Source of the DNA: Epilithonimonas arachidiradicis
GTDB taxonomy: Bacteria; Bacteroidota; Bacteroidia; Flavobacteriales; Weeksellaceae
Assembly (NCBI RefSeq): GCF_003610695.1
Contig: NZ_RAQH01000010.1
Span: 1 to 64,000 of the forward strand
Direction: 5' to 3'
DNA: 64,000 bases
The position numbers were made by a program, and so were the translations under genes. Shown piece by piece: positions 1 through 64,000 of this stretch (position 1 is the first letter of the stretch; every line of letters begins with the position of its first letter). The notes beneath the pieces are model-generated. The model saw only the letters and a list, made by a program, of their open reading frames with translations. It was not told the DNA's origin and did no database searches.

Positions 1-137
1 ATTCTCAACCAATTTATGCTTATTTTTGAAGAAAGGCTCAGATTATAAAATCCAAGCCCTCACTTTTTAACTTACACACTTTATGGGAGAGTGTCAAAAA
101 TAATCACGAAAAACTAATAACACATTCTCTATATTTT

Positions 138-163
138 AACCACCGATCTCTCGGTGGTTTTTA
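138..163 (+). terminator. intrinsic terminator of an upstream plus-strand gene
   Basis: A 9-bp perfect stem (AACCACCGA / TCGGTGGTT) with a TCTC loop is followed on the plus strand by a T-rich run. On the minus strand the hairpin is followed by TAAAATATA, so it suits a plus-strand transcript entering from before base 1. The 137 bases to its left hold no gene I can recognise; at most a few terminal codons of a gene cut by the window edge could lie there. Confidence 0.6.
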
Positions 164-164
164 T

Positions 165-2981
165 TTAGAAAACTCCCCGTCTGAGATTATTAATCAGAGC
201 ACCAAGATTCAGAACCAAGGTATATCGTATCCTGTAACCATAGTCTTTGAATGTGGGCTCAAATCCTAAATTGGACGCTACAGGAAAATAGATTTCCAAA
301 AAATCCGGCACCACTTTTACCTTTACGCCGGAATCCCAAATGAATTCGGTACTTCTGCTCTTATTTTTATAAATCCCCGCATCAGCATACAGGTTGAACC
401 ATTTCCAAAGATGAGAATCAACATTAATACTGGTGATGAATTGATTAACTGAAGTATTGAACATCGATTTGAAACCGCCCTCTGCCAGAATAAACTGCTG
501 AGATAGGATTCCCGAAGTGGCACTCTGTCCCAATAATCCATAAGAAAAAGAATAGTTGGAAACACGCGATATTCCATAATTAAACAAAGCATTCTTCGTG
601 TCATTTGTCAAAAAATACCCGGCAAACCAGCGGAAACTGATTTTTTTGTCCTTCGCATATTCCCAGCGGTAAAACGCTTCGACAGAAATTTTCTGAAAAT
701 CTTCCATCCATTGCAAATTGCCCGAGATGTATTTTTCGTGAATCAATCGGTTATCAGAATAAGAATAACCAAGATTCCAAAGATTATATTTGGAATACAA
801 ATTATTCTCAATCATCAATGGTGTCAATTCCCGCTCATAATAATTATATGAGAAATATAAACTTCTTCCAATGGCACTTCTCGGATTTTTGTTGAAATTA
901 AGTGCTGTTGCTGCTCCAAATCTTTTATAAGCTAAATTTGTATTATAATGAAAATAGGACCCTGAAACCGCAAAATTCCAGCTCCTGAAAAAACTGTTAG
1001 GTGGAAGAATCGAATAGCCAAGTGCACCCGAACCCGTCAATTTCCCTGTTCCTGTACTGTAATAAGGTGTGAACGAATAATCAAATTTTTGATCATAAAT
1101 CCCCTGATTCTTAAAATTGAGACCGACCAAGATCTTATCATAAGCATTGAAGGTTAATCTCGGTGTCAAGAAAATTTCATTGTATTCAGGGTTCTGAATA
1201 TCTTTGATCAGCTTGAATTTTATTTTTTTTGTATTGGAAAATAAGCCTTTCGTATAGATATAATTGTCTCTGTAATTGGATTCAGGAAAAACGTAATTAT
1301 CATTTAAAACAATTTTTGCCACATTTTCCTTTGGAATCAGAATCGAGTCTTTTGCTTTGGAGCTGCCATCTTTCCAATAAGTTGTTTTCTCATCATTCTT
1401 ATTTTCCGATTCAATTTTTACAGGGATATTGGAAGCATTTTTATTTTTGATGTTTACCTGATAATGATCGTTTTGTACTTTAATATTTTTCAAATTAAAA
1501 TTAATCCTGTGCTTCTCATCCATCATAGGACTCAGAAAGACTGATTTTCCTGAAGTGAATTTTTCCAGGCTAATGAGGAAATCCTTACCTGTTGTTTTGG
1601 TTTTATAATTAGACGAAAGATAGTTTTTCAGAAAAAAATCAAATGAATCCGAACCTTGGTATTCCGAAATATAATTCAAAAGACTTCCCATCTCAAACTG
1701 ACTGATTGCAGTTGTATTAAAATTGCTTAATAAGTAATAAGGCGTGGTGATTTTCTGATCAAGATTTTGCGTATAGATATAATGATAAGCCAATCCGTAA
1801 CGCTCGGAAAGTTTCAGCTTGGAGGCGTGAAATAATTTCAAAGGCTTGATTCCGAAGATCTTCGCATTGTCAGGTAGATTCCCAAGAAGTTTATGGTTAG
1901 GGTAGAAATTTTTCAGATATTGGATTTCGAGGTAGGATTTCAAGCCGTTTTTCAGCCAGTGTTCTTCCGTTTTATTAGTAATGAAATATTCGTCCATTAT
2001 TTTCTTTGAGACCGCACTGAAGTAATCTAGATCCGTCTTTTCATAATCCGTAAACATCTGATATTTGAATTTCCAGAATTTGATATCATCAATGCCAATG
2101 AACTCTTCCTTATTCAGGAATTTTTGAGTGATGAACAATTTGTCAGGCAGATTTCCAACTCTTGCCTTTATGAATTTGAGATGCGTTGGCAAAAGAAAAC
2201 CTAAAACCTGTCTTTGATATTCAGTGATCTGATAACCTAGTTGGATATTGATTTTCTGACTGTCGATATCTAATAAAAATTCGGGATAAATCTCTCTGGA
2301 AAATTGAAATTCCGGGTCATTGATCGAAGTTCCTTCAAATTTGGAATCTGATTTTTGATTAAGGTTAGAATAAACTTTCCAACTGTTTGAAATCTCGAAA
2401 TTCACACTCCAAAATGAGCCAGCGTTGGCAGTTTCTTCCGTATCCCGATATGAAACGTTACTTTGATTTTCATTTTCATAAGTTTCCGGGACCAGGAAAA
2501 AATATTTTAAAAGAATATGATTTGCGTCCACACCATAACCGGTAAAACGGGCATCTGGCAACTGAATTTGATATTTCAGATTAAGTCTAATACTTTTGCC
2601 GGATTCCAAAGGTTCCGAAAGCGGAATGAAGATGTTTTCCTGAGTTTTATTAAGGATTTCTGACGATGTGTTTCCATAAGAATATTGAAGGCTTTCCAGC
2701 TTCCCCAGTTGATTTTCCTTAGCAAAGTACAAATCCTTTTTCCGGTCTTCAATTTTTCTTTTGAGAAGTGGCGTTTTGCGTTTCTGATAAGCCGAAACCC
2801 AATTCAGCAGCTTGATTTGACTGATGGATTTCTGATGCGGATTGTGATAGATCAAAGTTTGCTCTACAGAAATTGATTTTTGGTCTTCATTCAGTTTTAC
2901 ATTCAACAAAATGCTGTCCTGCTGAGCCTTTGCCCAGAAAAAAGGAAGAAATAAGACCAAACATAAAAGGAATCGCTTCAT
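165..2981 (-). CDS. pseudo-M1 peptidase with C-terminal barrel-like region, secreted
   Basis: A 938-residue protein with a clear Sec signal peptide (hydrophobic residues 3-18, then AKAQ), so it is exported. The first half resembles gluzincin/M1 aminopeptidase-like proteins: a beta-rich N-terminal region, then EEHWLKNGLKSYLE, which matches the WLxEGxAxYxE helix of M1 peptidases. The preceding helix, where HExxH should be, reads VSKKIMDEYF, so the zinc ligands and catalytic Glu are missing. The last ~350 residues are rich in alternating aromatic strands with many Tyr and Phe and end in Phe, like an outer-membrane beta-barrel. I chose the ATG at 2981; the frame opens one codon earlier with TTG. 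Function is unknown: a catalytically dead peptidase fused to an outer-membrane domain is the best reading. It stands alone on the minus strand, 65 bases downstream of the UMP synthase start-proximal neighbour's stop. Confidence 0.7.
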   Translation of the reverse strand: MKRFLLCLVLFLPFFWAKAQQDSILLNVKLNEDQKSISVEQTLIYHNPHQKSISQIKLLNWVSAYQKRKTPLLKRKIEDRKKDLYFAKENQLGKLESLQYSYGNTSSEILNKTQENIFIPLSEPLESGKSIRLNLKYQIQLPDARFTGYGVDANHILLKYFFLVPETYENENQSNVSYRDTEETANAGSFWSVNFEISNSWKVYSNLNQKSDSKFEGTSINDPEFQFSREIYPEFLLDIDSQKINIQLGYQITEYQRQVLGFLLPTHLKFIKARVGNLPDKLFITQKFLNKEEFIGIDDIKFWKFKYQMFTDYEKTDLDYFSAVSKKIMDEYFITNKTEEHWLKNGLKSYLEIQYLKNFYPNHKLLGNLPDNAKIFGIKPLKLFHASKLKLSERYGLAYHYIYTQNLDQKITTPYYLLSNFNTTAISQFEMGSLLNYISEYQGSDSFDFFLKNYLSSNYKTKTTGKDFLISLEKFTSGKSVFLSPMMDEKHRINFNLKNIKVQNDHYQVNIKNKNASNIPVKIESENKNDEKTTYWKDGSSKAKDSILIPKENVAKIVLNDNYVFPESNYRDNYIYTKGLFSNTKKIKFKLIKDIQNPEYNEIFLTPRLTFNAYDKILVGLNFKNQGIYDQKFDYSFTPYYSTGTGKLTGSGALGYSILPPNSFFRSWNFAVSGSYFHYNTNLAYKRFGAATALNFNKNPRSAIGRSLYFSYNYYERELTPLMIENNLYSKYNLWNLGYSYSDNRLIHEKYISGNLQWMEDFQKISVEAFYRWEYAKDKKISFRWFAGYFLTNDTKNALFNYGISRVSNYSFSYGLLGQSATSGILSQQFILAEGGFKSMFNTSVNQFITSINVDSHLWKWFNLYADAGIYKNKSRSTEFIWDSGVKVKVVPDFLEIYFPVASNLGFEPTFKDYGYRIRYTLVLNLGALINNLRRGVF

Positions 2982-3046
2982 CAAAAAATATCAGTAACTA
3001 AAACTACTACTTTTTTCTGATGAAGCGAGAAGTTATATTGTTAAAA

Positions 3047-4405
3047 TTACAAAGAATCCTGATAAGCTTTCCAGCCTTCGTTTTTGTAACGCAAAGCTTC
3101 TTGCTCCGGCTCATCGGCTTTATAAATGCCGCGTCCCACAATGATGAAATCTGTTCCGTAATTTTTAATCACGTGTTCCGGCGAATTGTATTGTTGTCCT
3201 TTATCATCACCACTTGTCGCTAAATTAACGCCTGGTGTGAATAATAAAAGCTGGTCAGAAACTTGATTTTGTGCTACACAGCCGATTATACTTGGGTGAT
3301 TTTCGATGATTTTCAAAGCTTCTTCACGATAATGAGCATCGGTTAAAGTGCCTTGGGAAGACATTCCTAAAATCGCTACAACACCAACATTCATAAAGCA
3401 ATCTAAGCTTTTGCTTCCACCAATGACGTGGGAGGTTACCAAATCTGCCCAGTTGGAAATCTTGTAAGTTCCGTAAGAAAACTGCAGTTCTTGGGTGTTC
3501 CCGATGTCAGCAAATTTCCGGTCTTCCATCAAAAGGAAATTATGTTTCGTTGCTAAATCTTTGAGCGGAAGAATGGTTTCATCAGCATCAAAATCGTTCA
3601 GAATATCAATATGTGTTTTAAGAGCCACAATATGAGGACCGACAATATCAGCAAAATCTAATAATTCTTTTGTTGTGATAAAGTCTGCTGATGCAATCAG
3701 GTTTGACCTTTTTTCAATGGCGATTTCAAGTATTTTCTTTGCGAAAGAATGTTCAGCAACTTCTAATTTTTGCTCGTATGACAAACGTTTTTTCTCTTCA
3801 AAAACCACTTGATTTCCATTTACAAAATCTTGAATTCTTGCAACTTCTTCGTCATCAATGTAATTAACTTCTCTAAGGATTTCCACAACCTCAGAAATAT
3901 TGAAAAGCGAATGAACTTTGTAACCTTTGGCTTCCAATTTTTCTTTTCCGCCTTGTTCTCTATCTAGAACCACAACGATGTCTGAAACTTTGATACCTTC
4001 ATTTTCAACTTCTTCAATGGTTTCAACCAAGGATTTTCCTGATGTGATGACATCTTCCACCAATAGACAGTTCTGTCCTTTTTCGTAAATCCCTTCAATC
4101 AGTTTTTTGGTTCCGTAAGCTTTGGCTTCTTTTCTTTTGATGATCAACGGAAGATAACTTTCCAGAGACATTGCTGTTGCCATTGGAAGCGCCGCGTAAG
4201 GAACGCCGCAGATGATATCAAAATTATCCAAAGGAAGCATTTCCAAAAGATAATTGGCTAGTTTTTTTAGGATTTTTGGGTCAGAAGCGAGAGGTCGCAA
4301 ATCCACATAAAATGGACTTTCTATTCCGCTTTTCAGTGTAAAACGCCCAAACTTGATGATCCCGAGTTTGTAACACTCGAGGAAGAATTCTTTTTTACTT
4401 TCCAT
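3047..4405 (-). CDS. pyrEF: UMP synthase: fused orotate phosphoribosyltransferase / OMP decarboxylase
   Basis: This 452-residue protein carries the last two steps of de novo UMP synthesis in one chain. Residues ~1-200 are orotate phosphoribosyltransferase, with the PRPP loop VEDVITSGKS at 116-125. Residues ~205-452 are OMP decarboxylase: ASADF near 239, KTHIDILNDF near 263 and the catalytic DxKxxD array in MEDRKFADIGNT (D295, K297, D300). The OPRT-then-OMPDC order and these motif spellings are those of the eukaryotic UMPS protein; most bacteria have separate pyrE and pyrF of the shorter bacterial OMPDC class. Start ATG at 4405 is supported by a -33/-7 promoter immediately upstream. Function is very sure; the origin of the fusion is not decided here. 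Confidence 0.96.
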   Translation of the reverse strand: MESKKEFFLECYKLGIIKFGRFTLKSGIESPFYVDLRPLASDPKILKKLANYLLEMLPLDNFDIICGVPYAALPMATAMSLESYLPLIIKRKEAKAYGTKKLIEGIYEKGQNCLLVEDVITSGKSLVETIEEVENEGIKVSDIVVVLDREQGGKEKLEAKGYKVHSLFNISEVVEILREVNYIDDEEVARIQDFVNGNQVVFEEKKRLSYEQKLEVAEHSFAKKILEIAIEKRSNLIASADFITTKELLDFADIVGPHIVALKTHIDILNDFDADETILPLKDLATKHNFLLMEDRKFADIGNTQELQFSYGTYKISNWADLVTSHVIGGSKSLDCFMNVGVVAILGMSSQGTLTDAHYREEALKIIENHPSIIGCVAQNQVSDQLLLFTPGVNLATSGDDKGQQYNSPEHVIKNYGTDFIIVGRGIYKADEPEQEALRYKNEGWKAYQDSL

Positions 4406-4425
4406 TGACTTTCTTTAGATTTCGA

Positions 4426-4456
4426 CAAATTTAAGGCTAATTTTTATTAACCACAA
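4426..4456 (-). promoter_or_regulatory. promoter of the UMP synthase gene; -33 box lies inside a repeat arm
   Basis: On the minus strand TTG (4456-4454), 20 bases, then TAAATTTG (4433-4426) match the Bacteroidota consensus TTG-N17-23-TAnnTTTG. The gene starts about 20 bases further on. The TTG belongs to the ACCACAAAAG arm of an interspersed repeat. Confidence 0.65.
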
Positions 4457-4602
4457 AAGCCACAAAAGTTTGAAAATCAAAAACACAATTTTGTCATTCC
4501 GTAGGAATCTCTACAGAGTTTGCTTAGATTCTACGGAAACTAAATGCTCAAAATATTTCATTGAATTTTTCACCACTTTCTTTTGTGACTTTTGTGGTTT
4601 AT
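4449..4602. repeat. interspersed repeat, ACCACAAAG family, copy 1, with a second inverted repeat inside
   Basis: Outer arms are TTAACCACAAAAGCC at 4448-4462 and its near-complement ending TTTTGTGGTTTA at 4590-4601. Within the loop a second degraded inverted repeat is seen: TTCCGTAGGAATCT (4497-4510) against AGATTCTACGGAA (4525-4538), led by GTCATT. The right outer arm touches the stop codon of the glycosylase gene (minus strand TAA at 4601-4599). No protein-coding evidence. Confidence 0.75.
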
Positions 4603-5150
4603 TCCTCTTTCCACTTCGGATTCGCGGCAAAAATCCTTTCATTGATTTTGCAATCGTCGGAATGCGCACCTTTCAGAAAACCAATACTCATCAGAAACTC
4701 ACCGACGATTTCGCCGCCTGTGAATCTAAAGGTTTTTTTGAACAGTTTTACCCATTCTTCCTTTGTTTTCGGATGATGATGCTCCAGCCATTTTTCAAAA
4801 GAACCAAATTCCTTTTTCAGTTCCAAAATGGTTTTAGCATTTTCTATGGCGGCATTGACTTTTAGTTTATTTCGGATAATTCCTGGGTCTGATAGTAATC
4901 TTTCTCGGTCTTTTTCTGTATAAGCAGCTATTTTTTCAATACTGAAATTGCTGTAGGCTTTTCGGAAAGAATCTTCCTTTTTGAGAATCGTTTCCCAACT
5001 CAATCCAGCCTGATTGATTTCCATTATGAGTCTTCCAAACAATTCATCATCATTGTGAATCGGAAAACCATAATGATTATCGTGGTAGTTTTTGTGCAAC
5101 GCTTTCCGGTCTTCGGGCTGCATTGTTTCTATGGCTTGGCAGTATGACAT
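4599..5150 (-). CDS. tag: DNA-3-methyladenine glycosylase I
   Basis: The 183-residue protein matches Tag over its whole length (family about 187). It excises 3-methyladenine from alkylated DNA. Visible marks are the N-terminal Cys4, YHDNHYGFP, the helix-hairpin segment QAGLSWETILKKE, DPGIIRNKLKV, and a C-terminal GAHSDDC supplying the His and Cys that with Cys4 and an N-terminal His form the structural zinc site. The start ATG at 5150 gives the normal N-terminus. Its stop codon is part of, or directly abuts, the ACCACAAAG repeat. It is separated from the UMP synthase gene by that repeat, so the two need not be co-transcribed. Confidence 0.95.
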   Translation of the reverse strand: MSYCQAIETMQPEDRKALHKNYHDNHYGFPIHNDDELFGRLIMEINQAGLSWETILKKEDSFRKAYSNFSIEKIAAYTEKDRERLLSDPGIIRNKLKVNAAIENAKTILELKKEFGSFEKWLEHHHPKTKEEWVKLFKKTFRFTGGEIVGEFLMSIGFLKGAHSDDCKINERIFAANPKWKEE

Positions 5151-5230
5151 CTTATATTTTTAAAATTGAATGTAAAGGTAATTTTTTTTACCGGTTATTA
5201 AAATTTCCCTAAAATAGGAAAACGGACGAG

Positions 5231-5440
5231 TTAAGTAGACAGTCAGAGGTCTTGAGTAAGTATTCAGAAGAGTTGAGTAGGCAGTCAGAGGTCTTGAGTA
5301 AGTATTCAGAAGAGTTAAGTAGACTGTCAGAGAAATTGAATAGACAGTCAAAGATGTTGAGTACACAATCAAGGGTCTTAAGTAGACTGTCAAATGTCTT
5401 AAGTAGATTATCAAAGAGATTGAGAAGACAGTCAAAGATT
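5231..5440 (+). repeat. 21-bp tandem repeat, 10 imperfect units, open in a heptad reading frame
   Basis: Ten contiguous units of 21 bases, each starting TTGAGTA, TTAAGTA or close to it. Units 1-2 and 3-4 are nearly identical 42-bp pairs, showing recent duplication; units 5-10 are more diverged. In the plus frame each unit encodes seven residues of the form L-S-R/K-x-S-x-x, so Leu recurs every seventh position, as in a coiled coil. The frame is open from the TAA at 5210 through the array to KIKI-stop near 5449, but has no upstream ATG, only TTG codons and an internal ATG in unit 6. The minus strand is also open. Whether it is translated is unknown; it lies between divergently oriented tag and the serine hydrolase gene. 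Confidence 0.85.
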
Positions 5441-5545
5441 AAAATTTAACAATGATAACGGGTTTGAAATATTGTTCAATCAACTGTGAATATGATTAAG
5501 GATTAGAATTAACAATTTCATATCTTCGTGCAAAGCTTTTTTACA

Positions 5546-7081
5546 ATGTATAAATCAATATCTTTTTTCTTTTTACTTACCTCTTTTGCCTTTGTTAATG
5601 CTCAGATTGAGGAAAAAAAACTCGACGAACTGATTCAGAACTCACTTAAAACCTTTGATGTTCCTGGGATGTCTGTTGGCATTGTGAAAGACGGAAAACT
5701 TATATATGCGAAAGGTTTCGGTGTTCGCTCACTTAAAAATAATCAGCCGATGGATGACAATACGTTGGTAGGAATTGCTTCTAATAGTAAAGGTTTTACC
5801 TGTACTGCTTTGGCGATTTTGGCTGATGAAGGCAAAATCAACTGGGACGATAAAGTGACAAAATATATCCCTGAGTTCCAAATGGCAGATGCTTACGTTT
5901 CTCAAAATGTGACCATCAAGGATTTGGTGACACACAGAGCTGGATTAGGATTGGGACAAGGTGATCTAATGTTTTTCCCAGAAGGTGGAAATCTGACTGT
6001 GAATGATATTGTTCACAATGTTCGTTACTTGAAACCAGAAAATCCTTTCAGAACGACTTTGGATTATAACAATATTATGTTTATCGTGGCTGGCGAGGTG
6101 ATTCACAGAGTTTCCGGTTTGCAATGGGCGGACTTTATTGAGCAAAGAATTATGAAACCTGTCGGGATGACGGCGAGTTTCGGGTCTTATAATAGAGCAA
6201 AAAATTCACAAAATATCATCGATGCACACGCTCCGGTTGATGGAAAAGCTATTGCTGTTCCGCACGATTGGAATGAAACAGCGAACGCCGCTGGCGGCAT
6301 TATGAGTAACATCCAGGATATGACAACTTGGGCGAACTTTCTTCTGAATGGATTTGTGACTAAAGACGGAAAACGTTTGGTTTCTGAGAAAAATGCCCAC
6401 GAATTGTGGAGTCTTCAGATTCCGGATAAAGTTGGGATGACTTCGCCTTATGATACTCATTTTTATGGTTACGGATTGGGCTGGTTTTTGAGCGATGTTA
6501 AAGGCCATTTGCAGGTTCAGCATTCCGGAGGTTTGATAGGAACGGTAACCCATTTTACATTGATTCCGGATTTGAAACTGGGAATTGTAGTTTTGACGAA
6601 TCAACAGTCCGGAGCAGCTTTCTCGACGATTACCAACTCTGTGAAAGATGCTTATCTCGGCGTTGAAAATCGTGATTGGCTAAAACTTTATGGTGACAGA
6701 AATAAAAAAAATGAAGAGACTTTCGCAAAACAGAAGAAAGAGGTTTATGATAAAGCTTCAAAATTCAAATCCGATTTGAAAGACGACCAATTTATCGGTT
6801 GGTACAAAGATGAATGGTTCGGGATTGTTGAGGTGTCCAAGCAGGGCAAAGGTTACAGAATTATTTCTAAGTCTTCTCCAAGGCTTAAAGGCGATTTAAT
6901 TCCCTATTCTGCGAATGCTTTTGTTGCAAAATGGGATGACAGAAGTTATGATGCTGATGCGTTTTTTACTTTAAATTTTGATGAAAACGGCAAAGCGGTT
7001 TCTGCGAAAATGAAACCGATTTCTGATGTGACGGATTTTAGTTTTGATTTTGAGGATCTGGATTTGAGGAAGATTAATTAG
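5546..7081 (+). CDS. secreted serine hydrolase, beta-lactamase/D-alanyl-D-alanine peptidase fold, DUF3471 tail
   Basis: A 511-residue exported protein (signal peptide to about residue 20, FVNAQ). The catalytic domain is class C beta-lactamase/penicillin-binding-protein-like: SNSK (S79, K82) is the SxxK motif, YNN in LDYNN is the YxN motif, and HSGG is the KTG-equivalent. The C-terminal ~120 residues resemble DUF3471, found in stand-alone serine hydrolases of this group. Substrate unknown: esterase, D-amino-acid peptidase or muropeptide hydrolase are all possible; beta-lactam resistance is not implied. The frame can be extended to a GTG at 5528, but a -7-like TATCTTCG (5521-5528) overlaps that codon and the signal peptide begins at the ATG, so 5546 was chosen. 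Confidence 0.88.
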   Translation: MYKSISFFFLLTSFAFVNAQIEEKKLDELIQNSLKTFDVPGMSVGIVKDGKLIYAKGFGVRSLKNNQPMDDNTLVGIASNSKGFTCTALAILADEGKINWDDKVTKYIPEFQMADAYVSQNVTIKDLVTHRAGLGLGQGDLMFFPEGGNLTVNDIVHNVRYLKPENPFRTTLDYNNIMFIVAGEVIHRVSGLQWADFIEQRIMKPVGMTASFGSYNRAKNSQNIIDAHAPVDGKAIAVPHDWNETANAAGGIMSNIQDMTTWANFLLNGFVTKDGKRLVSEKNAHELWSLQIPDKVGMTSPYDTHFYGYGLGWFLSDVKGHLQVQHSGGLIGTVTHFTLIPDLKLGIVVLTNQQSGAAFSTITNSVKDAYLGVENRDWLKLYGDRNKKNEETFAKQKKEVYDKASKFKSDLKDDQFIGWYKDEWFGIVEVSKQGKGYRIISKSSPRLKGDLIPYSANAFVAKWDDRSYDADAFFTLNFDENGKAVSAKMKPISDVTDFSFDFEDLDLRKIN

Positions 7082-7090
7082 AAATATTTA

Positions 7091-7213
7091 ATGATTCCTC
7101 CTAAAAATATAATTGAGTTCCTATTTGGAGTCAAAGTAGATAAAAAAACAGATTGGATTATTAATATTTGTATTTTGATATTAATTATTTCAGCATTTTT
7201 AATAATATTATAA
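7091..7213 (+). CDS. possible 40-residue single-span membrane peptide
   Basis: A short frame begins 10 bases after the hydrolase stop: MIPPKNIIEFLFG, a charged VDKKTD stretch, then a hydrophobic Ile/Leu-rich segment to the end, like a tail-anchored or single-span peptide. No family recognised. The rest of the 318-base gap up to 7399 is AT-rich and holds only a terminator. Low-complexity AT-rich DNA often yields such frames by chance, so this is tentative. Confidence 0.25.
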   Translation: MIPPKNIIEFLFGVKVDKKTDWIINICILILIISAFLIIL

Positions 7214-7364
7214 AACAATATTTTTGGAACGAGATAAAATCGAAATTTCCAAATAATCCATTAATAATGTTTTTTGAAGAAGGAATCAATCAAATCATTA
7301 AATGTGATTGAATCTATTGATATTTCAAAAAGAGACATACAGGAAGTCTGAAGATCTTTTGCAT

Positions 7365-7400
7365 AAAAAAGCCGATTTGAAAATTCAAATCGGCTTTTTT
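7365..7400. terminator. bidirectional intrinsic terminator
   Basis: Stem GCCGATTTGAA / TTCAAATCGGC (7371-7394) flanked by A6 on the left and T7 on the right, so it can end transcripts from both directions. It sits between the plus-strand hydrolase and the minus-strand acetyltransferase. Confidence 0.85.
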
Positions 7401-7924
7401 TATTTGTGGAGGTGAAGTTTCATCATAATGTCAGTTTGCTCGTCATTTCCGAGTTTGAAAATATGTTTATCAAACTCTACAAAATTATTTTTCTTGTAGA
7501 AACTTATGGCTCTTGCATTTTCTTCCCAAACACCTAACCAAACGTAATCAACGTTTTTGGATTCAGCAATTTCAATAGCTTTGTTGTAAAGGTATTTTGC
7601 AACACTTTTTCCGTGAAAATCCTTTATAACGTAGATCCTTTCGATTTCCAGAGCATTTTTATCTTTGATCTCAGTTTGGGAATCACCCGAATTGACCTTA
7701 AGATAACCCACAACATTCTTATCAACCAAAGCAAAATAGAACATCGAATTCTCATCTGAAAGTTCTGATTTCAATTGCGAAACAGAAAACTTTTCTTCCA
7801 GATATTGATTCATATCTTCCTCGGAATTCCCTTCTGAAAATGTCTCGGCAAAAGTTTGTTTTCCGATGATCTGTAGATCAGCAATGTCTTCTAAGCCGAC
7901 TTTTTTGATTTGAATATCACTCAT
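7400..7924 (-). CDS. GNAT-family N-acetyltransferase
   Basis: A 174-residue protein of the GCN5-related fold. The acetyl-CoA site is seen in ERIYVIKDFHGKSVAKYL (motif A, with the R/Q-x-x-G-x-G/A-type loop as HGKSVA), followed by VDYVWLGVWEENARAISFYKKNNF, the typical C-terminal helix and strand. Substrate unknown. ATG at 7924 is used; an in-frame TTG lies two codons upstream. It starts 9 bases after the stop of the oxoamine synthase gene on the same strand, so it is probably in the same transcript. A link to sulfonolipid N-acylation is only a guess; the protein looks like a small-molecule acetyltransferase. Confidence 0.88.
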   Translation of the reverse strand: MSDIQIKKVGLEDIADLQIIGKQTFAETFSEGNSEEDMNQYLEEKFSVSQLKSELSDENSMFYFALVDKNVVGYLKVNSGDSQTEIKDKNALEIERIYVIKDFHGKSVAKYLYNKAIEIAESKNVDYVWLGVWEENARAISFYKKNNFVEFDKHIFKLGNDEQTDIMMKLHLHK

Positions 7925-7933
7925 ATCCAATGA

Positions 7934-9205
7934 TTAAATCTCTTTGAACTGAAGATTTTGTTCTTTTAATAATTTAGCTTCTGCTTCTTTGTAATAACCG
8001 TTTGCTAATTTGTTGTAAATCGATTCGAAAGCTGCAAGGGTTTCGTTGATTTCAGCATCAGTGTGAGAAGCGGTTGGAATCAGTCTCAAAAGAATCATTC
8101 CTTTTGGAATTACCGGATAAACCACAACAGAGGTGAAAATCCCGTAATCTTCTCTCAATTCTTTAACTAATAAAGTTGCTTCAACTGGTGTTCCCTGGAT
8201 GAAAACCGGCGTTACACAAGTGTTGGTGTCGCCAAGGTTATATCCGATTTTTTTAAGTCCGCCTTGGAGTTTTTCAACATTTTCCCAAAGCTTAGCTTTG
8301 ATTTCCGGTCTTGTTCTTAACAGTTCCAATCTCTTCAAACCTCCGATTACCATTGGCATTGTCAGAGATTTAGCAAAAATCTGGGATCTCAGGTTGAATT
8401 TCAGATAACGGATAATTTCTTTATCTCCGGCCAAGAAAGCACCGAAACCTGCCATTGATTTCGCAAACGTAGAGAAGTAAACATCGATCTGGTCCTGGCA
8501 ACCTTGCTCTTCACCAGCTCCTGCACCAGTTTCTCCCAATGTTCCGAATCCGTGCGCATCGTCCACAAGGATTCTGAATTTATATTTGTCTTTAAGTGCG
8601 CAGATCTCTTTCAGTTTACCTTGTTGTCCTCTCATTCCGAAAACACCTTCAGTAATTACCAAAATTCCGCCACCTGTTTCTTCAGTGACTTTCTGAGCTC
8701 TGATCAAGTTCTTTTCAAAACTTGCAATATCATTGTGTCTGTAAGTAAAACGCTTACCAGCGTGCAATCTGACACCGTCCACGATACAAGCGTGAGAATC
8801 TACGTCGTAAACAATTACGTCATTTCTTGAAACCAAAGCATCGATGCAAGACACCATTCCCTGGTAACCAAAATTCAAAAGATAAGCTGAATCTTTCTTA
8901 ACGAATTCCGCCAATTCTCTTTCCAATTGCAAATGCTGTTCAGTTTCTCCGGACATAGCTCTTGCACCCATCGGATAAAACATTCCAAACTCTGCAGCGG
9001 CTTTGGCATCGGCTTCCAAAACTTCGGGATGATTGCACATTCCCAAATAATCATTAGCACTCCAAAATATGACGTCTTTCCCCTGGAACTTCATTCTCGG
9101 GCCAATTGGTCCTTCTAATCTTGGGAAAATATAGTATCCTTCGCCATAATCTGCAAATTGTCCTAGTGGACCTGGATTTTGTTTTATTCTTTCAAAAATG
9201 TCCAT
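7934..9205 (-). CDS. alpha-oxoamine synthase, probable cysteate C-fatty acyltransferase (sulfonolipid) or serine palmitoyltransferase-like
   Basis: A 423-residue PLP enzyme of the KBL/AONS/SPT family, which condenses an amino acid with an acyl thioester and releases CO2. Marks: SANDYLG, DSHAC (His138 stacks on PLP), VDDAHGFG (D215-H218) and the Schiff-base Lys249 in STFAKS. Length and the soluble N-terminus fit bacterial serine palmitoyltransferase and the cysteate acyltransferase that makes capnine in flavobacteria. The adjacent cysteine-synthase-like gene favours the cysteate reading: cysteate plus acyl donor to 3-ketocapnine. Ordinary glycine C-acetyltransferase is less likely because no threonine dehydrogenase gene is near. 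The family call is firm; the substrate is inferred from context. Confidence 0.75.
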   Translation of the reverse strand: MDIFERIKQNPGPLGQFADYGEGYYIFPRLEGPIGPRMKFQGKDVIFWSANDYLGMCNHPEVLEADAKAAAEFGMFYPMGARAMSGETEQHLQLERELAEFVKKDSAYLLNFGYQGMVSCIDALVSRNDVIVYDVDSHACIVDGVRLHAGKRFTYRHNDIASFEKNLIRAQKVTEETGGGILVITEGVFGMRGQQGKLKEICALKDKYKFRILVDDAHGFGTLGETGAGAGEEQGCQDQIDVYFSTFAKSMAGFGAFLAGDKEIIRYLKFNLRSQIFAKSLTMPMVIGGLKRLELLRTRPEIKAKLWENVEKLQGGLKKIGYNLGDTNTCVTPVFIQGTPVEATLLVKELREDYGIFTSVVVYPVIPKGMILLRLIPTASHTDAEINETLAAFESIYNKLANGYYKEAEAKLLKEQNLQFKEI

Positions 9206-9237
9206 TTTTTCTAACTGATATTTTTATTGATTGAAAA

Positions 9238-9260
9238 AACCTTTTGTATGACAAAAGGTT
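9238..9260 (-). terminator. hairpin with U-tract between the two sulfonolipid-type genes
   Basis: A perfect 10-bp inverted repeat (AACCTTTTGT / ACAAAAGGTT, 3-base loop). On the minus strand it is followed by TTTTTTC, so it resembles a terminator or attenuator after the cysteine-synthase-like gene and before the oxoamine synthase. No separate -7 box was seen between hairpin and downstream start, which favours partial read-through. Confidence 0.55.
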
Positions 9261-9280
9261 ATGAATTTTGTGATTAAATT

Positions 9281-10318
9281 TTATTTGATGATTTCTGTTT
9301 TGAAAACTTCATCATAGTTGTGGAAACAATTGTTGATAAAGCCTTGCTCTTCCATCCATTTGTCGCTGTACACTTTGGTAATATAGCGGGAACCGTGGTC
9401 TGGATAAATTAATACAACCAAATCATCTTCTTTGAACTCGTGGGAATTCGCATACTGAATCAAAGCCTGAGTGACAGCGCCGGTGGTATAGCCGCCCATA
9501 ATAGCCTCTTTCAAAGCAATCTCGCGGGTTCTGTAAGCCGACATCTCGTCATTAACCCTAACATATTCATCAATCGTGTCAAATAAAAGAGCGCCTGGAA
9601 TCAGGTTTTTTCCAAGACCTTCTATCTGATAAGGATGAATTTCTGTTTTATTGATTTTTCCTGTTTCGTGGTAAGTTTTCAGGATAGAGCCATCTGCGTC
9701 TACACCAATTACTTTGATATCAGGATTTTGTTCTTTCAGATATTTTGCAGAACCGGAAAGCGTACCGCCGGTACCTGTACAAGCAAAAAGATGCGTGATT
9801 TTTCCTTCTGTTTGTTTCCAGATTTCAGGACCTGTAGTCTGGTAATGTGCATCAATATTCAATTCATTGAAATATTGATTGATGTAAACCGAATTAGGAG
9901 TTTCCGCAGCAATTCTTTTAGCTACTTCATAGTAAGATCTTGGGTCATCTGCAGGAACTGAAGCCGGGCAAACATAAACTGTTGCGCCAAGTGCCTTTAA
10001 ATAAGCAATTTTTTCAGCTTTTGTTTTATCACTAACGGCAAGGATGCATTTGTAACCTTTGACGATACAAACCATTGCAATAGAAAAACCGGTGTTTCCG
10101 GAAGTAGTTTCTACAATTACAGAATCTGATTTTAGGATACCCTGTTTTTCTGCATTTTCTATAATATGAAGCGCAATTCTATCTTTTGTAGAATGCCCTG
10201 GATTATAAGACTCCAACTTAGCGTATACTGTCGCAGGAATGTCCTTAGTAACCTGATTTAACTTGACTAACGGTGAGTTGCCAATCAAACCAAGAATATT
10301 ATCGTATACATTCGTCAT
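9281..10318 (-). CDS. cysteine synthase/CBS-like PLP enzyme, probable cysteate synthase
   Basis: A 345-residue fold-type II PLP enzyme. The Schiff-base Lys45 lies in NPGHSTKDRIA, the substrate loop TTSGNTG at 71-77 and the phosphate-binding loop GTGGT at 181-185. The PNSVYINQY and GVDADGSIL stretches resemble the catalytic core of cystathionine beta-synthase more than CysK, but there are no heme or CBS domains. In sulfonolipid producers a paralogue of this type makes L-cysteate from O-phosphoserine and sulfite and lies next to the cysteate acyltransferase, as here. A plain cysteine or cystathionine synthase cannot be excluded. ATG start at 10318 follows a minus-strand TATTTTTG -7 box. Confidence 0.75.
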   Translation of the reverse strand: MTNVYDNILGLIGNSPLVKLNQVTKDIPATVYAKLESYNPGHSTKDRIALHIIENAEKQGILKSDSVIVETTSGNTGFSIAMVCIVKGYKCILAVSDKTKAEKIAYLKALGATVYVCPASVPADDPRSYYEVAKRIAAETPNSVYINQYFNELNIDAHYQTTGPEIWKQTEGKITHLFACTGTGGTLSGSAKYLKEQNPDIKVIGVDADGSILKTYHETGKINKTEIHPYQIEGLGKNLIPGALLFDTIDEYVRVNDEMSAYRTREIALKEAIMGGYTTGAVTQALIQYANSHEFKEDDLVVLIYPDHGSRYITKVYSDKWMEEQGFINNCFHNYDEVFKTEIIK

Positions 10319-10350
10319 TTTATATCATTTTTTCTCTCAAAAACTGTCTG

Positions 10351-10358
10351 CAAAAATA
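10351..10358 (-). promoter_or_regulatory. -7 box of the cysteine-synthase-like gene
   Basis: TATTTTTG on the minus strand, a perfect TAnnTTTG, 33 bases before the start codon. The -33 element is unclear: the nearest TTG is only 12 bases away. The 218-base divergent region 10319-10536 also holds TAAATTCG (10510-10517, one mismatch) as a possible -7 for the plus-strand gene. Confidence 0.5.
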
Positions 10359-10536
10359 AAAAAAAAATTGCAATGTTTTTACTTTTGTGGCGCGAATCTG
10401 ATTTTAATCAAAATATTTATTCAAAAAATCAGTTGTTTTTCTGCCGTTTTCAGAAAATGTATCAAAATTTAATTTTTGTTAAAAACTTAAATAACTGAAT
10501 CAAAAACGTTAAATTCGCCGATATTTCATTTTCCGT

Positions 10537-13500
10537 ATGAAGAATTGGACTTTTAAACGATGGAACACTATTCTTGGATGGGTAGTTTTTGTAATTGCAT
10601 TTATCACTTATTTATCAACCATAGAACCCAACTTCAGTTTCTGGGATTGTGGAGAATACATTTCTTCAGCGGTTAAATTGGAGGTTACCCACGCACCGGG
10701 AGCTGCACTTTTCCAATTGGTTGGAGCCGTTGTTGCGTTGTTTGCTTTTGGTGACGGGCAGCATTATTCGTTGGTAATTAATGCGATGTCGGCGTTGTTC
10801 AGTGCGTTTACAATCCTCTTTTTATTCTGGACCATTACGCATCTTGTAAGAAGATTACTAAATAGAGAATTCGAAAACATTACAATTGCTGAAGAAATTG
10901 CAACCTTGTTTGCAGGAGCAGTTGGTGCTTTGTGTTTTACATTTTCGGATACATTTTGGTTTTCAGCAGTAGAAGGTGAAGTTTATGCGATGGCAAGTAT
11001 GTTCATTGCATTGATTGTCTGGTTGATTACTAAATGGGAAAATGAATATCTGGAAAAAGATAACGAAAGATGGATTATCCTTTTGTTCTTCGTTATCGGT
11101 TTATCTGTAGGGGTGCATATGATGTGTATGCTGGCTTTGCCTGCGGTTTGTCTGATTTATTACACCAGAAATTATAAGTTCACTTGGAAATCCTTCCTTT
11201 GGGCAAATGGAATTACTTTAATAATCCTAGCCATTGTCTTCAAAATTATTTTCCCTGTGATAATGACATTGTTCGGAAAATCCGAAATATTCTTTGTGAA
11301 TGGACTAGGTCTGCCTTTCCACTCAGGGACAGTTTTCGCATTTGTTATTTTGTCAGTTCTTTGTTATTTATTCATCACTTATACAAGAAAAACCGGAAAA
11401 TCTTTGTATCAGACGATTGCTTTGTCAGTCGTTTATATGATAATTGGATTTTCTTGTTGGCTGGTTATCCCAATCCGGGCAATTGCCAATCCGCCAATGA
11501 ACCTTAATGACCCGGACAATGCCTTGGGAATGCTGGATTACTATAACCGTGAACAATATGGTGACTGGCCAACGTTGTACGGACAAAATTATACCGCTTA
11601 TCTAGATCCGAACGGAATTGAGAAAAATGAAGACGGAAGTTACAAAACTGAAAAAACAGGTGATACTTACGAGAAAGATGCTACAACAGGACAATATCGC
11701 AAAGTAGGAGAGAAGTTCAATTATGTTTACAGCAAAGAACACGTTGGTTTCTTGCCAAGAATGTTTAGTGAGGATAAATCGGTGATGCCGAATTACATCT
11801 CGATGTACGGTGCGCCGGATTTCACTTTCAATTATGGGAATGAGCAAATCTCCGAAAGTCCGGAAGCGAAACAATTCTTTGATGAACTTCGTCAAAAATA
11901 TGAGAACGGAACCATCAAAATGGATGATTATCTGAAAGCGAAACAATTCGGAATTATCAATGTTCAGAAACCGACTTTAGCACAAAATTTAGACTATTTT
12001 ATCACATTCCAGAACTACTATTATTTCGGAAGATATTTGCTTTGGAATTTTGCTGGTCGTCAGAACGATGTCGAAGGGCATATGGAAAACACGAATGGAA
12101 ACTTCATTACAGGTATTCCTTTTATCGATAATAATATTTGGGGCGACCAGAGCGAGATGCCTGCTAAATTCCAGAATGAAAGCACGGTTAAGTTCTTTAT
12201 GTTGCCTTTGATTTTAGGTTTACTAGGATTCTTCTTCCAATTGAATAGAGATTTTGGAAGATTCTACGCGATATTATCTTTATTCATTTTAACAAGTGTT
12301 GGGATTGTATTCTATACCGGGATGAAGCCATTTGAACCTCGTGAAAGAGATTATGCGATGGTCGGTTCCTTCTACGCATTTGCGATTTGGATTGGATTAG
12401 GTGTTGCAGCAATCTATTGGTTGCTTCAGAAAAAAGTAAAAAGCAAATCAGCTCAGATTATTGTGGGTGTCGTTTTATTGGGAATTCCTTTTATGATGGG
12501 CTTCCAGAACTATAATGTTCACGACAGAAGCGGACGTTATACAGCTTACGATTACGCTTATTCAAGTTTGAAATCACTGCCAAAAGACGGAATAATGTTC
12601 GTTTATGGCGATAATGATACCTATCCGGTTTGGGCCATTCAGGAAACTGAGGAATTCCGTCCGGATGTAAAAGTGGTGAATTTTACATTGTTGTCAACAC
12701 CTTGGAACATTGACCAGGTTAAGAGAAGAACTTACAACTCAATGCCTGTTCCGTCAACTCTGGAACACGAAGATTACCGTGAGGGTTCCAACGACCAGGT
12801 TTATATGATGACGAAGGACGATTGGTCTAATATTTTTGCGAATTTAAAAGATCAAGGTGCACCAGATACAGAATTTGCAGCCTTCAGAAAATATCTGACT
12901 CAGGATTCTATCACAATGAAAGAAGCGGTTAACTTCCTGAAAATGAAATCGCCTGAAAAAGATGAAATTGTTAAAATGATTTTCGGAGAAGAGCGTTATC
13001 AGAAATTTAACTTCCTTCCGGTTTCCAAATTTGTACTTCCGGTCAATGTCAATAATGCCGTTAAATCAAGAATCATCACGGCAGCGGAAGCTCAAAAAGC
13101 AGAAAAGCAAATCGTCATCGATTATAAAGGTTCTAGTATGTTCAAAAATAATATGATGATGCTGGATATCCTGGCCAACTTTGATTGGAAACGCCCAATC
13201 AACTTCTCAAGCGGTGGGATTTACGACGGAAGCAATCTATTCTTCTTGTCCAATTATCTTAAGTTTGATGGATTCAGCTACAGATTGGTTCCAATCAAAA
13301 CCGAAGAGTCTCCGGATGGCGAGTTAGGAATGGTGAATGCGGACGAGCTTTACAACATTGTGAAAAATTACAGATGGGGTAATTTCAAAGATTTGAAAGT
13401 CCATTTTGACGAGACTTGTACGCAGAATATCATCGGTTACAGATCATCGGCAAGTAGAGCGGCTGAGGCTCTGGTTCTGAAAGGCGAGAAGCAAAAGGCG

Positions 13501-14022
13501 ATTGAAGTTCTGGATTTAGCAAGCAGAGAAATCCCGGTCTCCAAATATAATGATCCAAGGTCTTTGAGTTCTATTGTTTACGCTTATATCGTTGCCGGAC
13601 AAGAGCAAAAAGGACTGAAACTGGCAGAAGACCTCAAAAAAGGAATCTTCGAAGAGTATGATTATTACACCAGATTATCTCCGAAATTCCAGGTTTACGC
13701 GGCAAGGCAAATGAAGGTGAAACCAATGGAATATTCTCTCGTGGTTGGCGCAGTTTCCGATGCTTACAACAAAATCGGACAGAAGGAAAAAGGTTACGAA
13801 TATCTTGTCAACTCTCTGAATGTTATTGATAAGAGATTCAATACATTTATCAAAGATTTGCAGGAGATGGGCAAAGAAAAGGCCTTCAAAAAAGCCGATG
13901 ATGTTCAGAAAGTGACATCGTTCTACTCGTATCTGTTTGATATTATGAAAGATTACGATACAACTTACGAAGCTGAAAAGATGGATAACATCACAAAACA
14001 ATTGATGAAAGTCACACAGTAG
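10537..14022 (+). CDS. DUF2723 multi-span membrane protein, probable protein O-glycosyltransferase
   Basis: A 1161-residue protein. Residues ~10-330 contain around eight membrane spans and open with the DUF2723 signature WVVFVIAFITYLSTIEP, FWDCGEYISSAVKLEVTHAPG and WFSAVEGEVYAM; acidic residues in the first periplasmic loop (DCGE) resemble GT-C transferases. More spans follow at ~540-660, then a soluble region with FVYGDNDTYPVW and a C-terminal helical, TPR-like part (KQKAIEVLDLASREIP). The eukaryotic member TMEM260 is a protein O-mannosyltransferase, and Bacteroidota O-glycosylate many exported proteins, so a lipid-linked-sugar transferase is a fair inference but unproven here. It is monocistronic with its own strong terminator. 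Confidence 0.8.
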   Translation: MKNWTFKRWNTILGWVVFVIAFITYLSTIEPNFSFWDCGEYISSAVKLEVTHAPGAALFQLVGAVVALFAFGDGQHYSLVINAMSALFSAFTILFLFWTITHLVRRLLNREFENITIAEEIATLFAGAVGALCFTFSDTFWFSAVEGEVYAMASMFIALIVWLITKWENEYLEKDNERWIILLFFVIGLSVGVHMMCMLALPAVCLIYYTRNYKFTWKSFLWANGITLIILAIVFKIIFPVIMTLFGKSEIFFVNGLGLPFHSGTVFAFVILSVLCYLFITYTRKTGKSLYQTIALSVVYMIIGFSCWLVIPIRAIANPPMNLNDPDNALGMLDYYNREQYGDWPTLYGQNYTAYLDPNGIEKNEDGSYKTEKTGDTYEKDATTGQYRKVGEKFNYVYSKEHVGFLPRMFSEDKSVMPNYISMYGAPDFTFNYGNEQISESPEAKQFFDELRQKYENGTIKMDDYLKAKQFGIINVQKPTLAQNLDYFITFQNYYYFGRYLLWNFAGRQNDVEGHMENTNGNFITGIPFIDNNIWGDQSEMPAKFQNESTVKFFMLPLILGLLGFFFQLNRDFGRFYAILSLFILTSVGIVFYTGMKPFEPRERDYAMVGSFYAFAIWIGLGVAAIYWLLQKKVKSKSAQIIVGVVLLGIPFMMGFQNYNVHDRSGRYTAYDYAYSSLKSLPKDGIMFVYGDNDTYPVWAIQETEEFRPDVKVVNFTLLSTPWNIDQVKRRTYNSMPVPSTLEHEDYREGSNDQVYMMTKDDWSNIFANLKDQGAPDTEFAAFRKYLTQDSITMKEAVNFLKMKSPEKDEIVKMIFGEERYQKFNFLPVSKFVLPVNVNNAVKSRIITAAEAQKAEKQIVIDYKGSSMFKNNMMMLDILANFDWKRPINFSSGGIYDGSNLFFLSNYLKFDGFSYRLVPIKTEESPDGELGMVNADELYNIVKNYRWGNFKDLKVHFDETCTQNIIGYRSSASRAAEALVLKGEKQKAIEVLDLASREIPVSKYNDPRSLSSIVYAYIVAGQEQKGLKLAEDLKKGIFEEYDYYTRLSPKFQVYAARQMKVKPMEYSLVVGAVSDAYNKIGQKEKGYEYLVNSLNVIDKRFNTFIKDLQEMGKEKAFKKADDVQKVTSFYSYLFDIMKDYDTTYEAEKMDNITKQLMKVTQ

Positions 14023-14046
14023 AAAGTTATCTACTGAAACTATATC

Positions 14047-14083
14047 AACCCTTTCAGAGTTAGAACTCTGAAAGGGTTTTTTG
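14047..14083 (+). terminator. intrinsic terminator after the DUF2723 gene
   Basis: A 14-bp perfect stem AACCCTTTCAGAGT / ACTCTGAAAGGGTT with a TAGA loop, followed by a T run. Confidence 0.9.
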
Positions 14084-14119
14084 TTTTAAATATTATCATT
14101 CAGTCAAAGTTTTAAAGTG

Positions 14120-14127
14120 TAATTTTG
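14120..14127 (+). promoter_or_regulatory. -7 box before the DUF1697 gene
   Basis: TAATTTTG is a perfect TAnnTTTG. Transcription should begin a few bases further, inside the heptamer repeat. No TTG was found at the right -33 distance. Confidence 0.5.
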
Positions 14128-14170
14128 CTATCAACTATCAACTATCAACTATCAACTATCACTATCAACT
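14128..14170 (+). repeat. heptanucleotide microsatellite (CTATCAA)n in the 5' leader
   Basis: Four exact CTATCAA units followed by two interrupted copies run straight into the ATG of the DUF1697 gene. A related heptamer tract lies inside the menE-like gene at 60710-60744. Confidence 0.9.
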
Positions 14171-14704
14171 ATGAACAACTTTTGTGCTTTCCTCCGTGGC
14201 GTGAATGTTAAAGGAACCAATATGAAAATGGCAGATGTTTGCAAAGTCTTTACTGATGCAGGTGTCCAAAACGTATCTTCGGTTTTGGCGAGTGGGAATA
14301 TTCTGTTTCAATCCGATAAAGATTCTGTGGAATTAAAGAAGATTTTGGAAAAAGCAATGTCAGATCATTTCAATTACGAAGCTTTTCTTTTCATCAAAAA
14401 TGAAAAAGAAGTTATTGAAATTTTAAAAAATGACCCATTTCCAACAATCGAGAATTTTCATAATTACGTTTTCCTCGGTTCAAAAAAAGTAGAAGAAACA
14501 TTGTTGGAAGAATTTGAGAAATCAAGCAAAGCAGAAGGAGAGAAAGGTAAAATCATCAATAATATATTCTATTGGCAAGTTCCAAAAGGACAAACTTTAG
14601 ATTCCAATTTCGGGAAAGTGCTTGGTAAGAAAAGTCTGAAAGATAAAATGACGAGCAGGAATGTGAATACTTTTGAAAAAATAATAAAGAAATTTGATGT
14701 ATAA
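14171..14704 (+). CDS. DUF1697 family protein
   Basis: The 177-residue protein shows the DUF1697 signature: CAFLRGVNVKGTNMKMADV at the N-terminus, SSVLASGNILFQS, and the closing TSRNVNTFEKI. Members are small cytosolic proteins of unknown function, common in bacteria and usually single genes. The ATG at 14171 directly follows a heptamer microsatellite, so the length of the leader may vary between strains. Its 3' end overlaps the next gene by 8 bases, suggesting translational coupling. Confidence 0.9.
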   Translation: MNNFCAFLRGVNVKGTNMKMADVCKVFTDAGVQNVSSVLASGNILFQSDKDSVELKKILEKAMSDHFNYEAFLFIKNEKEVIEILKNDPFPTIENFHNYVFLGSKKVEETLLEEFEKSSKAEGEKGKIINNIFYWQVPKGQTLDSNFGKVLGKKSLKDKMTSRNVNTFEKIIKKFDV

Positions 14705-15329
14705 TCCTGAAATTAAAAATTTCGTAAAATCAGCTTTTGAAGAAATTAAAAAAGCTAGATCAGTTAATTGTCTTCAAAAGATATTAGATGATTTTGAATT
14801 TCAGAAAAATAAGATTTCAGTCGAAACATATCCTAAAATTAGGTTTAAAATTTCGGCCCAAGAAATTCAGCAATTAGTAGCTGCTAATATTTTAGATCAA
14901 AATTATCAATTTAATAGCGAAGTTTCATTCGAAGAATCACATGTTGTAACTAAGCTATTATATGCATTAGCTTGGAAAAATGGTGATTTGAAAAAAATAA
15001 ATCATATAATAAAGGGGATTTTATCTACTGAGGATGAAGAACTTCAAGTTACTGAATCTTTAGTTTTTCATCAGTTTGGTAGACATCTTACAAAAAAGTC
15101 TAATGAACCAATAATTGATCAGCATGTTATAAGAGCTTTTTGTGTTTACAAAAATTATGAAAAAATTAAAATTATTGAAAAAGGGCATATAAAATATATT
15201 AATGAATATAAAAACTGGTTAGTTTCCGAAGAAATAAGTCCAGAACTAAAATCTGAAAATGATTATGTTTATTTTATCGATCAAATATTATTTGCAGTAG
15301 GAAAAACGGTTAAAAGTATGAACAAGTAA
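14697..15329 (+). CDS. unknown protein, 210 residues
   Basis: No family recognised. It is soluble, with no signal peptide or membrane span, and mostly helical by composition, with Lys/Glu/Ile-rich stretches (FVKSAFEEIKKA; LLYALAWKNGDLKKIN) and an FHQFGRHL segment. The base composition is visibly more AT-rich than kdsA next to it, and codons such as ATA and AGA are more frequent, which may indicate acquisition. The ATG at 14697 overlaps the DUF1697 stop; a TTG lies one codon earlier. It ends about 20 bases before the kdsA -7 box. Confidence 0.7.
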   Translation: MYNPEIKNFVKSAFEEIKKARSVNCLQKILDDFEFQKNKISVETYPKIRFKISAQEIQQLVAANILDQNYQFNSEVSFEESHVVTKLLYALAWKNGDLKKINHIIKGILSTEDEELQVTESLVFHQFGRHLTKKSNEPIIDQHVIRAFCVYKNYEKIKIIEKGHIKYINEYKNWLVSEEISPELKSENDYVYFIDQILFAVGKTVKSMNK

Positions 15330-15346
15330 TTATACTCATTAATCCG

Positions 15347-15354
15347 TATATTTG
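15347..15354 (+). promoter_or_regulatory. -7 box of kdsA
   Basis: TATATTTG, a perfect TAnnTTTG, 54 bases before the kdsA start, indicating that kdsA has its own promoter. No clear -33. Confidence 0.5.
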
Positions 15355-15408
15355 TATTCGATTTTCAGACATAAAACAATCTGAACTTTATAATTTAAAA
15401 TCAAAAAA

Positions 15409-16218
15409 ATGATACAATATTTAGATAAGATTCATCACAAAGATTCCAAGAACTTTTTCCTGATTGCAGGACCTTGCGCAATCGAAGATGAAACAATGGC
15501 TTTGCAGATTGCAGAACATATCGTGAAGCTTTCCGACAAATACAATATTCCTTATATTTTCAAAGGATCTTTCAGAAAGGCAAATAGAAGCCGTGTAGAT
15601 TCTTTCACAGGAATCGGCGACGAGAAAGCTTTGAAGATTCTTAAAAAAGTGGGAGAAACTTTTAATATTCCTACGACAACAGATATTCACGAGAATGGGC
15701 ACGCCGCTTTGGCTGCAGAATATGTGGATGTTTTGCAAATTCCGGCTTTTTTAGTTAGACAAACCGATTTGTTGATTGCAGCAGCAGAAACTGGGAAAGC
15801 AGTGACGCTTAAAAAAGGACAGTTTCTTTCACCAGAAGCAATGAAATTTGCTGTTCAGAAAGTGAAAGATTCCGGAAATGATAAAACAGCAATTATCGAA
15901 AGAGGAAATACTTTTGGCTACAGTGATTTGGTTGTAGATTTCCGTGGAATACCGACAATGAGGGAATATTCTCCGGTGATTTTGGATGTAACGCACTCTC
16001 TTCAACAACCGAATCAAAATTCTGGCGTGACAGGCGGAAGACCAGAGTTGATAGAAACGATTGCCAAAGCTGGAATTGCAGTGGGTGCAGACGGATTGTT
16101 CATTGAAACTCATCCAGACCCATCTGTAGCGAAATCTGACGGTGCAAATATGTTGAAATTAGATTTGCTTGATGACTTGCTTGGGAAACTGACAAGAATC
16201 AGAGAAGCGATATTATAA
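15409..16218 (+). CDS. kdsA: 3-deoxy-8-phosphooctulonate (KDO-8-phosphate) synthase
   Basis: The 269-residue enzyme condenses phosphoenolpyruvate with arabinose 5-phosphate in the KDO branch of lipid A/LPS core synthesis. Visible motifs are LIAGPCAIED, FKGSFRKANR, DIHENGHA, IPAFLVRQTDLL and VDFRGIPTM. Cys23 in GPC, with the His of DVTHS, the Glu of IETHPDP and the Asp of KSDGA, is the ligand set of metal-dependent (class II) enzymes such as that of Aquifex; class I enzymes have Asn in place of the Cys. It has its own -7 box and a strong terminator, so it is probably monocistronic. Confidence 0.96.
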   Translation: MIQYLDKIHHKDSKNFFLIAGPCAIEDETMALQIAEHIVKLSDKYNIPYIFKGSFRKANRSRVDSFTGIGDEKALKILKKVGETFNIPTTTDIHENGHAALAAEYVDVLQIPAFLVRQTDLLIAAAETGKAVTLKKGQFLSPEAMKFAVQKVKDSGNDKTAIIERGNTFGYSDLVVDFRGIPTMREYSPVILDVTHSLQQPNQNSGVTGGRPELIETIAKAGIAVGADGLFIETHPDPSVAKSDGANMLKLDLLDDLLGKLTRIREAIL

Positions 16219-16222
16219 AATT

Positions 16223-16249
16223 AAAGTCCGGAATTGCCGGACTTTTTTG
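16223..16249 (+). terminator. intrinsic terminator after kdsA
   Basis: AAAGTCCGG / CCGGACTTT, 5-base loop, then a T tract, 5 bases beyond the stop codon. Confidence 0.9.
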
Positions 16250-16308
16250 TTAATTTCAGTTTTTCATATAAGATTTATAAATATTCTTTCGTTCTTTGTA
16301 TTAATTGC

Positions 16309-16316
16309 TATTTTTG
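16309..16316 (+). promoter_or_regulatory. -7 box of the TonB-dependent receptor gene
   Basis: TATTTTTG, a perfect TAnnTTTG, 49 bases before the TTG start. The nearest TTG is only 10 bases upstream, so the -33 is uncertain. Confidence 0.45.
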
Positions 16317-16364
16317 TTCACTCAAGAATGCGTTAAAAATAAATTCAGATAAAAAACTACAACA

Positions 16365-18812
16365 TTGAAAAATTATATTCTTTTAATTCTTTTCTTTTTG
16401 CCCGTTTTGGCATTTTCTCAAATCAATTTAAAAGTTCTCGATGAAGACGGTAAAGCAGTTTCCGAAGCTGAGGTTACCTATAATGACCAGACTTATCAGA
16501 CCGATAAAAACGGTTTTGTAAGAATTCCGCTTTCTGATTCTGAAAAAGAACTGAAAGTGCAAAAAGAAAACTTCAAAGGTTTTTCTAAAACCATCAAAAC
16601 ATCACCAAAATCTCAAACTGTTAATGTTCTTTTCTTACCAGTGGCTAATGCTACAGAGATTCAGGAAGTTGTTTTCCAGAAAAAAGGAATCCGTAAAACC
16701 AATGATTTGACTTCGGTTGAGATATCTGTGAAAGAAGCGAGAGAAGTGGCTTCTTTAGGAGGTGGCGTGGAAGGCCTTTTGAAAAGTTTACCATCGGTCA
16801 ATTCCAATTCCGAGTTATCTTCCCAGATTATGGTAAGAGGTGGAAATTATGATGAGAACTTAATTTACATTAATGATGTTGAGCTTTATCGTCCGTTTTT
16901 GACTCGTAACTCTTTGCAGGAAGGGATGAGTATCATCAATCCAGATATGGTAGGGATGATCAACTTTTCTGCGGGTGGATTTGAACCGAGATATGGTGAT
17001 AAAATGTCTTCTGCGCTTAATATTTATTACAGACAACCTGAGAAATTCGAACTCTCCGGAGAAGCAAGTTTGATTGGCGGACGTTTAACAACAGGTTTTG
17101 CATCAAAAGATAAAAAATTTACAGGATTAGTTTCTGCACGTTATAGAAATACCAACCTTGTTCTTAATACTCTGAATGAAGATACAGATTTCAATCCACG
17201 ATATATGGATTTACAGACCTATCTTAATTATCAGTTCAATGAAAAGTGGTCTCTGTCTTTCTTAGGTTACTATGCAAAGAACGATTATCAGATGGTTCCA
17301 AAGCAGAAAGAAGTAGATTTTGGTAGTCTTTTACAACCTCTAAAACTGACTGTTTTCTACAACGGGCAAGAAGATGATCAGTACAAGAATATGATGGGAA
17401 CGGTAAGCGTTAACTTCAAACCAAGTAAGAAATGGCAGTTCAGTTTAGATAATTTTGCTTACCAAAACAGAGAAAGAGAATACTATTCTTTGGCTTCGGG
17501 TTATATCTTGGAAGCATTTGACGAGGAGGGAAATCCTGTTGCAGGTTATGATGCGGGTGGACAAATTGATCACGCCAGAAATGACTTATTAGTAAGAGTT
17601 GTTGGATCTCAATTCAGAACCAAATTCTCCCCGGATGTCAATACAGATATCGAAGTAGGCGCAAAATTCGAAAGAGAAACGATTAAGGATTTCACCAATG
17701 AGTGGCAGTTTGTAGATTCTATCGGTTACAGCAATCCTAGAGATTTTGTCATTCCTGGAAATCTTGATACTTCTGATCTTAATCTTAAATATTACATCGC
17801 AGGACAAAACAATATTACACCGACAAGAATTTCTGCTTATGCTCAATTCTCTAAAAAATTCTATTGGGGAAGCAACAGAATCTTTGTTAATGGTGGAGCG
17901 AGAGTTCAGAACTGGAGTTATAATAAAGAAACCTTGTTTAGTCCAAGAGCACAATTTGCCATCAAACCTAACTGGGATATGGATATGTTGTTCCGAGTTT
18001 CCGGAGGTGTTTACTATCAGGCACCTTTCTATAAGGAGATTAAGGATCTGACAGGCAGTTTCAATTCTGATATCAAAGCTCAGAAATCTTATCAGATCAT
18101 CATTGCCAACGATTACGAATTCAAGATTGGAAATAATGATAACAGAAAGCCTTTCAAATTGACAACGGAAGCTTACTACAAGAAAATGGAAAATTTAATT
18201 CCGTATTATTTGGATAATGTAAGAGTAAGATATTCTGGTAAAAATAATGCGGAAGGTTATGCTTATGGTTTAGACGCAAGGTTATTCGGACAATTTGTTC
18301 CGGGAGTTGATTCTTGGATTTCTGCAAGTTACGCGAGAGTTTATGAAAATATTGATGGAAACGGATATATTCCTAGACCTACAGATCAGCGTTTCCGTTT
18401 TTCTATGTTCTACCAGGATTATATGCCGAAGTTTCCAAGTATGAGAGTTAATTTAACGTTGACCTTCGCCAGCGGAATTAATTCTGGAACGCCGGTTTTA
18501 TTTGATGCAGCAGGCTTGCCGGATTATTTGGCAGCTTACCGTTACCAGAAAACTTTACCTTCTTACAAAAGAGTTGACATTGGTCTGACGAAAGTCTTTA
18601 TTGACCAAAAGGACAACAAGGCAAGCGGTAATTTCTGGGGCAAATTCAAAGAACTGACTTTAGGCGTTCAGATTTTCAATGCATTTAATATTAATAATAC
18701 GATTGCCAACCAATGGATCAGTGATGTTAATTCTTCACCACAATTGTATTATCCAGTGCCGGTTAGATTGACAGGAAGGTTCTTCAATGTCAAATTGGAA
18801 TTCAAATTGTAG
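16365..18812 (+). CDS. TonB-dependent outer-membrane receptor with carboxypeptidase-like N-terminal domain
   Basis: An 815-residue exported protein (MKNYILLILFFLPVLAFSQ signal). After it comes a CarboxypepD_reg-like domain (~20-95, INLKVLDEDGKAVSEAEVTY), then a plug domain (~110-220: EVVFQKKGIRKT, VNSNSELSSQIMVRGGNYDENLIYIND) and a beta-barrel ending VRLTGRFFNVKLEFKL. It should import a TonB-dependent ligand, but no SusD partner or substrate clue lies nearby. The only workable start is TTG at 16365: the signal peptide begins there and the nearest upstream ATG (in CAAGAATGCG) meets a stop at the next codon but one. Barrel size is ordinary for the family. Confidence 0.93.
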   Translation: MKNYILLILFFLPVLAFSQINLKVLDEDGKAVSEAEVTYNDQTYQTDKNGFVRIPLSDSEKELKVQKENFKGFSKTIKTSPKSQTVNVLFLPVANATEIQEVVFQKKGIRKTNDLTSVEISVKEAREVASLGGGVEGLLKSLPSVNSNSELSSQIMVRGGNYDENLIYINDVELYRPFLTRNSLQEGMSIINPDMVGMINFSAGGFEPRYGDKMSSALNIYYRQPEKFELSGEASLIGGRLTTGFASKDKKFTGLVSARYRNTNLVLNTLNEDTDFNPRYMDLQTYLNYQFNEKWSLSFLGYYAKNDYQMVPKQKEVDFGSLLQPLKLTVFYNGQEDDQYKNMMGTVSVNFKPSKKWQFSLDNFAYQNREREYYSLASGYILEAFDEEGNPVAGYDAGGQIDHARNDLLVRVVGSQFRTKFSPDVNTDIEVGAKFERETIKDFTNEWQFVDSIGYSNPRDFVIPGNLDTSDLNLKYYIAGQNNITPTRISAYAQFSKKFYWGSNRIFVNGGARVQNWSYNKETLFSPRAQFAIKPNWDMDMLFRVSGGVYYQAPFYKEIKDLTGSFNSDIKAQKSYQIIIANDYEFKIGNNDNRKPFKLTTEAYYKKMENLIPYYLDNVRVRYSGKNNAEGYAYGLDARLFGQFVPGVDSWISASYARVYENIDGNGYIPRPTDQRFRFSMFYQDYMPKFPSMRVNLTLTFASGINSGTPVLFDAAGLPDYLAAYRYQKTLPSYKRVDIGLTKVFIDQKDNKASGNFWGKFKELTLGVQIFNAFNINNTIANQWISDVNSSPQLYYPVPVRLTGRFFNVKLEFKL

Positions 18813-18832
18813 TACAGTTGAGAAATAAAGTA

Positions 18833-19087
18833 ATGAAACAGTCACAAAACCTCACCGAATTATCGAATGAAGAATTACAAAGGTCATTCAAGCAAGCAAG
18901 GATGGTTTTAAAAATCTTTTTCAGTATTTTTATTCTGCTTCTTGTGACTTGTCTCTATATAACGGTTACGAAGGGATTTGGCGTTTTTACAATTTTGCCA
19001 TTGACCTTTATTCCATTGATTATTGCCAATATTTTCAGCTACGGAAAAGTAAAAGAAGAAATGAAGAACAGAAATCTGCTCAGTTGA
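18833..19087 (+). CDS. small two-span membrane protein
   Basis: Eighty-four residues from ATG 18833 (a TTG start at 18818 would add five). A charged amphipathic N-terminus (LTELSNEELQRSFKQARM) precedes two hydrophobic spans, FFSIFILLLVTCLYI and FTILPLTFIPLIIANIF, and a basic tail. No family recognised beyond a general resemblance to small redox-associated or DUF-type membrane proteins of Chryseobacterium. It begins 20 bases after the receptor stop, so it may be co-transcribed with it. Confidence 0.7.
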   Translation: MKQSQNLTELSNEELQRSFKQARMVLKIFFSIFILLLVTCLYITVTKGFGVFTILPLTFIPLIIANIFSYGKVKEEMKNRNLLS

Positions 19088-19104
19088 TTTTCCTTCAAAT
19101 AAAT

Positions 19105-19132
19105 AAAAAGCTTCCAAATTTGGAAGCTTTTT
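19105..19132. terminator. bidirectional terminator between convergent genes
   Basis: A 28-base perfect palindrome, AAAAAGCTTCCAAA and its complement, serving the plus-strand small membrane gene and the minus-strand peptidase gene. Confidence 0.85.
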
Positions 19133-19135
19133 GTT

Positions 19136-19852
19136 TTAAAAATAAGATCTAATGAATCTTAATTTATGGGTATGCTTATTTTGGTCTTTGTTGAAGATTC
19201 CTGTGGAATCTAAACTGTCAATTCTCACTTTTCCGTGAGCGTGGATGATTTTTTGGTCTGCCAGAATAAAGCCGACGTGGATAATCCTTCCTTCAGAATT
19301 TTCAAAAAAAGCCAAATCGCCTGGTTTTGCTTCCTCGATAAAAGTTAATGCTTCTCCGAGTTCTGCCTGCTGATAAGTATCTCTTGGTATTTTGATGCCG
19401 TGGATTTTATAAATAATTTGTGTAAAACCACTGCAATCGATTCCGAAAAAGCTTTTTCCGCCCCACAAATAAGGAACATTTAGAAACTCTTTAGCACAAT
19501 TTATAATACTTTCGCTGAGGTCACGTCCGCGAGTCGGCGCAGTCGTTTCAAAATTAACTTCAGAACCCATTGATAAAAGTACTTTTCCACTTTCCGTCAT
19601 TGTAGATTGGAAAGGTTCTTTCACAAGGTTTCTTTTTCTTGATGCTATTAATTCATCAGAAACAGGCGAAATTTGTTTTGTGTCCATCCACGCTTCGTAA
19701 TTATCATAATGCGTTATGATTTTGGTCCAATTATCTTTAACCTCGATGATATCCGCAGACTCACCGTAAAGTAGTTGGGATACGATTTCGCTTTTGTCAG
19801 AACTGTCTGCTCTCAGTGGCGCGATGGAAACATTGCAAATGCCTTTATTCAT
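19136..19852 (-). CDS. NlpC/P60 (C40) peptidase with N-terminal SH3-like domains
   Basis: From ATG 19852 the protein has 238 residues. The N-terminal half is SH3b-like (ICNVSIAPLRADSSDKSEIVSQ, DNWTKI, YEAWMD), a cell-wall-binding module. The C-terminal NlpC/P60 domain has the catalytic Cys140 in GIDCSGF, His192 in IIHVGFIL and a third polar residue in IIHAHG. This architecture matches the gamma-D-glutamyl-L-diamino acid dipeptidyl peptidases that recycle murein peptides. There is no signal peptide, so it should act in the cytoplasm, in peptide recycling. An in-frame TTG three codons earlier is the alternative start. Confidence 0.9.
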   Translation of the reverse strand: MNKGICNVSIAPLRADSSDKSEIVSQLLYGESADIIEVKDNWTKIITHYDNYEAWMDTKQISPVSDELIASRKRNLVKEPFQSTMTESGKVLLSMGSEVNFETTAPTRGRDLSESIINCAKEFLNVPYLWGGKSFFGIDCSGFTQIIYKIHGIKIPRDTYQQAELGEALTFIEEAKPGDLAFFENSEGRIIHVGFILADQKIIHAHGKVRIDSLDSTGIFNKDQNKHTHKLRFIRSYF

Positions 19853-19882
19853 TTCAATCAATTATGAATTTAAAAATACGAA

Positions 19883-20530
19883 TTATTTCTTTCTAATCAA
19901 GTGTAATCCGTCTCGCAAAGGTAAGATTAGATTTTCGAAATCAGAATCTTCGGCGATGATTTTATTCACGAGTTTGATTTGCTCTGTTTGTTTATCTTTC
20001 GGATTATTTTCAAGGACTTTTCCGTACCAAAGAACGTTGTCAATCAAAATGATACTTCCCGAGCGGAGATTGGGTTTGATGAGTTTCAAATATTCCAGAT
20101 AGCTTTCCTTGTCCGCGTCTATGAAAATCAAATCCCAAACTTTATCCAGTTTTTTGATTTCTTCTTTCGCATCACCAATGATGAATTCGATTTGATCCTT
20201 GTAATCACTTTCTGAAAAGTATTTTTGTGGAATATAAGCTAGGTCTTCATTCTTATCAATTGTGTAGATTTTCCCATCTTTCGGTATGCCTTCTGCCATA
20301 CTCAACGCTGCGTAACCTGTAAAAGTCCCGATTTCCAAAACATTTTTTGGCTGGATAATATGCGATAAAATGCTCAAAAGACGACCTTGCAGATAACCGG
20401 AAATCATATGCGGTTGAGTCGTTTTCTGATAAGTTTCTTTTCTTAATTTTTTGAGAATGGCAGGTTCTTCGGAAGCGGTTTCTTCCAAGTATCTGTCCAT
20501 TTCTTTGTCTAATTCTTCGAAATAACTCAT
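19883..20530 (-). CDS. class I SAM-dependent O-methyltransferase
   Basis: The 215-residue protein matches the caffeoyl-CoA/catechol O-methyltransferase family (COMT-like, metal-dependent). SAM-binding motif VLEIGTFTGYAALSMAE, acidic FIDADKESY, and DNVLWYG, which supply the metal-binding Asp residues, are all visible; the closing LPLRDGLHLI is also standard. The substrate is unknown. It lies 30 bases upstream of the NlpC/P60 gene on the same strand, so an operon is likely, though the two functions do not obviously connect. Confidence 0.92.
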   Translation of the reverse strand: MSYFEELDKEMDRYLEETASEEPAILKKLRKETYQKTTQPHMISGYLQGRLLSILSHIIQPKNVLEIGTFTGYAALSMAEGIPKDGKIYTIDKNEDLAYIPQKYFSESDYKDQIEFIIGDAKEEIKKLDKVWDLIFIDADKESYLEYLKLIKPNLRSGSIILIDNVLWYGKVLENNPKDKQTEQIKLVNKIIAEDSDFENLILPLRDGLHLIRKK

Positions 20531-20610
20531 TAGGAGTTCGGAGTTTTTGGTTTGAGGTTCAAAGGTACTAAATGTTTAAGTTATGATCGATGTTGTATTG
20601 ATGTCGAATC

Positions 20611-20699
20611 TGATGCCCGGCTTGAACGGAGCTCATTTTTTGTGGCTGGAAAAGCAAAGGCAAAAAATAGCGGGAGTGGAAGGCGGATAAAGCTGCCCA
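20611..20699 (+). repeat. dispersed intergenic repeat family 1, copy A
   Basis: GCCCGGCTTGAACGG arm, then TTTTTTG ... CAAAAAA core and a GAGTGGAAGGCGGAT arm ending in GCTGCCC. Shares arms and core with copies at 27601, 32678 and 58984, and is closest to the 32678 copy. It lies between the O-methyltransferase start and the OmpA-gene terminator, outside any gene. Confidence 0.75.
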
Positions 20700-20703
20700 A
20701 ATA

Positions 20704-20730
20704 AAAAACCTCGCCATTTCTGACGAGGTT
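20704..20730 (-). terminator. intrinsic terminator of the OmpA-family gene
   Basis: Stem AACCTCG / CGAGGTT; read on the minus strand it is followed by a T6 tract. It lies 50 bases after the OmpA-family stop codon. Confidence 0.85.
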
Positions 20731-20781
20731 GAGTTTTACAAATTCTGAATGAGTAATCGATTATCATTCATCGTTTATGAT

Positions 20782-21618
20782 TTATTTCTTTACCGGAGCA
20801 ATGTCCATTAACTTCATAAACTCATCCAGTTTCGGCATAATGATGATTTCCGTTCTACGGTTTTCAGATCTTCCGGAAACTGAAGCGTTGGTCGTTTTCG
20901 GATTGTATTCGCCTCTACCACCCGCTGTAATTCGGTTAGGATTCACACCAAACTGATTCTGAAGAACTTTTGCAACCGCAGTCGCTCTAAGTGCCGATAA
21001 ATCCCAGTTGTCTCTTGGCGCATTGGCACTGCTTAGCGGCGTATTATCTGTGTTACCTTCAATCAAGACGCTGTAAGTATCGTAGTCGTTAATGACTTTA
21101 GCAACCTTAGCTAGAACGTCTGCTGCAGCCGGCTGGATGTCATACTTTCCAACTTGGTAAAGCATCTTGTCTGATAACGAAATCAGTACCACACCTTTTA
21201 GAACCTTTACATCAACATCCTGATCAGCCACATTGTCCAGAGAACGTTTCAGCTTGTTAGATAAAGCCAAATTCAAACTGTCGTTTCTGCTTTTTCCAGA
21301 AATCAATTGTTTAATATAAGCGTTGGAAGCGTTGATTTCTCCAACCAATTTATCGATGTTAGCAGAACCTTTTCCGGCATTGGACAGACAAGCATCAAGA
21401 CTGGATTTCAGTGCATTATTTTGACCAACCAATAAGTCGTTTTGGCTTTGAAGACCCGAGTTAGCGCTTTTCAAATCCTGGATTTGACGCATTCTTTCAC
21501 CCGCATCTTCTACACATTGCTTGTAGTTCAGATTAAGGGCGTCGAATTGTTTTTTGCTGACACACGATGCGAGGGAAAGTCCCACAGCCGCCATTGTCAA
21601 AATTTTAAATAATCTCAT
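20782..21618 (-). CDS. OmpA-family peptidoglycan-binding lipoprotein
   Basis: A 278-residue protein with a lipoprotein signal (LSLASC, Cys19). Residues ~25-130 form a helical coiled-coil-like stretch (QIQDLKSANSGLQSQNDLLVGQNNALKSSL contains the heptads). The C-terminal OmpA domain (~160-265) has VLIEGNTDNTPL, NWDLSALRATAVAKVL, RITAGGRGEYNP and NRRTEIIIMP, the peptidoglycan-binding signature. It tethers the outer membrane to the wall and is similar in layout to flagellar-stator-like and Pal-like lipoproteins, but no partner gene is close. The promoter and tilS promoter are back to back. Confidence 0.93.
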   Translation of the reverse strand: MRLFKILTMAAVGLSLASCVSKKQFDALNLNYKQCVEDAGERMRQIQDLKSANSGLQSQNDLLVGQNNALKSSLDACLSNAGKGSANIDKLVGEINASNAYIKQLISGKSRNDSLNLALSNKLKRSLDNVADQDVDVKVLKGVVLISLSDKMLYQVGKYDIQPAAADVLAKVAKVINDYDTYSVLIEGNTDNTPLSSANAPRDNWDLSALRATAVAKVLQNQFGVNPNRITAGGRGEYNPKTTNASVSGRSENRRTEIIIMPKLDEFMKLMDIAPVKK

Positions 21619-21675
21619 AGTAAAATATTTAATTTGTTCTTTATCTCTTTGTAAAGTGTAAATTCAAAATCGTTT

Positions 21676-21704
21676 CAAAAGTAAGGATTATAACTGTATC
21701 TTTG
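21676..21704. promoter_or_regulatory. back-to-back -7 boxes for the OmpA-family gene (minus) and tilS (plus)
   Basis: Minus-strand TACTTTTG at 21683-21676 and plus-strand TATCTTTG at 21697-21704 are both perfect TAnnTTTG matches, 13 bases apart and pointing away from each other. Confidence 0.55.
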
Positions 21705-21735
21705 TGCTTATAACTTATTATTTCGTTATAAAATT

Positions 21736-23031
21736 GTGTTAACTCTCTTAAAATTTCAGAATAATCTAAAACGATTTCTGAACCAACCGCATCAAAAAAC
21801 ATACCTTTTGGCTGTAAGTGGAGGCGTGGACTCCATGGTTCTTGCTGAGCTGTTCAGAATCCGCGATTTGAAATTCGAAGTAGCACACGTTAATTATCAT
21901 CTTCGTCATGAGGATTCTAATCTGGACCAAACACTGGTTTCTGACTTTTGTAAAAAACATAAAATTCCTTTTCATCTGTATGAAGTTTCGGAGAAAGATG
22001 AGCAGCCGGAAAATTCAATTCAAAATTGGGCGAGAGAATTACGTTATCGATTTTTCAGAGAAATTCAACAGAGAGAAAACCTTGATTTTTTAGTCACAGC
22101 ACATCATCTGAATGACCAGCTGGAAACATTTATTATGAATCTTTCCAAAGCAGCAGGAATCCGGGGTTTAAGTGGAATTCCGCAAAATGAAAATGGCATT
22201 ATTCGTCCGCTTCTTGATTTTTCTAAGGAAGAGATTTACGATTTTGCAAAACAGAACCAAATCGAATTTCGAGAAGATCAATCCAACCAAAAAACTGATT
22301 ATCTACGGAATAAAATCCGACATCATATTGTTCCGGAACTAGAAAAAATTAATCCAGATTTTCTAAATAATTTTTCAAATAGCATCAATTATATCAATCA
22401 GGCTAAAGATTTTATTGATGAATCTGTGAATGAGAAAATTGAAGCTCTCAAAATAAATTCCAGCGAAAATCAAATCATCATCGATAAACAAAAATTCTCA
22501 GAAGAATCTGAATTGATTCGATATGAAATTTTAAAACGATTTGGTTTCAATGATGAAAACGAAATGCAGAAAGTTCTGTCAGCTCAAACCGGAAGCTTAT
22601 TTTTTAATTCTGATTTTCAATTGATCATTAATCGGAATGAATTGATTTTTAAGGAAAAGATGGTAGATAGAAGATGGAGGATGGAAGAGATTAGGCTTGA
22701 AATTATTAAGAACGAAATCATTATTCCTGAAAATGTTAAGATTGAAATTCAAGAATTCGGAACTTGTTTTTGGAAAATTGATAAAAATAAGATTCAATTA
22801 CCTTTGAAATTGAGAAGAAAACAAGAAGGCGATTTGTTTTTTCCTATTGGAATGATTGGTAAAAAGAAAATTTCGAAGTTTTTTAAGGATGAAAAATTGT
22901 CTATTTTAGCGAAGCAAAAAATCTGGCTTCTTTGTGATGCTGATGAACGAATCTTAGGCGTATTGCCTTTTCGGCAGGACGGGAGATTTGTATCTGAAAA
23001 TTCGTCAGATTATTTGGAAGTTAGAGTTTAA
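21736..23031 (+). CDS. tilS: tRNA(Ile)-lysidine synthase
   Basis: The 431-residue enzyme converts C34 of the CAU-anticodon tRNA-Ile to lysidine with ATP and lysine, so it reads AUA. The PP-loop signature is SGGVDSMVL; HHLNDQLETFIMNLSKAAGIRGLSGIP and IRPLLDFSKEEI are typical N-domain elements, and the C-terminal region ends with RRKQEGDLFFPIGM and KISKFFKDEK, the tRNA acceptor-binding part. The start is GTG at 21736: the first in-frame ATG is inside the PP-loop. Its TAA stop is the first part of an ACCACAAAG repeat. Confidence 0.96.
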   Translation: MLTLLKFQNNLKRFLNQPHQKTYLLAVSGGVDSMVLAELFRIRDLKFEVAHVNYHLRHEDSNLDQTLVSDFCKKHKIPFHLYEVSEKDEQPENSIQNWARELRYRFFREIQQRENLDFLVTAHHLNDQLETFIMNLSKAAGIRGLSGIPQNENGIIRPLLDFSKEEIYDFAKQNQIEFREDQSNQKTDYLRNKIRHHIVPELEKINPDFLNNFSNSINYINQAKDFIDESVNEKIEALKINSSENQIIIDKQKFSEESELIRYEILKRFGFNDENEMQKVLSAQTGSLFFNSDFQLIINRNELIFKEKMVDRRWRMEEIRLEIIKNEIIIPENVKIEIQEFGTCFWKIDKNKIQLPLKLRRKQEGDLFFPIGMIGKKKISKFFKDEKLSILAKQKIWLLCDADERILGVLPFRQDGRFVSENSSDYLEVRV

Positions 23032-23106
23032 CCACAAAGAGCACAAGGATTTTACTAAGGTCACTAATTGTGTCCTTGTGAAGAAACTTTGTGACCTTTG
23101 TGGTTA
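23028..23106. repeat. interspersed repeat, ACCACAAAG family, copy 2
   Basis: Near-perfect inverted repeat: left arm TTTAACCACAAAGAGCAC, right arm CTTTGTGACCTTTGTGGTTA, loop around TAATTG. The TAA of the left arm is the tilS stop codon. Confidence 0.85.
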
Positions 23107-23130
23107 GAAAATAAAATTTAATATCAAAAA

Positions 23131-25203
23131 ATGAAAGATTTCAAACTGGTGTTTTCAACACTTTTTCTATTAATAATAACTATTTTCAATGCACAGATAA
23201 AAAATCCGGTCAAATTCAAATTTGATGTTAATCCTGTTGGGAAAGACGAATATGAAGCTGTTTTGACAGGAATAATTGAAGATAACTGGCACGTTTATTC
23301 TCAGGATTTGCCACCAGATTCAGGAATTCCAACTGAATTTAAAATTACTTCAAAACAGGGAATTCAATTGCTTGGAAAAGTTCAGGAAATAGGAAAAAAA
23401 CACGATGAGTTTTCGGAAGCTTTTGGTGCTCAGATTGTTTATTATTCCAATAAAGTCGTTTTTAAGCAAAAATTCAAACCAAAAGATGCAACAAAGCCAG
23501 CGACCATTACCGCAGAAATAATGTATCAGACTTGTAATGACCGCGTTTGTCTGGCACCAAATACCCTGGAATTTGAAAAACAAATCGAAGGCAGTAAAAC
23601 TGCAATTGCTCCTGACGAAAATGTTGAAAAAACAAAAGATACTGTTTACGAAGTTGCTCCGGCAGGACAAGTCGGAACAGTTCTGAAACCTACAAATATT
23701 GAAACGCCTGCTGTTGCCAAACAAGAAGGTTTGAAAGTTAATTCTCTGGACTTCAAAAATCCTTTGACTAATTGTGGAACTGTTCAGGAAAAACCAAATG
23801 ATGACAATTGGTTGGTTCTCGGTTTAGGATTCTTAGGCGGACTAATTGCGTTGTTGACACCTTGCGTTTTCCCAATGATTCCGTTGACGGTTTCGTTCTT
23901 TACAAAAGGGAACAAAGACAAAGCAAAAGGAAAAAGAGATGCGTTTATATACGGTTTCTTTATTTTGCTGATTTTCGTTTTATTGAGTATTCCGTTTCAT
24001 ATTATTGATGGAATTTCGGGAAATATTTTCAATCAGATTTCGACGAATATCTGGCTGAATTTATTTTTCTTCGCCATATTTTTATTCTTTGCATTGAGCT
24101 TTTTCGGATATTACGAAATTACATTGCCAAGTTCTATCGCTAACAAATCTTCCAAAGCTGAAGAAGCGGGCGGATTGATTGGGATTTTCTTTATGGCTTT
24201 GACTTTAGTGATCGTTTCGTTCTCTTGTACAGGTCCAATTTTAGGGAGTTTATTAGGAGGTGTTGTAGCTGGAGCGACTAATGTTCCAACATTGTTGACC
24301 TTTGCTTTGGCTGGTTTTGGATTGGCTTGGGCATTGGTTTTCGGATTGTTGGCGTTGTTTCCACAAGCTTTACAAAGTTTGCCAAAATCTGGCGGTTGGA
24401 TGAACACGGTGAAAGTTGTTCTTGGATTTATAGAGTTGGCTTTGGCGCTTAAATTCTTATCAAAAGCAGATTTGGTTTCCAAAACATTCTTGCTGAAAAG
24501 AGAATTATTCATCGTGCTTTGGATTATCATTGCCATTGGATTGGTTGTTTATTTATTCGGGAAAATCAGATTTCCGCACGATGATAAAAAGCCGAAAATC
24601 AGTTTAGGAAGAAGAATTCTTGGGGTTTTCGGAATTGTATTCATTGCATATTTGATTCAGGGATTGATTCCTTCTGACAAACCAAAGTTACAGATGCTGA
24701 GCGGGATTTTACCTCCGTTAAACGTTAGTTATTTCCATAAAGAAGAAGACGGCATTCTTGGTTTGAAACCTTATCACAATTACTTCGAAGCGATAGAAGT
24801 TGCGAAGAAAGAAAATAAACCAGTTTTGATAGATTTCACGGGTTATGGCTGTGAGAATTGCCGTAAAATGGAAGAGTTTGTTTGGAGCCAGGATGATGTT
24901 TTGCCAATTCTTCAGAATGATGTGATTATCGCTTCCGTTTATGTGGATGACAAAGAAGAATTGCCGGAAAACGAGCAAATCAAAATTGATATGGGCGAAG
25001 GTCAGATGAAAAAAGTGAAAACGATTGGCGACAAATGGAGTTTGTTCCAACAAGTTAATTTCAATAATAATTCTCAGCCACACTATGTTTTGGTAACGCC
25101 AGACCAAAAAGTGATTAATTCGCCGGTTTCAGGATATATGCCAAAAGAAGATTTCAAAAAATTCCTGAAATGCGGGATTGATTATTTTAAAAGTAGCAAT
25201 TAA
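23131..25203 (+). CDS. dsbD: thiol:disulfide interchange protein, DsbD-type
   Basis: A 690-residue protein with all three DsbD parts. A signal peptide leads to the periplasmic alpha domain with C135 and C140 in TCNDRVC. The eight-span membrane domain (~225-540) has the redox cysteines in LLTPCVFPMIP and SFSCTGPILG. The C-terminal thioredoxin-like gamma domain holds C574-ENC in TGYGCENC. It passes electrons from cytoplasmic thioredoxin to periplasmic disulfide-isomerase and cytochrome-maturation proteins. Flanked by its own terminator downstream and a repeat upstream, so it looks monocistronic. Confidence 0.95.
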   Translation: MKDFKLVFSTLFLLIITIFNAQIKNPVKFKFDVNPVGKDEYEAVLTGIIEDNWHVYSQDLPPDSGIPTEFKITSKQGIQLLGKVQEIGKKHDEFSEAFGAQIVYYSNKVVFKQKFKPKDATKPATITAEIMYQTCNDRVCLAPNTLEFEKQIEGSKTAIAPDENVEKTKDTVYEVAPAGQVGTVLKPTNIETPAVAKQEGLKVNSLDFKNPLTNCGTVQEKPNDDNWLVLGLGFLGGLIALLTPCVFPMIPLTVSFFTKGNKDKAKGKRDAFIYGFFILLIFVLLSIPFHIIDGISGNIFNQISTNIWLNLFFFAIFLFFALSFFGYYEITLPSSIANKSSKAEEAGGLIGIFFMALTLVIVSFSCTGPILGSLLGGVVAGATNVPTLLTFALAGFGLAWALVFGLLALFPQALQSLPKSGGWMNTVKVVLGFIELALALKFLSKADLVSKTFLLKRELFIVLWIIIAIGLVVYLFGKIRFPHDDKKPKISLGRRILGVFGIVFIAYLIQGLIPSDKPKLQMLSGILPPLNVSYFHKEEDGILGLKPYHNYFEAIEVAKKENKPVLIDFTGYGCENCRKMEEFVWSQDDVLPILQNDVIIASVYVDDKEELPENEQIKIDMGEGQMKKVKTIGDKWSLFQQVNFNNNSQPHYVLVTPDQKVINSPVSGYMPKEDFKKFLKCGIDYFKSSN

Positions 25204-25270
25204 TATGTTTTGAATAATTTTTTTAGTAATAATTAAATAAAATTTACAAATAGGAATAAATTTTGTATTC

Positions 25271-25310
25271 AAAAATCCATAATGATGACGAATCATTATG
25301 GATTTTTATT
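25271..25310 (+). terminator. intrinsic terminator after dsbD
   Basis: 16-bp stem AAAAATCCATAATGAT / ATCATTATGGATTTTT with a GACGA loop, followed by T-rich DNA. It lies 30 bases before exbD, whose promoter must then lie in the short stretch to 25340 or within the hairpin. Confidence 0.8.
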
Positions 25311-25340
25311 TTCTATTATTAACTACTAAAATCTAAAGCT

Positions 25341-25862
25341 ATGGCAGAAATACAAATTAAAGAGCAATCTAACGGAAAGAAAACTCAGAACAAGAAACCA
25401 ATTCGTGTGGATATGACGCCAATGGTGGATTTGGGATTTTTATTGATTACATTTTTTATGTTCACAACCAATTTCTCAAAACCAAACGCCATTAATTTTT
25501 CCAACCCTCCGAAAAATGATATTAAAGTTATAAGTGATATCGATATTAGAAATTCAATAACATTTATTCTAGGCAAAGATGGACGGGTTTTCTATTATCA
25601 GGCCGAGAAAAAAGATTTGAATGAGAGCAGCCTTACAGAAGTTTCTTTCGATAAAGCACAGGTTGCAAAAACTATCGAAGCTGCAAAAGCAAAAGCACCT
25701 AGAAAAGAAATCTTTACAGTCATTATAAAACCTACTGACGATTCGCAGTACAAAACAATGGTGGATATGTTAGACGAAATGACAATTACAAAATCCGAGC
25801 GCTACGGAATCTCAGAAATGAATGATAAAGAAAAGGAATTGTACCAAAATAAAGTTCAATAA
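25341..25862 (+). CDS. ExbD/TolR-family biopolymer transport protein
   Basis: A 173-residue protein with the family arrangement: a short basic cytoplasmic N-terminus, VDMTPMVDLGFLLITFFMF (one membrane span with the conserved Asp in PMVD, needed for proton coupling) and a periplasmic domain. It works with ExbB and TonB to energise outer-membrane import. No exbB or tonB gene lies in this window, so it is an orphan here; Bacteroidota often have several ExbD paralogues and the motor genes may be elsewhere. The periplasmic domain carries a YYQAEKKDLNESS insertion typical of the flavobacterial group. Confidence 0.92.
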   Translation: MAEIQIKEQSNGKKTQNKKPIRVDMTPMVDLGFLLITFFMFTTNFSKPNAINFSNPPKNDIKVISDIDIRNSITFILGKDGRVFYYQAEKKDLNESSLTEVSFDKAQVAKTIEAAKAKAPRKEIFTVIIKPTDDSQYKTMVDMLDEMTITKSERYGISEMNDKEKELYQNKVQ

Positions 25863-25881
25863 TTAATAAAAATTATTTTAT

Positions 25882-25908
25882 AAAGAGTGTCTCAGGACGC
25901 TCTTTTTT
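25882..25908 (+). terminator. intrinsic terminator after exbD
   Basis: AAAGAGTGTC / GACGCTCTTT with a TCAG loop (one G-U pair in RNA), then a T6 tract. Confidence 0.85.
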
Positions 25909-25936
25909 ATTTATTTTCGTGAGGAAAATTAAAACT

Positions 25937-26434
25937 ATGAGAAAACTAATTCCAGTTCTTATTCCTTTTTTAATCGTTTCTTGTAAAAAATCTGAAGAAA
26001 CTACAGCCTCGAAAGTTGATAGTGTAAAAATCATCGATTCAATCAATGCAGCCAGAACAAAAATTAATGACAGTATTCTCAGCAGTCGCGCCTACAAAGA
26101 TTTGTCTGGAACGCATTCTTTGACTCATGACCAAGTAAATGGTGCAGGAAAAATCACTTTTACAAAAATTGGACAAGACGAATACAAAATCTCTGGCGAG
26201 AATAAATCGGGAAGCAATTTTGTGAAAATCGAAGGCAGCGCAAGAATGACCTCACCGAAAAATCTTAAATTCGACGGAACCATCACGCAAAGCATTTCGG
26301 ATTATGACAATGGAAAACTGGATGTCAGAAAAGGCAAGAAAAATTTCTCTACAAAAGATGGTGGAAAAACGTTTAAGCTTTATGAATCCGTCAATAATGC
26401 AGGGTTTGGAGATAAAATAATAATTAAATTGTAA
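25937..26434 (+). CDS. unknown lipoprotein
   Basis: A 165-residue protein from ATG 25937, with lipobox IVSC (Cys16) after a hydrophobic N-terminus. The mature part is small and Lys/Ser-rich, with beta-strand-like HSLTHDQVNGAGKITFTKIGQDEYKI and a region GSARMTSPKNLKFDGTI that resembles lipocalin-like or DUF-type folds; no family is certain. The frame extends to GTG 25919, but a TATTTTCG -7-like box (25912-25919) overlaps that codon. Its stop is directly followed by the ATG of the hydrolase gene. Confidence 0.75.
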   Translation: MRKLIPVLIPFLIVSCKKSEETTASKVDSVKIIDSINAARTKINDSILSSRAYKDLSGTHSLTHDQVNGAGKITFTKIGQDEYKISGENKSGSNFVKIEGSARMTSPKNLKFDGTITQSISDYDNGKLDVRKGKKNFSTKDGGKTFKLYESVNNAGFGDKIIIKL

Positions 26435-27220
26435 ATGATGCTCAATTACGAAATCGAAGGAAAAGGAACGGAAAATCTGGTTTTGCTTCACGGCTTTATG
26501 GAAAATCTGTCGATTTGGGATGATATGATTCCGTTTCTGTCAGAGAAATTCCGAATGATAAAAATCGATTTGCCGGGTTTTGGAAAATCTGATGTTGTTG
26601 CGGAAATTCAGACTTCCGAGATAATGGCGGATGAAGTCAAAAACGTAACGGATGAATTGGGTTTGAAAACATTTCATTTGCTTGGACATTCTATGGGCGG
26701 TTATATTTCGTTGGCTTTTGCAGAAAAATATCCTGAACTTTTGAAGTCGTTTACCTTATTTTTCTCAACTTATTTTGCCGATGACGAAGTGAAAAAAGAA
26801 ACCAGAAGAAAAGGTTTAAGAATCATCAAAGAAAATCTCAGAGCTTTCGTCAACGCAGGTGTCCCGAATCTTTTCAACCCAAATGAACACGATCTTCTGG
26901 AATCCAAAATCAAACTAGCTAAAGAAACAGCCTATACATCGTCTGTTGAAGGTGTTTTAGCATCTCAAAAAGGAATGATTGAGCGTTCCGATAGAAAATC
27001 GGTTTTAGAAAATTTCGAAGGTAAAATTCTGGTTCTCTCAGGCAAACACGATTCGGCGGTCAATTCAGAAAAAACAATTGGAAATCTTCCTGACAGAACA
27101 AATATCAAATCTTACGTTTTGGACTGCGGACACAACGGTCATTGGGAAAAACCGGAGATTTGTGCTGCGATTATCAATACAGAATTATTGCATCATTTAC
27201 CAAAAAATCTTGTTTTTTAA
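26435..27220 (+). CDS. alpha/beta hydrolase
   Basis: A 261-residue alpha/beta-hydrolase fold enzyme. HG motif in LLHGFMENLSIWDDM, nucleophile Ser in LGHSMGGY, acid Asp in LSGKHDSAV and base His in DCGHNGHWEKPE. It is cytosolic with no signal peptide. Substrate unknown; the family includes esterases, haloalkane dehalogenase-like and MenH-like enzymes. The ATG follows the lipoprotein stop without a gap (TAAATG), and the next gene starts 2 bases after its stop, so the three genes form one tight operon. Confidence 0.92.
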   Translation: MMLNYEIEGKGTENLVLLHGFMENLSIWDDMIPFLSEKFRMIKIDLPGFGKSDVVAEIQTSEIMADEVKNVTDELGLKTFHLLGHSMGGYISLAFAEKYPELLKSFTLFFSTYFADDEVKKETRRKGLRIIKENLRAFVNAGVPNLFNPNEHDLLESKIKLAKETAYTSSVEGVLASQKGMIERSDRKSVLENFEGKILVLSGKHDSAVNSEKTIGNLPDRTNIKSYVLDCGHNGHWEKPEICAAIINTELLHHLPKNLVF

Positions 27221-27221
27221 A

Positions 27222-27587
27222 ATGGAAATTATTTCAAAAATCCTCGTCGCAATCGTCGCTCTAGAGCATCTTTACATCCTCTATATGGAAATGTTCGCTT
27301 GGGAAACATTGGGCAAAAAAACATTCCGAGGTTCATTGCCAGATGAGATGTTCAAACCAACTAAAAAACTCGCTGCGAACCAAGGTCTCTACAACGGCTT
27401 TCTTTCGGCTGGACTCATTTGGAGTTTCTTTATTTGCGACCAGATTTGGTCAAAAAATGTCTCGATATTCTTTTTAGGTTGTGTTATCGTAGCAGGAATT
27501 TACGGCGCATTATCAGCTTCGAGGAAAATATTTTTCGTTCAGGCTTTACCAGCGATTATTGCACTGGTTTTTGTCTTTTTGAGATAG
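27222..27587 (+). CDS. DUF1304 membrane protein
   Basis: From ATG 27222 the protein has 121 residues, the normal DUF1304 length. It has four hydrophobic spans and the family signature EMFAWETLGKKTFRG...NQGLYNGFLSAGL. Function unknown; members occur widely as inner-membrane proteins. The frame can be drawn further upstream to 27078 but that part overlaps the hydrolase gene in another phase and is not credible. Third gene of a tight three-gene operon. Confidence 0.9.
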   Translation: MEIISKILVAIVALEHLYILYMEMFAWETLGKKTFRGSLPDEMFKPTKKLAANQGLYNGFLSAGLIWSFFICDQIWSKNVSIFFLGCVIVAGIYGALSASRKIFFVQALPAIIALVFVFLR

Positions 27588-27600
27588 ATTTTTAGGAGCT

Positions 27601-27682
27601 ATTTCCCGCTATCCGCTATATCTTTTTCTTTTTTAGCAAAAAAAGAAAAAGGATGCCGCTACTATCGGGGCTAGGGATTTGT
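27601..27682 (-). repeat. dispersed intergenic repeat family 1, copy B
   Basis: Reverse orientation. On the minus strand it reads CTAGCCCCGATAGTAGCGG, then CATCCTTTTTC, T7GC / A6 hairpin core, and AGATATAGCGGATAGCGGG. It matches copy D (58984) most closely. It sits in a convergent gap just after the DUF1304 stop. Confidence 0.8.
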
Positions 27683-27709
27683 CGGTCAATCAAATTTTCA
27701 GTGGCAAAT

Positions 27710-27731
27710 AAAGTTTGGTTAATCAAACTTT
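27710..27731. terminator. weak hairpin in the convergent gap
   Basis: AAAGTTTG / CAAACTTT with a 6-base loop. T-rich flanks are present but no long U tract, so function as a terminator is uncertain. Confidence 0.35.
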
Positions 27732-27758
27732 ACTTCTTTAGCTTTGATCTTGATTTTA

Positions 27759-28763
27759 CTAAAAATCCTCAGTTTCAATCTTCTCTTTAAAATCCTCAAT
27801 AGTCTCTTCCATCGATTTGAAATACTTCCCACCAGACGCATTGATATGTCCGCCGCCATTGAAATGTTTTCGAGCAAACTGATTCGTATCCACAGAATCT
27901 TTGGAACGGAAAGAGATTTTGATAAAATCTTCATAAAGGTCTTCCATAAAGAAAACTGCCATCTTGGTTCCTAAAACGCTCAGTCCATAATTCACAAAAC
28001 CTTCCGTGTCGCCTTTGTCGAAGCCGTATTCTTTCAATTCAGAACGTTTCAGCCAAAGTATGGCCACTTTTCCTTCTTTAGTTAATTCAATTCTGCTAAG
28101 AACCAAAGAAAGTAAATGTAATCTGGAGATTGTATTCGTGTCCCAGGTATTGGACGTGATAATGGCCGGATCAGAACCTTTTTCGATAAGGTCAGCAACA
28201 ATTCTGTGAGTCGTTGCACTCGTAGAACGGAATCGGAATCCACCAGTGTCTGTCATTATTCCAGTGTAAAGACATTGTGCGATATCAATGTTCACCGATT
28301 TTTCGTCTTGATTCGCTTGGATGAAATGATAAACCATCTGGCAAGTCGCTGGAACCGTTGTGTCAGAATAAACATAATCAAATTGCTCCGGCATCTGATG
28401 ATGATCAATCAAAATTTTCTTTGCTCTGGATTTCGTAACCCAATCTCCTAAAATCCCAATTCTTGTAGGCGAATTGAAATCGAGACAGAAAATAACATCA
28501 GCATTATAGATGGCTTCACCAGCTACTTTTCTTTTGTATTCGCCAATTACAATTTGTTTCGCTTCCGGCATCCACTTTAGGAATTTCGGGAAATCATTGG
28601 GAGTGATTACGGTGGCATCAATTCCTTTTGTTTTCAAGTAATGTTTAAGACCAAGAGAAGAACCAATTGCGTCTCCATCGGGGTTATGATGCGTTACGAT
28701 AACGATATTGTTTTCCGGAATGAGAAGATGATTGATTTCTGAAATTTCTTTGTCTGTAAACAT
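27759..28763 (-). CDS. DHH-family phosphoesterase, NrnA-like (nanoRNase / pAp phosphatase)
   Basis: A 334-residue protein with the DHH domain (THHNPDGDAIGSSLGL; CLDFNSPTR; LIDHHQ) and the DHHA1 substrate domain near the C-terminus (FNGGGHINASGG). These four motif groups hold the Mn ions and the substrate phosphate. NrnA-type enzymes degrade 2-5-nt RNA and dephosphorylate 3'-phosphoadenosine 5'-phosphate. Bacteroidota usually lack Orn, so this should cover both roles. Length is typical. It faces the DUF1304 operon tail to tail. Confidence 0.9.
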   Translation of the reverse strand: MFTDKEISEINHLLIPENNIVIVTHHNPDGDAIGSSLGLKHYLKTKGIDATVITPNDFPKFLKWMPEAKQIVIGEYKRKVAGEAIYNADVIFCLDFNSPTRIGILGDWVTKSRAKKILIDHHQMPEQFDYVYSDTTVPATCQMVYHFIQANQDEKSVNIDIAQCLYTGIMTDTGGFRFRSTSATTHRIVADLIEKGSDPAIITSNTWDTNTISRLHLLSLVLSRIELTKEGKVAILWLKRSELKEYGFDKGDTEGFVNYGLSVLGTKMAVFFMEDLYEDFIKISFRSKDSVDTNQFARKHFNGGGHINASGGKYFKSMEETIEDFKEKIETEDF

Positions 28764-28811
28764 AAACGATTATTTGGGAATAATGAATTTTCAAAGGTAG
28801 AACTTTAAAAT

Positions 28812-28845
28812 AAAAAAATCGGCTCAAACTTGAACCGATTTTTAT
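28812..28845 (-). terminator. terminator of the T9SS cargo gene
   Basis: AAAAATCGG / CCGATTTTT with an imperfect inner TCAA/TTGA pairing; read on the minus strand it is followed by T-rich DNA. It separates the cargo gene from the nrnA-like gene. Confidence 0.75.
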
Positions 28846-28860
28846 TTGATTGATTAAAAT

Positions 28861-29568
28861 TTATTTTTTGATAACCTTTTGAATCATTTTTCCATCTGCT
28901 TTTAAATAATAAATTCCTGGAATCAGATTCTTAATGTCGATTTCTTCTCGTGAGGATTTATTAGAAATCATTTTTACTAATTTTCCGGAATTGTCAATTA
29001 ATTCCAAAGAAGAATTTGGTTTCAGATTTTCTAATATTATAACATCTGTAGCAGGATTTGGATAAACAGAAATTTTTGATTTTGAAACTTCAGATGTGGC
29101 AAGAATTGCGTCAGAATAGAAAATCTTATTTCCAGCAGGATTTGTTACGACTAAACTTTTTCCTGCAGAAGTCTCTTGATAATCAAAATAAAAATTGGAC
29201 GTTTTAGGAAAACCAAAATAAAAGCTAGTTGACATTCCATCAAATTGATTGACAGCTTGTTCATTCTCTCCACCATACATTGCTAAAGTAATGGCGTGAG
29301 ATAGAACATTAAAGTAATTTTCATTGTTCTCTCCAAAAACAAAATCGCCACCTACAGAATTAAAAAATGTTCCCATATAATTTGATGTTGCAGGGTAATT
29401 GAATTTTAGTCTTCCATTATGTGAAAGTGGGGAAGGCGGTGCGTAATCTGTATTATTCCATTGGATTTTTACTATTTTCCAATCGATATTAGATAATAAT
29501 GATGCGTAAGATTGAGAAAACCCGAATAGCCAAAAAAAGCTAAAAAATAATGTGTAGAATTTTTTCAT
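28861..29568 (-). CDS. T9SS type A sorting-domain protein, secreted, function unknown
   Basis: A 235-residue protein with a signal peptide (LFGFSQS) and a C-terminal sorting domain: SVYPNPATDVIILENL, LELIDNSGKLVK, IKNLIPGIYYLKADGKMIQKVIKK. The sorting domain sends it through the type IX secretion system to the cell surface. The 150-residue cargo between (IDWKIVKIQWNNTDYAPPSP, NYMGTFFNSVGGDF) is beta-rich and not recognised; it has a META/HslJ-like flavour but no clear match. A minus-strand TATCTTTA -7-like box sits at 29600-29593. Confidence 0.85.
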   Translation of the reverse strand: MKKFYTLFFSFFWLFGFSQSYASLLSNIDWKIVKIQWNNTDYAPPSPLSHNGRLKFNYPATSNYMGTFFNSVGGDFVFGENNENYFNVLSHAITLAMYGGENEQAVNQFDGMSTSFYFGFPKTSNFYFDYQETSAGKSLVVTNPAGNKIFYSDAILATSEVSKSKISVYPNPATDVIILENLKPNSSLELIDNSGKLVKMISNKSSREEIDIKNLIPGIYYLKADGKMIQKVIKK

Positions 29569-29673
29569 AAGTATAAGTTTTTTAATTGACTATAAAGATA
29601 AACATAATTAAACTTAATTCATAATTGATATATTTAATATTACAATTTCTAAAATCTTCCCTTTAAATTTCCC

Positions 29674-29681
29674 TAACTTTG
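29674..29681 (+). promoter_or_regulatory. -7 box of era
   Basis: TAACTTTG, a perfect TAnnTTTG, 59 bases before the start codon. No clear -33. Confidence 0.5.
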
Positions 29682-29740
29682 CGGTCCATTAAAAGGTTTC
29701 TCAATTTTTTAATTTTTTTAATCATTTTAATTTAAAATCA

Positions 29741-30616
29741 ATGCACAAAGCAGGATTCGTAAATATCGTCGGAAAACCGAACGCCGGAAAGTCTACACTT
29801 CTCAATCAACTGATGGGAGAGAAGCTGGCGATTGTTACTCAAAAAGCACAGACAACGCGTCACCGTATTTTCGGGATTTATAATGAAGAAGATTTGCAGA
29901 TTGTTTTTTCTGATACACCAGGTGTTCTCGATCCAAAATATGGTTTGCAGGAAAAAATGATGGATTTTGTGAAGGATTCTTTGCAGGATGCGGACGTTTT
30001 CCTGTTCATTGTAGATGTGACAGATAAAGCAGAACCATCCGAATTTTTAATTGATAAACTCAACAAAATTCCTGTTCCGGTTTTGTTATTGTTGAATAAA
30101 ATTGACCAGACCAACCAAGAAAGTTTAGAAAAAATAGCAACTGAATGGCACGAGAGAATCCCGAAAGCTGAGATTCTTCCGATTTCTGCACTCAACTCTT
30201 TCAATACGGAGATTATCCTTCCGAAACTGAAATCTATGTTGCCGGAAAATCCGCCATATTACGACAAAGATCAGTTTACAGACAAATCGGAACGTTTTTT
30301 TGTAAACGAGACTATCCGCGAAAAAATTCTTCTTAATTATGACAAGGAAATTCCATATTCTGTAGAAGTCGTAACGGAAATGTTCAAAGAAAAGGAAGGT
30401 ATTATTTTTATAGATTCTATAATCTATGTCGAAAGAGACACGCAAAAAGGGATCATTATTGGACATAAGGGTGAAGCCATCAAGAAAGTGGGAACAGAAG
30501 CACGTGTGGATCTGGAAAAATTCTTCAGCAAAAAAATACATCTTAATCTGTTTGTAAAAGTCAAGAAAGATTGGCGAAAGAATGACAGAGACTTGAAAAA
30601 TTTTGGTTACCGATAA
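29741..30616 (+). CDS. era: GTPase Era
   Basis: A 291-residue GTPase with a C-terminal KH domain. G1 GKPNAGKST (11-19), G3 DTPG (58-61), G4 NKID (119-122); KH loop GIIIGHKGEAIKK near the C-terminus. It binds the 3' end of 16S rRNA and is needed for 30S subunit maturation. Length and domains are standard. Its own promoter and terminator frame it, so it is probably monocistronic. Confidence 0.97.
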   Translation: MHKAGFVNIVGKPNAGKSTLLNQLMGEKLAIVTQKAQTTRHRIFGIYNEEDLQIVFSDTPGVLDPKYGLQEKMMDFVKDSLQDADVFLFIVDVTDKAEPSEFLIDKLNKIPVPVLLLLNKIDQTNQESLEKIATEWHERIPKAEILPISALNSFNTEIILPKLKSMLPENPPYYDKDQFTDKSERFFVNETIREKILLNYDKEIPYSVEVVTEMFKEKEGIIFIDSIIYVERDTQKGIIIGHKGEAIKKVGTEARVDLEKFFSKKIHLNLFVKVKKDWRKNDRDLKNFGYR

Positions 30617-30622
30617 AAAAAT

Positions 30623-30647
30623 AAATCCTCTAAAAAGGATTTTTTTA
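30623..30647. terminator. terminator between era and a convergent small gene
   Basis: AAATCCT / AGGATTT stem with a CTAAAA loop and T tract on the plus side, A tract on the other. Confidence 0.7.
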
Positions 30648-30672
30648 TTTTCAATAAGGAGTAAACTCAATT

Positions 30673-30861
30673 TTAATCAAACCATTGAGCAACGTAGTCT
30701 TTGATGATTACCCAAAAGTTTTTTCCAAGAAAATAAATTAGTGTAGACGTGATAATACCTTTTACCGTAAAAAAAATAATTCCACCAATTCCGAATTTTT
30801 TAAGCAGACTTTTCCACTTCGGCAATTTCTTTTCTTCGGTCGTCTGTAGTTGGTCTTCCAT
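30673..30861 (-). CDS. small single-span membrane protein
   Basis: Sixty-two residues from ATG 30861 (a TTG at 30876 would add five). Charged N-terminus (MEDQLQTTEEKKLPKWKSLLKKFG) and one span (GIIFFTVKGIITSTLIYFLG), ending in WFD. It resembles the small Bacteroidota proteins often annotated as alanyl-tRNA-synthetase-adjacent or hypothetical; no function known. The 240-base gap to the next gene contains the lysine-catabolism promoter and otherwise nothing I can assign. Confidence 0.65.
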   Translation of the reverse strand: MEDQLQTTEEKKLPKWKSLLKKFGIGGIIFFTVKGIITSTLIYFLGKNFWVIIKDYVAQWFD

Positions 30862-31064
30862 TTTTATTTTTTTCAAAAATATGAAAATTTATGTAATTTA
30901 GACTCATTCAAAATTATAAATTATCCTTAATTTATAGATGTTTGAGTGACTGATATCAAATTAAATTTATTGATAACATCCTTTTTTACAAATTAATTAT
31001 CTTTTTACTATCTCAAAGCAATAATAATTGCTAAATGTTTACTAACGATTGTTAGCTTTTGATT

Positions 31065-31093
31065 TTGCTGGTCGAAATATATTTTTATCTTAG
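31065..31093 (+). promoter_or_regulatory. promoter of the ALDH7-type gene
   Basis: TTG (31065-31067), 18 bases, TATCTTAG (31086-31093; one mismatch to TAnnTTTG). The gene starts 24 bases further. Confidence 0.45.
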
Positions 31094-31116
31094 GGACTCT
31101 AAAAAATTAAAAATTT

Positions 31117-32658
31117 ATGTCCTCGATTTCAATATTAGAAAACCTGAAAAGATTAGGGATTTCGACAGAAAATAATGGTACTTCTACCGGATTAGAATTC
31201 TTCTCATCTGGGCAAAATATAGATAGTTTCTCTCCCGTTGACGGGAATAAAATAGCTTCTGTGAAAATTTCAGATTCTGCTGACTATGAAAAAGTGGTAG
31301 CAAAAGCGCAGGAAGCTTACAGAGAATTCAGACAGGTTCCTTCTCCAAAACGTGGTGATTTGGTTCGTCAATTCGGAAATAAATTAAGAGAATACAAAGA
31401 CGATCTGGGCAAATTGGTTTCTTACGAGATGGGAAAATCTTTGCAGGAAGGTCTTGGCGAAGTTCAGGAGATGATTGACATCTGCGACTTTGCAGTTGGA
31501 TTATCGCGACAACTTCACGGTTACACGATGCATTCAGAAAGACCGGGACACAGGATGTACGAACAGTATCATCCGTTGGGAATTGTTGGTGTAATTTCCG
31601 CTTTCAATTTTCCGGTGGCGGTTTGGAGCTGGAACGCAGCTTTAGCTTGGATCTGTGGAAACGTTGTCGTTTGGAAACCATCAGAAAAAACACCACTTTG
31701 TGCGATTGCTTGCCAAAATATTTTTGCTGAGGTTGCAAGAGAAAATGGACTTCCGGAAGGGATTTCAAGTCTTGTAATTGCCGACCACGAAATCGGTGAC
31801 AAATTAGTCAACGACAAAAGAATTGCTTTGGTTTCTTTCACTGGTTCTACAAGAGTAGGACGAATTGTAGGAAAAAATGTAGCAGAACGTTTCGGAAAAT
31901 CGATTCTGGAATTAGGTGGGAATAATGCCATCATCATTACAGAAAATGCAGACCTTAATATGTCAATCATCGGCGCAGTTTTTGGCGCAGTTGGAACGGC
32001 TGGACAAAGATGTACTTCTACAAGACGTCTCATCATCCACGAATCTGTTTATGATGATGTGAAAAATCGCTTGGTAAAAGCTTACGGACAACTGAAAATC
32101 GGAAATCCTTTAAACGAAACCAATCATGTTGGACCATTGATTGATAAAGCTGCGGTAAAACAATATCAGGATTCCATCGAAAAATGTAAGTCCGAAGGCG
32201 GAAAATTCATCGTAGAAGGTGGTGTTTTGGAAGGTGAAAATTATACTTCTGGCTGTTATGTAAAACCTTGTATCGCTGAGGTAGAAAACAGTTACGAGAT
32301 TGTTCAGCACGAGACATTCGCACCAATTCTTTATTTGATTAAATACAAAACTTTAGAAGAGGCAATCGCCATCCAAAATGATGTTCCGCAAGGTTTGAGC
32401 TCAGCAATTATGACTCAAAATCTTCGTGAAGCAGAGTTGTTCCTTTCCAACGGAGGTTCAGATTGTGGAATCGCAAACGTCAATATTGGAACTTCAGGTG
32501 CTGAAATCGGTGGTGCTTTTGGTGGCGAAAAAGAAACCGGCGGCGGACGAGAATCCGGCTCAGACGTTTGGAAATATTATATGAGAAGACAGACCAACAC
32601 AATTAATTATACAACCAGTTTGCCTTTGGCACAAGGAATTAAATTCGATTTAGATTAA
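31117..32658 (+). CDS. L-aminoadipate-semialdehyde (piperideine-6-carboxylate) dehydrogenase, ALDH7/antiquitin family
   Basis: A 513-residue aldehyde dehydrogenase. Catalytic Cys299 in [12 protein letters not shown], general base Glu265 in LELGGNN, Asn164 in SAFNFP, NAD-site Lys187 in WKPSEKTP. The C-terminus [16 protein letters not shown]...[11 protein letters not shown] is the antiquitin/ALDH7 signature. It oxidises the semialdehyde formed by lysine 6-transamination to 2-aminoadipate with NAD(P)+. The next gene encodes the lysine 6-transaminase, which agrees. They are 190 bases apart and separated by repeat copy C, so they may be separate transcripts. Confidence 0.92.
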
Positions 32659-32677
32659 AATAATTAAATTTTTTATG

Positions 32678-32810
32678 GCAGCTTAATCCGCCTTCCGCTC
32701 CCAAACCTAACGGAGTGGTTCGACAAAGTCAATCTTTTTTGCAGAAGATTTAAGATTCAATAGAACTTGAATATAAGCAAAAAAGGATTTCCGCTCAAGT
32801 CGGGCTGCAG
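32678..32810 (-). repeat. dispersed intergenic repeat family 1, copy C
   Basis: Reverse orientation. On the minus strand: CTGCAGCCCGACTTGAGCGG, TCCTTTTTTGC, a 40-base variable loop, GCAAAAAAGATT, then GGGAGCGGAAGGCGGATT AAGCTGC. Fills most of the gap between the dehydrogenase and transaminase genes. Confidence 0.8.
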
Positions 32811-32848
32811 ATTCAACATAAAACCAAAAACCAACATCAATTATTAAA

Positions 32849-34171
32849 ATGAGCACACTTGTACACGAAAATAAAGTAAAAGAAACATTAGGAAAACATA
32901 TTCTAGCCGACGGTTTCGATTTTGTAATGGATTTTGAAAAGTCACACGGTTCTTATATTGTAGACCGTTTGACGGGCAAAGAATATCTCGATATGTTCTC
33001 TATGTTCGCTTCGGCTTCCGTAGGTTACAACCATCCTTACATTTTGGAAAAAGCCAATTGGCTGGGAAGATTGGCGACGTACAAACCGACTTTGAGTGAC
33101 GTTTATTTGCAGGAGTATGCAGACTTTATGGAGGTTTTTTCCAGAGTGGCAATTCCGAAAGAATTACCTTATTGTTTTTTCGTAGAAGGTGGCGCTTTGG
33201 CTGTTGAAAATGCCTTGAAGACTGCTTTCGACTGGAAAACCAGAAAGAACTGGCAGAAGAATATTGATAAAGAAGCTGGAATGGTCATCCATTTCAAACA
33301 ATCTTTCCACGGAAGAAGCGGTTACACATTGTCTTTGACCAATACTTCTGACCCGAGAAAGCATCAATATTTTCCAAAATTCGATTGGCCAAGGATCTCC
33401 AATCCAAAACTGACTTTCCCAATTACAGAGGATAATTTGGAGGAAACAATCAAGCACGAGCAATTGGCCTTATTGCATATTCAGGAAGCCATTTTAGCAA
33501 ATCCTGACCAAGTGGCTTGTATCATTATAGAACCAATCCAAGCGGAAGGTGGTGATAATCATTTCAGAAATGAGTTCTTTACTGAGCTGAGAAAAATCTG
33601 TGACGAAAACGAAATTCTTTTTATCCTTGACGAAGTTCAGACAGGAATTGGAATGACCGGGAAAATGTGGGCTTTCCAACATCTTGATATTATTCCGGAT
33701 GTCATTACTTTCGGTAAAAAAACTCAGGTTTGCGGCATTCTTGCTAATAAAGAAAAGCTGGATGAGGTGGAACATCACGTTTTCAAAGAAAGTTCCAGGA
33801 TCAATTCTACATTTGGAGGAAACTTTATCGATATGCTTCGTTTTCAACTGGTTTTAGAAATTATAGAAAATGAAAATTTGATAGAAAATTCCAGAGTTGT
33901 AGGAGAGTTTTTATTAGAGGGATTGAAAAAATTAGCGCAGAAATTCCCAGACCATATTTCTGCTGCAAGAGGAAAAGGATTAATGTGCGCATTCGATCTC
34001 AAAAATGGCGAAAGCAGAGAGTGGTTAAGAAGCAAACTTTATGATGAGGGAATCATTATCTTAACCTGTGGAGATCAGTCACTTAGATTTCGTCCGCATC
34101 TTAATGTAACAAAAGAAGAAATCCAGATAATTTTAGATAAAATTAATTCAATATTTGAGAATTTAATATAA
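32849..34171 (+). CDS. lat: L-lysine 6-transaminase
   Basis: A 440-residue class III aminotransferase. It moves the epsilon-amino group of lysine to 2-oxoglutarate, giving glutamate and allysine, which cyclises to piperideine-6-carboxylate. Motifs: FFVEGGALAVENALKTAF (substrate channel and PLP phosphate), SFHGRSGYT, ILDEVQTGIGMTG (Asp to PLP nitrogen), and ITFGKKTQVCG with the Schiff-base Lys at 290 or 291. This FGKKTQVCG spelling is specific for lysine epsilon-aminotransferase rather than ornithine or GABA transaminases. Together with the ALDH7 gene it makes the saccharopine-independent lysine degradation route to 2-aminoadipate. Confidence 0.93.
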   Translation: MSTLVHENKVKETLGKHILADGFDFVMDFEKSHGSYIVDRLTGKEYLDMFSMFASASVGYNHPYILEKANWLGRLATYKPTLSDVYLQEYADFMEVFSRVAIPKELPYCFFVEGGALAVENALKTAFDWKTRKNWQKNIDKEAGMVIHFKQSFHGRSGYTLSLTNTSDPRKHQYFPKFDWPRISNPKLTFPITEDNLEETIKHEQLALLHIQEAILANPDQVACIIIEPIQAEGGDNHFRNEFFTELRKICDENEILFILDEVQTGIGMTGKMWAFQHLDIIPDVITFGKKTQVCGILANKEKLDEVEHHVFKESSRINSTFGGNFIDMLRFQLVLEIIENENLIENSRVVGEFLLEGLKKLAQKFPDHISAARGKGLMCAFDLKNGESREWLRSKLYDEGIIILTCGDQSLRFRPHLNVTKEEIQIILDKINSIFENLI

Positions 34172-34239
34172 GGAATTTCGGATTTTGATATTTTTTTCAT
34201 AAATTGCTATGCTTTAACAAAATCAAAATCTTAGAAATT

Positions 34240-34467
34240 ATGGATGCAACAACAAGAGTCGCTGTTTATGAAAGCAGCAACCCCCAGGAAATCCAGCTTA
34301 TGAAATCTAAACTGGAAGATGCAGGAATCAAATGCGATGTTGAGAATTCTTACCTTAGTTTTCTTTCGACTCCCACTGCAACCAATACTTTTATTAAAGT
34401 TGATATCAAAGACGAGAAAAAATCCTTTGACATCATCGATGAATATCTAAAATCAAATCAAAATTGA
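34240..34467 (+). CDS. DUF2007 family protein
   Basis: Seventy-five residues from ATG 34240; the upstream TTG at 34204 would add an unlikely 12-residue tail. The pattern VAVYESSNPQEIQLMKSKLEDAGIKCDVEN is the DUF2007 (putative signal-transducing/prokaryotic) domain, a ferredoxin-like fold of unknown function. It follows the transaminase by 68 bases and could be in the same transcript. Confidence 0.8.
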   Translation: MDATTRVAVYESSNPQEIQLMKSKLEDAGIKCDVENSYLSFLSTPTATNTFIKVDIKDEKKSFDIIDEYLKSNQN

Positions 34468-34555
34468 TTTCATATTTTTAAATTTTACGTTTTACAGGAA
34501 TCGGGTTCAAATTGATTTGGTCCCGATTTTTTTATTTTAAATTTTTCTTCAAATT

Positions 34556-34588
34556 TTGATATTTCTTCAGACAAAATCCTTATCATTG
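34556..34588 (+). promoter_or_regulatory. promoter of tRNA-Ala
   Basis: TTG (34556-34558), 22 bases, TATCATTG (34581-34588; one mismatch). The mature tRNA starts 12 bases further. Confidence 0.4.
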
Positions 34589-34599
34589 CAATTCCAATT

Positions 34600-34673
34600 G
34601 GGGGATTAGCTCATTTGGCTAGAGCGCTTGCCTGGCAGGCAAGAGGCGACCGGTTCGAATCCGGTATTCTCCA
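34600..34673 (+). tRNA. tRNA-Ala (anticodon GGC)
   Basis: A 74-nt cloverleaf: acceptor GGGGGAT/ATTCTCC, D arm AGCTC...GAGC, anticodon stem CTTGC/GCAAG with loop CTGGCAG (anticodon GGC), T arm CCGGTTCGAATCCGG. The acceptor has a G-U pair at 3:70, the alanine identity element. CCA is not encoded (only the discriminator A is). Confidence 0.96.
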
Positions 34674-34686
34674 CAAACAATATATA

Positions 34687-34725
34687 AAATCAATCTTCTG
34701 AAATTCAGGGGATTGATTTTTTTAT
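34687..34725 (+). terminator. terminator after tRNA-Ala
   Basis: AAATCAATC / GATTGATTT with an inner CTGAAATTCAG pairing, then T7. The gap to the next start also holds a GC-rich hairpin at 34790-34814 (AAGGGGGCAC / TTGCCCTCTT), which I cannot assign. Confidence 0.8.
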
Positions 34726-34912
34726 TTTGGCAAAAAAATTGATGTATAAAACATAAGATAATCAAGTTCATAGAACCTGATTATTGATTAAAGGGGGCAC
34801 TCGTTGCCCTCTTAATTTGTCATTTAATCAATCGATATACTCAACTTAGGGAAGTTTTTTACAAGCTTCTCTTTTTTTTGCAGCAAATTTCTATGTTTTT
34901 TATCTTAAATGC

Positions 34913-34943
34913 TTGTTTGAGAAAATAATCTGACCTATTTTTG
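34913..34943 (+). promoter_or_regulatory. promoter of the NlpC/P60 lipoprotein gene
   Basis: TTG (34913-34915), 20 bases, TATTTTTG (34936-34943): a full match to the Bacteroidota consensus. Transcription should start about 55 bases before the ATG at 34998. Confidence 0.65.
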
Positions 34944-34997
34944 TGTGTATAACTGAAAAAAATCTTATTGAGAAACAATTACTATATAAATTTGATT

Positions 34998-35537
34998 ATG
35001 AAACAATCTGTACTGGTAATTATATTTTCAATTATTCTGGTTTCTTGTGGCGCTTCAAAGCCTGTAAAAAAATACACTTACAAAAAGCCAACAAGCATTG
35101 CCAAGTCCAATAATCTCAAAAAACTCAACTCGACTTATTCTGGCTCGGTTTCCGGCAAGAGAGCTTCGGTAATCAATGATGCCGAAAACTACCTGGGAAC
35201 ACCATACAAATATGCAGGCAGTACAAAAGCGGGTTTTGACTGCTCCGGCCTGGTTTGTAAAGTGTTTGATGAGAATGATATGAAAATGCCAAGACGTTCC
35301 CAGGATCAGGGAAAAGCCGGTGTCTCTGTCGATATCTCAAAAGTAAGACCTGGAGATTTGTTATTTTTCGCAACAGCAGGCGGATCAAATATCTCGCACG
35401 TTGGGATTGTTCACGATGTAATGAATAGCGGGGAAGTGACATTTATTCATTCTTCCACAACCAAAGGCGTGATAATTTCGTCACTTAACGAAGCTTATTG
35501 GAATAAAGCCTTTCTTTTTGCAAGAAGTGTTCTATAA
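34998..35537 (+). CDS. NlpC/P60 (C40) peptidase lipoprotein
   Basis: From ATG 34998 the protein has 179 residues. Lipobox ILVSC gives Cys17, so it is membrane-anchored in the periplasm. After a basic linker comes one NlpC/P60 domain: Cys82 in GFDCSGLV, His134 in ISHVGIV and His151 in IHSSTTKG. It cuts peptide cross-bridges in the cell wall, Spr/MepS-like. An extension to 34968 exists with another start codon, but the promoter and lipobox favour 34998. It is distinct from the SH3-bearing cytosolic C40 protein at 19.1 kb. Confidence 0.93.
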   Translation: MKQSVLVIIFSIILVSCGASKPVKKYTYKKPTSIAKSNNLKKLNSTYSGSVSGKRASVINDAENYLGTPYKYAGSTKAGFDCSGLVCKVFDENDMKMPRRSQDQGKAGVSVDISKVRPGDLLFFATAGGSNISHVGIVHDVMNSGEVTFIHSSTTKGVIISSLNEAYWNKAFLFARSVL

Positions 35538-35550
35538 TTTATTATTTTTG
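35518..35550 (+). promoter_or_regulatory. promoter of dapD, partly inside the upstream gene
   Basis: TTG (35518-35520, inside the end of the peptidase gene), 22 bases, TATTTTTG (35543-35550). dapD starts 84 bases further. Confidence 0.6.
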
Positions 35551-35633
35551 TCGCAGATATAATGATGAGGTTCAATAATTTTTTATTGAACTTTTTATTT
35601 AATATCGAGTATCATTAATCAATTATAAAAAGT

Positions 35634-36446
35634 ATGTCTTTACAGGAAAAAATCGAAAAAGCTTGGGATAACCGCGAATTATTAAAGGAGGAAGAATATC
35701 AGAATGCAGTAAGAGAAGTCGTTGCGAAACTGGATGCAGGAGAGTTGAGAACAGCGGAACCAACGGAAAACGGATGGCAAATCAACGAATGGGTGAAGAA
35801 AGGTGTTGTGATGTATTTCCCAATCCAGACTATGGAAACCATAGAAGTAGGTCCTTTCGAATTTCATGATAAAATTCCTTTGAAGAAAAACTATGCTGAA
35901 AAGGGTGTAAGGGTTGTTCCTCACGCTATTGCAAGACACGGAAGTTTTGTAGCAAGCGGTGTGATAATGATGCCCTCTTATGTTAACATCGGCGCTTATG
36001 TAGATTCGGGGACAATGGTTGACACTTGGGCAACAGTTGGAAGCTGCGCACAAATTGGTAAAAATGTTCATTTGAGTGGCGGAGTAGGAATTGGAGGTGT
36101 TTTGGAACCATTGCAAGCTGCGCCGGTTATTATTGAAGATGATGCATTCATCGGTTCACGTTGTATCGTGGTAGAAGGCGTTCGTGTTGGTAAAGAAGCA
36201 GTTCTGGGCGCAAATGTTTGTTTGACAATGTCGACTAAAATTATTGATGTGACTGGTGATGAGCCTGTGGAAATGAAAGGCTATGTGCCGGAGCGTTCTG
36301 TTGTGATTCCGGGAAGTTATACCAAGACATTCCCTTCCGGAGAATATCAGGTTCCTTGTGCATTGATCATCGGTAAAAGAAAAGAATCGACAGACAAGAA
36401 AACATCCTTGAATGATGCGCTGAGAGAAAATAATGTTGCGGTTTAG
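35634..36446 (+). CDS. dapD: tetrahydrodipicolinate N-succinyltransferase
   Basis: A 270-residue left-handed beta-helix transferase. N-terminal helical part, then hexapeptide-repeat turns: VMMPSYVNIGAYVDSGTMVDTWATVGSCAQIGKNVHLSGG, each turn starting with an I/V/L, closing with PGSYTKTFPSGEYQVPCALI. It adds succinyl-CoA to tetrahydrodipicolinate in the lysine/meso-diaminopimelate pathway. The length matches E. coli DapD (274). It is followed by a 24-base hairpin and then the glycan operon. Confidence 0.96.
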   Translation: MSLQEKIEKAWDNRELLKEEEYQNAVREVVAKLDAGELRTAEPTENGWQINEWVKKGVVMYFPIQTMETIEVGPFEFHDKIPLKKNYAEKGVRVVPHAIARHGSFVASGVIMMPSYVNIGAYVDSGTMVDTWATVGSCAQIGKNVHLSGGVGIGGVLEPLQAAPVIIEDDAFIGSRCIVVEGVRVGKEAVLGANVCLTMSTKIIDVTGDEPVEMKGYVPERSVVIPGSYTKTFPSGEYQVPCALIIGKRKESTDKKTSLNDALRENNVAV

Positions 36447-36463
36447 GATTTAGAAAAATAAAA

Positions 36464-36489
36464 GCTGCCTGTCAAATCTGATAGGCAGT
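36464..36489. terminator. hairpin between dapD and the glycan operon
   Basis: GCTGCCTGTCA / TGATAGGCAGT (one G-U) with an AATC loop. On the minus strand a T-rich run follows; on the plus strand it is not followed by Us, so it may be a weak terminator for dapD or a leader structure for the next gene, whose ATG lies 6 bases later. Confidence 0.5.
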
Positions 36490-36495
36490 TATCTA

Positions 36496-37683
36496 ATGCT
36501 AATAGCCAATTTTGTGAAACAAAAATTTTTAAAATTTATCTCAGATTACAGAATCATTTTCGTAATCTATATTATTGTAGCAGGTGTTACTGCTTACAGC
36601 AAATACAAGAGAGGAACAGGTGGTTATAATAATTACCTGATTTTCAAAGGTGTGTTTTATAATACTTTACAGGAGAAAAACATATTCCTGCAATATCCCG
36701 ATTTGTTTTTTGATAGTAATCATTATGGCGTGTTTTTTAGCCTTTTGGTTGCACCTTTTGCAATGATGCCGGATTGGCTGGGATGTATTTTGTGGAATGT
36801 TACCGGTACTCTGATTTTTCTTTTAGCCATTTACAAGCTTCCGTTTTCAGATAGAAAGAAATCTTTTTTTGCGTGGCTTTGTCTTCAGGAATTTATAACT
36901 GCAGCAACCTATTTTCAGTTTAATATTATTCTGACCGGATTGTTGATGCTGTCAGCAATTTACATTTATGAAAGAAAAGAAGCCCAATCTGCATTCGCTA
37001 TTCTCATAGGTGTTTTTGTGAAAATCTATGGAATCGTGGGACTTTCTGCTTTTTTCTTTGTTAAAAATAAAACCAAGTTCATTATTTCATTAATTGTCAT
37101 CTCGATTCTTTTCTTTGTTTTGCCAATGCTGATTTCCAGCCCGAAATTTGGAATCCAATCATACTTTGATTGGTACACTTCTCTGTCAGGGAAAAATCTT
37201 GAAAATCAAGCTTTGGGAACACGTCAGGATTATTCTTTGATGGGCGTTGTAAGAAGAGTTTTAGGCGATGCTACTATTTCTAATCTTATCTTTTTAATTC
37301 CTGGATTTGTGCTATTTATGTTGCCTTATCTAAGAACGAAACAATACAAAAATCTGAGTTTTCAACTGATGATTTTAGCATCAACCCTTTTGTTCGTTGT
37401 CCTTTTCAGCTCAGGTTCGGAAAGTCCAACTTATATTATTGCGATTGCTGGTGTCATGCTTTGGTTTTTGATGCAGAAAAAATTATCGAAAATTGATATT
37501 GTCTTATTGATTCTTGTGATGATTTTCACTTGTTTTGCATTTTCGGATTTATTTCCAAAATCTATAAAAGAAAATATTTTTATTAAATATTCTACCAAAG
37601 CAATTCCGTGTATATTAATCTGGTTTAGAGTGATGTATGAATTGCTGACGAGAGATTTTGAAAACGATTATAAATTGGACTGA
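36496..37683 (+). CDS. GT87-type membrane glycosyltransferase (DUF2029)
   Basis: A 395-residue protein of about 10 hydrophobic spans. The N-terminal loop NYLIFKGVFYNTLQEKNIFLQYPDLFFDSNHYGVFFSLL is the GT87 signature region: a polyprenyl-phosphate-sugar-dependent GT-C enzyme with acidic loop residues. LVAPFAMMPDWLGCILWNV follows. These enzymes transfer mannose or a related sugar on the periplasmic face. First gene of a four-gene run, ending 16 bases before the next ATG. Confidence 0.85.
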   Translation: MLIANFVKQKFLKFISDYRIIFVIYIIVAGVTAYSKYKRGTGGYNNYLIFKGVFYNTLQEKNIFLQYPDLFFDSNHYGVFFSLLVAPFAMMPDWLGCILWNVTGTLIFLLAIYKLPFSDRKKSFFAWLCLQEFITAATYFQFNIILTGLLMLSAIYIYERKEAQSAFAILIGVFVKIYGIVGLSAFFFVKNKTKFIISLIVISILFFVLPMLISSPKFGIQSYFDWYTSLSGKNLENQALGTRQDYSLMGVVRRVLGDATISNLIFLIPGFVLFMLPYLRTKQYKNLSFQLMILASTLLFVVLFSSGSESPTYIIAIAGVMLWFLMQKKLSKIDIVLLILVMIFTCFAFSDLFPKSIKENIFIKYSTKAIPCILIWFRVMYELLTRDFENDYKLD

Positions 37684-37699
37684 TAAATTATATAAGCAG

Positions 37700-38623
37700 A
37701 TGAAAAAGATTTCCATCGTAATTCCGGCTTATAATGAAGAAGGTAATTTATCCATAATCCACAGCGAGATAAAAAAAGTGTTTTTAAATCTTCCTGATTA
37801 TGATTATGAGATAATATATGTGAATGATGGCAGTCGAGATGCAACCCAAAAGACTTTGGAAGAGATTTCTTCTGATTGTTCTAAGTTGAAATATCTGGAG
37901 TTTTCAAGAAATTTCGGACATCAGAATGCTGTTAAAGCCGGAATGGATTATGCAGATGGAAATGCTGTGATTTCTATGGACGCGGATATGCAACATCCTC
38001 CGACTTTGATTCCCGATATGATCAAGAAATGGGAAGAAGGTTACGATGTGGTTTATACCATTAGAAAGTATTCTAAAAATATTGGTTTTTTCAAGAGAAA
38101 AACATCTGATTTTTTCTATCATATTCTATCCAGTTTATCAGATGTAGAATTGGAAAAAGGTAGTTCCGACTTTCGATTATTAGATGCTGCTGTCATTGAT
38201 GTTATCAGAAAAACGGGAGAGGCAGATATTTTTCTAAGAGGATTGGTAAAATGGGTTGGCTTCAAACAATATTCGATAGATTTTGTTGCCGCAGACCGAT
38301 TTTCCGGAAGCAGTAAATACAGCCTGGGGAAAATGATAAAATTCGCTTTTACAGGAATTACTGCATTCAGTGTGAAGCCGCTTTATTTAGCAGCTTATCT
38401 TGGATTTTTCTTCTCTTTTTTATCGTTGCTTTATATCCCTTATGTGATCTATGCATTCATTAATAAAACTGAAATTTCCGGTTGGGCATCGATATTGATG
38501 ACTGTTGTTTTCTTTGGCGGAATCCAGTTGATAATTCTGGGGATTTTGGGAATTTATATGGGGAAAATATTCAAACAAATCAAAGAGCGCCCAAATTATA
38601 TCGTCCGTTCAAAAAATTTTTAA
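37700..38623 (+). CDS. GT2 polyprenyl-phosphate glycosyltransferase, membrane-anchored
   Basis: From ATG 37700 the protein has 307 residues; the frame to 37658 opens with TTG and overlaps the previous gene. The GT2 domain shows VIPAYNEEGNLS, IYVNDGSRDAT, ISMDADMQHPP (the DxD metal site) and SSDFRLLD; two C-terminal spans follow (LYLAAYLGFFFSFLSLLYIP; ILMTVVFFGGIQLIILGILG). This layout is that of GtrB/DPM1-type enzymes that make undecaprenyl-phosphate-glucose or -mannose. It could supply the donor to the GT87 enzyme. Confidence 0.92.
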   Translation: MKKISIVIPAYNEEGNLSIIHSEIKKVFLNLPDYDYEIIYVNDGSRDATQKTLEEISSDCSKLKYLEFSRNFGHQNAVKAGMDYADGNAVISMDADMQHPPTLIPDMIKKWEEGYDVVYTIRKYSKNIGFFKRKTSDFFYHILSSLSDVELEKGSSDFRLLDAAVIDVIRKTGEADIFLRGLVKWVGFKQYSIDFVAADRFSGSSKYSLGKMIKFAFTGITAFSVKPLYLAAYLGFFFSFLSLLYIPYVIYAFINKTEISGWASILMTVVFFGGIQLIILGILGIYMGKIFKQIKERPNYIVRSKNF

Positions 38624-38626
38624 TTA

Positions 38627-39415
38627 ATGATTTTACTGAGTTTCGATATCGAAGAGTTTGATATGCCTTTGGAATATAACGGTGAGATTCCTTTGGAAGA
38701 GCAATTGGCTGTTTCAAGGAAAGGCTTGCAGAATATTCTGAATATTCTGAAGGACAATAAGATCAAAGCTACTTTTTTTTCAACTTTAGTTTTTGCGAAA
38801 AATAATCAGGATTTAGTAAAGCAATTACTTTCCGAAGGCCACGAGTTGGCAAGCCATACTTGGTTTCATTCAGATTTTAAAGAGAAACATTTAGCAGAGT
38901 CAAAACAAAAATTAGAAAAATTATTTAATACAAAAGTGGTTGGTCTCAGAATGCCAAGAATGAGTCCGGTTTCGGAAGATGCAGTTTCTGATGCAGGTTA
39001 CTTCTACAATTCATCCATTAACCCAACTTATCTGCCAGGACGATACAACAACTTCAGAGTTAGCAGGAAACCATTCTGGCAGAAGAAGGTTTTACAATTT
39101 CCGGCTTCGGTTTCTACGATGTTCAGGATTCCACTGTTTTGGCTGAGTTTTCATAACTTTCCACTTTGGATTTATAAATTTTTGTCCAAATTATCTTTAA
39201 ACGCCACAGGATTTTTGAATATTTATTTTCATCCTTGGGAATTTGCAGACATATCGAATCCAAAGTATAAATTGCCCGCCTTTACTTTTAAAAATACAAA
39301 TGAAGAGATGATAAATCGTTTTGATGATTTTATCAAATGGGCAAAGAAAAATAATTATCAATTTTCTACAACCAAAGAATTTTTGGAAAATTGGACTCAA
39401 AAAAATAAGAATTAA
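38627..39415 (+). CDS. polysaccharide deacetylase (NodB homology)
   Basis: A 262-residue carbohydrate esterase 4-type protein with no signal peptide. SFDIEEFDMP holds the metal Asp pair, HELASHTWFHSDF contains the H-x3-H metal ligands, and GLRMPRMSPVSED and NIYFHPWEFADIS complete motifs 3 and 5. It removes N-acetyl (or O-acetyl) groups from a sugar. Cytosolic position and operon context suggest action on a glycolipid or oligosaccharide intermediate. Its TAA overlaps the next ATG by 1 base. Confidence 0.9.
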   Translation: MILLSFDIEEFDMPLEYNGEIPLEEQLAVSRKGLQNILNILKDNKIKATFFSTLVFAKNNQDLVKQLLSEGHELASHTWFHSDFKEKHLAESKQKLEKLFNTKVVGLRMPRMSPVSEDAVSDAGYFYNSSINPTYLPGRYNNFRVSRKPFWQKKVLQFPASVSTMFRIPLFWLSFHNFPLWIYKFLSKLSLNATGFLNIYFHPWEFADISNPKYKLPAFTFKNTNEEMINRFDDFIKWAKKNNYQFSTTKEFLENWTQKNKN

Positions 39416-40551
39416 TGAAGATTGCTTACGACGCCAAACGTATTTTTTCCAGCTGGTCTGGATTAGGAAACTATTCCCGCGATTTGGTTCGGGTTTTAGC
39501 AACGTATTTCCCTGATAATCAATATTTATTATTCAATAAAAAAAAGTCGGATCGCGGCGAAGCAATATTGAAATTACCCAATGTAATTTTTGTCAGAACG
39601 ACTAAAGGCACGCTTTCCCGACAGCTTAAAACAGGAATCGATGCACAAAATAACAATGCAGACATTTATCACGGTTTGTCCGGCGAATTGCCTTTACGAT
39701 GGAACTCGAAACCAATCAAAAAAGTCGTGACCATTCACGATTTGATTTTCGAAAGATATCCGGAATATTACACTTGGATTGACAGAAGAATTCATTTTTG
39801 GAAATTCAAAAAAGCATCGGTTTCAGCAGATAAAATTATTGCAATTTCTGAGCAGACAAAGCAAGATGTTATTCATTATCTTAAAGTTCCGGAAAGTAAA
39901 ATCGAAGTGGTTTATCAAGGTTGTCATGCTAGTTTCAAAGAAAAACAGTCTGAAGAAATCCTCACTCAAATCAAAGAAAAATTTAATCTTCCAGAAAATT
40001 TTCTTTTGAATGTTGGAACGATTGAGCCCAGAAAAAACCTTTTGAATGTTGTAAAAGCCCTTAAAGATTCTAATATTCCATTAGTAGTTGTCGGAAGCCG
40101 GAAAAATAAAAAATATGTTCGTAAAATAGATAAACTTGTCAGACTGAGCGGAGTCGAAGTCTATTTTCTAAATAATGTTTCTATGGAAGAACTGGCTTCT
40201 GTTTACAGGTTGGCAGATATTTTTATTTATCCAAGTTTTTTTGAAGGTTTCGGGATTCCAGTCATCGAGGCTTTGTTTTCGGAAACCGTTGTGATAACAA
40301 GTAACACAAGCTGTCTGCCCGAAGCAGGTGGTCCGGATTCTGTCTATGTCAATCCTGAAAATGTAGATGATATCAAGGCTAAAATCCTGTTCCTCTGGAA
40401 CAACGAATCTGAGAGAAAACGCAGGGCGGAAAAAGGTTTGCTGTTTGTTCAGAAATTCAATGATGAGGTAATTGCTGACGAAATGATGAAAGTTTACAAT
40501 AGTTTATTAAACCACAAAGACTCAAAGTTTTCCACAGAAAACACAAAATAA
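39415..40551 (+). CDS. GT4 glycosyltransferase with repeat-derived C-terminal tail
   Basis: A 378-residue GT-B enzyme. Typical points: acceptor domain start KIAYDAKRIFSSWSGLGNYSRDLV, GTIEPRKNLLNVVKALK (donor domain), and EGFGIPVIEALFSETVVITSN with the catalytic E-x7-E pair. It retains stereochemistry and uses NDP-sugar. The ATG overlaps the previous stop by 1 base. The last 14 or so residues (NHKDSKFSTENTK) are encoded by an ACCACAAAG repeat, so the true C-terminus was probably altered by repeat insertion. Fourth gene of the glycan operon. Confidence 0.92.
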   Translation: MKIAYDAKRIFSSWSGLGNYSRDLVRVLATYFPDNQYLLFNKKKSDRGEAILKLPNVIFVRTTKGTLSRQLKTGIDAQNNNADIYHGLSGELPLRWNSKPIKKVVTIHDLIFERYPEYYTWIDRRIHFWKFKKASVSADKIIAISEQTKQDVIHYLKVPESKIEVVYQGCHASFKEKQSEEILTQIKEKFNLPENFLLNVGTIEPRKNLLNVVKALKDSNIPLVVVGSRKNKKYVRKIDKLVRLSGVEVYFLNNVSMEELASVYRLADIFIYPSFFEGFGIPVIEALFSETVVITSNTSCLPEAGGPDSVYVNPENVDDIKAKILFLWNNESERKRRAEKGLLFVQKFNDEVIADEMMKVYNSLLNHKDSKFSTENTK

Positions 40552-40580
40552 AAATAATCTTTGTGCACATTGTGCAAAAG
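40506..40580 (+). repeat. interspersed repeat, ACCACAAAG family, copy 3
   Basis: TTAAACCACAAAGACTCAAAG at the left and CTTTGTGCACATTGTGC at the right. The left arm overlaps the end of the GT4 gene and supplies its final codons and stop. Confidence 0.75.
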
Positions 40581-40588
40581 CTCAGTAT

Positions 40589-41245
40589 TTAGAAATAATT
40601 CCTTTCTCCAAAAATCGCAGAGCCTACTCTCACCGAATTTGACCCGGATTCTATTGCAATCGGAAAATCACCGCTCATTCCCATTGATAAAGTTTCTAAT
40701 GGTTTCAATTGAGACAATTCATCAAAAAGGTTTTTCAGAACAGAAAATTCTTCACGGATTTGGGTCTCATCATCCACAAAGCTCGCCATTCCCATTAACC
40801 CTTTGATTTCAACATTTGGGAAATTTCCGCTAAGATATTGATTGAATATCGCTTTAGCTTCGTCAACTGTCAAGCCAAATTTAGTATCTTCTTTTGCGAT
40901 TTTGACCTGGAGTAAAACATTGATTTTTCTATTGTTTTTTGCTGCCTCTTTATCAACTTCTTTCAAAAGCTTTTCACTGTCAATGCTTTCTATCATTGCG
41001 ATAAAACCAGCGATGTATTTGACTTTGTTGGTTTGAAGATGACCAATCAGATGCCACTCGATATCGTTAGGAAGAACGGGCTGTTTTTCCAATAATTCCT
41101 GAACTTTATTCTCTCCAAAAGCTCTTTGTCCCAAATCATAAACTTCTTTGATCTTATTTGCAGGATTGGTTTTGGAAACTGCAACCAGCTTTACGTTTTG
41201 TGGAAGTTGAGATAGGATATTCTGATAATTTTGTTCAAGTGACAT
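40589..41245 (-). CDS. YggS/PROSC-family PLP-binding protein
   Basis: A 218-residue alanine-racemase-N-like PLP carrier. Lys25 in VAVSKTN binds PLP; FGENKVQELLEK, WHLIGHLQTNK and MGMSGDFPIAIESGSNSVRVGSAIFG are the family signatures. It has no known catalysis and keeps PLP homeostasis. It lies convergent to the glycan operon and divergent from lpd, with a family 3 repeat in the divergent gap. No signal peptide. Confidence 0.95.
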   Translation of the reverse strand: MSLEQNYQNILSQLPQNVKLVAVSKTNPANKIKEVYDLGQRAFGENKVQELLEKQPVLPNDIEWHLIGHLQTNKVKYIAGFIAMIESIDSEKLLKEVDKEAAKNNRKINVLLQVKIAKEDTKFGLTVDEAKAIFNQYLSGNFPNVEIKGLMGMASFVDDETQIREEFSVLKNLFDELSQLKPLETLSMGMSGDFPIAIESGSNSVRVGSAIFGERNYF

Positions 41246-41280
41246 TGTAAATCAATTTTGAATCTGATACAAAAATAGTT

Positions 41281-41322
41281 TATTAACCACAAAGTCTCAA
41301 AGCTTTCGCAAAGACACAGAAA
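41281..41322 (+). repeat. interspersed repeat, ACCACAAAG family, copy 4 (single arm)
   Basis: TATTAACCACAAAGTCTC followed by AAAGCTTTCGCAAAGACAC. Only the left arm is recognisable, so this copy is degenerate. It lies between the YggS-like gene and lpd. Confidence 0.65.
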
Positions 41323-41411
41323 TGAAATTGATTAAACTGTATTCTTTTTGAAGAAAAACTTCTTGCTCCTTGTGTTAAAATTATATATTCTAAAAATTGC
41401 TCTAAAATTCG

Positions 41412-41419
41412 TAAATTTG
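41412..41419 (+). promoter_or_regulatory. -7 box of lpd
   Basis: TAAATTTG, a perfect TAnnTTTG, 34 bases before the ATG at 41453, which also argues against a start further upstream. TTG at 41397-41399 is only 12 bases away. Confidence 0.5.
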
Positions 41420-41452
41420 AGGAAATTTTTTTCGAATAATAATCACAAATAT

Positions 41453-42856
41453 ATGAGTCAATTTGATGTAACCGTTATCGGTTCGGGTCCTGGCGGATAT
41501 GTAGCAGCAATCAGAGCTGCGCAATTGGGTTTCAAAACAGCAATTATTGAAAAATATCCTACTTTGGGCGGAACCTGCCTTAACGTAGGCTGTATCCCTT
41601 CAAAAGCGTTGTTGGATAGTTCTGAACATTTTGAAAAGGCAAAACACGAGTTTGCAGATTACGGAATTATTATCAACGAGCCGAAAGTAGATCTGGCAAA
41701 AATGATTGAGCGTAAAAACGGTGTTGTAGAACAAACGACAAAAGGGATCAACTTCCTGATGGACAAAAACAAGATCACTGTTTTTGAAGGTGTTGGAAGT
41801 TTCGAATCTGCCACTCAAATCAAAGTGACGAAAAACGACGGTTCATCAGAAACCATCGATTCAAAATATACCATTATCGCAACCGGTTCAAAACCATCCA
41901 GTTTGCCATTCATCACTTTAGATAAAGAAAGAGTCATCACTTCCACAGAAGCTTTGAATTTGAAAGAAATTCCTAAACATTTAGTTGTTATTGGAGGTGG
42001 AGTTATTGGTTTGGAGTTAGGTTCTGTTTATTTGAGATTGGGTTCTCAGGTAACTGTTGTTGAATTTATGGACAAAATCATTCCTGGAATGGACGGAAGT
42101 TTGTCTAAAGAATTACAAAAAGTTCTTAGAAAACAAGGAATGAAATTCGAGCTTTCTACAGCGGTTTCTGCAGTGGAGAGAAACGGAGATTCTGTAAAAG
42201 TTACAGCTAAAAACAAAAAAGGAGAGGAAGTAACATATGAGAGTGATTATGTGCTGGTTTCCGTAGGAAGAAGACCTTATACAGACGGTCTTGGATTGGA
42301 GAAGGCTGGTGTTGAATTGGACGAAAGAGGACGAGTGAAAACCAATGACCATCTTCAGACTAATGTTTCTAATATCTATGCAATAGGAGACGTTGTTGCT
42401 GGCGCAATGCTGGCTCACAAAGCAGAAGAGGAAGGAACTTTTGTTGCTGAAACTTTGGCAGGACAAAAACCGCATATCAATTATAACCTGATTCCTGGTG
42501 TTGTTTACACTTGGCCAGAGGTTGCAGGCGTCGGTAAAACAGAAGAACAGCTGAAAGCAGAAGGTGTGGATTACAAAGTAGGAAATTTCCCAATGAGAGC
42601 TTTGGGAAGAAGCCGTGCGAGCGGTGATACGGATGGATTTGTGAAAATCTTGGCCGATGCGAAGACTGACGAAGTTTTAGGATTTCATATGATCGGCGCT
42701 AGAGCTGCAGATTTGGTTGCAGAAGGTGTTACAGCAATGGAGTTCCGGGCAAGTGCAGAAGATATCTCAAGAATGTCTCATGCACACCCGACTTATGCAG
42801 AAGCAGTTAAAGAAGCAGCCTTAGATGCAACGGACAAGCGTTCCATTCATATGTAA
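41453..42856 (+). CDS. lpdA: dihydrolipoyl dehydrogenase
   Basis: From ATG 41453 the protein has 467 residues; the upstream extension to 41348 overlaps the promoter. FAD motif VIGSGPGGYVAAIRAAQLG, redox pair Cys42-Cys47 in GGTCLNVGCIPSK, NAD motif VIGGGVIGLELGSVY, and the C-terminal His-Glu pair in MSHAHPTYAEAVKEA. It is the E3 component of 2-oxo acid dehydrogenase and glycine cleavage complexes. No E1 or E2 gene is nearby. A strong terminator follows. Confidence 0.97.
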   Translation: MSQFDVTVIGSGPGGYVAAIRAAQLGFKTAIIEKYPTLGGTCLNVGCIPSKALLDSSEHFEKAKHEFADYGIIINEPKVDLAKMIERKNGVVEQTTKGINFLMDKNKITVFEGVGSFESATQIKVTKNDGSSETIDSKYTIIATGSKPSSLPFITLDKERVITSTEALNLKEIPKHLVVIGGGVIGLELGSVYLRLGSQVTVVEFMDKIIPGMDGSLSKELQKVLRKQGMKFELSTAVSAVERNGDSVKVTAKNKKGEEVTYESDYVLVSVGRRPYTDGLGLEKAGVELDERGRVKTNDHLQTNVSNIYAIGDVVAGAMLAHKAEEEGTFVAETLAGQKPHINYNLIPGVVYTWPEVAGVGKTEEQLKAEGVDYKVGNFPMRALGRSRASGDTDGFVKILADAKTDEVLGFHMIGARAADLVAEGVTAMEFRASAEDISRMSHAHPTYAEAVKEAALDATDKRSIHM

Positions 42857-42888
42857 GATTGAATTTCATTATTCAGATACTAAGATTA

Positions 42889-42919
42889 AGAGAAGCAAAT
42901 ATTTTGCTTCTCTTTTTTG
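42889..42919 (+). terminator. intrinsic terminator after lpd
   Basis: AGAGAAGCAAA / TTTGCTTCTCT with a 3-base loop, then a T tract. The ~200 bases to the next start carry a -7 box at 43100 and no gene. Confidence 0.88.
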
Positions 42920-43099
42920 TTTGGGTGGTTCATCTTGTCATCTTTAAAAGGTTTTCTTTTTAAACTAATATAGCGCTTCATCATTTCCAATAAGGATAAA
43001 TAAGAATTTGAGTTAGGTTTATACAGTGCGTTGTCATAAAAGAATTGTTTATAGAGCTAATTCTTAATCATAAATTCATCAAGCTAATTATTTTGTTCT

Positions 43100-43107
43100 T
43101 ATTTTTG
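43100..43107 (+). promoter_or_regulatory. -7 box of aroB
   Basis: TATTTTTG, a perfect TAnnTTTG, 15 bases before the start. A short leader is implied. No -33 seen at the right distance. Confidence 0.45.
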
Positions 43108-43121
43108 TTAAAATTTGAGTT

Positions 43122-44168
43122 ATGATCAAGGAATTGGACAAGGATTTTACAAGCCTTAACGAATATATAAACCAAATCAAACCAAGCAAAATTTTCATTC
43201 TGGTTGATGAGAACACGCATAATCACTGCTTACCTATTTTGCTCCCGAATCTCGAAACTGATGCTCCTTTTGAAGTTATAGAAATAGAAGCAGGCGAAGA
43301 ACATAAGAATATCGAAACTGCGACGCAGCTTTGGGAAATCTTCTCGGAAATGGAAGCGGACAGAAAATCTCTTTTGATTAATCTTGGTGGTGGCGTTATT
43401 ACCGACCTAGGCGGTTTTGTAGCATCCACCTATAAAAGAGGCTTCAAATTTATTAATATCCCGACCACATTATTGTCGATGTGTGATGCTTCGATTGGTG
43501 GGAAAACGGGAATTGATCATCAGTATCTTAAAAATATTATTGGAACTTTTGCTTTGCCGGAAGCTATTTTCTTTTACCCACAATTTCTTGAAACATTAAA
43601 GTTCGAAGAATTGAGAAGCGGTTTTGCAGAGATGCTGAAGCACGGTCTGATTGCTGATGCAGCTCATTGGAATGATTTGAGCTCATTGCATAAAATAACT
43701 CCGGAATCTATTACACCTTACATCAACAGAAGTATGGCAATTAAAAATGAAGTGGTTTCCAAGGATTTCAAGGAGGAAAATGTGAGAAAAACACTCAACT
43801 TTGGTCATACAATTGGTCATGCTGTAGAAAGCTTATTCCTCAAAAAAGGGACTCTGATCCCTCACGGAGAAGCCGTTGCTCTGGGAATGATCTGTGAAAC
43901 GCACTTGGCATTTCTGTGTGGATTGATAGATGTAGAGGTATCTTCTGTGATCATCAGTAAAATCCAAAGATTGTTTCCTTATATCGATATTTCAGAATTC
44001 AAAAACGGAGCTATCATGGATCTGATGTTCAATGACAAGAAAAATCAGGATGGAAATATCAATTTTTCATTGATCAATGGCATTGGAAGTTGTCTTTTCG
44101 ATCAAAAACTGAGTGCGGAACAGATTATTTTGACCTTAGATTTCTATAAAAATCTGCATAAAAATTAA
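43122..44168 (+). CDS. aroB: 3-dehydroquinate synthase
   Basis: A 348-residue enzyme of the shikimate pathway: DAHP to 3-dehydroquinate with NAD and a divalent metal. NAD site NLGGGVITDLGGFVASTYKRG, IPTTLLSMCDASIGGKTGID, and metal/catalytic SGFAEMLKHGLIAD and LNFGHTIGHAVE. The start is the only good ATG. It ends before a weak AT-rich hairpin (44172-44190). Confidence 0.96.
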   Translation: MIKELDKDFTSLNEYINQIKPSKIFILVDENTHNHCLPILLPNLETDAPFEVIEIEAGEEHKNIETATQLWEIFSEMEADRKSLLINLGGGVITDLGGFVASTYKRGFKFINIPTTLLSMCDASIGGKTGIDHQYLKNIIGTFALPEAIFFYPQFLETLKFEELRSGFAEMLKHGLIADAAHWNDLSSLHKITPESITPYINRSMAIKNEVVSKDFKEENVRKTLNFGHTIGHAVESLFLKKGTLIPHGEAVALGMICETHLAFLCGLIDVEVSSVIISKIQRLFPYIDISEFKNGAIMDLMFNDKKNQDGNINFSLINGIGSCLFDQKLSAEQIILTLDFYKNLHKN

Positions 44169-44326
44169 TCTTATTATTCACTGAATAATATTTGTAATTA
44201 ATTAATAATGAGTTGATTATTTTATTGATTTCAACTCTATAAGCAATTATCAATTTCGAATTTTTAATTTTTGGCAAAGATTTTGGAATTACCCATCTCG
44301 TAAAACAAAATTTAAAATTTGAAATT

Positions 44327-45013
44327 ATGAAAAAGTTATTTTTAGGATTAGGTTTAGTAGCGGGAACATTTGCATTTGCACAAACTAGTCCGTCGTTCGG
44401 TATCAAAGCAGGTCTTAACGTTTCATCAATCTCAGATGATGGTTATGAAGATTCCAAATCAAAAGCTGGATTCTACGGAGGTATTTTTATGAATGCACCA
44501 TTGTCCGAGCAATTCAGTATTCAGCCAGAGGTTTTGTATAGCCAGATGGGTGCTAAGGTTACAGGAACCAATTCTTATACGATTGGAGGTGTAACTACAA
44601 CGGACAAAAACTCTGCTAGTCTTAACTTAGACTATATTACAGTTCCAGTTATGTTTCAATTTCATGCCACACCTAATTTTTATTTAGAAGCAGGTCCTGA
44701 ATTCGGATTCTTGGTTGGTGCTAAGGCTAAAGGTGATACAACTACAACAGTCACTTCCGGAGGTTCATCTTCTACTACTACTGAGTCTTACTCTTCAAGA
44801 GATATCAAGGATTTTTACAGTGGATTCAATATGGGTGCGGGATTAGGTCTTGGTTTTAATTTCACTCAGAATTTTGGAATTAATGCTAGATACGTTGCTG
44901 GATTTACTGATATCAACAAAAAAAGTAATGACGAAGATGGCAATACTACATTGGAACAAAGTGGTAAAAACAGAAACAATACTTTCCAGGTTGGATTATC
45001 TTACAAATTCTAA
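44327..45013 (+). CDS. outer-membrane beta-barrel protein, PorT-like
   Basis: A 228-residue exported protein with a signal peptide ending AFAQ, then eight-stranded-barrel features: SFGIKAGLNVSSIS start, FSIQPEVLYSQMG, FYLEAGPEFGFLVG, and a C-terminal strand NTFQVGLSYKF ending in Phe. OMP_b-brl_2/PorT family. Loop Thr/Ser repeats (TTTTVTSGGSSSTTTESY) are low-complexity. It has a tandem paralogue immediately downstream. Function unknown, perhaps a small pore or adhesin. Confidence 0.9.
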   Translation: MKKLFLGLGLVAGTFAFAQTSPSFGIKAGLNVSSISDDGYEDSKSKAGFYGGIFMNAPLSEQFSIQPEVLYSQMGAKVTGTNSYTIGGVTTTDKNSASLNLDYITVPVMFQFHATPNFYLEAGPEFGFLVGAKAKGDTTTTVTSGGSSSTTTESYSSRDIKDFYSGFNMGAGLGLGFNFTQNFGINARYVAGFTDINKKSNDEDGNTTLEQSGKNRNNTFQVGLSYKF

Positions 45014-45038
45014 TATTACATAATATTAAATTATTACT

Positions 45039-45067
45039 AAAGACCGATTATTCGGTCTTTTTTTATT
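45039..45067 (+). terminator. terminator between the two barrel genes
   Basis: AAAGACCGA / TCGGTCTTT with a TTAT loop, then T7. Confidence 0.85.
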
Positions 45068-45077
45068 TGATAATTTA

Positions 45078-45085
45078 TATTTTTG
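45078..45085 (+). promoter_or_regulatory. -7 box of the second barrel gene
   Basis: TATTTTTG, a perfect TAnnTTTG, 23 bases before the ATG. Confidence 0.5.
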
Positions 45086-45107
45086 TTCTTCATAAACGAT
45101 TATATAT

Positions 45108-45698
45108 ATGAAGAAAATATTTGGGTTGTTGGGATTAACAGTGATGTCATTGGCTTATTCGCAATCATTTGGAGTGAAAGGTGGTGCTAACATTTCTACA
45201 ATAAGTAAAGAAAATACCTGGGGAGATACCAATTCCAAAATTGGTTTTTATGTAGGAGCTTATATGAATGCTCCTGTGAATGCCTTGCTAAGTATCCAGC
45301 CGGAATTGATTTATAACAATATGGGTGTTAAGTATAAAAACAATAATACTTCACATACTCTGAATCTTAATTATATATCGATGCCTATTATGTTTCAATT
45401 TGAATTAATACCAAAATTCTATGTCGAGGGTGGGCCTCAGTTTGGTGTTTTGGTAGGTAACAAAAATAAATATGAAAGTGATAATAAAACGATAATCGAG
45501 AAAGATAAAGATGCATACAACCAATTGGACCTGAGCGGCGGAATTGGATTAGGCTTCAAGTTTAATAATATGGCCATTGGTGCCAGATATATTATTGGCT
45601 TTACCGATATTAAAAAGAATGGTTCTACCAGCTGGAATAACAGTGATAAACAGCTTAGAAATAGCGGCTTCCAAATTGGATTGCAATACGGATTTTAA
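45108..45698 (+). CDS. outer-membrane beta-barrel protein, paralogue of the previous gene
   Basis: A 196-residue paralogue: SFGVKGGANISTIS and LLSIQPELIYNNMG match SFGIKAGLNVSSIS and FSIQPEVLYSQMG in the neighbour, and the C-terminus SGFQIGLQYGF is a barrel strand ending in Phe. The signal peptide is MKKIFGLLGLTVMSLAYSQ. The Thr/Ser-rich loop of the neighbour is missing. Because each gene has its own terminator and -7 box, the two paralogues can be expressed separately. Confidence 0.9.
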   Translation: MKKIFGLLGLTVMSLAYSQSFGVKGGANISTISKENTWGDTNSKIGFYVGAYMNAPVNALLSIQPELIYNNMGVKYKNNNTSHTLNLNYISMPIMFQFELIPKFYVEGGPQFGVLVGNKNKYESDNKTIIEKDKDAYNQLDLSGGIGLGFKFNNMAIGARYIIGFTDIKKNGSTSWNNSDKQLRNSGFQIGLQYGF

Positions 45699-45721
45699 TA
45701 TTATTAAATTTCTAAAAAATA

Positions 45722-45752
45722 AAAAAACCAACTTCATTGAAGTTGGTTTTTT
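45722..45752. terminator. bidirectional terminator between convergent genes
   Basis: AAAAAACCAACTTCA / TGAAGTTGGTTTTTT, a perfect stem with A and T tracts on both sides. Confidence 0.9.
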
Positions 45753-45770
45753 ATTGGTATTTATTGTTGA

Positions 45771-47996
45771 CTACTTAACAATAAGATTTTTACTTGTTGT
45801 TTCTCCATTGTTAGAGATAACTACTCTGTAAGTTCCGGTTTTCAAATTAGAAATGTTAACCTGAGTTTTTTCATTTTCCAAAGATCCGTTAGAAATTAGC
45901 TTTCCAGAAAGATCAAGAATCTGATATGTTGCTCCTTTATTAACTTTACTCAAAGAGATATTAACTTCTCCTTTTGCAGGGTTTGGATAGATAGCAAATC
46001 CTTTATCAAAAGCAGACTCATTTACCGCAAGATTTTTATTGATATTAAACCTTGTAGCATTAACCGCTAAAAAGATATTGTTAACCGCTTTAACCATAAT
46101 TCTCGCATTGCTGTTATCTTCGTTTGGAAGCGTTACGGTTGCCGTTCCATTATTTGGAACACTCTCTGCTAAAACAGTAGGATAAGTAAGTCCATTATCA
46201 GAAGATAATAAGATTTGTACATTCTGCGTATTCACAGGTGCAACATTTGTTGCAGCTACATCCCAGGTAACAGTTAAAGGTGATCCTCCAACATAGTTAG
46301 CTGCTGCTGCCTGAGAAGTAACTTTGAAAGGTCCCGCCGCCGCAGATACAGTCACTACCATATTGGCTCTTGCCGCTTGATTCCCTGTTGCTTTGTTATC
46401 GTTAACAAATAATGAGAAATTAAGCGTTCTTCCAACTGTTGGAATAACTTCCCAAGTAGGTGCTAAGTTTCCTGCAGCTATAGAAGCCATTGCTGGGAAG
46501 TATCGTGAGTTGGAAGTTGTAGGAGTATATGATCTGAATACTGCTCCTGATGTTTGTGTGGAACTAGGAGCGGTTGATGTAGTTGATGGTCTAATATCAG
46601 TCTGTTCCCAAAGGTAAGTTACAGCATCCCCATCTGGATCTGTCGCTGTTCCGGACAGCACAAAAGCAGTTCCATTAGGTATTGTATAATTGGTAAGTGG
46701 TTGGATAACCGGAACTTGATTGTTGTTAGCTGTTTTTACAGCACAAGAAGCGCCAGTTCCAGTTGTGATATTGCTATACATCTGGTTAACACTTACCACA
46801 TGGAAATAAGCATCACTATTATTTTGTACATTTGGAGGACAGATTCCTGCATAGGCCATAATTGTACTACCACTTCCTGGCTCTACAGATGTAGACGCAG
46901 ATCTGTTATTGGAACAAGAGTTATCAAAAGTGTGTTGTGCTCCCCACTGGTGGCCCATTTCGTGAGCTACATAATCTATATCGAACGCATCGTTTCTAGG
47001 TGCGGAGCTTCCAGTTACCCCACGAGCTTTGCTAGCTGTACAAGGAGATCGAAGTTGCGCAACTCCACCACCACCGGTACTGAAGATGTGACCAATATCA
47101 TAAGCGGAGTTTCCGATTTTAGAATCAATGAAAGCCTGGTTTTCGTCCAATAATGCATAACCGTCATTGTTTGTAAAACCAGGAGCATATGCATCTACAT
47201 CTATAGAAAGCAATTGATCATTGTTAGCAATCATGGTCATTGTTAGAGAAAGCGTTTTCTCATAGACGCCATTTACTCTCGTCATCGTTGTATTCATTGC
47301 AGTTAGTACTGCAGCTTTCTTTTGGTCAACTGTTCCTGTAGATAATCCGGCTCTATTGATATGATATCTGGAATATTCCATTGTCGTAGAAATAGCTAAA
47401 CGGTAGTTTCTCCATTGGCCATCCTGTACAAGTGATGCTTCGGTCGGTACTGCGGACGCTGTATCTTCCGGATTTTCATAGGAACACGTGAATCCTCTTG
47501 TATCTGCAGGAAGATCAGCTCTGTTATAAACCATATAAGTTGACTTGTCTTGTGTATGTGTATCCAAGTAAGCTGTTTTTCCAGCATTGAAATACATTAC
47601 ATTCACGCCGTCATAAGGAGATACACTGAAGCGAATAGAACTTCCTGAATTATTTTTTTCATAACCGACATAAGATCTGATTTCTGGATATTTTGCCTGT
47701 AGTGCAGGATCCATTACAGACGCTTCCTGTATTACATAATCTACCAATTTTCCTTCTGCTGTAGGAAACTTAAGAACCAGCGACTCATCATTGGAAAAAC
47801 GTTGAGGTGCTTTTGCAAGATCTGCTTTAATTCCTTCAAAATTAAGGGAATATAATTTATAATTAGAAGGCGTTGCTGTTTTGTCATAAACAGGTATTCT
47901 ATTATCGACACCTGAAACGGCTTTCCAGTAATTTTTCTGGGAGAATAATAATCCCGAAACCATTACTCCTGCTGTAATTAGTAATTTTCTGTTCAT
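45771..47996 (-). CDS. secreted reprolysin-like (M12B) metalloprotease with T9SS sorting domain
   Basis: A 741-residue protein with a signal peptide and a prodomain up to ~200. The catalytic domain has HEMGHQWGAQH (about 345-355), the HExxHxxGxxH zinc motif, and a Met-turn IMAYAGIC. Downstream are cadherin/PKD-like beta domains (TATDPDGDAVTYLWEQ) and a second Ig-like part, then a T9SS type A domain (AIYPNPAKGEVNISL; NISNLKTGTYRVVIS). It is exported across the outer membrane and probably digests extracellular protein. A signature Cys-rich disintegrin domain is not present. It starts 20 bases after the lipoprotein stop on the same strand. Confidence 0.93.
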   Translation of the reverse strand: MNRKLLITAGVMVSGLLFSQKNYWKAVSGVDNRIPVYDKTATPSNYKLYSLNFEGIKADLAKAPQRFSNDESLVLKFPTAEGKLVDYVIQEASVMDPALQAKYPEIRSYVGYEKNNSGSSIRFSVSPYDGVNVMYFNAGKTAYLDTHTQDKSTYMVYNRADLPADTRGFTCSYENPEDTASAVPTEASLVQDGQWRNYRLAISTTMEYSRYHINRAGLSTGTVDQKKAAVLTAMNTTMTRVNGVYEKTLSLTMTMIANNDQLLSIDVDAYAPGFTNNDGYALLDENQAFIDSKIGNSAYDIGHIFSTGGGGVAQLRSPCTASKARGVTGSSAPRNDAFDIDYVAHEMGHQWGAQHTFDNSCSNNRSASTSVEPGSGSTIMAYAGICPPNVQNNSDAYFHVVSVNQMYSNITTGTGASCAVKTANNNQVPVIQPLTNYTIPNGTAFVLSGTATDPDGDAVTYLWEQTDIRPSTTSTAPSSTQTSGAVFRSYTPTTSNSRYFPAMASIAAGNLAPTWEVIPTVGRTLNFSLFVNDNKATGNQAARANMVVTVSAAAGPFKVTSQAAAANYVGGSPLTVTWDVAATNVAPVNTQNVQILLSSDNGLTYPTVLAESVPNNGTATVTLPNEDNSNARIMVKAVNNIFLAVNATRFNINKNLAVNESAFDKGFAIYPNPAKGEVNISLSKVNKGATYQILDLSGKLISNGSLENEKTQVNISNLKTGTYRVVISNNGETTSKNLIVK

Positions 47997-48016
47997 ATAA
48001 AATTTATTTAAATAAT

Positions 48017-48475
48017 TTATTTTTTTATTACAATATTGTTGTATTGTGTTTTTTTATTCAATTTGATAATGCTAATAGGATATTTTTTATTAATAAATTC
48101 CGGATTATCATATATATCAATGTTGATTTCCAATTTATCATTGCCTTCCAGAATTTCTTTAATCACAAAATCTGTTTTTTCAATTTTGGGCTGTAAAACA
48201 ATATAAGTTTCATCTTCGCTGAAAGACGGGATAGGATTCTTTCTCGGTGAAGGATTATTGTTATTAATGTTTTTATAAATTAAATTGATTTCTTCCTGTG
48301 AATTAAGAATTCGATACTCAGTATTGATTAATTTTAAATTAACGTGATTAATTTCTTCAAAATCTATAATCTTTCCCTTTTGCAAAGTGGTTTCTGTATT
48401 TTTTTGTTGGTTTGGTAAAGCGCACGAAATCATACTAACAATTACAATTGATAACAAATGATTTAGAAACTTCAT
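48017..48475 (-). CDS. unknown lipoprotein
   Basis: A 152-residue protein with lipobox SMISC (Cys18). The mature part (QEEINLIYKNINNNNPSPRKNP, FSEDETYIVLQPKIEKTDFVI) has no family I recognise; Asn/Lys/Ile content is high and the codon use AT-rich. It is separated from the upstream macroglobulin gene by a strong terminator, and lies 20 bases from the M12B protease gene, so it is probably co-transcribed with it. Confidence 0.75.
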   Translation of the reverse strand: MKFLNHLLSIVIVSMISCALPNQQKNTETTLQKGKIIDFEEINHVNLKLINTEYRILNSQEEINLIYKNINNNNPSPRKNPIPSFSEDETYIVLQPKIEKTDFVIKEILEGNDKLEINIDIYDNPEFINKKYPISIIKLNKKTQYNNIVIKK

Positions 48476-48505
48476 ATTTTGAAAAAAATTATTGGTTAAA
48501 AATAA

Positions 48506-48543
48506 AAAAAAACAATCAAATAATACTATTTGATTGTTTTTTT
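48506..48543 (-). terminator. terminator of the macroglobulin-like gene
   Basis: A 17-bp stem AAAAAAACAATCAAATA / TATTTGATTGTTTTTTT with an ATAC loop, 20 bases after the stop of the minus-strand gene. Confidence 0.88.
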
Positions 48544-48560
48544 AACAGTTTCAAGTTTAA

Positions 48561-51500
48561 TTACTCTTTGATTTCAACTTTCGTTCCCTGCGTATGTGCA
48601 TTCATCTGCGGCGCATAATAATTCTGTAAAGTTGTAATACCGTTAGAAAATTTTCCGCTCGCATTGGCAACATAATCATATTCGAAAACATATTTTCCTT
48701 TCGGCATATATTCGATGTAGAAATTGGTGGAAGCATCTTTTGTTGATTGATAATATCCCAGATTATTTTTCCATTGGTAACCAGAAATAACATCCAAAGG
48801 TTCAAAACCAGACGCTCGCATATCTTTCAAATGAATGAATTCCATATTTCTATCCGTATTCAGAATCATTCTTACAGTCACTTTATCTCCAACTTTGATT
48901 GGCGAATTTTCATTGATTTTAACTAATTGTTCCCCATTTTCGGTTTTCACTTTCTTGTATAATTCTTTAGAAATCGAAATATAACTTTCCGAAGATTTTA
49001 TTTTATCAAGGTCTTCATAGTATTGCCAGAACAAACCACCTTTAACAATCCCAGCGCTTTCTTTTTTAATAGAAACTGTCGCAAGATTTTTATCCAACTT
49101 ATCAGAATTTACTGAAGTTTTAAAATATCCTGTTGCAGAAGTTTGTGGAACTGGATATAAATCTTTTGCTCCCCAATTAATTTCAGCTTTATCAGATTCT
49201 ACAGACGTCCAAGATTTCCCTGAATTCAAAATCGTAAAAATAACTTCCGCTGTTCCTCTGGAATTTCCCCAAGAATTAACTTCTTTCTGAGTAATCAGCC
49301 AGATTTTCATTTCTTCAATCAAAGTTTCATCAGTCGGCGTTAATTTCTGAAAAGCTTCTAAAGCACCAGCGTGATTAACGGTTTTGGAAGAATACCAACC
49401 CCAATCATTCAGGTTTTGTTTCCAGTAAACACCTTGAGTTTCTGTTTCTGTTGAAGTTTCTTTAAGATAAGTCATCAATTTTTTCGAAACCTCTTTCAAT
49501 CCGTAATTATTGAATAATAAGGCAGAACGATGCAATCCAAAGAATGTGAAGTCAGTGATTTTTGCAGTTTTCGCTTTGGAAATAACCGAGGATTTCAAAG
49601 TTGCTCCTTTAGCCTTCAAAGCATATTCTTTTTCCCAATAATGTCTTGTGTCCAGATAATCCAAAACAAAATTGTTCCACACATTATCTTTATCCGTTTT
49701 CCAATATTTATTCACTTCATTATCAACATAAGAAACCAGTTTTTTGACCATTTCTTTTTGTTCAGAATTTTGATAATCAGAAAGATTTCCTTTCAGCCAT
49801 TCATTGATTCTTCCAAGATTTTTCAAAATATAAAGCGAAGTGTAATAAGAACTTGGATAACCTTGATACCAACTGAACCCGCCGTCAGGATTTTGCAGTT
49901 TTACCAATTCTGACCAATCATCATTAATGGAATTTCGCATCGTATTCGCATCGAATAATCTTGCTAATTTCTGCATTTGTTCCGTTTCATTTTTCGATTC
50001 TAAAACCCAAGGCGTTTCATCCAATAACAATTGTTTTAATTCCTGATTTTTTTCAAGATTCGAAGTCAAAAGACCTTTGGATTGATATTCATCAAAAACA
50101 GTTTTCAATTTTGGATTTGCTTTGAAAATTTCCGAAGCCAGAACATCTGCAAACCATTTATTGAAAATAACATCCGCAGAATTATTAGTATCATTTTTCA
50201 GGCTTGGAAGCGCAAACATAATTTCCCAAATCGGATTGGTTGTCAGTTCCAAAGTATTGGAAACATTCGTCAAGGTTTTAGAATCGGAATTTTTCAGATT
50301 TTCCAAAGTGAACGATTTCGTTTGTCCTTCTTTTACAAAAATCGGAAGCGCATCTATTACCAACATTCTGTTAGGAAGAACTGCGATTGCTTTTTGTTCG
50401 CCATCAGAAAAACTGCCAGCTTTTGCAACGATTTTAATGATAATTGAAGAAACATTATTAGGAATTTTCAGTTTCCAAGTTGTGGATGTATTTCCATTTT
50501 CAGCTAATGAAAAAGATTGTTCTTTATTATAACCAGGAACCGCAGTCAATTGACTAATCCCGAATTTCTCCGAAATATCTTCATTCGTAAACGCATCCAA
50601 AATCTGTAATTGCGCAACACCATTCAGTTTTTGATTCACCAAACTGGATAATTTTGATTGAAGATTCAATTCGTCGCCTTCTCGTAAGAATCTTGGATAA
50701 TTTGGTGTGATAGAAAATTCTTTTTGTGTCACAACCGATTTTTCCAAAATTGCACTTCTCGCATCTTTTGTATGAGCCAAAAACATTAGTTTCCATTGTG
50801 TCAAAGCTTCTGGAGAAGTGAACTCGAATGATACATTTCCATCTTTGTCTGTAAGAAGATTAGGATAGAAAAATGCTGTTTCGTTGAGGTTTTGACGGAC
50901 TGGGATTTTGTCTAAATCTTTATCCTTTGATGTAATAATCCCTTTCATATCTTGCGTTGTTGCTAAGTCATCAATCTTAACTCCGGCAGCTCTTCCTTGA
51001 AGTTTCATTGCTGGAGCCGAAACAGACATTTCAACTTCACTTGCATACATTGCTTTTGGTTTTGGGCAGCCTTTATATTCAGCAGTTCCAGGAACAGTTG
51101 GACAAGCATCATCGGAATTTGCAATTCCGTCACCATCTATATCAGAGCCAAATAAAATTGCACCATTGAACCAATTGAATTGAGGAATACGAACATTATT
51201 TGTATTCAAATAATTAGTTTTTCCATTATAATATTGTTGTTCCAAACCGTTTCTTAATTCATAAGAACTTTGATAGAAAGGCGAATAGAATCTCTGCCAA
51301 CTCCAAGAATTAGACGCAAATTGGTCAAGCGATTTATCATACATATTTGCCAAAACTTCAGCATTGATTTTTTCTTTATCAGCACCAGAAATTTTTATCG
51401 TCCATTTTTCTTTTTGCTCGGGTTGTAATTTGTCTCGGAATGTCACCGTTTCAATTTTCAAATCATCTTTGCTGTCTGCAATTTTCAAATCAACCGATTC

Positions 51501-54500
51501 GGTTTTCACATCATTAAAAGCCACCAATTGGAATTGCAAATTCACTCTCGAGATACTTTCATCTTTCGGCATTACAGTTTCATATTCCAAAATTCCATTT
51601 TTGAAAGATTTGGTTTCCGTTACAGTTTCTCCTTTTCCATTTTGAATGAAAATTTGAACCAAAGCATCCGGAATTGCAGAGTAAACAAACACTTTTGCTT
51701 TTTCTCCTCTTTTGAAATCCTGCGTTGGTTTAATCACTTCCAAGAATGGATTTTGGTTTTGACCCAGCGATTTTTTATCCCAGACTTTGAAGAATTGCTC
51801 CGTTTTTATCGTGTCTTTTCCTTCGATATTGTAAAGTTGAAGTTTGTAAGTTCCGGCATTAAGTTTTCCTAAATCTAATTTGGTTGTCGGTTGTTTGTTG
51901 TCGGTTGACGGATTTTCTGTGCGGTTAATCAATTGTTTCTCTGACTTCCAGTTCTTCACATCATCATTTTTATCAAACCTGTCGTGAGAAAATTTCTGTA
52001 CAAATTCATTCTTAGATAATTGTGGCAAATCCTGAACAACAGAAGCAAAATTCTCTCTGAAAATTTGTTTTGGTTCTTCCAGTTTTTCCAATTTTACGTT
52101 GTAAGATTTTGGTAAAACCTGGTCGTTATAATTTTTGGTGTCAACTGTCAACTTCACAGCGTCATCAGAAAATATATTTCCGATTTCATTTGCCGTGATA
52201 TAATGAGAAACCGAAGCTACTTTCACGTTGGTGTTTGCAGATTGTGTTTCGCCATTGATGTCCGTCACAGAAGCATTGATGGCATAGTTATCAATTTGAA
52301 TCCCGTCCAAAGTTTCGTCTTTTTTCAATTCTACTTTGATGGTAAATTCGCCTTTCTCGTTGGTTTTCACATCGCCCAAAATCGAGTTTTCATTGTCATT
52401 TCCACGAGGATACCACCAGAAATAGCGCCAACGGATATTCTGCTTTTTGATTTCATAATTCACTGTTGAATTGCTCAGAGGAACACCTGAAAACATCATC
52501 GCTTTTCCTTTCAATTCAATAGTTTGACCGTATTTGTACTCGTCTTTTATTGGGTCAAAAATCACTTCAAATTTTGGACGTTTGTATTCCTCGACTTGAA
52601 AATCCGTATAGCCATTAATATGGAAACCAGATTTGTCATCATCATTATTCACTTCTATATTGAAACTTCCATTCAGTTTGTTTTTTGGAAGCGTAAAACT
52701 GCCATTCACGGAACCAAATGCATTAGTTGTGAGTTTTAAAGTTTGCAACTCTTCACCATTGGCATCGTGTAAAGTGATATTCAATGGAACTTTTTCCAAT
52801 GTTTTCACTTTCTGGGTTTCCCCATTGATTCCTGTTGCAATTGCTTTAAAATAAACAATTTGTCCAGGTCTGTAGATTTTTCTGTCAAGAAAAATTTGTG
52901 CAGATTCCTGATTTTCAGATTTGCTTCGGTTATTGTAATCATTATAACCATAAACATTTATCAGTGAATAATTGTTTCCATTTTTGATGAGGAAATTTCT
53001 GTAATATTCTTTGTTATCAGAATTCGGAATTTGGAAATTTCCGGAAGCATCCGTTTTGACAGAATGTTTTACAATTTGCTTTCCTCTCACATATTCAGCT
53101 ACTTCAAGAGTTTCGTTGGCAAATACTTTTCCGTTTTCATTATTCACCAATTTCAGAATATTAGCTTTTGGATTAGAATCATCTTTTTTGGAATAAATGA
53201 TTTTGGAATCAGAAACTATAAAATAGAAATTCCTTTGAACCGAATTTTCCACAACATATTCTGCCAAATAAATTCCTGCTGGAAGTGCTTTTAGCTCCAA
53301 AGATGTTTTATGCGTTTTAAAATCCGAAGACTCTGGTAAAGAGAATTGGTCTTTTCTTATCAATGTTTTTTTGACTTTTGCAAAAGGATTTTGATAAGAA
53401 TCGAAAACATAATTTAGAAAACCTGCGTTGTCATCAGCTTTGTAAATGTTGAGTGAAAAGTTTTTTACATTTTTTCCTTCTGCAACAATGTGAATTGGCT
53501 TGTTACTCTGCGTTTCATTTTCATAAAATATGTTTAGCTGAGGATTTTTAATTTGATTTTCTTTGTTCTTAATGTTATTTAGAAACTTAGATTTTGGGAA
53601 CATTTTCTTCGCATCATTTATCCAAATCAAGGCCAATTTGTAATCTTGTTTTTGCTGAAGAAGTTCAATCATATCATCAATAATCAGGACTTTGTAATCG
53701 CCTTTTACAGATTCGTCTTTGACCAATTTTTCAAGTTGCGCGAATTTGTCTTTGCAATTATTTAATTCACAATTATAATTGATTTTTTGATGTTTGAAGT
53801 ACAACTGAGCATTTCCAGAAAGTGAAGCAGTTTCCGAATCAAAAATCGAATTAATTTTGGTCGAATTCACTTTCAATTCGTTCGGTGTGAAGAGATTTTG
53901 ATTTCTTAAGAACTCAATATAATTGTAATTGTACCAATCAGATAGCGTTGGGAAATATTCAAGATTGTCAGATGCATCAAATATTTCACTGTACTTCTGC
54001 ATTTGGATTTTCTTCAAAGCAGCATTTTCTTTTTCTAAATCCGAATAATTCTTCAATAAATAATTTTTAAAATCCAGCTTGCTCCAGGTTTCGATTTGAG
54101 ATAAGTCGGCGTTATCGATATTGGTTTTCTGATTGATTTTCCAAGAATTATTCTGATAATAATCTTTGATGAATTCCAACGTCAGAAGATGAAACAATTG
54201 TCTTTCATCACCTTTCAATTTGCTTTCGGTGTTCTGAAGCTTCGAAAAGAATTTAGAATTTTCATCGTTTTTTGTATTATCCCTAGTCTGTTTTGTAATA
54301 CTGAATTCAGCTTTCAGAGACTTTATAATTTGTATCGCATTATTATCTTTCAAAGCTTGGTTTTGTATTTCCAGGATGATGGGAAGATTGGATTTGTAAG
54401 TGCCTTTTTTATAGTTGTCTTCAATTTTTTTCCATTGCTGGTCGTAATAGTTTTGAGCGGAAAAATTCATAGTAGCAAATATTAATAAGAATACTAATAA

Positions 54501-54518
54501 GGATTTTAGGATTTTCAT
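48561..54518 (-). CDS. alpha-2-macroglobulin-like protein with a TSP3-type calcium-repeat insert
   Basis: A 1985-residue exported protein (signal peptide to ~21). MG2-type repeats are visible at ~545-640 (IFLDRKIYRPGQIVYFKAIATG; LTTNAFGSVNGSFTLPKNKLNG; FQVEEYKRPKFEV) and ~660-800. The A2M core lies at about 1200-1290 (NLNETAFFYPNLLTDKDG...). It is followed by an alpha-toroid helical domain with WYQGYPSSYYTSLYILKNL and a C-terminal receptor-like domain. No CxEQ thioester site was found, so it should trap or stiffen without covalent attachment. A DIDGDGIANSDDACP stretch (~1121-1140), a TSP3/OmpA-linker calcium motif, is inserted before the A2M core. No PBP1c gene is adjacent, unlike the classical yfhM pair. 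Confidence 0.88.
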   Translation of the reverse strand: MKILKSLLVFLLIFATMNFSAQNYYDQQWKKIEDNYKKGTYKSNLPIILEIQNQALKDNNAIQIIKSLKAEFSITKQTRDNTKNDENSKFFSKLQNTESKLKGDERQLFHLLTLEFIKDYYQNNSWKINQKTNIDNADLSQIETWSKLDFKNYLLKNYSDLEKENAALKKIQMQKYSEIFDASDNLEYFPTLSDWYNYNYIEFLRNQNLFTPNELKVNSTKINSIFDSETASLSGNAQLYFKHQKINYNCELNNCKDKFAQLEKLVKDESVKGDYKVLIIDDMIELLQQKQDYKLALIWINDAKKMFPKSKFLNNIKNKENQIKNPQLNIFYENETQSNKPIHIVAEGKNVKNFSLNIYKADDNAGFLNYVFDSYQNPFAKVKKTLIRKDQFSLPESSDFKTHKTSLELKALPAGIYLAEYVVENSVQRNFYFIVSDSKIIYSKKDDSNPKANILKLVNNENGKVFANETLEVAEYVRGKQIVKHSVKTDASGNFQIPNSDNKEYYRNFLIKNGNNYSLINVYGYNDYNNRSKSENQESAQIFLDRKIYRPGQIVYFKAIATGINGETQKVKTLEKVPLNITLHDANGEELQTLKLTTNAFGSVNGSFTLPKNKLNGSFNIEVNNDDDKSGFHINGYTDFQVEEYKRPKFEVIFDPIKDEYKYGQTIELKGKAMMFSGVPLSNSTVNYEIKKQNIRWRYFWWYPRGNDNENSILGDVKTNEKGEFTIKVELKKDETLDGIQIDNYAINASVTDINGETQSANTNVKVASVSHYITANEIGNIFSDDAVKLTVDTKNYNDQVLPKSYNVKLEKLEEPKQIFRENFASVVQDLPQLSKNEFVQKFSHDRFDKNDDVKNWKSEKQLINRTENPSTDNKQPTTKLDLGKLNAGTYKLQLYNIEGKDTIKTEQFFKVWDKKSLGQNQNPFLEVIKPTQDFKRGEKAKVFVYSAIPDALVQIFIQNGKGETVTETKSFKNGILEYETVMPKDESISRVNLQFQLVAFNDVKTESVDLKIADSKDDLKIETVTFRDKLQPEQKEKWTIKISGADKEKINAEVLANMYDKSLDQFASNSWSWQRFYSPFYQSSYELRNGLEQQYYNGKTNYLNTNNVRIPQFNWFNGAILFGSDIDGDGIANSDDACPTVPGTAEYKGCPKPKAMYASEVEMSVSAPAMKLQGRAAGVKIDDLATTQDMKGIITSKDKDLDKIPVRQNLNETAFFYPNLLTDKDGNVSFEFTSPEALTQWKLMFLAHTKDARSAILEKSVVTQKEFSITPNYPRFLREGDELNLQSKLSSLVNQKLNGVAQLQILDAFTNEDISEKFGISQLTAVPGYNKEQSFSLAENGNTSTTWKLKIPNNVSSIIIKIVAKAGSFSDGEQKAIAVLPNRMLVIDALPIFVKEGQTKSFTLENLKNSDSKTLTNVSNTLELTTNPIWEIMFALPSLKNDTNNSADVIFNKWFADVLASEIFKANPKLKTVFDEYQSKGLLTSNLEKNQELKQLLLDETPWVLESKNETEQMQKLARLFDANTMRNSINDDWSELVKLQNPDGGFSWYQGYPSSYYTSLYILKNLGRINEWLKGNLSDYQNSEQKEMVKKLVSYVDNEVNKYWKTDKDNVWNNFVLDYLDTRHYWEKEYALKAKGATLKSSVISKAKTAKITDFTFFGLHRSALLFNNYGLKEVSKKLMTYLKETSTETETQGVYWKQNLNDWGWYSSKTVNHAGALEAFQKLTPTDETLIEEMKIWLITQKEVNSWGNSRGTAEVIFTILNSGKSWTSVESDKAEINWGAKDLYPVPQTSATGYFKTSVNSDKLDKNLATVSIKKESAGIVKGGLFWQYYEDLDKIKSSESYISISKELYKKVKTENGEQLVKINENSPIKVGDKVTVRMILNTDRNMEFIHLKDMRASGFEPLDVISGYQWKNNLGYYQSTKDASTNFYIEYMPKGKYVFEYDYVANASGKFSNGITTLQNYYAPQMNAHTQGTKVEIKE

Positions 54519-54674
54519 AAGTGACTTTTATTTTTTAATCAGTGAACCGAATCACGTTATAAAGATGCATTGTTTTATCGTAAGGTTGGAAAGAAAAAAA
54601 TATTTTTTTGAAAAATTTAAAGCTTATTGACTTTCTATTTATTTAGAACATTTTTTCCGACATTTGTTAAATCA

Positions 54675-55445
54675 ATGTCGTTTCTAAATTTAGCAAAAAA
54701 ATATGTCATCGACAGTCAGATTTATGTTTCATTAATGGGAACTTTTCTGGCTGCCTATTTTATGCTGGAACAAAACATATTTCGCTGGCCAAGTTTGCTT
54801 TTGATTTTCATTACCTACTTCAGCGGTTATCTTTACACCAAGTATCAGTACGATAAAAAGAAATTCATCAAAATTCTGATTTTTAATTCGATTTGTGGGA
54901 TTTTAAGTTTTTGTTTGATTGTTTTTAATCATAACGAAATCAGACTGTTGAAATGGGCTGTGATTGTCATCATTGGTTTGCTTTACAATTCTTTTTTTCT
55001 CGATAAATTCATTAGGAAAATTCCGTTGCTCAAGATTTTTTACGTTGGCTTGACCTGGGCTTTGATTAACTCCTGGCTCATTCTTCCGGAATTTAATTGG
55101 GGGATTTTTCTCATTACTTGGTTGTTCATTTCGGCTTTGGTTTTGCCTTTTGATATCCGAGATATGAACAGTGACGACGTTGTGACTTTTCCGATTCTGA
55201 TTGGTGTCCAGAGGACTAAATTTCTGGCCTATTTATTAGTTTTTATTTCAGGTCTATTGAGTGTTTTCTATCTGGATTTAGTTTTTGCGTTGTGTTTTTT
55301 CCTGACTACAATTATCACATTTTTATTAATTTATTTTTCTGAAAATAATAATCGGGAAGCTTATTTTAGTTTTTTGGTAGAAAGCTGTAGTGGACTTCCT
55401 TTGTTATATCTTTTGGCTTACAAATTGATATTGCAGTTTTGTTAA
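54675..55445 (+). CDS. UbiA-like membrane prenyltransferase-family protein
   Basis: From ATG 54675 the protein has 256 residues; a 16-residue extension to TTG 54627 is doubtful. Seven to eight hydrophobic spans and the second Asp motif LPFDIRDMNSDD followed by TFPILIGVQRTKFL fit the UbiA superfamily. The usual first motif NDxxDxxxD is not visible (that loop reads YTKYQYDKKK), so prenyl-diphosphate chemistry is uncertain. It lies 9 bases upstream of the POTRA/barrel gene and may be co-transcribed. Divergent from the macroglobulin gene. Confidence 0.7.
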   Translation: MSFLNLAKKYVIDSQIYVSLMGTFLAAYFMLEQNIFRWPSLLLIFITYFSGYLYTKYQYDKKKFIKILIFNSICGILSFCLIVFNHNEIRLLKWAVIVIIGLLYNSFFLDKFIRKIPLLKIFYVGLTWALINSWLILPEFNWGIFLITWLFISALVLPFDIRDMNSDDVVTFPILIGVQRTKFLAYLLVFISGLLSVFYLDLVFALCFFLTTIITFLLIYFSENNNREAYFSFLVESCSGLPLLYLLAYKLILQFC

Positions 55446-55454
55446 AATATCCGA

Positions 55455-57254
55455 ATGTTCAATAATAAATCTATTCTCCTGATCATCGTCTTTTTAAGTT
55501 TGTTTTCCGTTGCTAAGGCGCAGGAGAAAAAAGATTCGATTTATTACAAAATTGAAGAATTCTCGGACAGGAGAAAATTTACAAAATTCATTCATCGCTT
55601 TATATTTCGTCGGGAAGCTGATTCGGCTTCTGTTAAATCGAGAACAGAAAAGCAATCTCAGGAATCTTATGACGGAAAATTTATCCGAAATGTAAAAATT
55701 GAAACCATTGACCCGTTTGGTTATAATACAAAGGAGAAAAAAGAAAAGTCAAAATGGTATGATTGGTTTACGAATCATCTCCATTCCAACACCCGGATTT
55801 CTGTGGTCAATAATTATCTGCTTTTCAAAAAAGGTGAAGAATATAATGCTCAGAAATTATATGAATCTGAACGTCTGCTTCGCCAGATGGATTTTGTTAA
55901 CCGTGTCAATATTGCCGTTGAAAACAGCTCCAGCGATTCTATTGATGTGGTAGTGAAGGTTTTGGATTCCTGGAGCCTGAAACCAAGATTCAGCTATTCC
56001 GGAAGCAAGATAGGATTGGGTTTCACCGAAGAAAACCTGCTTGGACTCGGTCACGAAGTTGATTTTCTTTACCGTAATGATTCTAAGGAAAAACAGGATT
56101 ATTTATACGGAAGTTATCTGGCGAATAATCTCTTCGGAAGTTATATCAATGCGCAGATTTTGGGAGAGCGTGATTTTTTTAAAAATGAGCGAATCAATCT
56201 GAGTGCAAGACGTGATTTTTTCTCACCGCTTACGCAATGGGCTGGTGGTTTCACTTTCGAATATTTTATGCGAAACGTTTTGTTGCCTTTGGAAGATGTT
56301 CAAACATTTCCTGAAGTTCAAATCAAGGTTTATAGCCAGGATTTGTGGGGTGGTTATCAGATTCCGGTTTCAAAAAATAATGAAGAGCGGGTTTCCAGCA
56401 ATATCGCTTTAATAGGGCGATTCACAAATTATCAGTACAAAGACAGTCCCGGGATTGACCAGTTTCAATATTTCCGTTCCTACAATAGTTTCTTGGCTTC
56501 GGCAGGATTTATCCAGAGAAAATTTTCGGTGGAGAAGCAGGTTTTCCAATATGATTTGCCTGAGGATATTCCATACGGAAATGCTTTCAATGTCACTGCA
56601 GGATTGCTTTCCAGAAGCAAGGAAGTAGTTCCTTACGCCGGGCTTTCCGCTGCTTACGGGGATTTTACGAAAATAGGATACTTCAATATCAAAGCACAGT
56701 TTGGAAGATTTTTTAACGAAGAAAAAATCAACCGTGATGCTTTTCGGCTAGACGGAACTTATTTTACCAACGTGATGGATTGGAAGTTTGCCAAGGTTCG
56801 TCATTTCTTTTCTCCAACATTAGCTTTAGGAAATCCTCAAAATAATTATTCTTACAAAGACCGAATCAACCTTTCTGCAAGAGACGAGTTTCCGGTTTAC
56901 GATTACGATTACATAGGAACAAAAAAATTGGTTTTAAGATATCAATTGCAGTTTTTCATCAACAAAACCTGGAAAAATTTTCATTTCAGCCCATATTTGA
57001 CAACGGCTGTTGGCTGGCTGGGAATGTCTGATGAAAAATTGCTAAAAACCAATGTCAACACAAAAGTTGGAATCGGGGTTCTGATCAACAATCCTTATCT
57101 GGTTTTCAACAGGATTCAGGTTTCTTTTATGTATTATCCGAAGGTGCCGTTTGACAACAGTTCTGTTTTTGACTTCAACAGCTACAGAAACAATATGATG
57201 CCGATGAATACTTTTGCGGCGGACATTCCGCATTTTGTGAACTTCGGAAATTGA
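55455..57254 (+). CDS. outer-membrane protein with POTRA-like N-terminus and beta-barrel (Omp85-like)
   Basis: A 599-residue exported protein (LFSVAKAQ signal). After a charged segment comes FIRNVKIETIDPFGYNTK...NNYLLFKKGEEYNAQKLYESERLLRQMDFVNRVNIAVENSSSDSIDVVVKVLD, which fits the end of one POTRA domain with its hallmark hydrophobic strand. The remainder, ~195-599, is barrel-like with GIGVLINNPYLVFNRIQVSFMYYP at the end. Similar to BamA/TamA-family single-POTRA relatives of Bacteroidota. Its client is unknown. Confidence 0.8.
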   Translation: MFNNKSILLIIVFLSLFSVAKAQEKKDSIYYKIEEFSDRRKFTKFIHRFIFRREADSASVKSRTEKQSQESYDGKFIRNVKIETIDPFGYNTKEKKEKSKWYDWFTNHLHSNTRISVVNNYLLFKKGEEYNAQKLYESERLLRQMDFVNRVNIAVENSSSDSIDVVVKVLDSWSLKPRFSYSGSKIGLGFTEENLLGLGHEVDFLYRNDSKEKQDYLYGSYLANNLFGSYINAQILGERDFFKNERINLSARRDFFSPLTQWAGGFTFEYFMRNVLLPLEDVQTFPEVQIKVYSQDLWGGYQIPVSKNNEERVSSNIALIGRFTNYQYKDSPGIDQFQYFRSYNSFLASAGFIQRKFSVEKQVFQYDLPEDIPYGNAFNVTAGLLSRSKEVVPYAGLSAAYGDFTKIGYFNIKAQFGRFFNEEKINRDAFRLDGTYFTNVMDWKFAKVRHFFSPTLALGNPQNNYSYKDRINLSARDEFPVYDYDYIGTKKLVLRYQLQFFINKTWKNFHFSPYLTTAVGWLGMSDEKLLKTNVNTKVGIGVLINNPYLVFNRIQVSFMYYPKVPFDNSSVFDFNSYRNNMMPMNTFAADIPHFVNFGN

Positions 57255-57297
57255 TTTTCTTGCTGAGAAGTTTTATCTTTACATAAATTTTTGAGTG

Positions 57298-57537
57298 ATG
57301 GAAAATATTGAAGTATTAAGAAGCAAACTGGTAGAAAGAATCTTTTCTACTACGAATGTCAATTTCTTACAAGCCGTTGAAAATCTTTTTTTGTCTGTTC
57401 AGCCTGAAGAAGATGCAAAATATATTTTGTCCAAAAGTCAGAAAGAAATGATTCTAGTTGCGGAAGAGGATATTAAATATGGACGAACTATTTCCGACGA
57501 GGAGTTAAGAAAATTGGATGAAGAATGGATGAAGTAA
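57298..57537 (+). CDS. antitoxin of a ParE/RelE-type module
   Basis: From ATG 57298 (a GTG one codon earlier) it has 79 residues. Acidic and helical, with MILVAEEDIKYGRTISDEELRKLDEEWMK at the C-terminus, which is the usual toxin-wrapping segment of this antitoxin type. There is no clear DNA-binding domain, so autoregulation is uncertain. It overlaps the toxin gene by 13 bases, the classic coupling of such modules. Confidence 0.75.
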   Translation: MENIEVLRSKLVERIFSTTNVNFLQAVENLFLSVQPEEDAKYILSKSQKEMILVAEEDIKYGRTISDEELRKLDEEWMK

Positions 57538-57833
57538 AGGTCATTTGGACAACGCTTGCAAGAAAACAGAGAAACGCCATTTTCGATTACTGGAATAATA
57601 GAAATAAAAGTAATCGTTATTCTATAAAACTAAACCTTACTATTTATCAAAAAATTGATTTATTAAAGTCTAATCCTTTAAGTGGTATTGAAACCAATTT
57701 CGAACCATATCGAATTTTGCATTTTGAAAATTACGGATTGGTCTATAGATTAGAAAAAGATTTACTCTACATTATTTCTGTGTGGGATAATCGTCAAAAT
57801 CCGAGTAAACTGAAAAAACTTTTGGGATTATGA
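57525..57833 (+). CDS. ParE/RelE-family toxin
   Basis: A 102-residue protein with the RelE/ParE fold: VIWTTLARKQRNAIFDYWNNRN, LLKSNPLSGIETNFEPYRILHFENYGLVYRLEKDLLYIISVWDNRQNP. The C-terminal strand VWDNRQNP is typical for ParE-type members. Toxins of this fold either poison DNA gyrase or cleave mRNA on the ribosome; I cannot tell which. Its TGA overlaps the recF ATG by 4 bases (ATGA), unusual for a toxin and a core replication gene. Confidence 0.85.
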   Translation: MDEVKVIWTTLARKQRNAIFDYWNNRNKSNRYSIKLNLTIYQKIDLLKSNPLSGIETNFEPYRILHFENYGLVYRLEKDLLYIISVWDNRQNPSKLKKLLGL

Positions 57834-58912
57834 TTATCAACAAACTTTCACTCATCAATTTCAAAAGCCACTCGGAACAATCATTCGAATTTTCGCCTCA
57901 AATCAATTGTTTTGTAGGAAATAATGGAGTAGGGAAGACTAATGTTCTGGATGCCCTTCATTATCTTTCTGTCGGTAAAAGTTTTTTGGGAAATTCTGAC
58001 CTCAACAATGTGAAATCTAATGAAGATTTTTTTGTTATTGAATCCGAAATCCAGAATGATGAGAAAGAAGATATCATCAAAATTCTTCAGCCAAAAGAGT
58101 CTAAAAAAGTCATTAAAAAGAATGATAAAAGCTACGACAGATTAGCTGACCACATTGGTTATTTGCCAAGTGTGATGATTTCGCCTTACGATTCCAATTT
58201 GATTTCCGATTCGGGAGAAAGTCGTAGAAAGTTTTTGGATGCGATGATTTCTCAGACCGATTCTTCTTATCTTTTTGATTTGATTCAGTATCAGAAAACC
58301 GTTCAGCAGAGAAATGCTTTGTTGAAATATTTTGCGAAGAACAGGACGTTTGACAAAGATTCTCTGGTGATTTATGATGACCCGATTTCAAGCTTCGGAA
58401 CAAGGATTTTCGAGAAGAGAAAAGAATTTATTGAAAAACTGAATCCAATTGTTCAGCATTTTTACGAAATCATTTCAGGCGGAAAAGAACTCGTAAATGT
58501 TATTTATGAATCTCATCTTTTGAATGACGATTTTCACAATCTCTTATCTCAAACTATCGATAAAGACAGAGCTTTGACCTATACTTCCAAAGGAACTCAT
58601 AAAGATGATTTGTTATTTGAAATGAATGGTAATTCAATCAAAAAAATAGGTTCACAAGGTCAGCAGAAATCATTTTTAATTTCATTAAAATTAGCTCAAA
58701 TCAACAGAATCAAAGAACTGACCGGAAAGTCTCCAATCCTTCTTCTGGACGATATTTTTGACAAGCTAGATGATACCAGAGTTTCTCAATTAATCGAATT
58801 AGTTAACAAAGAAAGTTTCGGTCAAATTTTCATTACTGATACGCACAAAGAACGAACAGAAAACGTTGTAAAACGCATTAACGAAGAAAGTAGAATTTTT
58901 GAAATATCATAA
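57830..58912 (+). CDS. recF: DNA replication and repair protein RecF
   Basis: A 360-residue SMC-like ATPase. Walker A GNNGVGKT (30-37), KSFLGNSDLNNV, signature GSQGQQKSFLISLKLAQ, and Walker B ILLLDDIFDKLDDTR. It loads RecA at gaps together with RecO and RecR. The start overlaps the toxin stop in an ATGA junction, so translation may be coupled to the toxin-antitoxin operon. dnaA, dnaN and gyrB, its usual partners, are not nearby. Confidence 0.96.
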   Translation: MIINKLSLINFKSHSEQSFEFSPQINCFVGNNGVGKTNVLDALHYLSVGKSFLGNSDLNNVKSNEDFFVIESEIQNDEKEDIIKILQPKESKKVIKKNDKSYDRLADHIGYLPSVMISPYDSNLISDSGESRRKFLDAMISQTDSSYLFDLIQYQKTVQQRNALLKYFAKNRTFDKDSLVIYDDPISSFGTRIFEKRKEFIEKLNPIVQHFYEIISGGKELVNVIYESHLLNDDFHNLLSQTIDKDRALTYTSKGTHKDDLLFEMNGNSIKKIGSQGQQKSFLISLKLAQINRIKELTGKSPILLLDDIFDKLDDTRVSQLIELVNKESFGQIFITDTHKERTENVVKRINEESRIFEIS

Positions 58913-58943
58913 AAGCCCATTCAGGATTCTGAATGGGTTTTTC
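58912..58943 (+). terminator. terminator after recF
   Basis: AAAGCCCATTCAG / CTGAATGGGTTTT with a GATT loop and T tract. Confidence 0.85.
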
Positions 58944-58983
58944 CATTTTTTATATTGTTGAAAAGAAATACAAAGCCTGAACC

Positions 58984-59092
58984 TAGCCCTGATGGGAACG
59001 GCATCCTTTTTTGTTATTGCGATTGTTGAAAAGTTCAACAGATTGCTTCACGTTGTTCGCAATGACAAAAAAGATATAGTGGACAGCAGGTT
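58984..59092 (+). repeat. dispersed intergenic repeat family 1, copy D, carrying a nested inverted repeat
   Basis: Plus orientation: TAGCCCTGATGGGAACGG, CATCCTTTTTTG, loop, CAAAAAAGATATAGTGGACAGCAGG. The loop (59013-59066) is itself an inverted repeat: GTTATTGCGA at one end and TCGCAATGAC at the other, with an inner TGTTGAA/TTCAACA stem and AGATTGCTTCA. This inner unit belongs to the GTCATTGCGA class of small palindromic repeats, so one repeat sits within another. Confidence 0.8.
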
Positions 59093-59133
59093 GAAATGTT
59101 CTACCGAAGCCACCAGCTTGTTGCTCCTAAAAG

Positions 59134-59613
59134 TTACAAAAAGCTTCCGTCAAATGAGAATGGCAACAAGTCTCGGATAGATTTTGTTTTGATGATTTCT
59201 CCGTTGGGTGCGGCAAAATAGATTTCGATTTTTTCTTTTTGCTTAGCCTCATATTCCAGGATAGATTGTCTGCAGCCGCCACAAGGTGGAATTGGAACTG
59301 AACTCAAAGCATCTTCTGGTCCGCCAATCACAAATATTTTTTTGATTTTCACATCTGGATAATTTGCCGAAGTCCAAAAAATAGTCGTTCTCTCAGCACA
59401 CAAACCGGAAGGATATGCGGCGTTTTCCTGGTTACTTCCTGTGATTATTTCGCCATTTTCTAGTAGAAGCGCACAACCAACAAAAAAATGGGAGTAGGGC
59501 GCATAAGCTTGTTCTCGGATGGTTTTAGCTTTATCAAAAAGTGTTTTTTCTATATCGTTGAGTTCATCGTAACTCGGGATAACTTCAAAGTTGATTTTTA
59601 TCTCTTTTTCCAT
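59134..59613 (-). CDS. cdd: cytidine deaminase
   Basis: A 159-residue zinc deaminase: C72-A-E74 (SGLCAERTTI) and C111-GG-C114 (IPPCGGCRQ). Also AYAPYSHFFVGCALLLENGEI and SNQENAAYPSG. It converts cytidine and deoxycytidine to uridine and deoxyuridine for pyrimidine salvage. Length fits the tetrameric type. It runs divergently from the DUF922 gene. Confidence 0.96.
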   Translation of the reverse strand: MEKEIKINFEVIPSYDELNDIEKTLFDKAKTIREQAYAPYSHFFVGCALLLENGEIITGSNQENAAYPSGLCAERTTIFWTSANYPDVKIKKIFVIGGPEDALSSVPIPPCGGCRQSILEYEAKQKEKIEIYFAAPNGEIIKTKSIRDLLPFSFDGSFL

Positions 59614-59691
59614 TTTTTAAAATGAGGGAGGTAAAAATACATTTTTTGTGGAAATAAATTAACATTAATTGAAAAAAAACATCTAAGAGAT

Positions 59692-60219
59692 ATGTTACGA
59701 CCATTTTTAGCACTTATTTTTCTGTTTATCATTGGATTGACCAAGGCTCAAGACAAGATTTTTTGGAATGAAAGCCGGAAGTTGGTTTGGGAAGATTTCC
59801 AATCGAAAACGCAACCGAATACTTCCAAAGCCGCCGCAACAACCTTTTGCGGAATTTCCTATTTGTTGAACAGTCCAACCAAAAAATTCACTTCCAAAGA
59901 AGTTAAGATTGAATCCTTTTTTGTGCCTTCAAAATCCTGGGCACATAATGACCACAAAACTGATTTGGTTCTGATGCACGAGCAAAGTCATTTTGATATT
60001 GCTGAATTGTTTGCGAGAAGATTTAGAAAATTAATCAGCAACAAAACGATAGATGCTAAAACGCTTCAAAAGTTTTACACTAATATTTATGATGATTACA
60101 AGGATTATCAGCAGGATTATGAAACGGTAACTAATCACGGAAGAATTCGTGATAAACAATTGGAATATACTGAGGAAATCAATCAGGAAATAGAAAAATT
60201 GTCAGACTTTAAAACCTGA
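59692..60219 (+). CDS. DUF922 family secreted zinc-protease-like protein
   Basis: A 175-residue exported protein (signal LTKAQ). HEQSH at 96-100 gives an HExxH zinc motif in VLMHEQSHFDIAELF, with the preceding W-AHNDHKTD. Small DUF922 proteins of this sort are thought to be metalloproteases; activity is not shown. The C-terminal helical part is ~55 residues. Its last 11 bases overlap the convergent arfB gene. Confidence 0.8.
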   Translation: MLRPFLALIFLFIIGLTKAQDKIFWNESRKLVWEDFQSKTQPNTSKAAATTFCGISYLLNSPTKKFTSKEVKIESFFVPSKSWAHNDHKTDLVLMHEQSHFDIAELFARRFRKLISNKTIDAKTLQKFYTNIYDDYKDYQQDYETVTNHGRIRDKQLEYTEEINQEIEKLSDFKT

Positions 60220-60601
60220 ATTTCCGGTTTTCCTTCTTCTCAGACAATTTCTTTTTGTTGTCGATACGTTTCTGTATTTGACCTTTCGAAGGTTTTGTAG
60301 CAACACGTTTTTTTGGAACAAAAAGTGATTTTTCAACCAGTTCTAACATTTTATCGGTCACAATTTTTTTATTCTGAAGTTGTGTTCTGCTCTCAGATGA
60401 GGTCATTTGCAACAAACCTTCAGAATTGATTCTGTTTTTCAATTTTTCCGAGATTCTCAACTTTTCATCAAAAGAAAAAAACTGACTTTCCATCACGTTC
60501 CAAATTCCCGTAACAGCCGTTTCCACCTTGTTCACGTTTTGTCCGCCAGCTCCGGAAGAGCGGGAAGTTTTGTAACTGATTTCGGTAGAAAAATCTTTCA
60601 T
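60209..60601 (-). CDS. arfB: alternative ribosome-rescue factor, peptidyl-tRNA hydrolase ArfB
   Basis: A 130-residue protein with the GGQ loop in SSGAGGQNVNKVETAV (G19-G20-Q21) and a basic tail (KPSKGQIQKRIDNKKKLSEKKENRKFRF) that plugs the mRNA channel of stalled ribosomes. It releases nascent chains from ribosomes with no stop codon. Length fits the family. Its stop overlaps the DUF922 gene tail to tail, and its start overlaps the menE-like stop by a base. Confidence 0.95.
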   Translation of the reverse strand: MKDFSTEISYKTSRSSGAGGQNVNKVETAVTGIWNVMESQFFSFDEKLRISEKLKNRINSEGLLQMTSSESRTQLQNKKIVTDKMLELVEKSLFVPKKRVATKPSKGQIQKRIDNKKKLSEKKENRKFRF

Positions 60602-61629
60602 TAGTTAGTAATCAATTTTTTCAATTCAAGACGATTTACTTTTCCGTTCGGCGTTCTTGGGATTTGCTCTACAAAAATAATCTCTTTTGGTTTATGAAAA
60701 GATTTTTTGTAGTTAATAGTTGATAATTGATGGTTGATAGATTGTGATTCTTCGCCTTCAATGATTAAAACTAACTTCTGTCCTAATTTTTCATCCTCAA
60801 TTCCAAGAAATACAACTTCATTTGGAATTACTTTCTTAACGAGTTTTTCTAATTCTTCAGGAAAAATCTTCGCACCTCCGGAATTAATTATATTATCAAT
60901 CCTTCCTAAAAATTTGAACTGCTTTTTATCATTAATTTCAACCAGATCATTGGTCTGTAAAACTTCAGAATTAAGTTTTGGAGCAAATATTTTCAGGCAA
61001 CCTCTTTCATCCAAAGAAATATCAACACCATCAAAAACCTTAAACCAATCTTGCTGATTTGGGAAAACCTGTTTCAAAGCGATGTGAGAAAGAGTTTCGC
61101 TCATTCCGTAGGTCTCGAATATTTTGGTTTGAGAGTTTGAGGATTTAAGGGTTTGAGAGATTTTACTTTTTAAAGTTTCTGAAACTGCAGCGCCACCAAT
61201 AATTAGATTTTTTATTAAATGAATTTTCTCTAAGGAATTTTCAACTTGTAAAGGTGTCATTGCGCAAAAATCAGTGTCTTCATTGGTATTTTCTAAAGGA
61301 TTAAGTGAAATTGGAGCAATTTTCAGTTTTAATTTTCTCGAAATACTTCTTACAACCATCATTTTTCCCGAGATATATTCAATAGGAAGACAAAGTAGAG
61401 CTGAATTTCCTTCTTTTAAATCCAAAAAATCACAAGTCATCTCCGCCGAGTTCAACATTTTTGATTTTTCTATGTCAAAAATTTTCGGAATTCCGGTAGA
61501 ACCAGAACTCATAATTTTCACCGTTTTTGACTCCGAAAACCACTCATTTATGAAGTCTAAAACTTTGGTTTCAAATTCGTTAGATGAGGTTTGGTGGATT
61601 GGTGAAGCTTTGAAAAGGTCGATTAACAT
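60601..61629 (-). CDS. menE: AMP-binding acyl-CoA ligase, MenE-like (o-succinylbenzoate-CoA ligase), with two microsatellite insertions
   Basis: A 342-residue adenylate-forming enzyme. A3 motif SSGSTGIPK near the N-terminus, ETYGMSE (A5), and RIDNIINSGGAKIFPEELE (A8), closing with RTPNGKVNR, the A10 Lys. It activates o-succinylbenzoate with ATP and CoA in menaquinone synthesis; it is shorter than stand-alone MenE of E. coli (about 450) but matches the compact Bacteroidota type. Two tandem-repeat tracts fall inside the frame: octamers at 61127-61158 (residues ~158-168, SQTLKSSNSQTK) and heptamers at 60710-60744 (~296-307, SINHQLSTINYKK). Confidence 0.85.
   Translation of the reverse strand: MLIDLFKASPIHQTSSNEFETKVLDFINEWFSESKTVKIMSSGSTGIPKIFDIEKSKMLNSAEMTCDFLDLKEGNSALLCLPIEYISGKMMVVRSISRKLKLKIAPISLNPLENTNEDTDFCAMTPLQVENSLEKIHLIKNLIIGGAAVSETLKSKISQTLKSSNSQTKIFETYGMSETLSHIALKQVFPNQQDWFKVFDGVDISLDERGCLKIFAPKLNSEVLQTNDLVEINDKKQFKFLGRIDNIINSGGAKIFPEELEKLVKKVIPNEVVFLGIEDEKLGQKLVLIIEGEESQSINHQLSTINYKKSFHKPKEIIFVEQIPRTPNGKVNRLELKKLITN
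60710..60744 (-). repeat. heptanucleotide tract inside the menE-like gene
   Basis: Five imperfect 7-base units, plus-strand forms TAGTTAA, TAGTTGA, TAATTGA, TGGTTGA, TAGATTG; the complement is CTATCAA-like, the same motif as upstream of the DUF1697 gene. It encodes part of SINHQLSTINY. Confidence 0.8.
61127..61158 (-). repeat. octanucleotide tract inside the menE-like gene
   Basis: Four 8-base units, plus-strand GTTTGAGA, GTTTGAGG, ATTTAAGG, GTTTGAGA. It encodes part of SQTLKSSNSQTK. Confidence 0.8.
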
Positions 61630-61683
61630 TGAGATGTGTGAAAAATTATTTTATAAAATTATGCATTTTTTTTCGAAGAAAAT

Positions 61684-61713
61684 TTGGAACTTAAAAAAAA
61701 AGCTGTACATTTG
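61684..61713 (+). promoter_or_regulatory. promoter of tRNA-Gln
   Basis: TTG (61684-61686), 19 bases, TACATTTG (61706-61713): a full match to the Bacteroidota consensus. The tRNA starts 17 bases further. Confidence 0.7.
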
Positions 61714-61729
61714 CACCACAATAAACGAC

Positions 61730-61800
61730 AGACCCATGGTGTAACGGTAGCACTTCGGTTTTTGGTACCGCCTGTCGGGGTTCGAATCCCTGTGGGTCTA
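61730..61800 (+). tRNA. tRNA-Gln (anticodon TTG)
   Basis: A 71-nt cloverleaf: acceptor AGACCCA/TGGGTCT, D arm GTGTAACGGTAGCAC, anticodon loop TTTTGGT (anticodon TTG), T arm GGGGTTCGAATCCC. The anticodon stem pairs at four positions with one mismatch at the outer pair. CCA is not encoded. Confidence 0.95.
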
Positions 61801-61813
61801 CATCGTAACTAAA

Positions 61814-61846
61814 TAACCAACTGAATTTCAGTTGGTTATTTTTTTT
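61814..61846 (+). terminator. terminator after tRNA-Gln
   Basis: AACCAACTGAA / TTCAGTTGGTT hairpin followed by a T8 run. Confidence 0.85.
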
Positions 61847-61924
61847 GTTAATATTTATTATTAAAGTGAAAAAAATGAGCTTTCAAAAATGTTGAAAACT
61901 CATTTTATTAGCTGAATATTATTT

Positions 61925-62812
61925 TTATTTATTCAGAATCACATTTTTTATGATGGGTTCCAGATTAGTAGGTAAATCAGCATCTTTAACCTGATATTTA
62001 GCTACATTCATTTCTTTCAGCCAATTGTCCCAATAGGTTTTGATAATATCACCTTCGAATGGATTTCCCTTTTCCGGATTGATGCCGAGAACCACGACTT
62101 CCAGATTGTTAAAGTTGCCATTGGCCTTGATAAAACCCAAACCTTTTTCATCCATTTTAGATTTAAAATCGGACATATTCAGTTTTAGTGATTTTACGAG
62201 TTCCGGTGTAAGGTAGGATGTTTTTCCATTTTCTGTGAATTTAGAATCTTTGTGAAACATATAACCATCTGTTAAAATAAAAAGAATGTTTCTATGTTTG
62301 TCTTTGATGCAATAATCATTGACCTTATTTTTGAAAAATCCCCAGATATCGGAACCGACATATTGCTTGTCCTGAATCGCCGATTGGTAGATTTTTTCTG
62401 GTAAGGTTGAATATTTTTCGTCAACCAGATTAATCGTTTCTTTGGAAGTATTCTTGTCAAAGGAAACTTTCAGCTGTTTGGCAAAGTCATTGATTTTGGA
62501 ATCGGAAGGTTCGGGATTGAAGAATATCTGCATCTGGTCATTCAGCTGCATTACTTTTTTGCTCTTGACGTGGTCGATAAATCCGTTTTTAATCGCTTTG
62601 ATGTATTCCAAATCGCGTTGATAATATGCCATTGAAGGATTCGGATATTTTTCAGGATCAATTCTATCAGATAGGTCGATCAAAATACTGATATTTAGGT
62701 TTTTGTTGTTGGCAATGGAATCATTGTTTGCAGTTACTCCGGTTTTTGGTTCGCTTTTTTTGCATTGAATTAAAGACAATGACAGAATTAGCAGATAGTA
62801 TATATATTTCAT
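61925..62812 (-). CDS. lipoprotein with von Willebrand A-like fold, unknown function
   Basis: A 295-residue protein with lipobox SLIQC (Cys17). The mature part has the alternating strand/helix order of a vWA domain: ISILIDLSDRI at the first strand (a D-x-S-D variant of the MIDAS DxSxS), ILFILTDGYMF as the fourth strand with a TDG, and LEVVVLGIN as the next. A single divalent ion site is plausible. The cargo is unknown. It begins 11 bases after the stop of the membrane coiled-coil gene, so the two form an operon. Confidence 0.75.
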   Translation of the reverse strand: MKYIYYLLILSLSLIQCKKSEPKTGVTANNDSIANNKNLNISILIDLSDRIDPEKYPNPSMAYYQRDLEYIKAIKNGFIDHVKSKKVMQLNDQMQIFFNPEPSDSKINDFAKQLKVSFDKNTSKETINLVDEKYSTLPEKIYQSAIQDKQYVGSDIWGFFKNKVNDYCIKDKHRNILFILTDGYMFHKDSKFTENGKTSYLTPELVKSLKLNMSDFKSKMDEKGLGFIKANGNFNNLEVVVLGINPEKGNPFEGDIIKTYWDNWLKEMNVAKYQVKDADLPTNLEPIIKNVILNK

Positions 62813-62823
62813 AGATGTTAGTT

Positions 62824-64000
62824 TTAAAGGACAGAAACGTAAACTGAATTTTGACTGTCGGAATTGGCTCCGACTTTATTCAGATTATAATTATATTGAT
62901 TTTTGCATTCTTCAATCATTTCCTGTTTTACAGGATGAGAAACAGCCAGCTTTTCATTGACGAAGGTTATCCAGCCTTGCACATATTCTGATGCATAAGA
63001 TTTATACTCCTTGGTTGGAATGATAACGCCATCAATAATATTTTGGAGTTCCTCGATTCTTCCTCTGGCTTTGATGATTAATTCCTTGATGCTTGCAATA
63101 CCGTTTTTGATGTCTTCCATTTGTTTTTCAAAACCTGTGATACGGTCCTGATGAACAAGGATGTCCTTCTGTTTTTTGATTTGCTCGTGTTTGATTTTAT
63201 CTTTTTCCTTATGTTCTTTCATAATGAAATCGAAAACCAATCCCCAAATAATATAGACCACAAATCCGGCGAAAATAATTCCCCAAAACTGATTCTTGGT
63301 AAAAGCAATCGACAAATCAAAAGGCGGTGAGTCAAAAGTTTTGTTGAGTTCGTAGATTTTCGATTCGATTTCATAAGCAAGAATGGCATCGAACACGAAT
63401 GTTACCACAAAAAGCAGGAACATCTTCACGTAATTCAGCCAGTTTTTGTTCTCGCCAAACATATGAATCAAATAACCTAAACCGAGGAAAACAAACGGAA
63501 TCAAAGTCACAAAAGCGCCTTCTAACGGGCCTTCATCCCAAGCTTTGTTGAATGCCTGCGCGTCCAAAACACTTTGCATTATGCTTACATTCGGGTCAAA
63601 TGTTTTAAAGAACGCCGAAAACGAGGTCGAGATATAAAATGTAAACAAATAAAGGCTGATTGGAATCAAAAGTAGCAAGCCGATCCAAAACTTCGTAGAA
63701 GCACCTTTACTGGCATTGATTTGATACAGTTCCGGGTTTTTCGGAATGTCATTAATTTCGAATTTCAATGTTTCAATTTTATTCTGAACAGTCTCGATGT
63801 TCTGCTGAATTTCTTTGATTTGTTCTTCCTTATTGTCAAGAGAAACTGTTAAACCTTTGATTTCGGTTTCTTTATTTTTCTGCTCGTTGATGTAGGGTTC
63901 TTTCAATTTGTTTTGTTTGTCAGCCAATTCTTTTTCCTCATTCTGAAATTTGGAATAGATCGCGTCCAGACAAATCGATAAAGCGGTGTGGTTTCCATTG
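62824..64000 (-). CDS. membrane protein with coiled coils on both sides, partial at the window edge
   Basis: The frame is open to the last base of the window: upstream of the in-frame TTG at 63927 the codons read ...YSKFQNEEKELADKQ, so the start lies outside. Visible part: a coiled-coil (ADKQNKLKEPYINEQ..., VSLDNKEEQIKEIQQNIETVQ), four to five membrane spans (TKFWIGLLLLIPISLYLFTFYI; GAFVTLIPFVFLGLGYLIHMF; MFLLFVVTFVFDAILA; FWGIIFAGFVVYIIWGL), and a second coiled coil (HEQIKKQKDILVHQDRITGFEKQMEDI). No family recognised. It is upstream of the vWA-like lipoprotein in the same operon. Confidence 0.75.
   Translation of the reverse strand, partial: NGNHTALSICLDAIYSKFQNEEKELADKQNKLKEPYINEQKNKETEIKGLTVSLDNKEEQIKEIQQNIETVQNKIETLKFEINDIPKNPELYQINASKGASTKFWIGLLLLIPISLYLFTFYISTSFSAFFKTFDPNVSIMQSVLDAQAFNKAWDEGPLEGAFVTLIPFVFLGLGYLIHMFGENKNWLNYVKMFLLFVVTFVFDAILAYEIESKIYELNKTFDSPPFDLSIAFTKNQFWGIIFAGFVVYIIWGLVFDFIMKEHKEKDKIKHEQIKKQKDILVHQDRITGFEKQMEDIKNGIASIKELIIKARGRIEELQNIIDGVIIPTKEYKSYASEYVQGWITFVNEKLAVSHPVKQEMIEECKNQYNYNLNKVGANSDSQNSVYVSVL

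What the first reader, a model, noticed from the sequence alone, without database searches (positions are those of the whole stretch)
20611..59092. A dispersed intergenic repeat (four copies) with a conserved T6G...CA6 core and GCGG-containing arms
Copies at 20611-20699, 27601-27682 (reverse), 32678-32810 (reverse) and 58984-59092 share an arm with an A/G-GCGG or ACGG element followed by TCCTTTTTTG, then a variable loop, then CAAAAAA and a purine-rich arm containing AGCGGA or AGTGGA and GGCGG or GCGGG. Copies A and C share GAGTGGAAGGCGGAT-type arms, copies B and D share GATATAGCGGATAGCGGG-type arms, so there are at least two subfamilies. All four lie outside genes. None carries a coding frame. 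Roles as an RNA, a transcription stop or a mobile palindrome (REP/MITE-like) are all open.
Basis: seen in the sequence. Interest (0 to 1): 0.7.

Follow-up and report, generated by a model that had tools for sequence, protein, structure and literature searches.

The report
Dispersed Flavo-1-type hairpin repeats
The four repeats belong to a known but unexplained family of bacterial hairpin sequences (Flavo-1) and a divergent sister group of it, and in this genus they look more like mobile DNA hairpins oriented with chromosome copying than like genes for a small RNA.

Summary
Copies B and D are Rfam RF01705, Flavo-1 RNA, in print since 2010 without a function. Copies A and C are a divergent sister type: A scores 19.3 bits against a cut-off of 42, C was not listed. 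Both types share one hairpin plan with compensated changes. The genome (Epilithonimonas, by inference) holds at least 133 distinct places. The A/C type was found in all 22 sampled relatives of the genus and in none of 16 from other genera.

New here: (1) sites are inherited across species while the hairpin tip switches between unrelated cassettes at the same site. (2) In three chromosomes of the genus the copies are oriented with replication: 73/101, 37/49 and 65/91 lagging, genes 53-57% leading. In two chromosomes of another family this is absent (21/41) or weak (65/109, p 0.056). (3) The 3' end often sits just behind a stop codon (49 of 94 gene ends within 30 bases; 5' side 3 of 57).

I favour a REP/MITE-like DNA element placed on single-stranded DNA at the fork. 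No enzyme is shown; the own genome has no Y1 transposase match. RNA and mRNA 3'-end roles stay open.

The parts
20602..20702 (+). Copy A, sister (A/C) type, between the start of an O-methyltransferase gene and the end of an OmpA-domain gene, antisense to both
   Evidence: model R1 86.5 bits (a training row); RF01705 only 19.3 bits; gene names from Pfam
27589..27684 (-). Copy B, Flavo-1 proper, between a convergent alpha/beta-hydrolase gene side and the end of a DHH-family gene
   Evidence: RF01705 79.1 bits at 27598-27676; model R2 101.9 bits (a training row)
32672..32818 (-). Copy C, sister (A/C) type, between an aldehyde dehydrogenase gene and a class-III aminotransferase gene, antisense to both
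   Evidence: model R1 81.7 bits (a training row); not listed by Rfam at E up to 5
58973..59108 (+). Copy D, Flavo-1 proper, between convergent ORFs
   Evidence: RF01705 60 bits at 58981-59097; model R2 74.1 bits (a training row)
59013..59066 (+). Tip cassette of copy D: hairpin of the TTATTGCGA...CGCAATGA kind, also seen as tip in other copies of both types
   Evidence: sequence; tips compared
32702..32729 (-). Insert in the 3' arm of copy C (ACTTTGTCGAACCACTCCGTTAGGTTTG), present at the same spot in other copies such as L052, L060, L061
   Evidence: sequence
20704..20734 (-). Terminator-like hairpin with T-tract of the OmpA-domain gene, lying between that gene and copy A; a neighbour, not part of the element
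   Evidence: sequence, sub-threshold PsrR1 alignment shows the hairpin, kept in relatives with and without the element

Best explanation
A family of roughly 100-base imperfect palindromes, Flavo-1 plus a sister type, that acts mainly at the DNA level as a non-autonomous REP/MITE-like element. One strand folds into a hairpin: short outer stem, A/T-rich 3' bulge, C/G stem, two purine-rich mismatched internal loops, T-run/A-run upper stem, exchangeable tip. Shown: dispersal, fold with compensated changes, inheritance at fixed sites, presence/absence between species, tip exchange at one site, orientation along replication in three chromosomes of the genus, 3' end often next to a stop codon. [quoted passage not shown] most copies are now inherited vertically; tips and inner arms are exchanged by recombination between copies.
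For: At least 133 distinct places in the genome. Paired cells 99.0% and 96.3% against 28-56% and 31-43% with slid partners, covariation score above all 500 shuffles. Orthologous sites filled in 15 of 19 (B), 11 of 18 (A) and 4 of 17 (C) genomes, others empty, degenerate or a remnant. Different tips at one site. Lagging orientation 73/101, 37/49, 65/91 with skew arcs set without the elements; 50 of the 60 best copies, and 16 of 19 in convergent or divergent gene contexts. No gene-strand rule for the B/D type, as PMC9723704 noted for F. psychrophilum (passage). IS200/IS605 elements, which fold as single strands, are known to follow replication direction (PMC5371812, passage). TnpA-REP-like genes of relatives are flanked by hairpins ending AGCGGGG (13 in 6 of 14 loci, 0.35 expected) or CCCCGAT..GCGG, like the Flavo-1 arms.
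Against: No PF01797 match in the own genome or in G016, both rich in the element. The TnpA-REP-like genes are not flanked by the element: one weak R2 match about 1.8 kb away in 14 loci (R1 not run there). Strong Y1 genes: no R1 match and one weak partial R2 match in 12 loci. The end-motif likeness was noticed after looking and is short. Polarity is absent in G186 and weak in G202, and contigs of the own genome do not differ significantly (p 0.09). No target-site duplication was shown; a clean empty-site join was seen only at site A in L089/L092. Most sites look old, so mobility itself was not observed. G-T over A-C in the pairs, 21 to 9, would fit an RNA equally.
Confidence: 0.48

Rival explanations
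1. It is a structured RNA, as Rfam files it: an sRNA or a part of longer transcripts, folding from the annotated strand.
For: Compensated changes and constant mismatched loops on one strand; G-T cells outnumber A-C cells 21 to 9 on the annotated strand; RNA folding favours the annotated strand in 68 of 74 A/C copies; Rfam type Gene; sRNA.
Against: More than a hundred copies in the genome; tips differ wholly between orthologous copies; RNA folding favours the annotated strand in only 41 of 74 B/D copies; PMC9723704 saw hits in sense or antisense of transcribed regions and many outside them (passage); an RNA role does not predict replication polarity.
Confidence: 0.17
2. It is a hairpin kept at mRNA 3' ends, protecting or ending transcripts that run into it, mostly from its 3' side.
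For: Gene ends within 30 bases on the 3' side in 49 of 94 cases, often 7-10 bases, with no separate intrinsic terminator in those 49 short gaps. A/C copies between codirectional genes are antisense to them 41 to 9. Convergent context 24 of 72 for B/D.
Against: No T-tract behind the stem in 141 of 148 copies. Copies between divergent genes exist (13 of 71 A/C, 11 of 72 B/D). Gene starts show the same 5'/3' asymmetry (within 30 bases 13 of 49 on the 3' side, 3 of 86 on the 5' side), so part of the pattern may only mean that the unit extends further on its 5' side (about 38 bases at site A). Elsewhere a separate terminator lies before the element (7 of 17 and 11 of 40 on the 5' side; 10 of 49 and 12 of 45 on the 3' side). 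Does not explain replication polarity.
Confidence: 0.2
3. It is a selected polar chromosome site (fork, topology or segregation signal), or the polarity comes from orientation-dependent loss of the more stable hairpin from the lagging-strand template.
For: Orientation bias independent of neighbouring gene direction and somewhat stronger in the best-scoring third (65 of 82 against 54 of 79 in the lowest). DNA folding favours the annotated strand in 73 of 74 A/C and 59 of 74 B/D copies, and that strand is mostly not the lagging template if positive GC skew marks the leading strand (recalled rule, arcs).
Against: The bias is only about 73% (175 of 241) and missing or weak in G186 and G202. Sites come and go between species. 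The A/C set with the larger stability gap is not clearly more biased than the G022 set.
Confidence: 0.1

Closest known systems
Flavo-1 RNA (Rfam RF01705; Weinberg et al. 2010, PMC2864571, passages seen)
   Same: B and D are members by Rfam's own cut-off; A and C share the stem plan, bulge and T-run/A-run upper stem
   Different: A/C arms differ (GCCCGRCTTGARCGG ... GGAGCGGAAGGCGGATTAAGCTGCC) and mostly score under the cut-off; DNA-level behaviour (polarity, tip exchange) is not part of the description
REP / REPIN elements with TnpA-REP (RAYT) transposases; subclass 2.6 of PMC6006769 (passages and section 25 seen)
   Same: Over a hundred intergenic palindromes per genome; hairpin ends CCCCGAT..GCGG / AGCGGGG resemble those beside subclass-2.6-like genes of relatives
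   Different: No Y1 transposase match in the own genome; transposase genes not flanked by the element
IS200/IS605 elements (IS608), PMC5371812 (passages seen)
   Same: One-strand hairpins; orientation follows replication
   Different: No transposase inside, no autonomous copy seen; polarity partial and limited to the genus tested
Integron attC sites (recalled)
   Same: Single-strand hairpin with constant mismatched stem and variable terminal structure
   Different: No attC boxes noticed by eye, no cassette array; integrase not searched for

Membership tests
Flavo-1 RNA (RF01705), copies B and D | Covariance-model score at or above Rfam's cut-off of 42 bits | tested here: met
   79.1 and 60 bits
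Flavo-1 RNA (RF01705), copies A and C | Covariance-model score at or above Rfam's cut-off of 42 bits | tested here: not met
   A 19.3 bits; C not listed up to E 5. Related all the same: R2 finds both at E about 1e-5
Flavo-1 RNA as an RNA | Transcribed as a defined RNA | not testable with these tools
   No expression data here; PMC9723704 found no consistent relation to transcripts (passage)
REP element with RAYT | Many intergenic palindromic copies | tested here: met
   133 distinct places, lower bound; hairpin support
REP element with RAYT | Cognate TnpA-REP gene in the genome, flanked by the repeat | tested here: not met
   No PF01797 match in the own genome; no flanking element at 14 TnpA-REP-like genes of relatives apart from one weak match about 1.8 kb away
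MITE | Terminal inverted repeats with target-site duplication and a parent transposon | tested here: inconclusive
   Inverted arms yes; one clean empty site without a clear duplication (site A, L089/L092); parent transposon not found
Mobile element | Presence and absence at orthologous sites | tested here: met
   Filled B 15 of 19, A 11 of 18, C 4 of 17; direction of change (gain or loss) not settled
IS200/IS605-like single-strand element | Orientation follows replication | tested here: inconclusive
   Yes in G014, G004, G022; no in G186, weak in G202
Intrinsic transcription terminator | Stem followed at once by a T-tract | tested here: not met
   7 of 148 copies, both strands counted
Integron attC site | R and L boxes and an integron integrase | not tested
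   Only a recalled likeness of plan

The most novel reading that the evidence does not exclude
Flavo-1 is misfiled as an RNA: it is a replication-oriented, single-strand-folding DNA element of Bacteroidota whose stem stays at fixed chromosomal sites for the age of a genus while its tip is a swappable cassette, so that a genome carries a store of exchangeable hairpin tips.
Probability: 0.3. Interest if true: 0.72.

Novelty: new variant of a known kind. Interest (0 to 1): 0.5.

Why it matters
Flavo-1 is counted among the most abundant families filed as bacterial sRNA (PMC9029176, passages) but no function is given in the three papers that name it here. Replication polarity, tip exchange at fixed sites and the nearness of the 3' end to stop codons turn an unexplained RNA entry into DNA-level hypotheses that can be tested, and would change how such annotations in Flavobacteriales genomes are read. 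In the own genome 61 of 133 distinct places are over Rfam's cut-off, so the current model shows less than half of the family there.

Tried and rejected
Promoter inside the conserved stretch 5' of the motif: no Bacteroidota -7/-33 pattern (recalled) was seen there by eye. Partner enzyme among strong Y1_Tnp genes of relatives: flanked by their own, different hairpins; no R1 match and one weak partial R2 match (L238, 16.1 bits) in 12 loci. Weak, TnpA-REP-like Y1_Tnp matches: 14 loci, one R2 match of 22.9 bits about 1.8 kb from the gene (L326) and two low A/T-rich ones (L321), R1 not run. Intrinsic terminator: not met. dnaA at the strand switch: not so in G014, G004 or G022. GC skew at fourfold sites was too noisy in 15-20 kb samples, so plain skew was used, which also reflects gene direction. 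Single-linkage clustering of tips lumped short tips together, so kinds were named by hand patterns, which leave 44 of 148 unclassed; kinds at sites A and B were read by eye.

Results against me that limit the counts: numbers of pairs changed on both sides did not exceed shuffles (they did); covariation scores did in all four. Alignments are fitted to the models. Lists were cut: G014 101 of 125 and G004 49 of 68 matches were listed, G202 109 of 111, G186 41 of 41, G022 91 of 91; searches scored only the best candidates per genome. The ORF caller is simple; gene starts are rough. The 5'/3' gap asymmetry also holds for gene starts.

Literature searches. Three papers held 'Flavo-1'. In what I saw (listings, abstract starts and passages) none described polarity, tip exchange or the second type; supplements were not seen.
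Full report
Observation. The four segments were read on the strands given. A Rfam scan of the window gives RF01705 (Flavo-1) for copy B (27598-27676, 79.1 bits) and copy D (58981-59097, 60 bits), both above the cut-off of 42. Copy A reaches 19.3 bits in a search of its own 201 bases and C was not listed in the window up to E 5. Covariance models from own-genome copies, R1 for the A/C type (24 rows) and R2 for the B/D type (21 rows), find the other type weakly but clearly: R2 on A and C E 8.6e-6 and 1.4e-5, R1 on B E 2.3e-6, D not listed up to 0.1.

Abundance and range. In the own genome (3.65 Mb, 15 contigs) RF01705 has 91 matches at E <= 0.001, 61 over the cut-off, with 150 of 1003 candidates scored. 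The A/C arm pattern has 72 places against 1 reversed. Merged, these are 133 distinct places. Records found with the window's DHH-family gene and 89-96% like it are Epilithonimonas, Chryseobacterium and unnamed relatives (L077-L094), so the genus is an inference. RF01705 is found in 27 of 39 genomes of the relatives set, own genome included, and in 97 of 246 genomes of the order, 28 of 74 genera, 0 of 14 controls, with only 18 candidates scored per genome. R1 at E <= 1e-9 is found in 23 of 39: the own genome and all 22 others of its genus, none of 16 from other genera. Other genera of the family are barely sampled there; 14 further loci of 13-21 kb (L095-L108) gave no R1 match up to E 0.1, and R2 gave two weak ones (L104, L106).

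Fold. 99.0% (A/C) and 96.3% (B/D) of cells pair, against 28-56% and 31-43% when partners are slid. In the 74-row sets the figures are 98.6% and 99.0% against 27-52% and 27-43%, but those alignments are fitted to the models. Covariation scores exceed all 500 shuffles in all four; the number of pairs changed on both sides exceeds them only. B/D pair 22/139 occurs as A-T 25, G-C 24, T-A 24. Internal-loop positions are nearly invariant and purine-rich, and columns 30 and 131 change in equal numbers (C 55, A 18; A 55, G 18). That such mismatches form sheared pairs is recalled, not tested. G-T cells outnumber A-C cells 21 to 9 on the annotated strand. DNA folding favours the annotated strand in 73 of 74 A/C and 59 of 74 B/D copies, RNA folding in 68 of 74 and 41 of 74.

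Orthologous sites. Gene order around the three loci is kept in nearly all of L077-L094. Site B, between the DHH gene and the hydrolase gene, is filled in 15 of 19 (window included); L088, L089 and L092 have none and L085 has 2.4 kb of other sequence. The 3' flank of the element is recognisably shared in 13 of the 15, by eye. Site A has a model match in 11 of 18, a degenerate copy in L077, a short remnant in L087, nothing in L078, L079, L088, L089, L092. Site C is filled in 4 of 17 (L077 only weakly, 30.8 bits). At site B the tips are of at least five unrelated kinds, at site A of at least three; sister species L081 and L082 differ at site A. Five of eight named tip kinds occur in both sister types (T/A-run 12 A/C and 19 B/D; TCATTGCGA kind 6 and 13; TTCTA kind 17 and 7; GGAAAAGC kind 12 and 1; AGCAAAGCGGAAC kind 3 and 1); 44 of 148 tips are unclassed. 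At site A the inner arms change type along with the tip, so part of the covariation may be replacement of a whole inner segment.

Genes around. With a simple ORF caller 143 of 144 copies were placed (signs are gene directions 5' and 3' of the element in its own frame): A/C -- 41, -+ 13, ++ 9, +- 8; B/D +- 24, -- 21, ++ 16, -+ 11. The 3' side meets a gene end within 30 bases in 49 of 94 cases, the 5' side in 3 of 57; for gene starts the figures are 13 of 49 and 3 of 86. So stop codons are often next to the 3' end, but the 5' side is roomy for starts as well, which fits a unit that extends further 5' (about 38 bases more at site A, compared with L089/L092). None of the 49 short gaps holds a separate intrinsic terminator. 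In other copies a terminator lies between gene and element. The element lacks a T-tract behind its stem in 141 of 148.

Replication polarity. Matches on single-contig relatives were split by arcs set from the GC skew of 20 sampled stretches a genome, without using the elements: G014 (R1) 73 of 101 lagging, Fisher p 7.7e-5; G004 (R1) 37 of 49, p 5.6e-4; G022 (R2, which at low scores also picks up A/C copies) 65 of 91, p 5.8e-5; genes are 54%, 57% and 53% leading. Arcs fitted to the elements alone give permutation p 0.005, 0.010 and 0.010. Of the 60 best copies 50 are lagging, and 16 of 19 between convergent or divergent genes (p 0.004), so the bias is not a shadow of gene direction. By score the lagging share is 65 of 82, 57 of 80 and 54 of 79 from best to lowest third. 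Against generality: in two chromosomes of another family, with RF01705, 21 of 41 (G186) and 65 of 109 (G202, p 0.056); contigs of the own genome do not differ significantly (p 0.09). That positive skew marks the leading strand is a recalled rule; dnaA is not at the switch points.

Enzyme. PF01797 (Y1_Tnp) matches 24 of 39 genomes, 21 of the 22 relatives in the genus, but not the own genome or G016. Strong matches are proteins of about 150 aa flanked by their own hairpins. Weak ones of about 180-200 aa with a YIHQNP-type motif resemble subclass 2.6 of PMC6006769, described there as mostly in Bacteroidetes, flanked by atypical secondary structures with copies elsewhere (section 25). Their hairpins end in AGCGGGG (13 in 6 of 14 loci, 0.35 expected) or CCCCGAT..GCGG (L315), like the Flavo-1 arms. 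The longer pattern occurs six times in 1.78 Mb of sampled sequence: five read as Flavo-1 by eye, one as such a hairpin (L154). This is a lead only: it was noticed after looking, it is short, and the element does not flank those genes.

Mechanism. I commit to a REP/MITE-like DNA element that folds on one strand and was placed at replication forks, now mostly inherited, with tips exchanged between copies (0.48). An mRNA 3'-end hairpin (0.2) and a structured RNA (0.17) remain serious; a selected polar site or orientation-dependent loss 0.1.

Known and new. Flavo-1 is known: PMC2864571 Table 1 marks it 'y' for RNA and 'n' for cis-regulation and switch (passage); PMC9723704 found no clue to function (passage); PMC9029176 lists it among abundant sRNAs without function (passages). 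In what I saw of searches-81 nothing reports polarity, tip exchange or the second type. Hence new variant of a known kind, interest 0.5.

Noticed in passing
L036 1510-1577, L045 1510-1585, L041 about 1501-1589: A further arm type of the family in the own genome with CCC/GGG stem sides swapped (ends near GCAATAGGG ... CCCGRCCCGAGC).
   Followed up: no
L087 site A (15200-15384): Apparent remnant of a lost element: outer ends remain around a tiny GGATC...GGATCC hairpin.
   Followed up: no
L233, L234, L238-L244: Short Y1 transposase genes with YIKNQ/YIENQ-type motifs in relatives, each flanked by its own hairpin repeats (for example GGCTTTAGCC), not by Flavo-1.
   Followed up: partly
L315-L326: TnpA-REP-like genes with YIHQNP-type motif, flanked by hairpins ending AGCGGGG or CCCCGAT..GCGG.
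   Followed up: partly
G014, G004, G022: dnaA lies well away from the GC-skew and element-strand switch points.
   Followed up: no
window 7362-7465 and 19056-19158: Sub-threshold Rfam matches (Qrr, Phe_leader, rimP and others) that are probably strong intergenic hairpins such as terminators.
   Followed up: no
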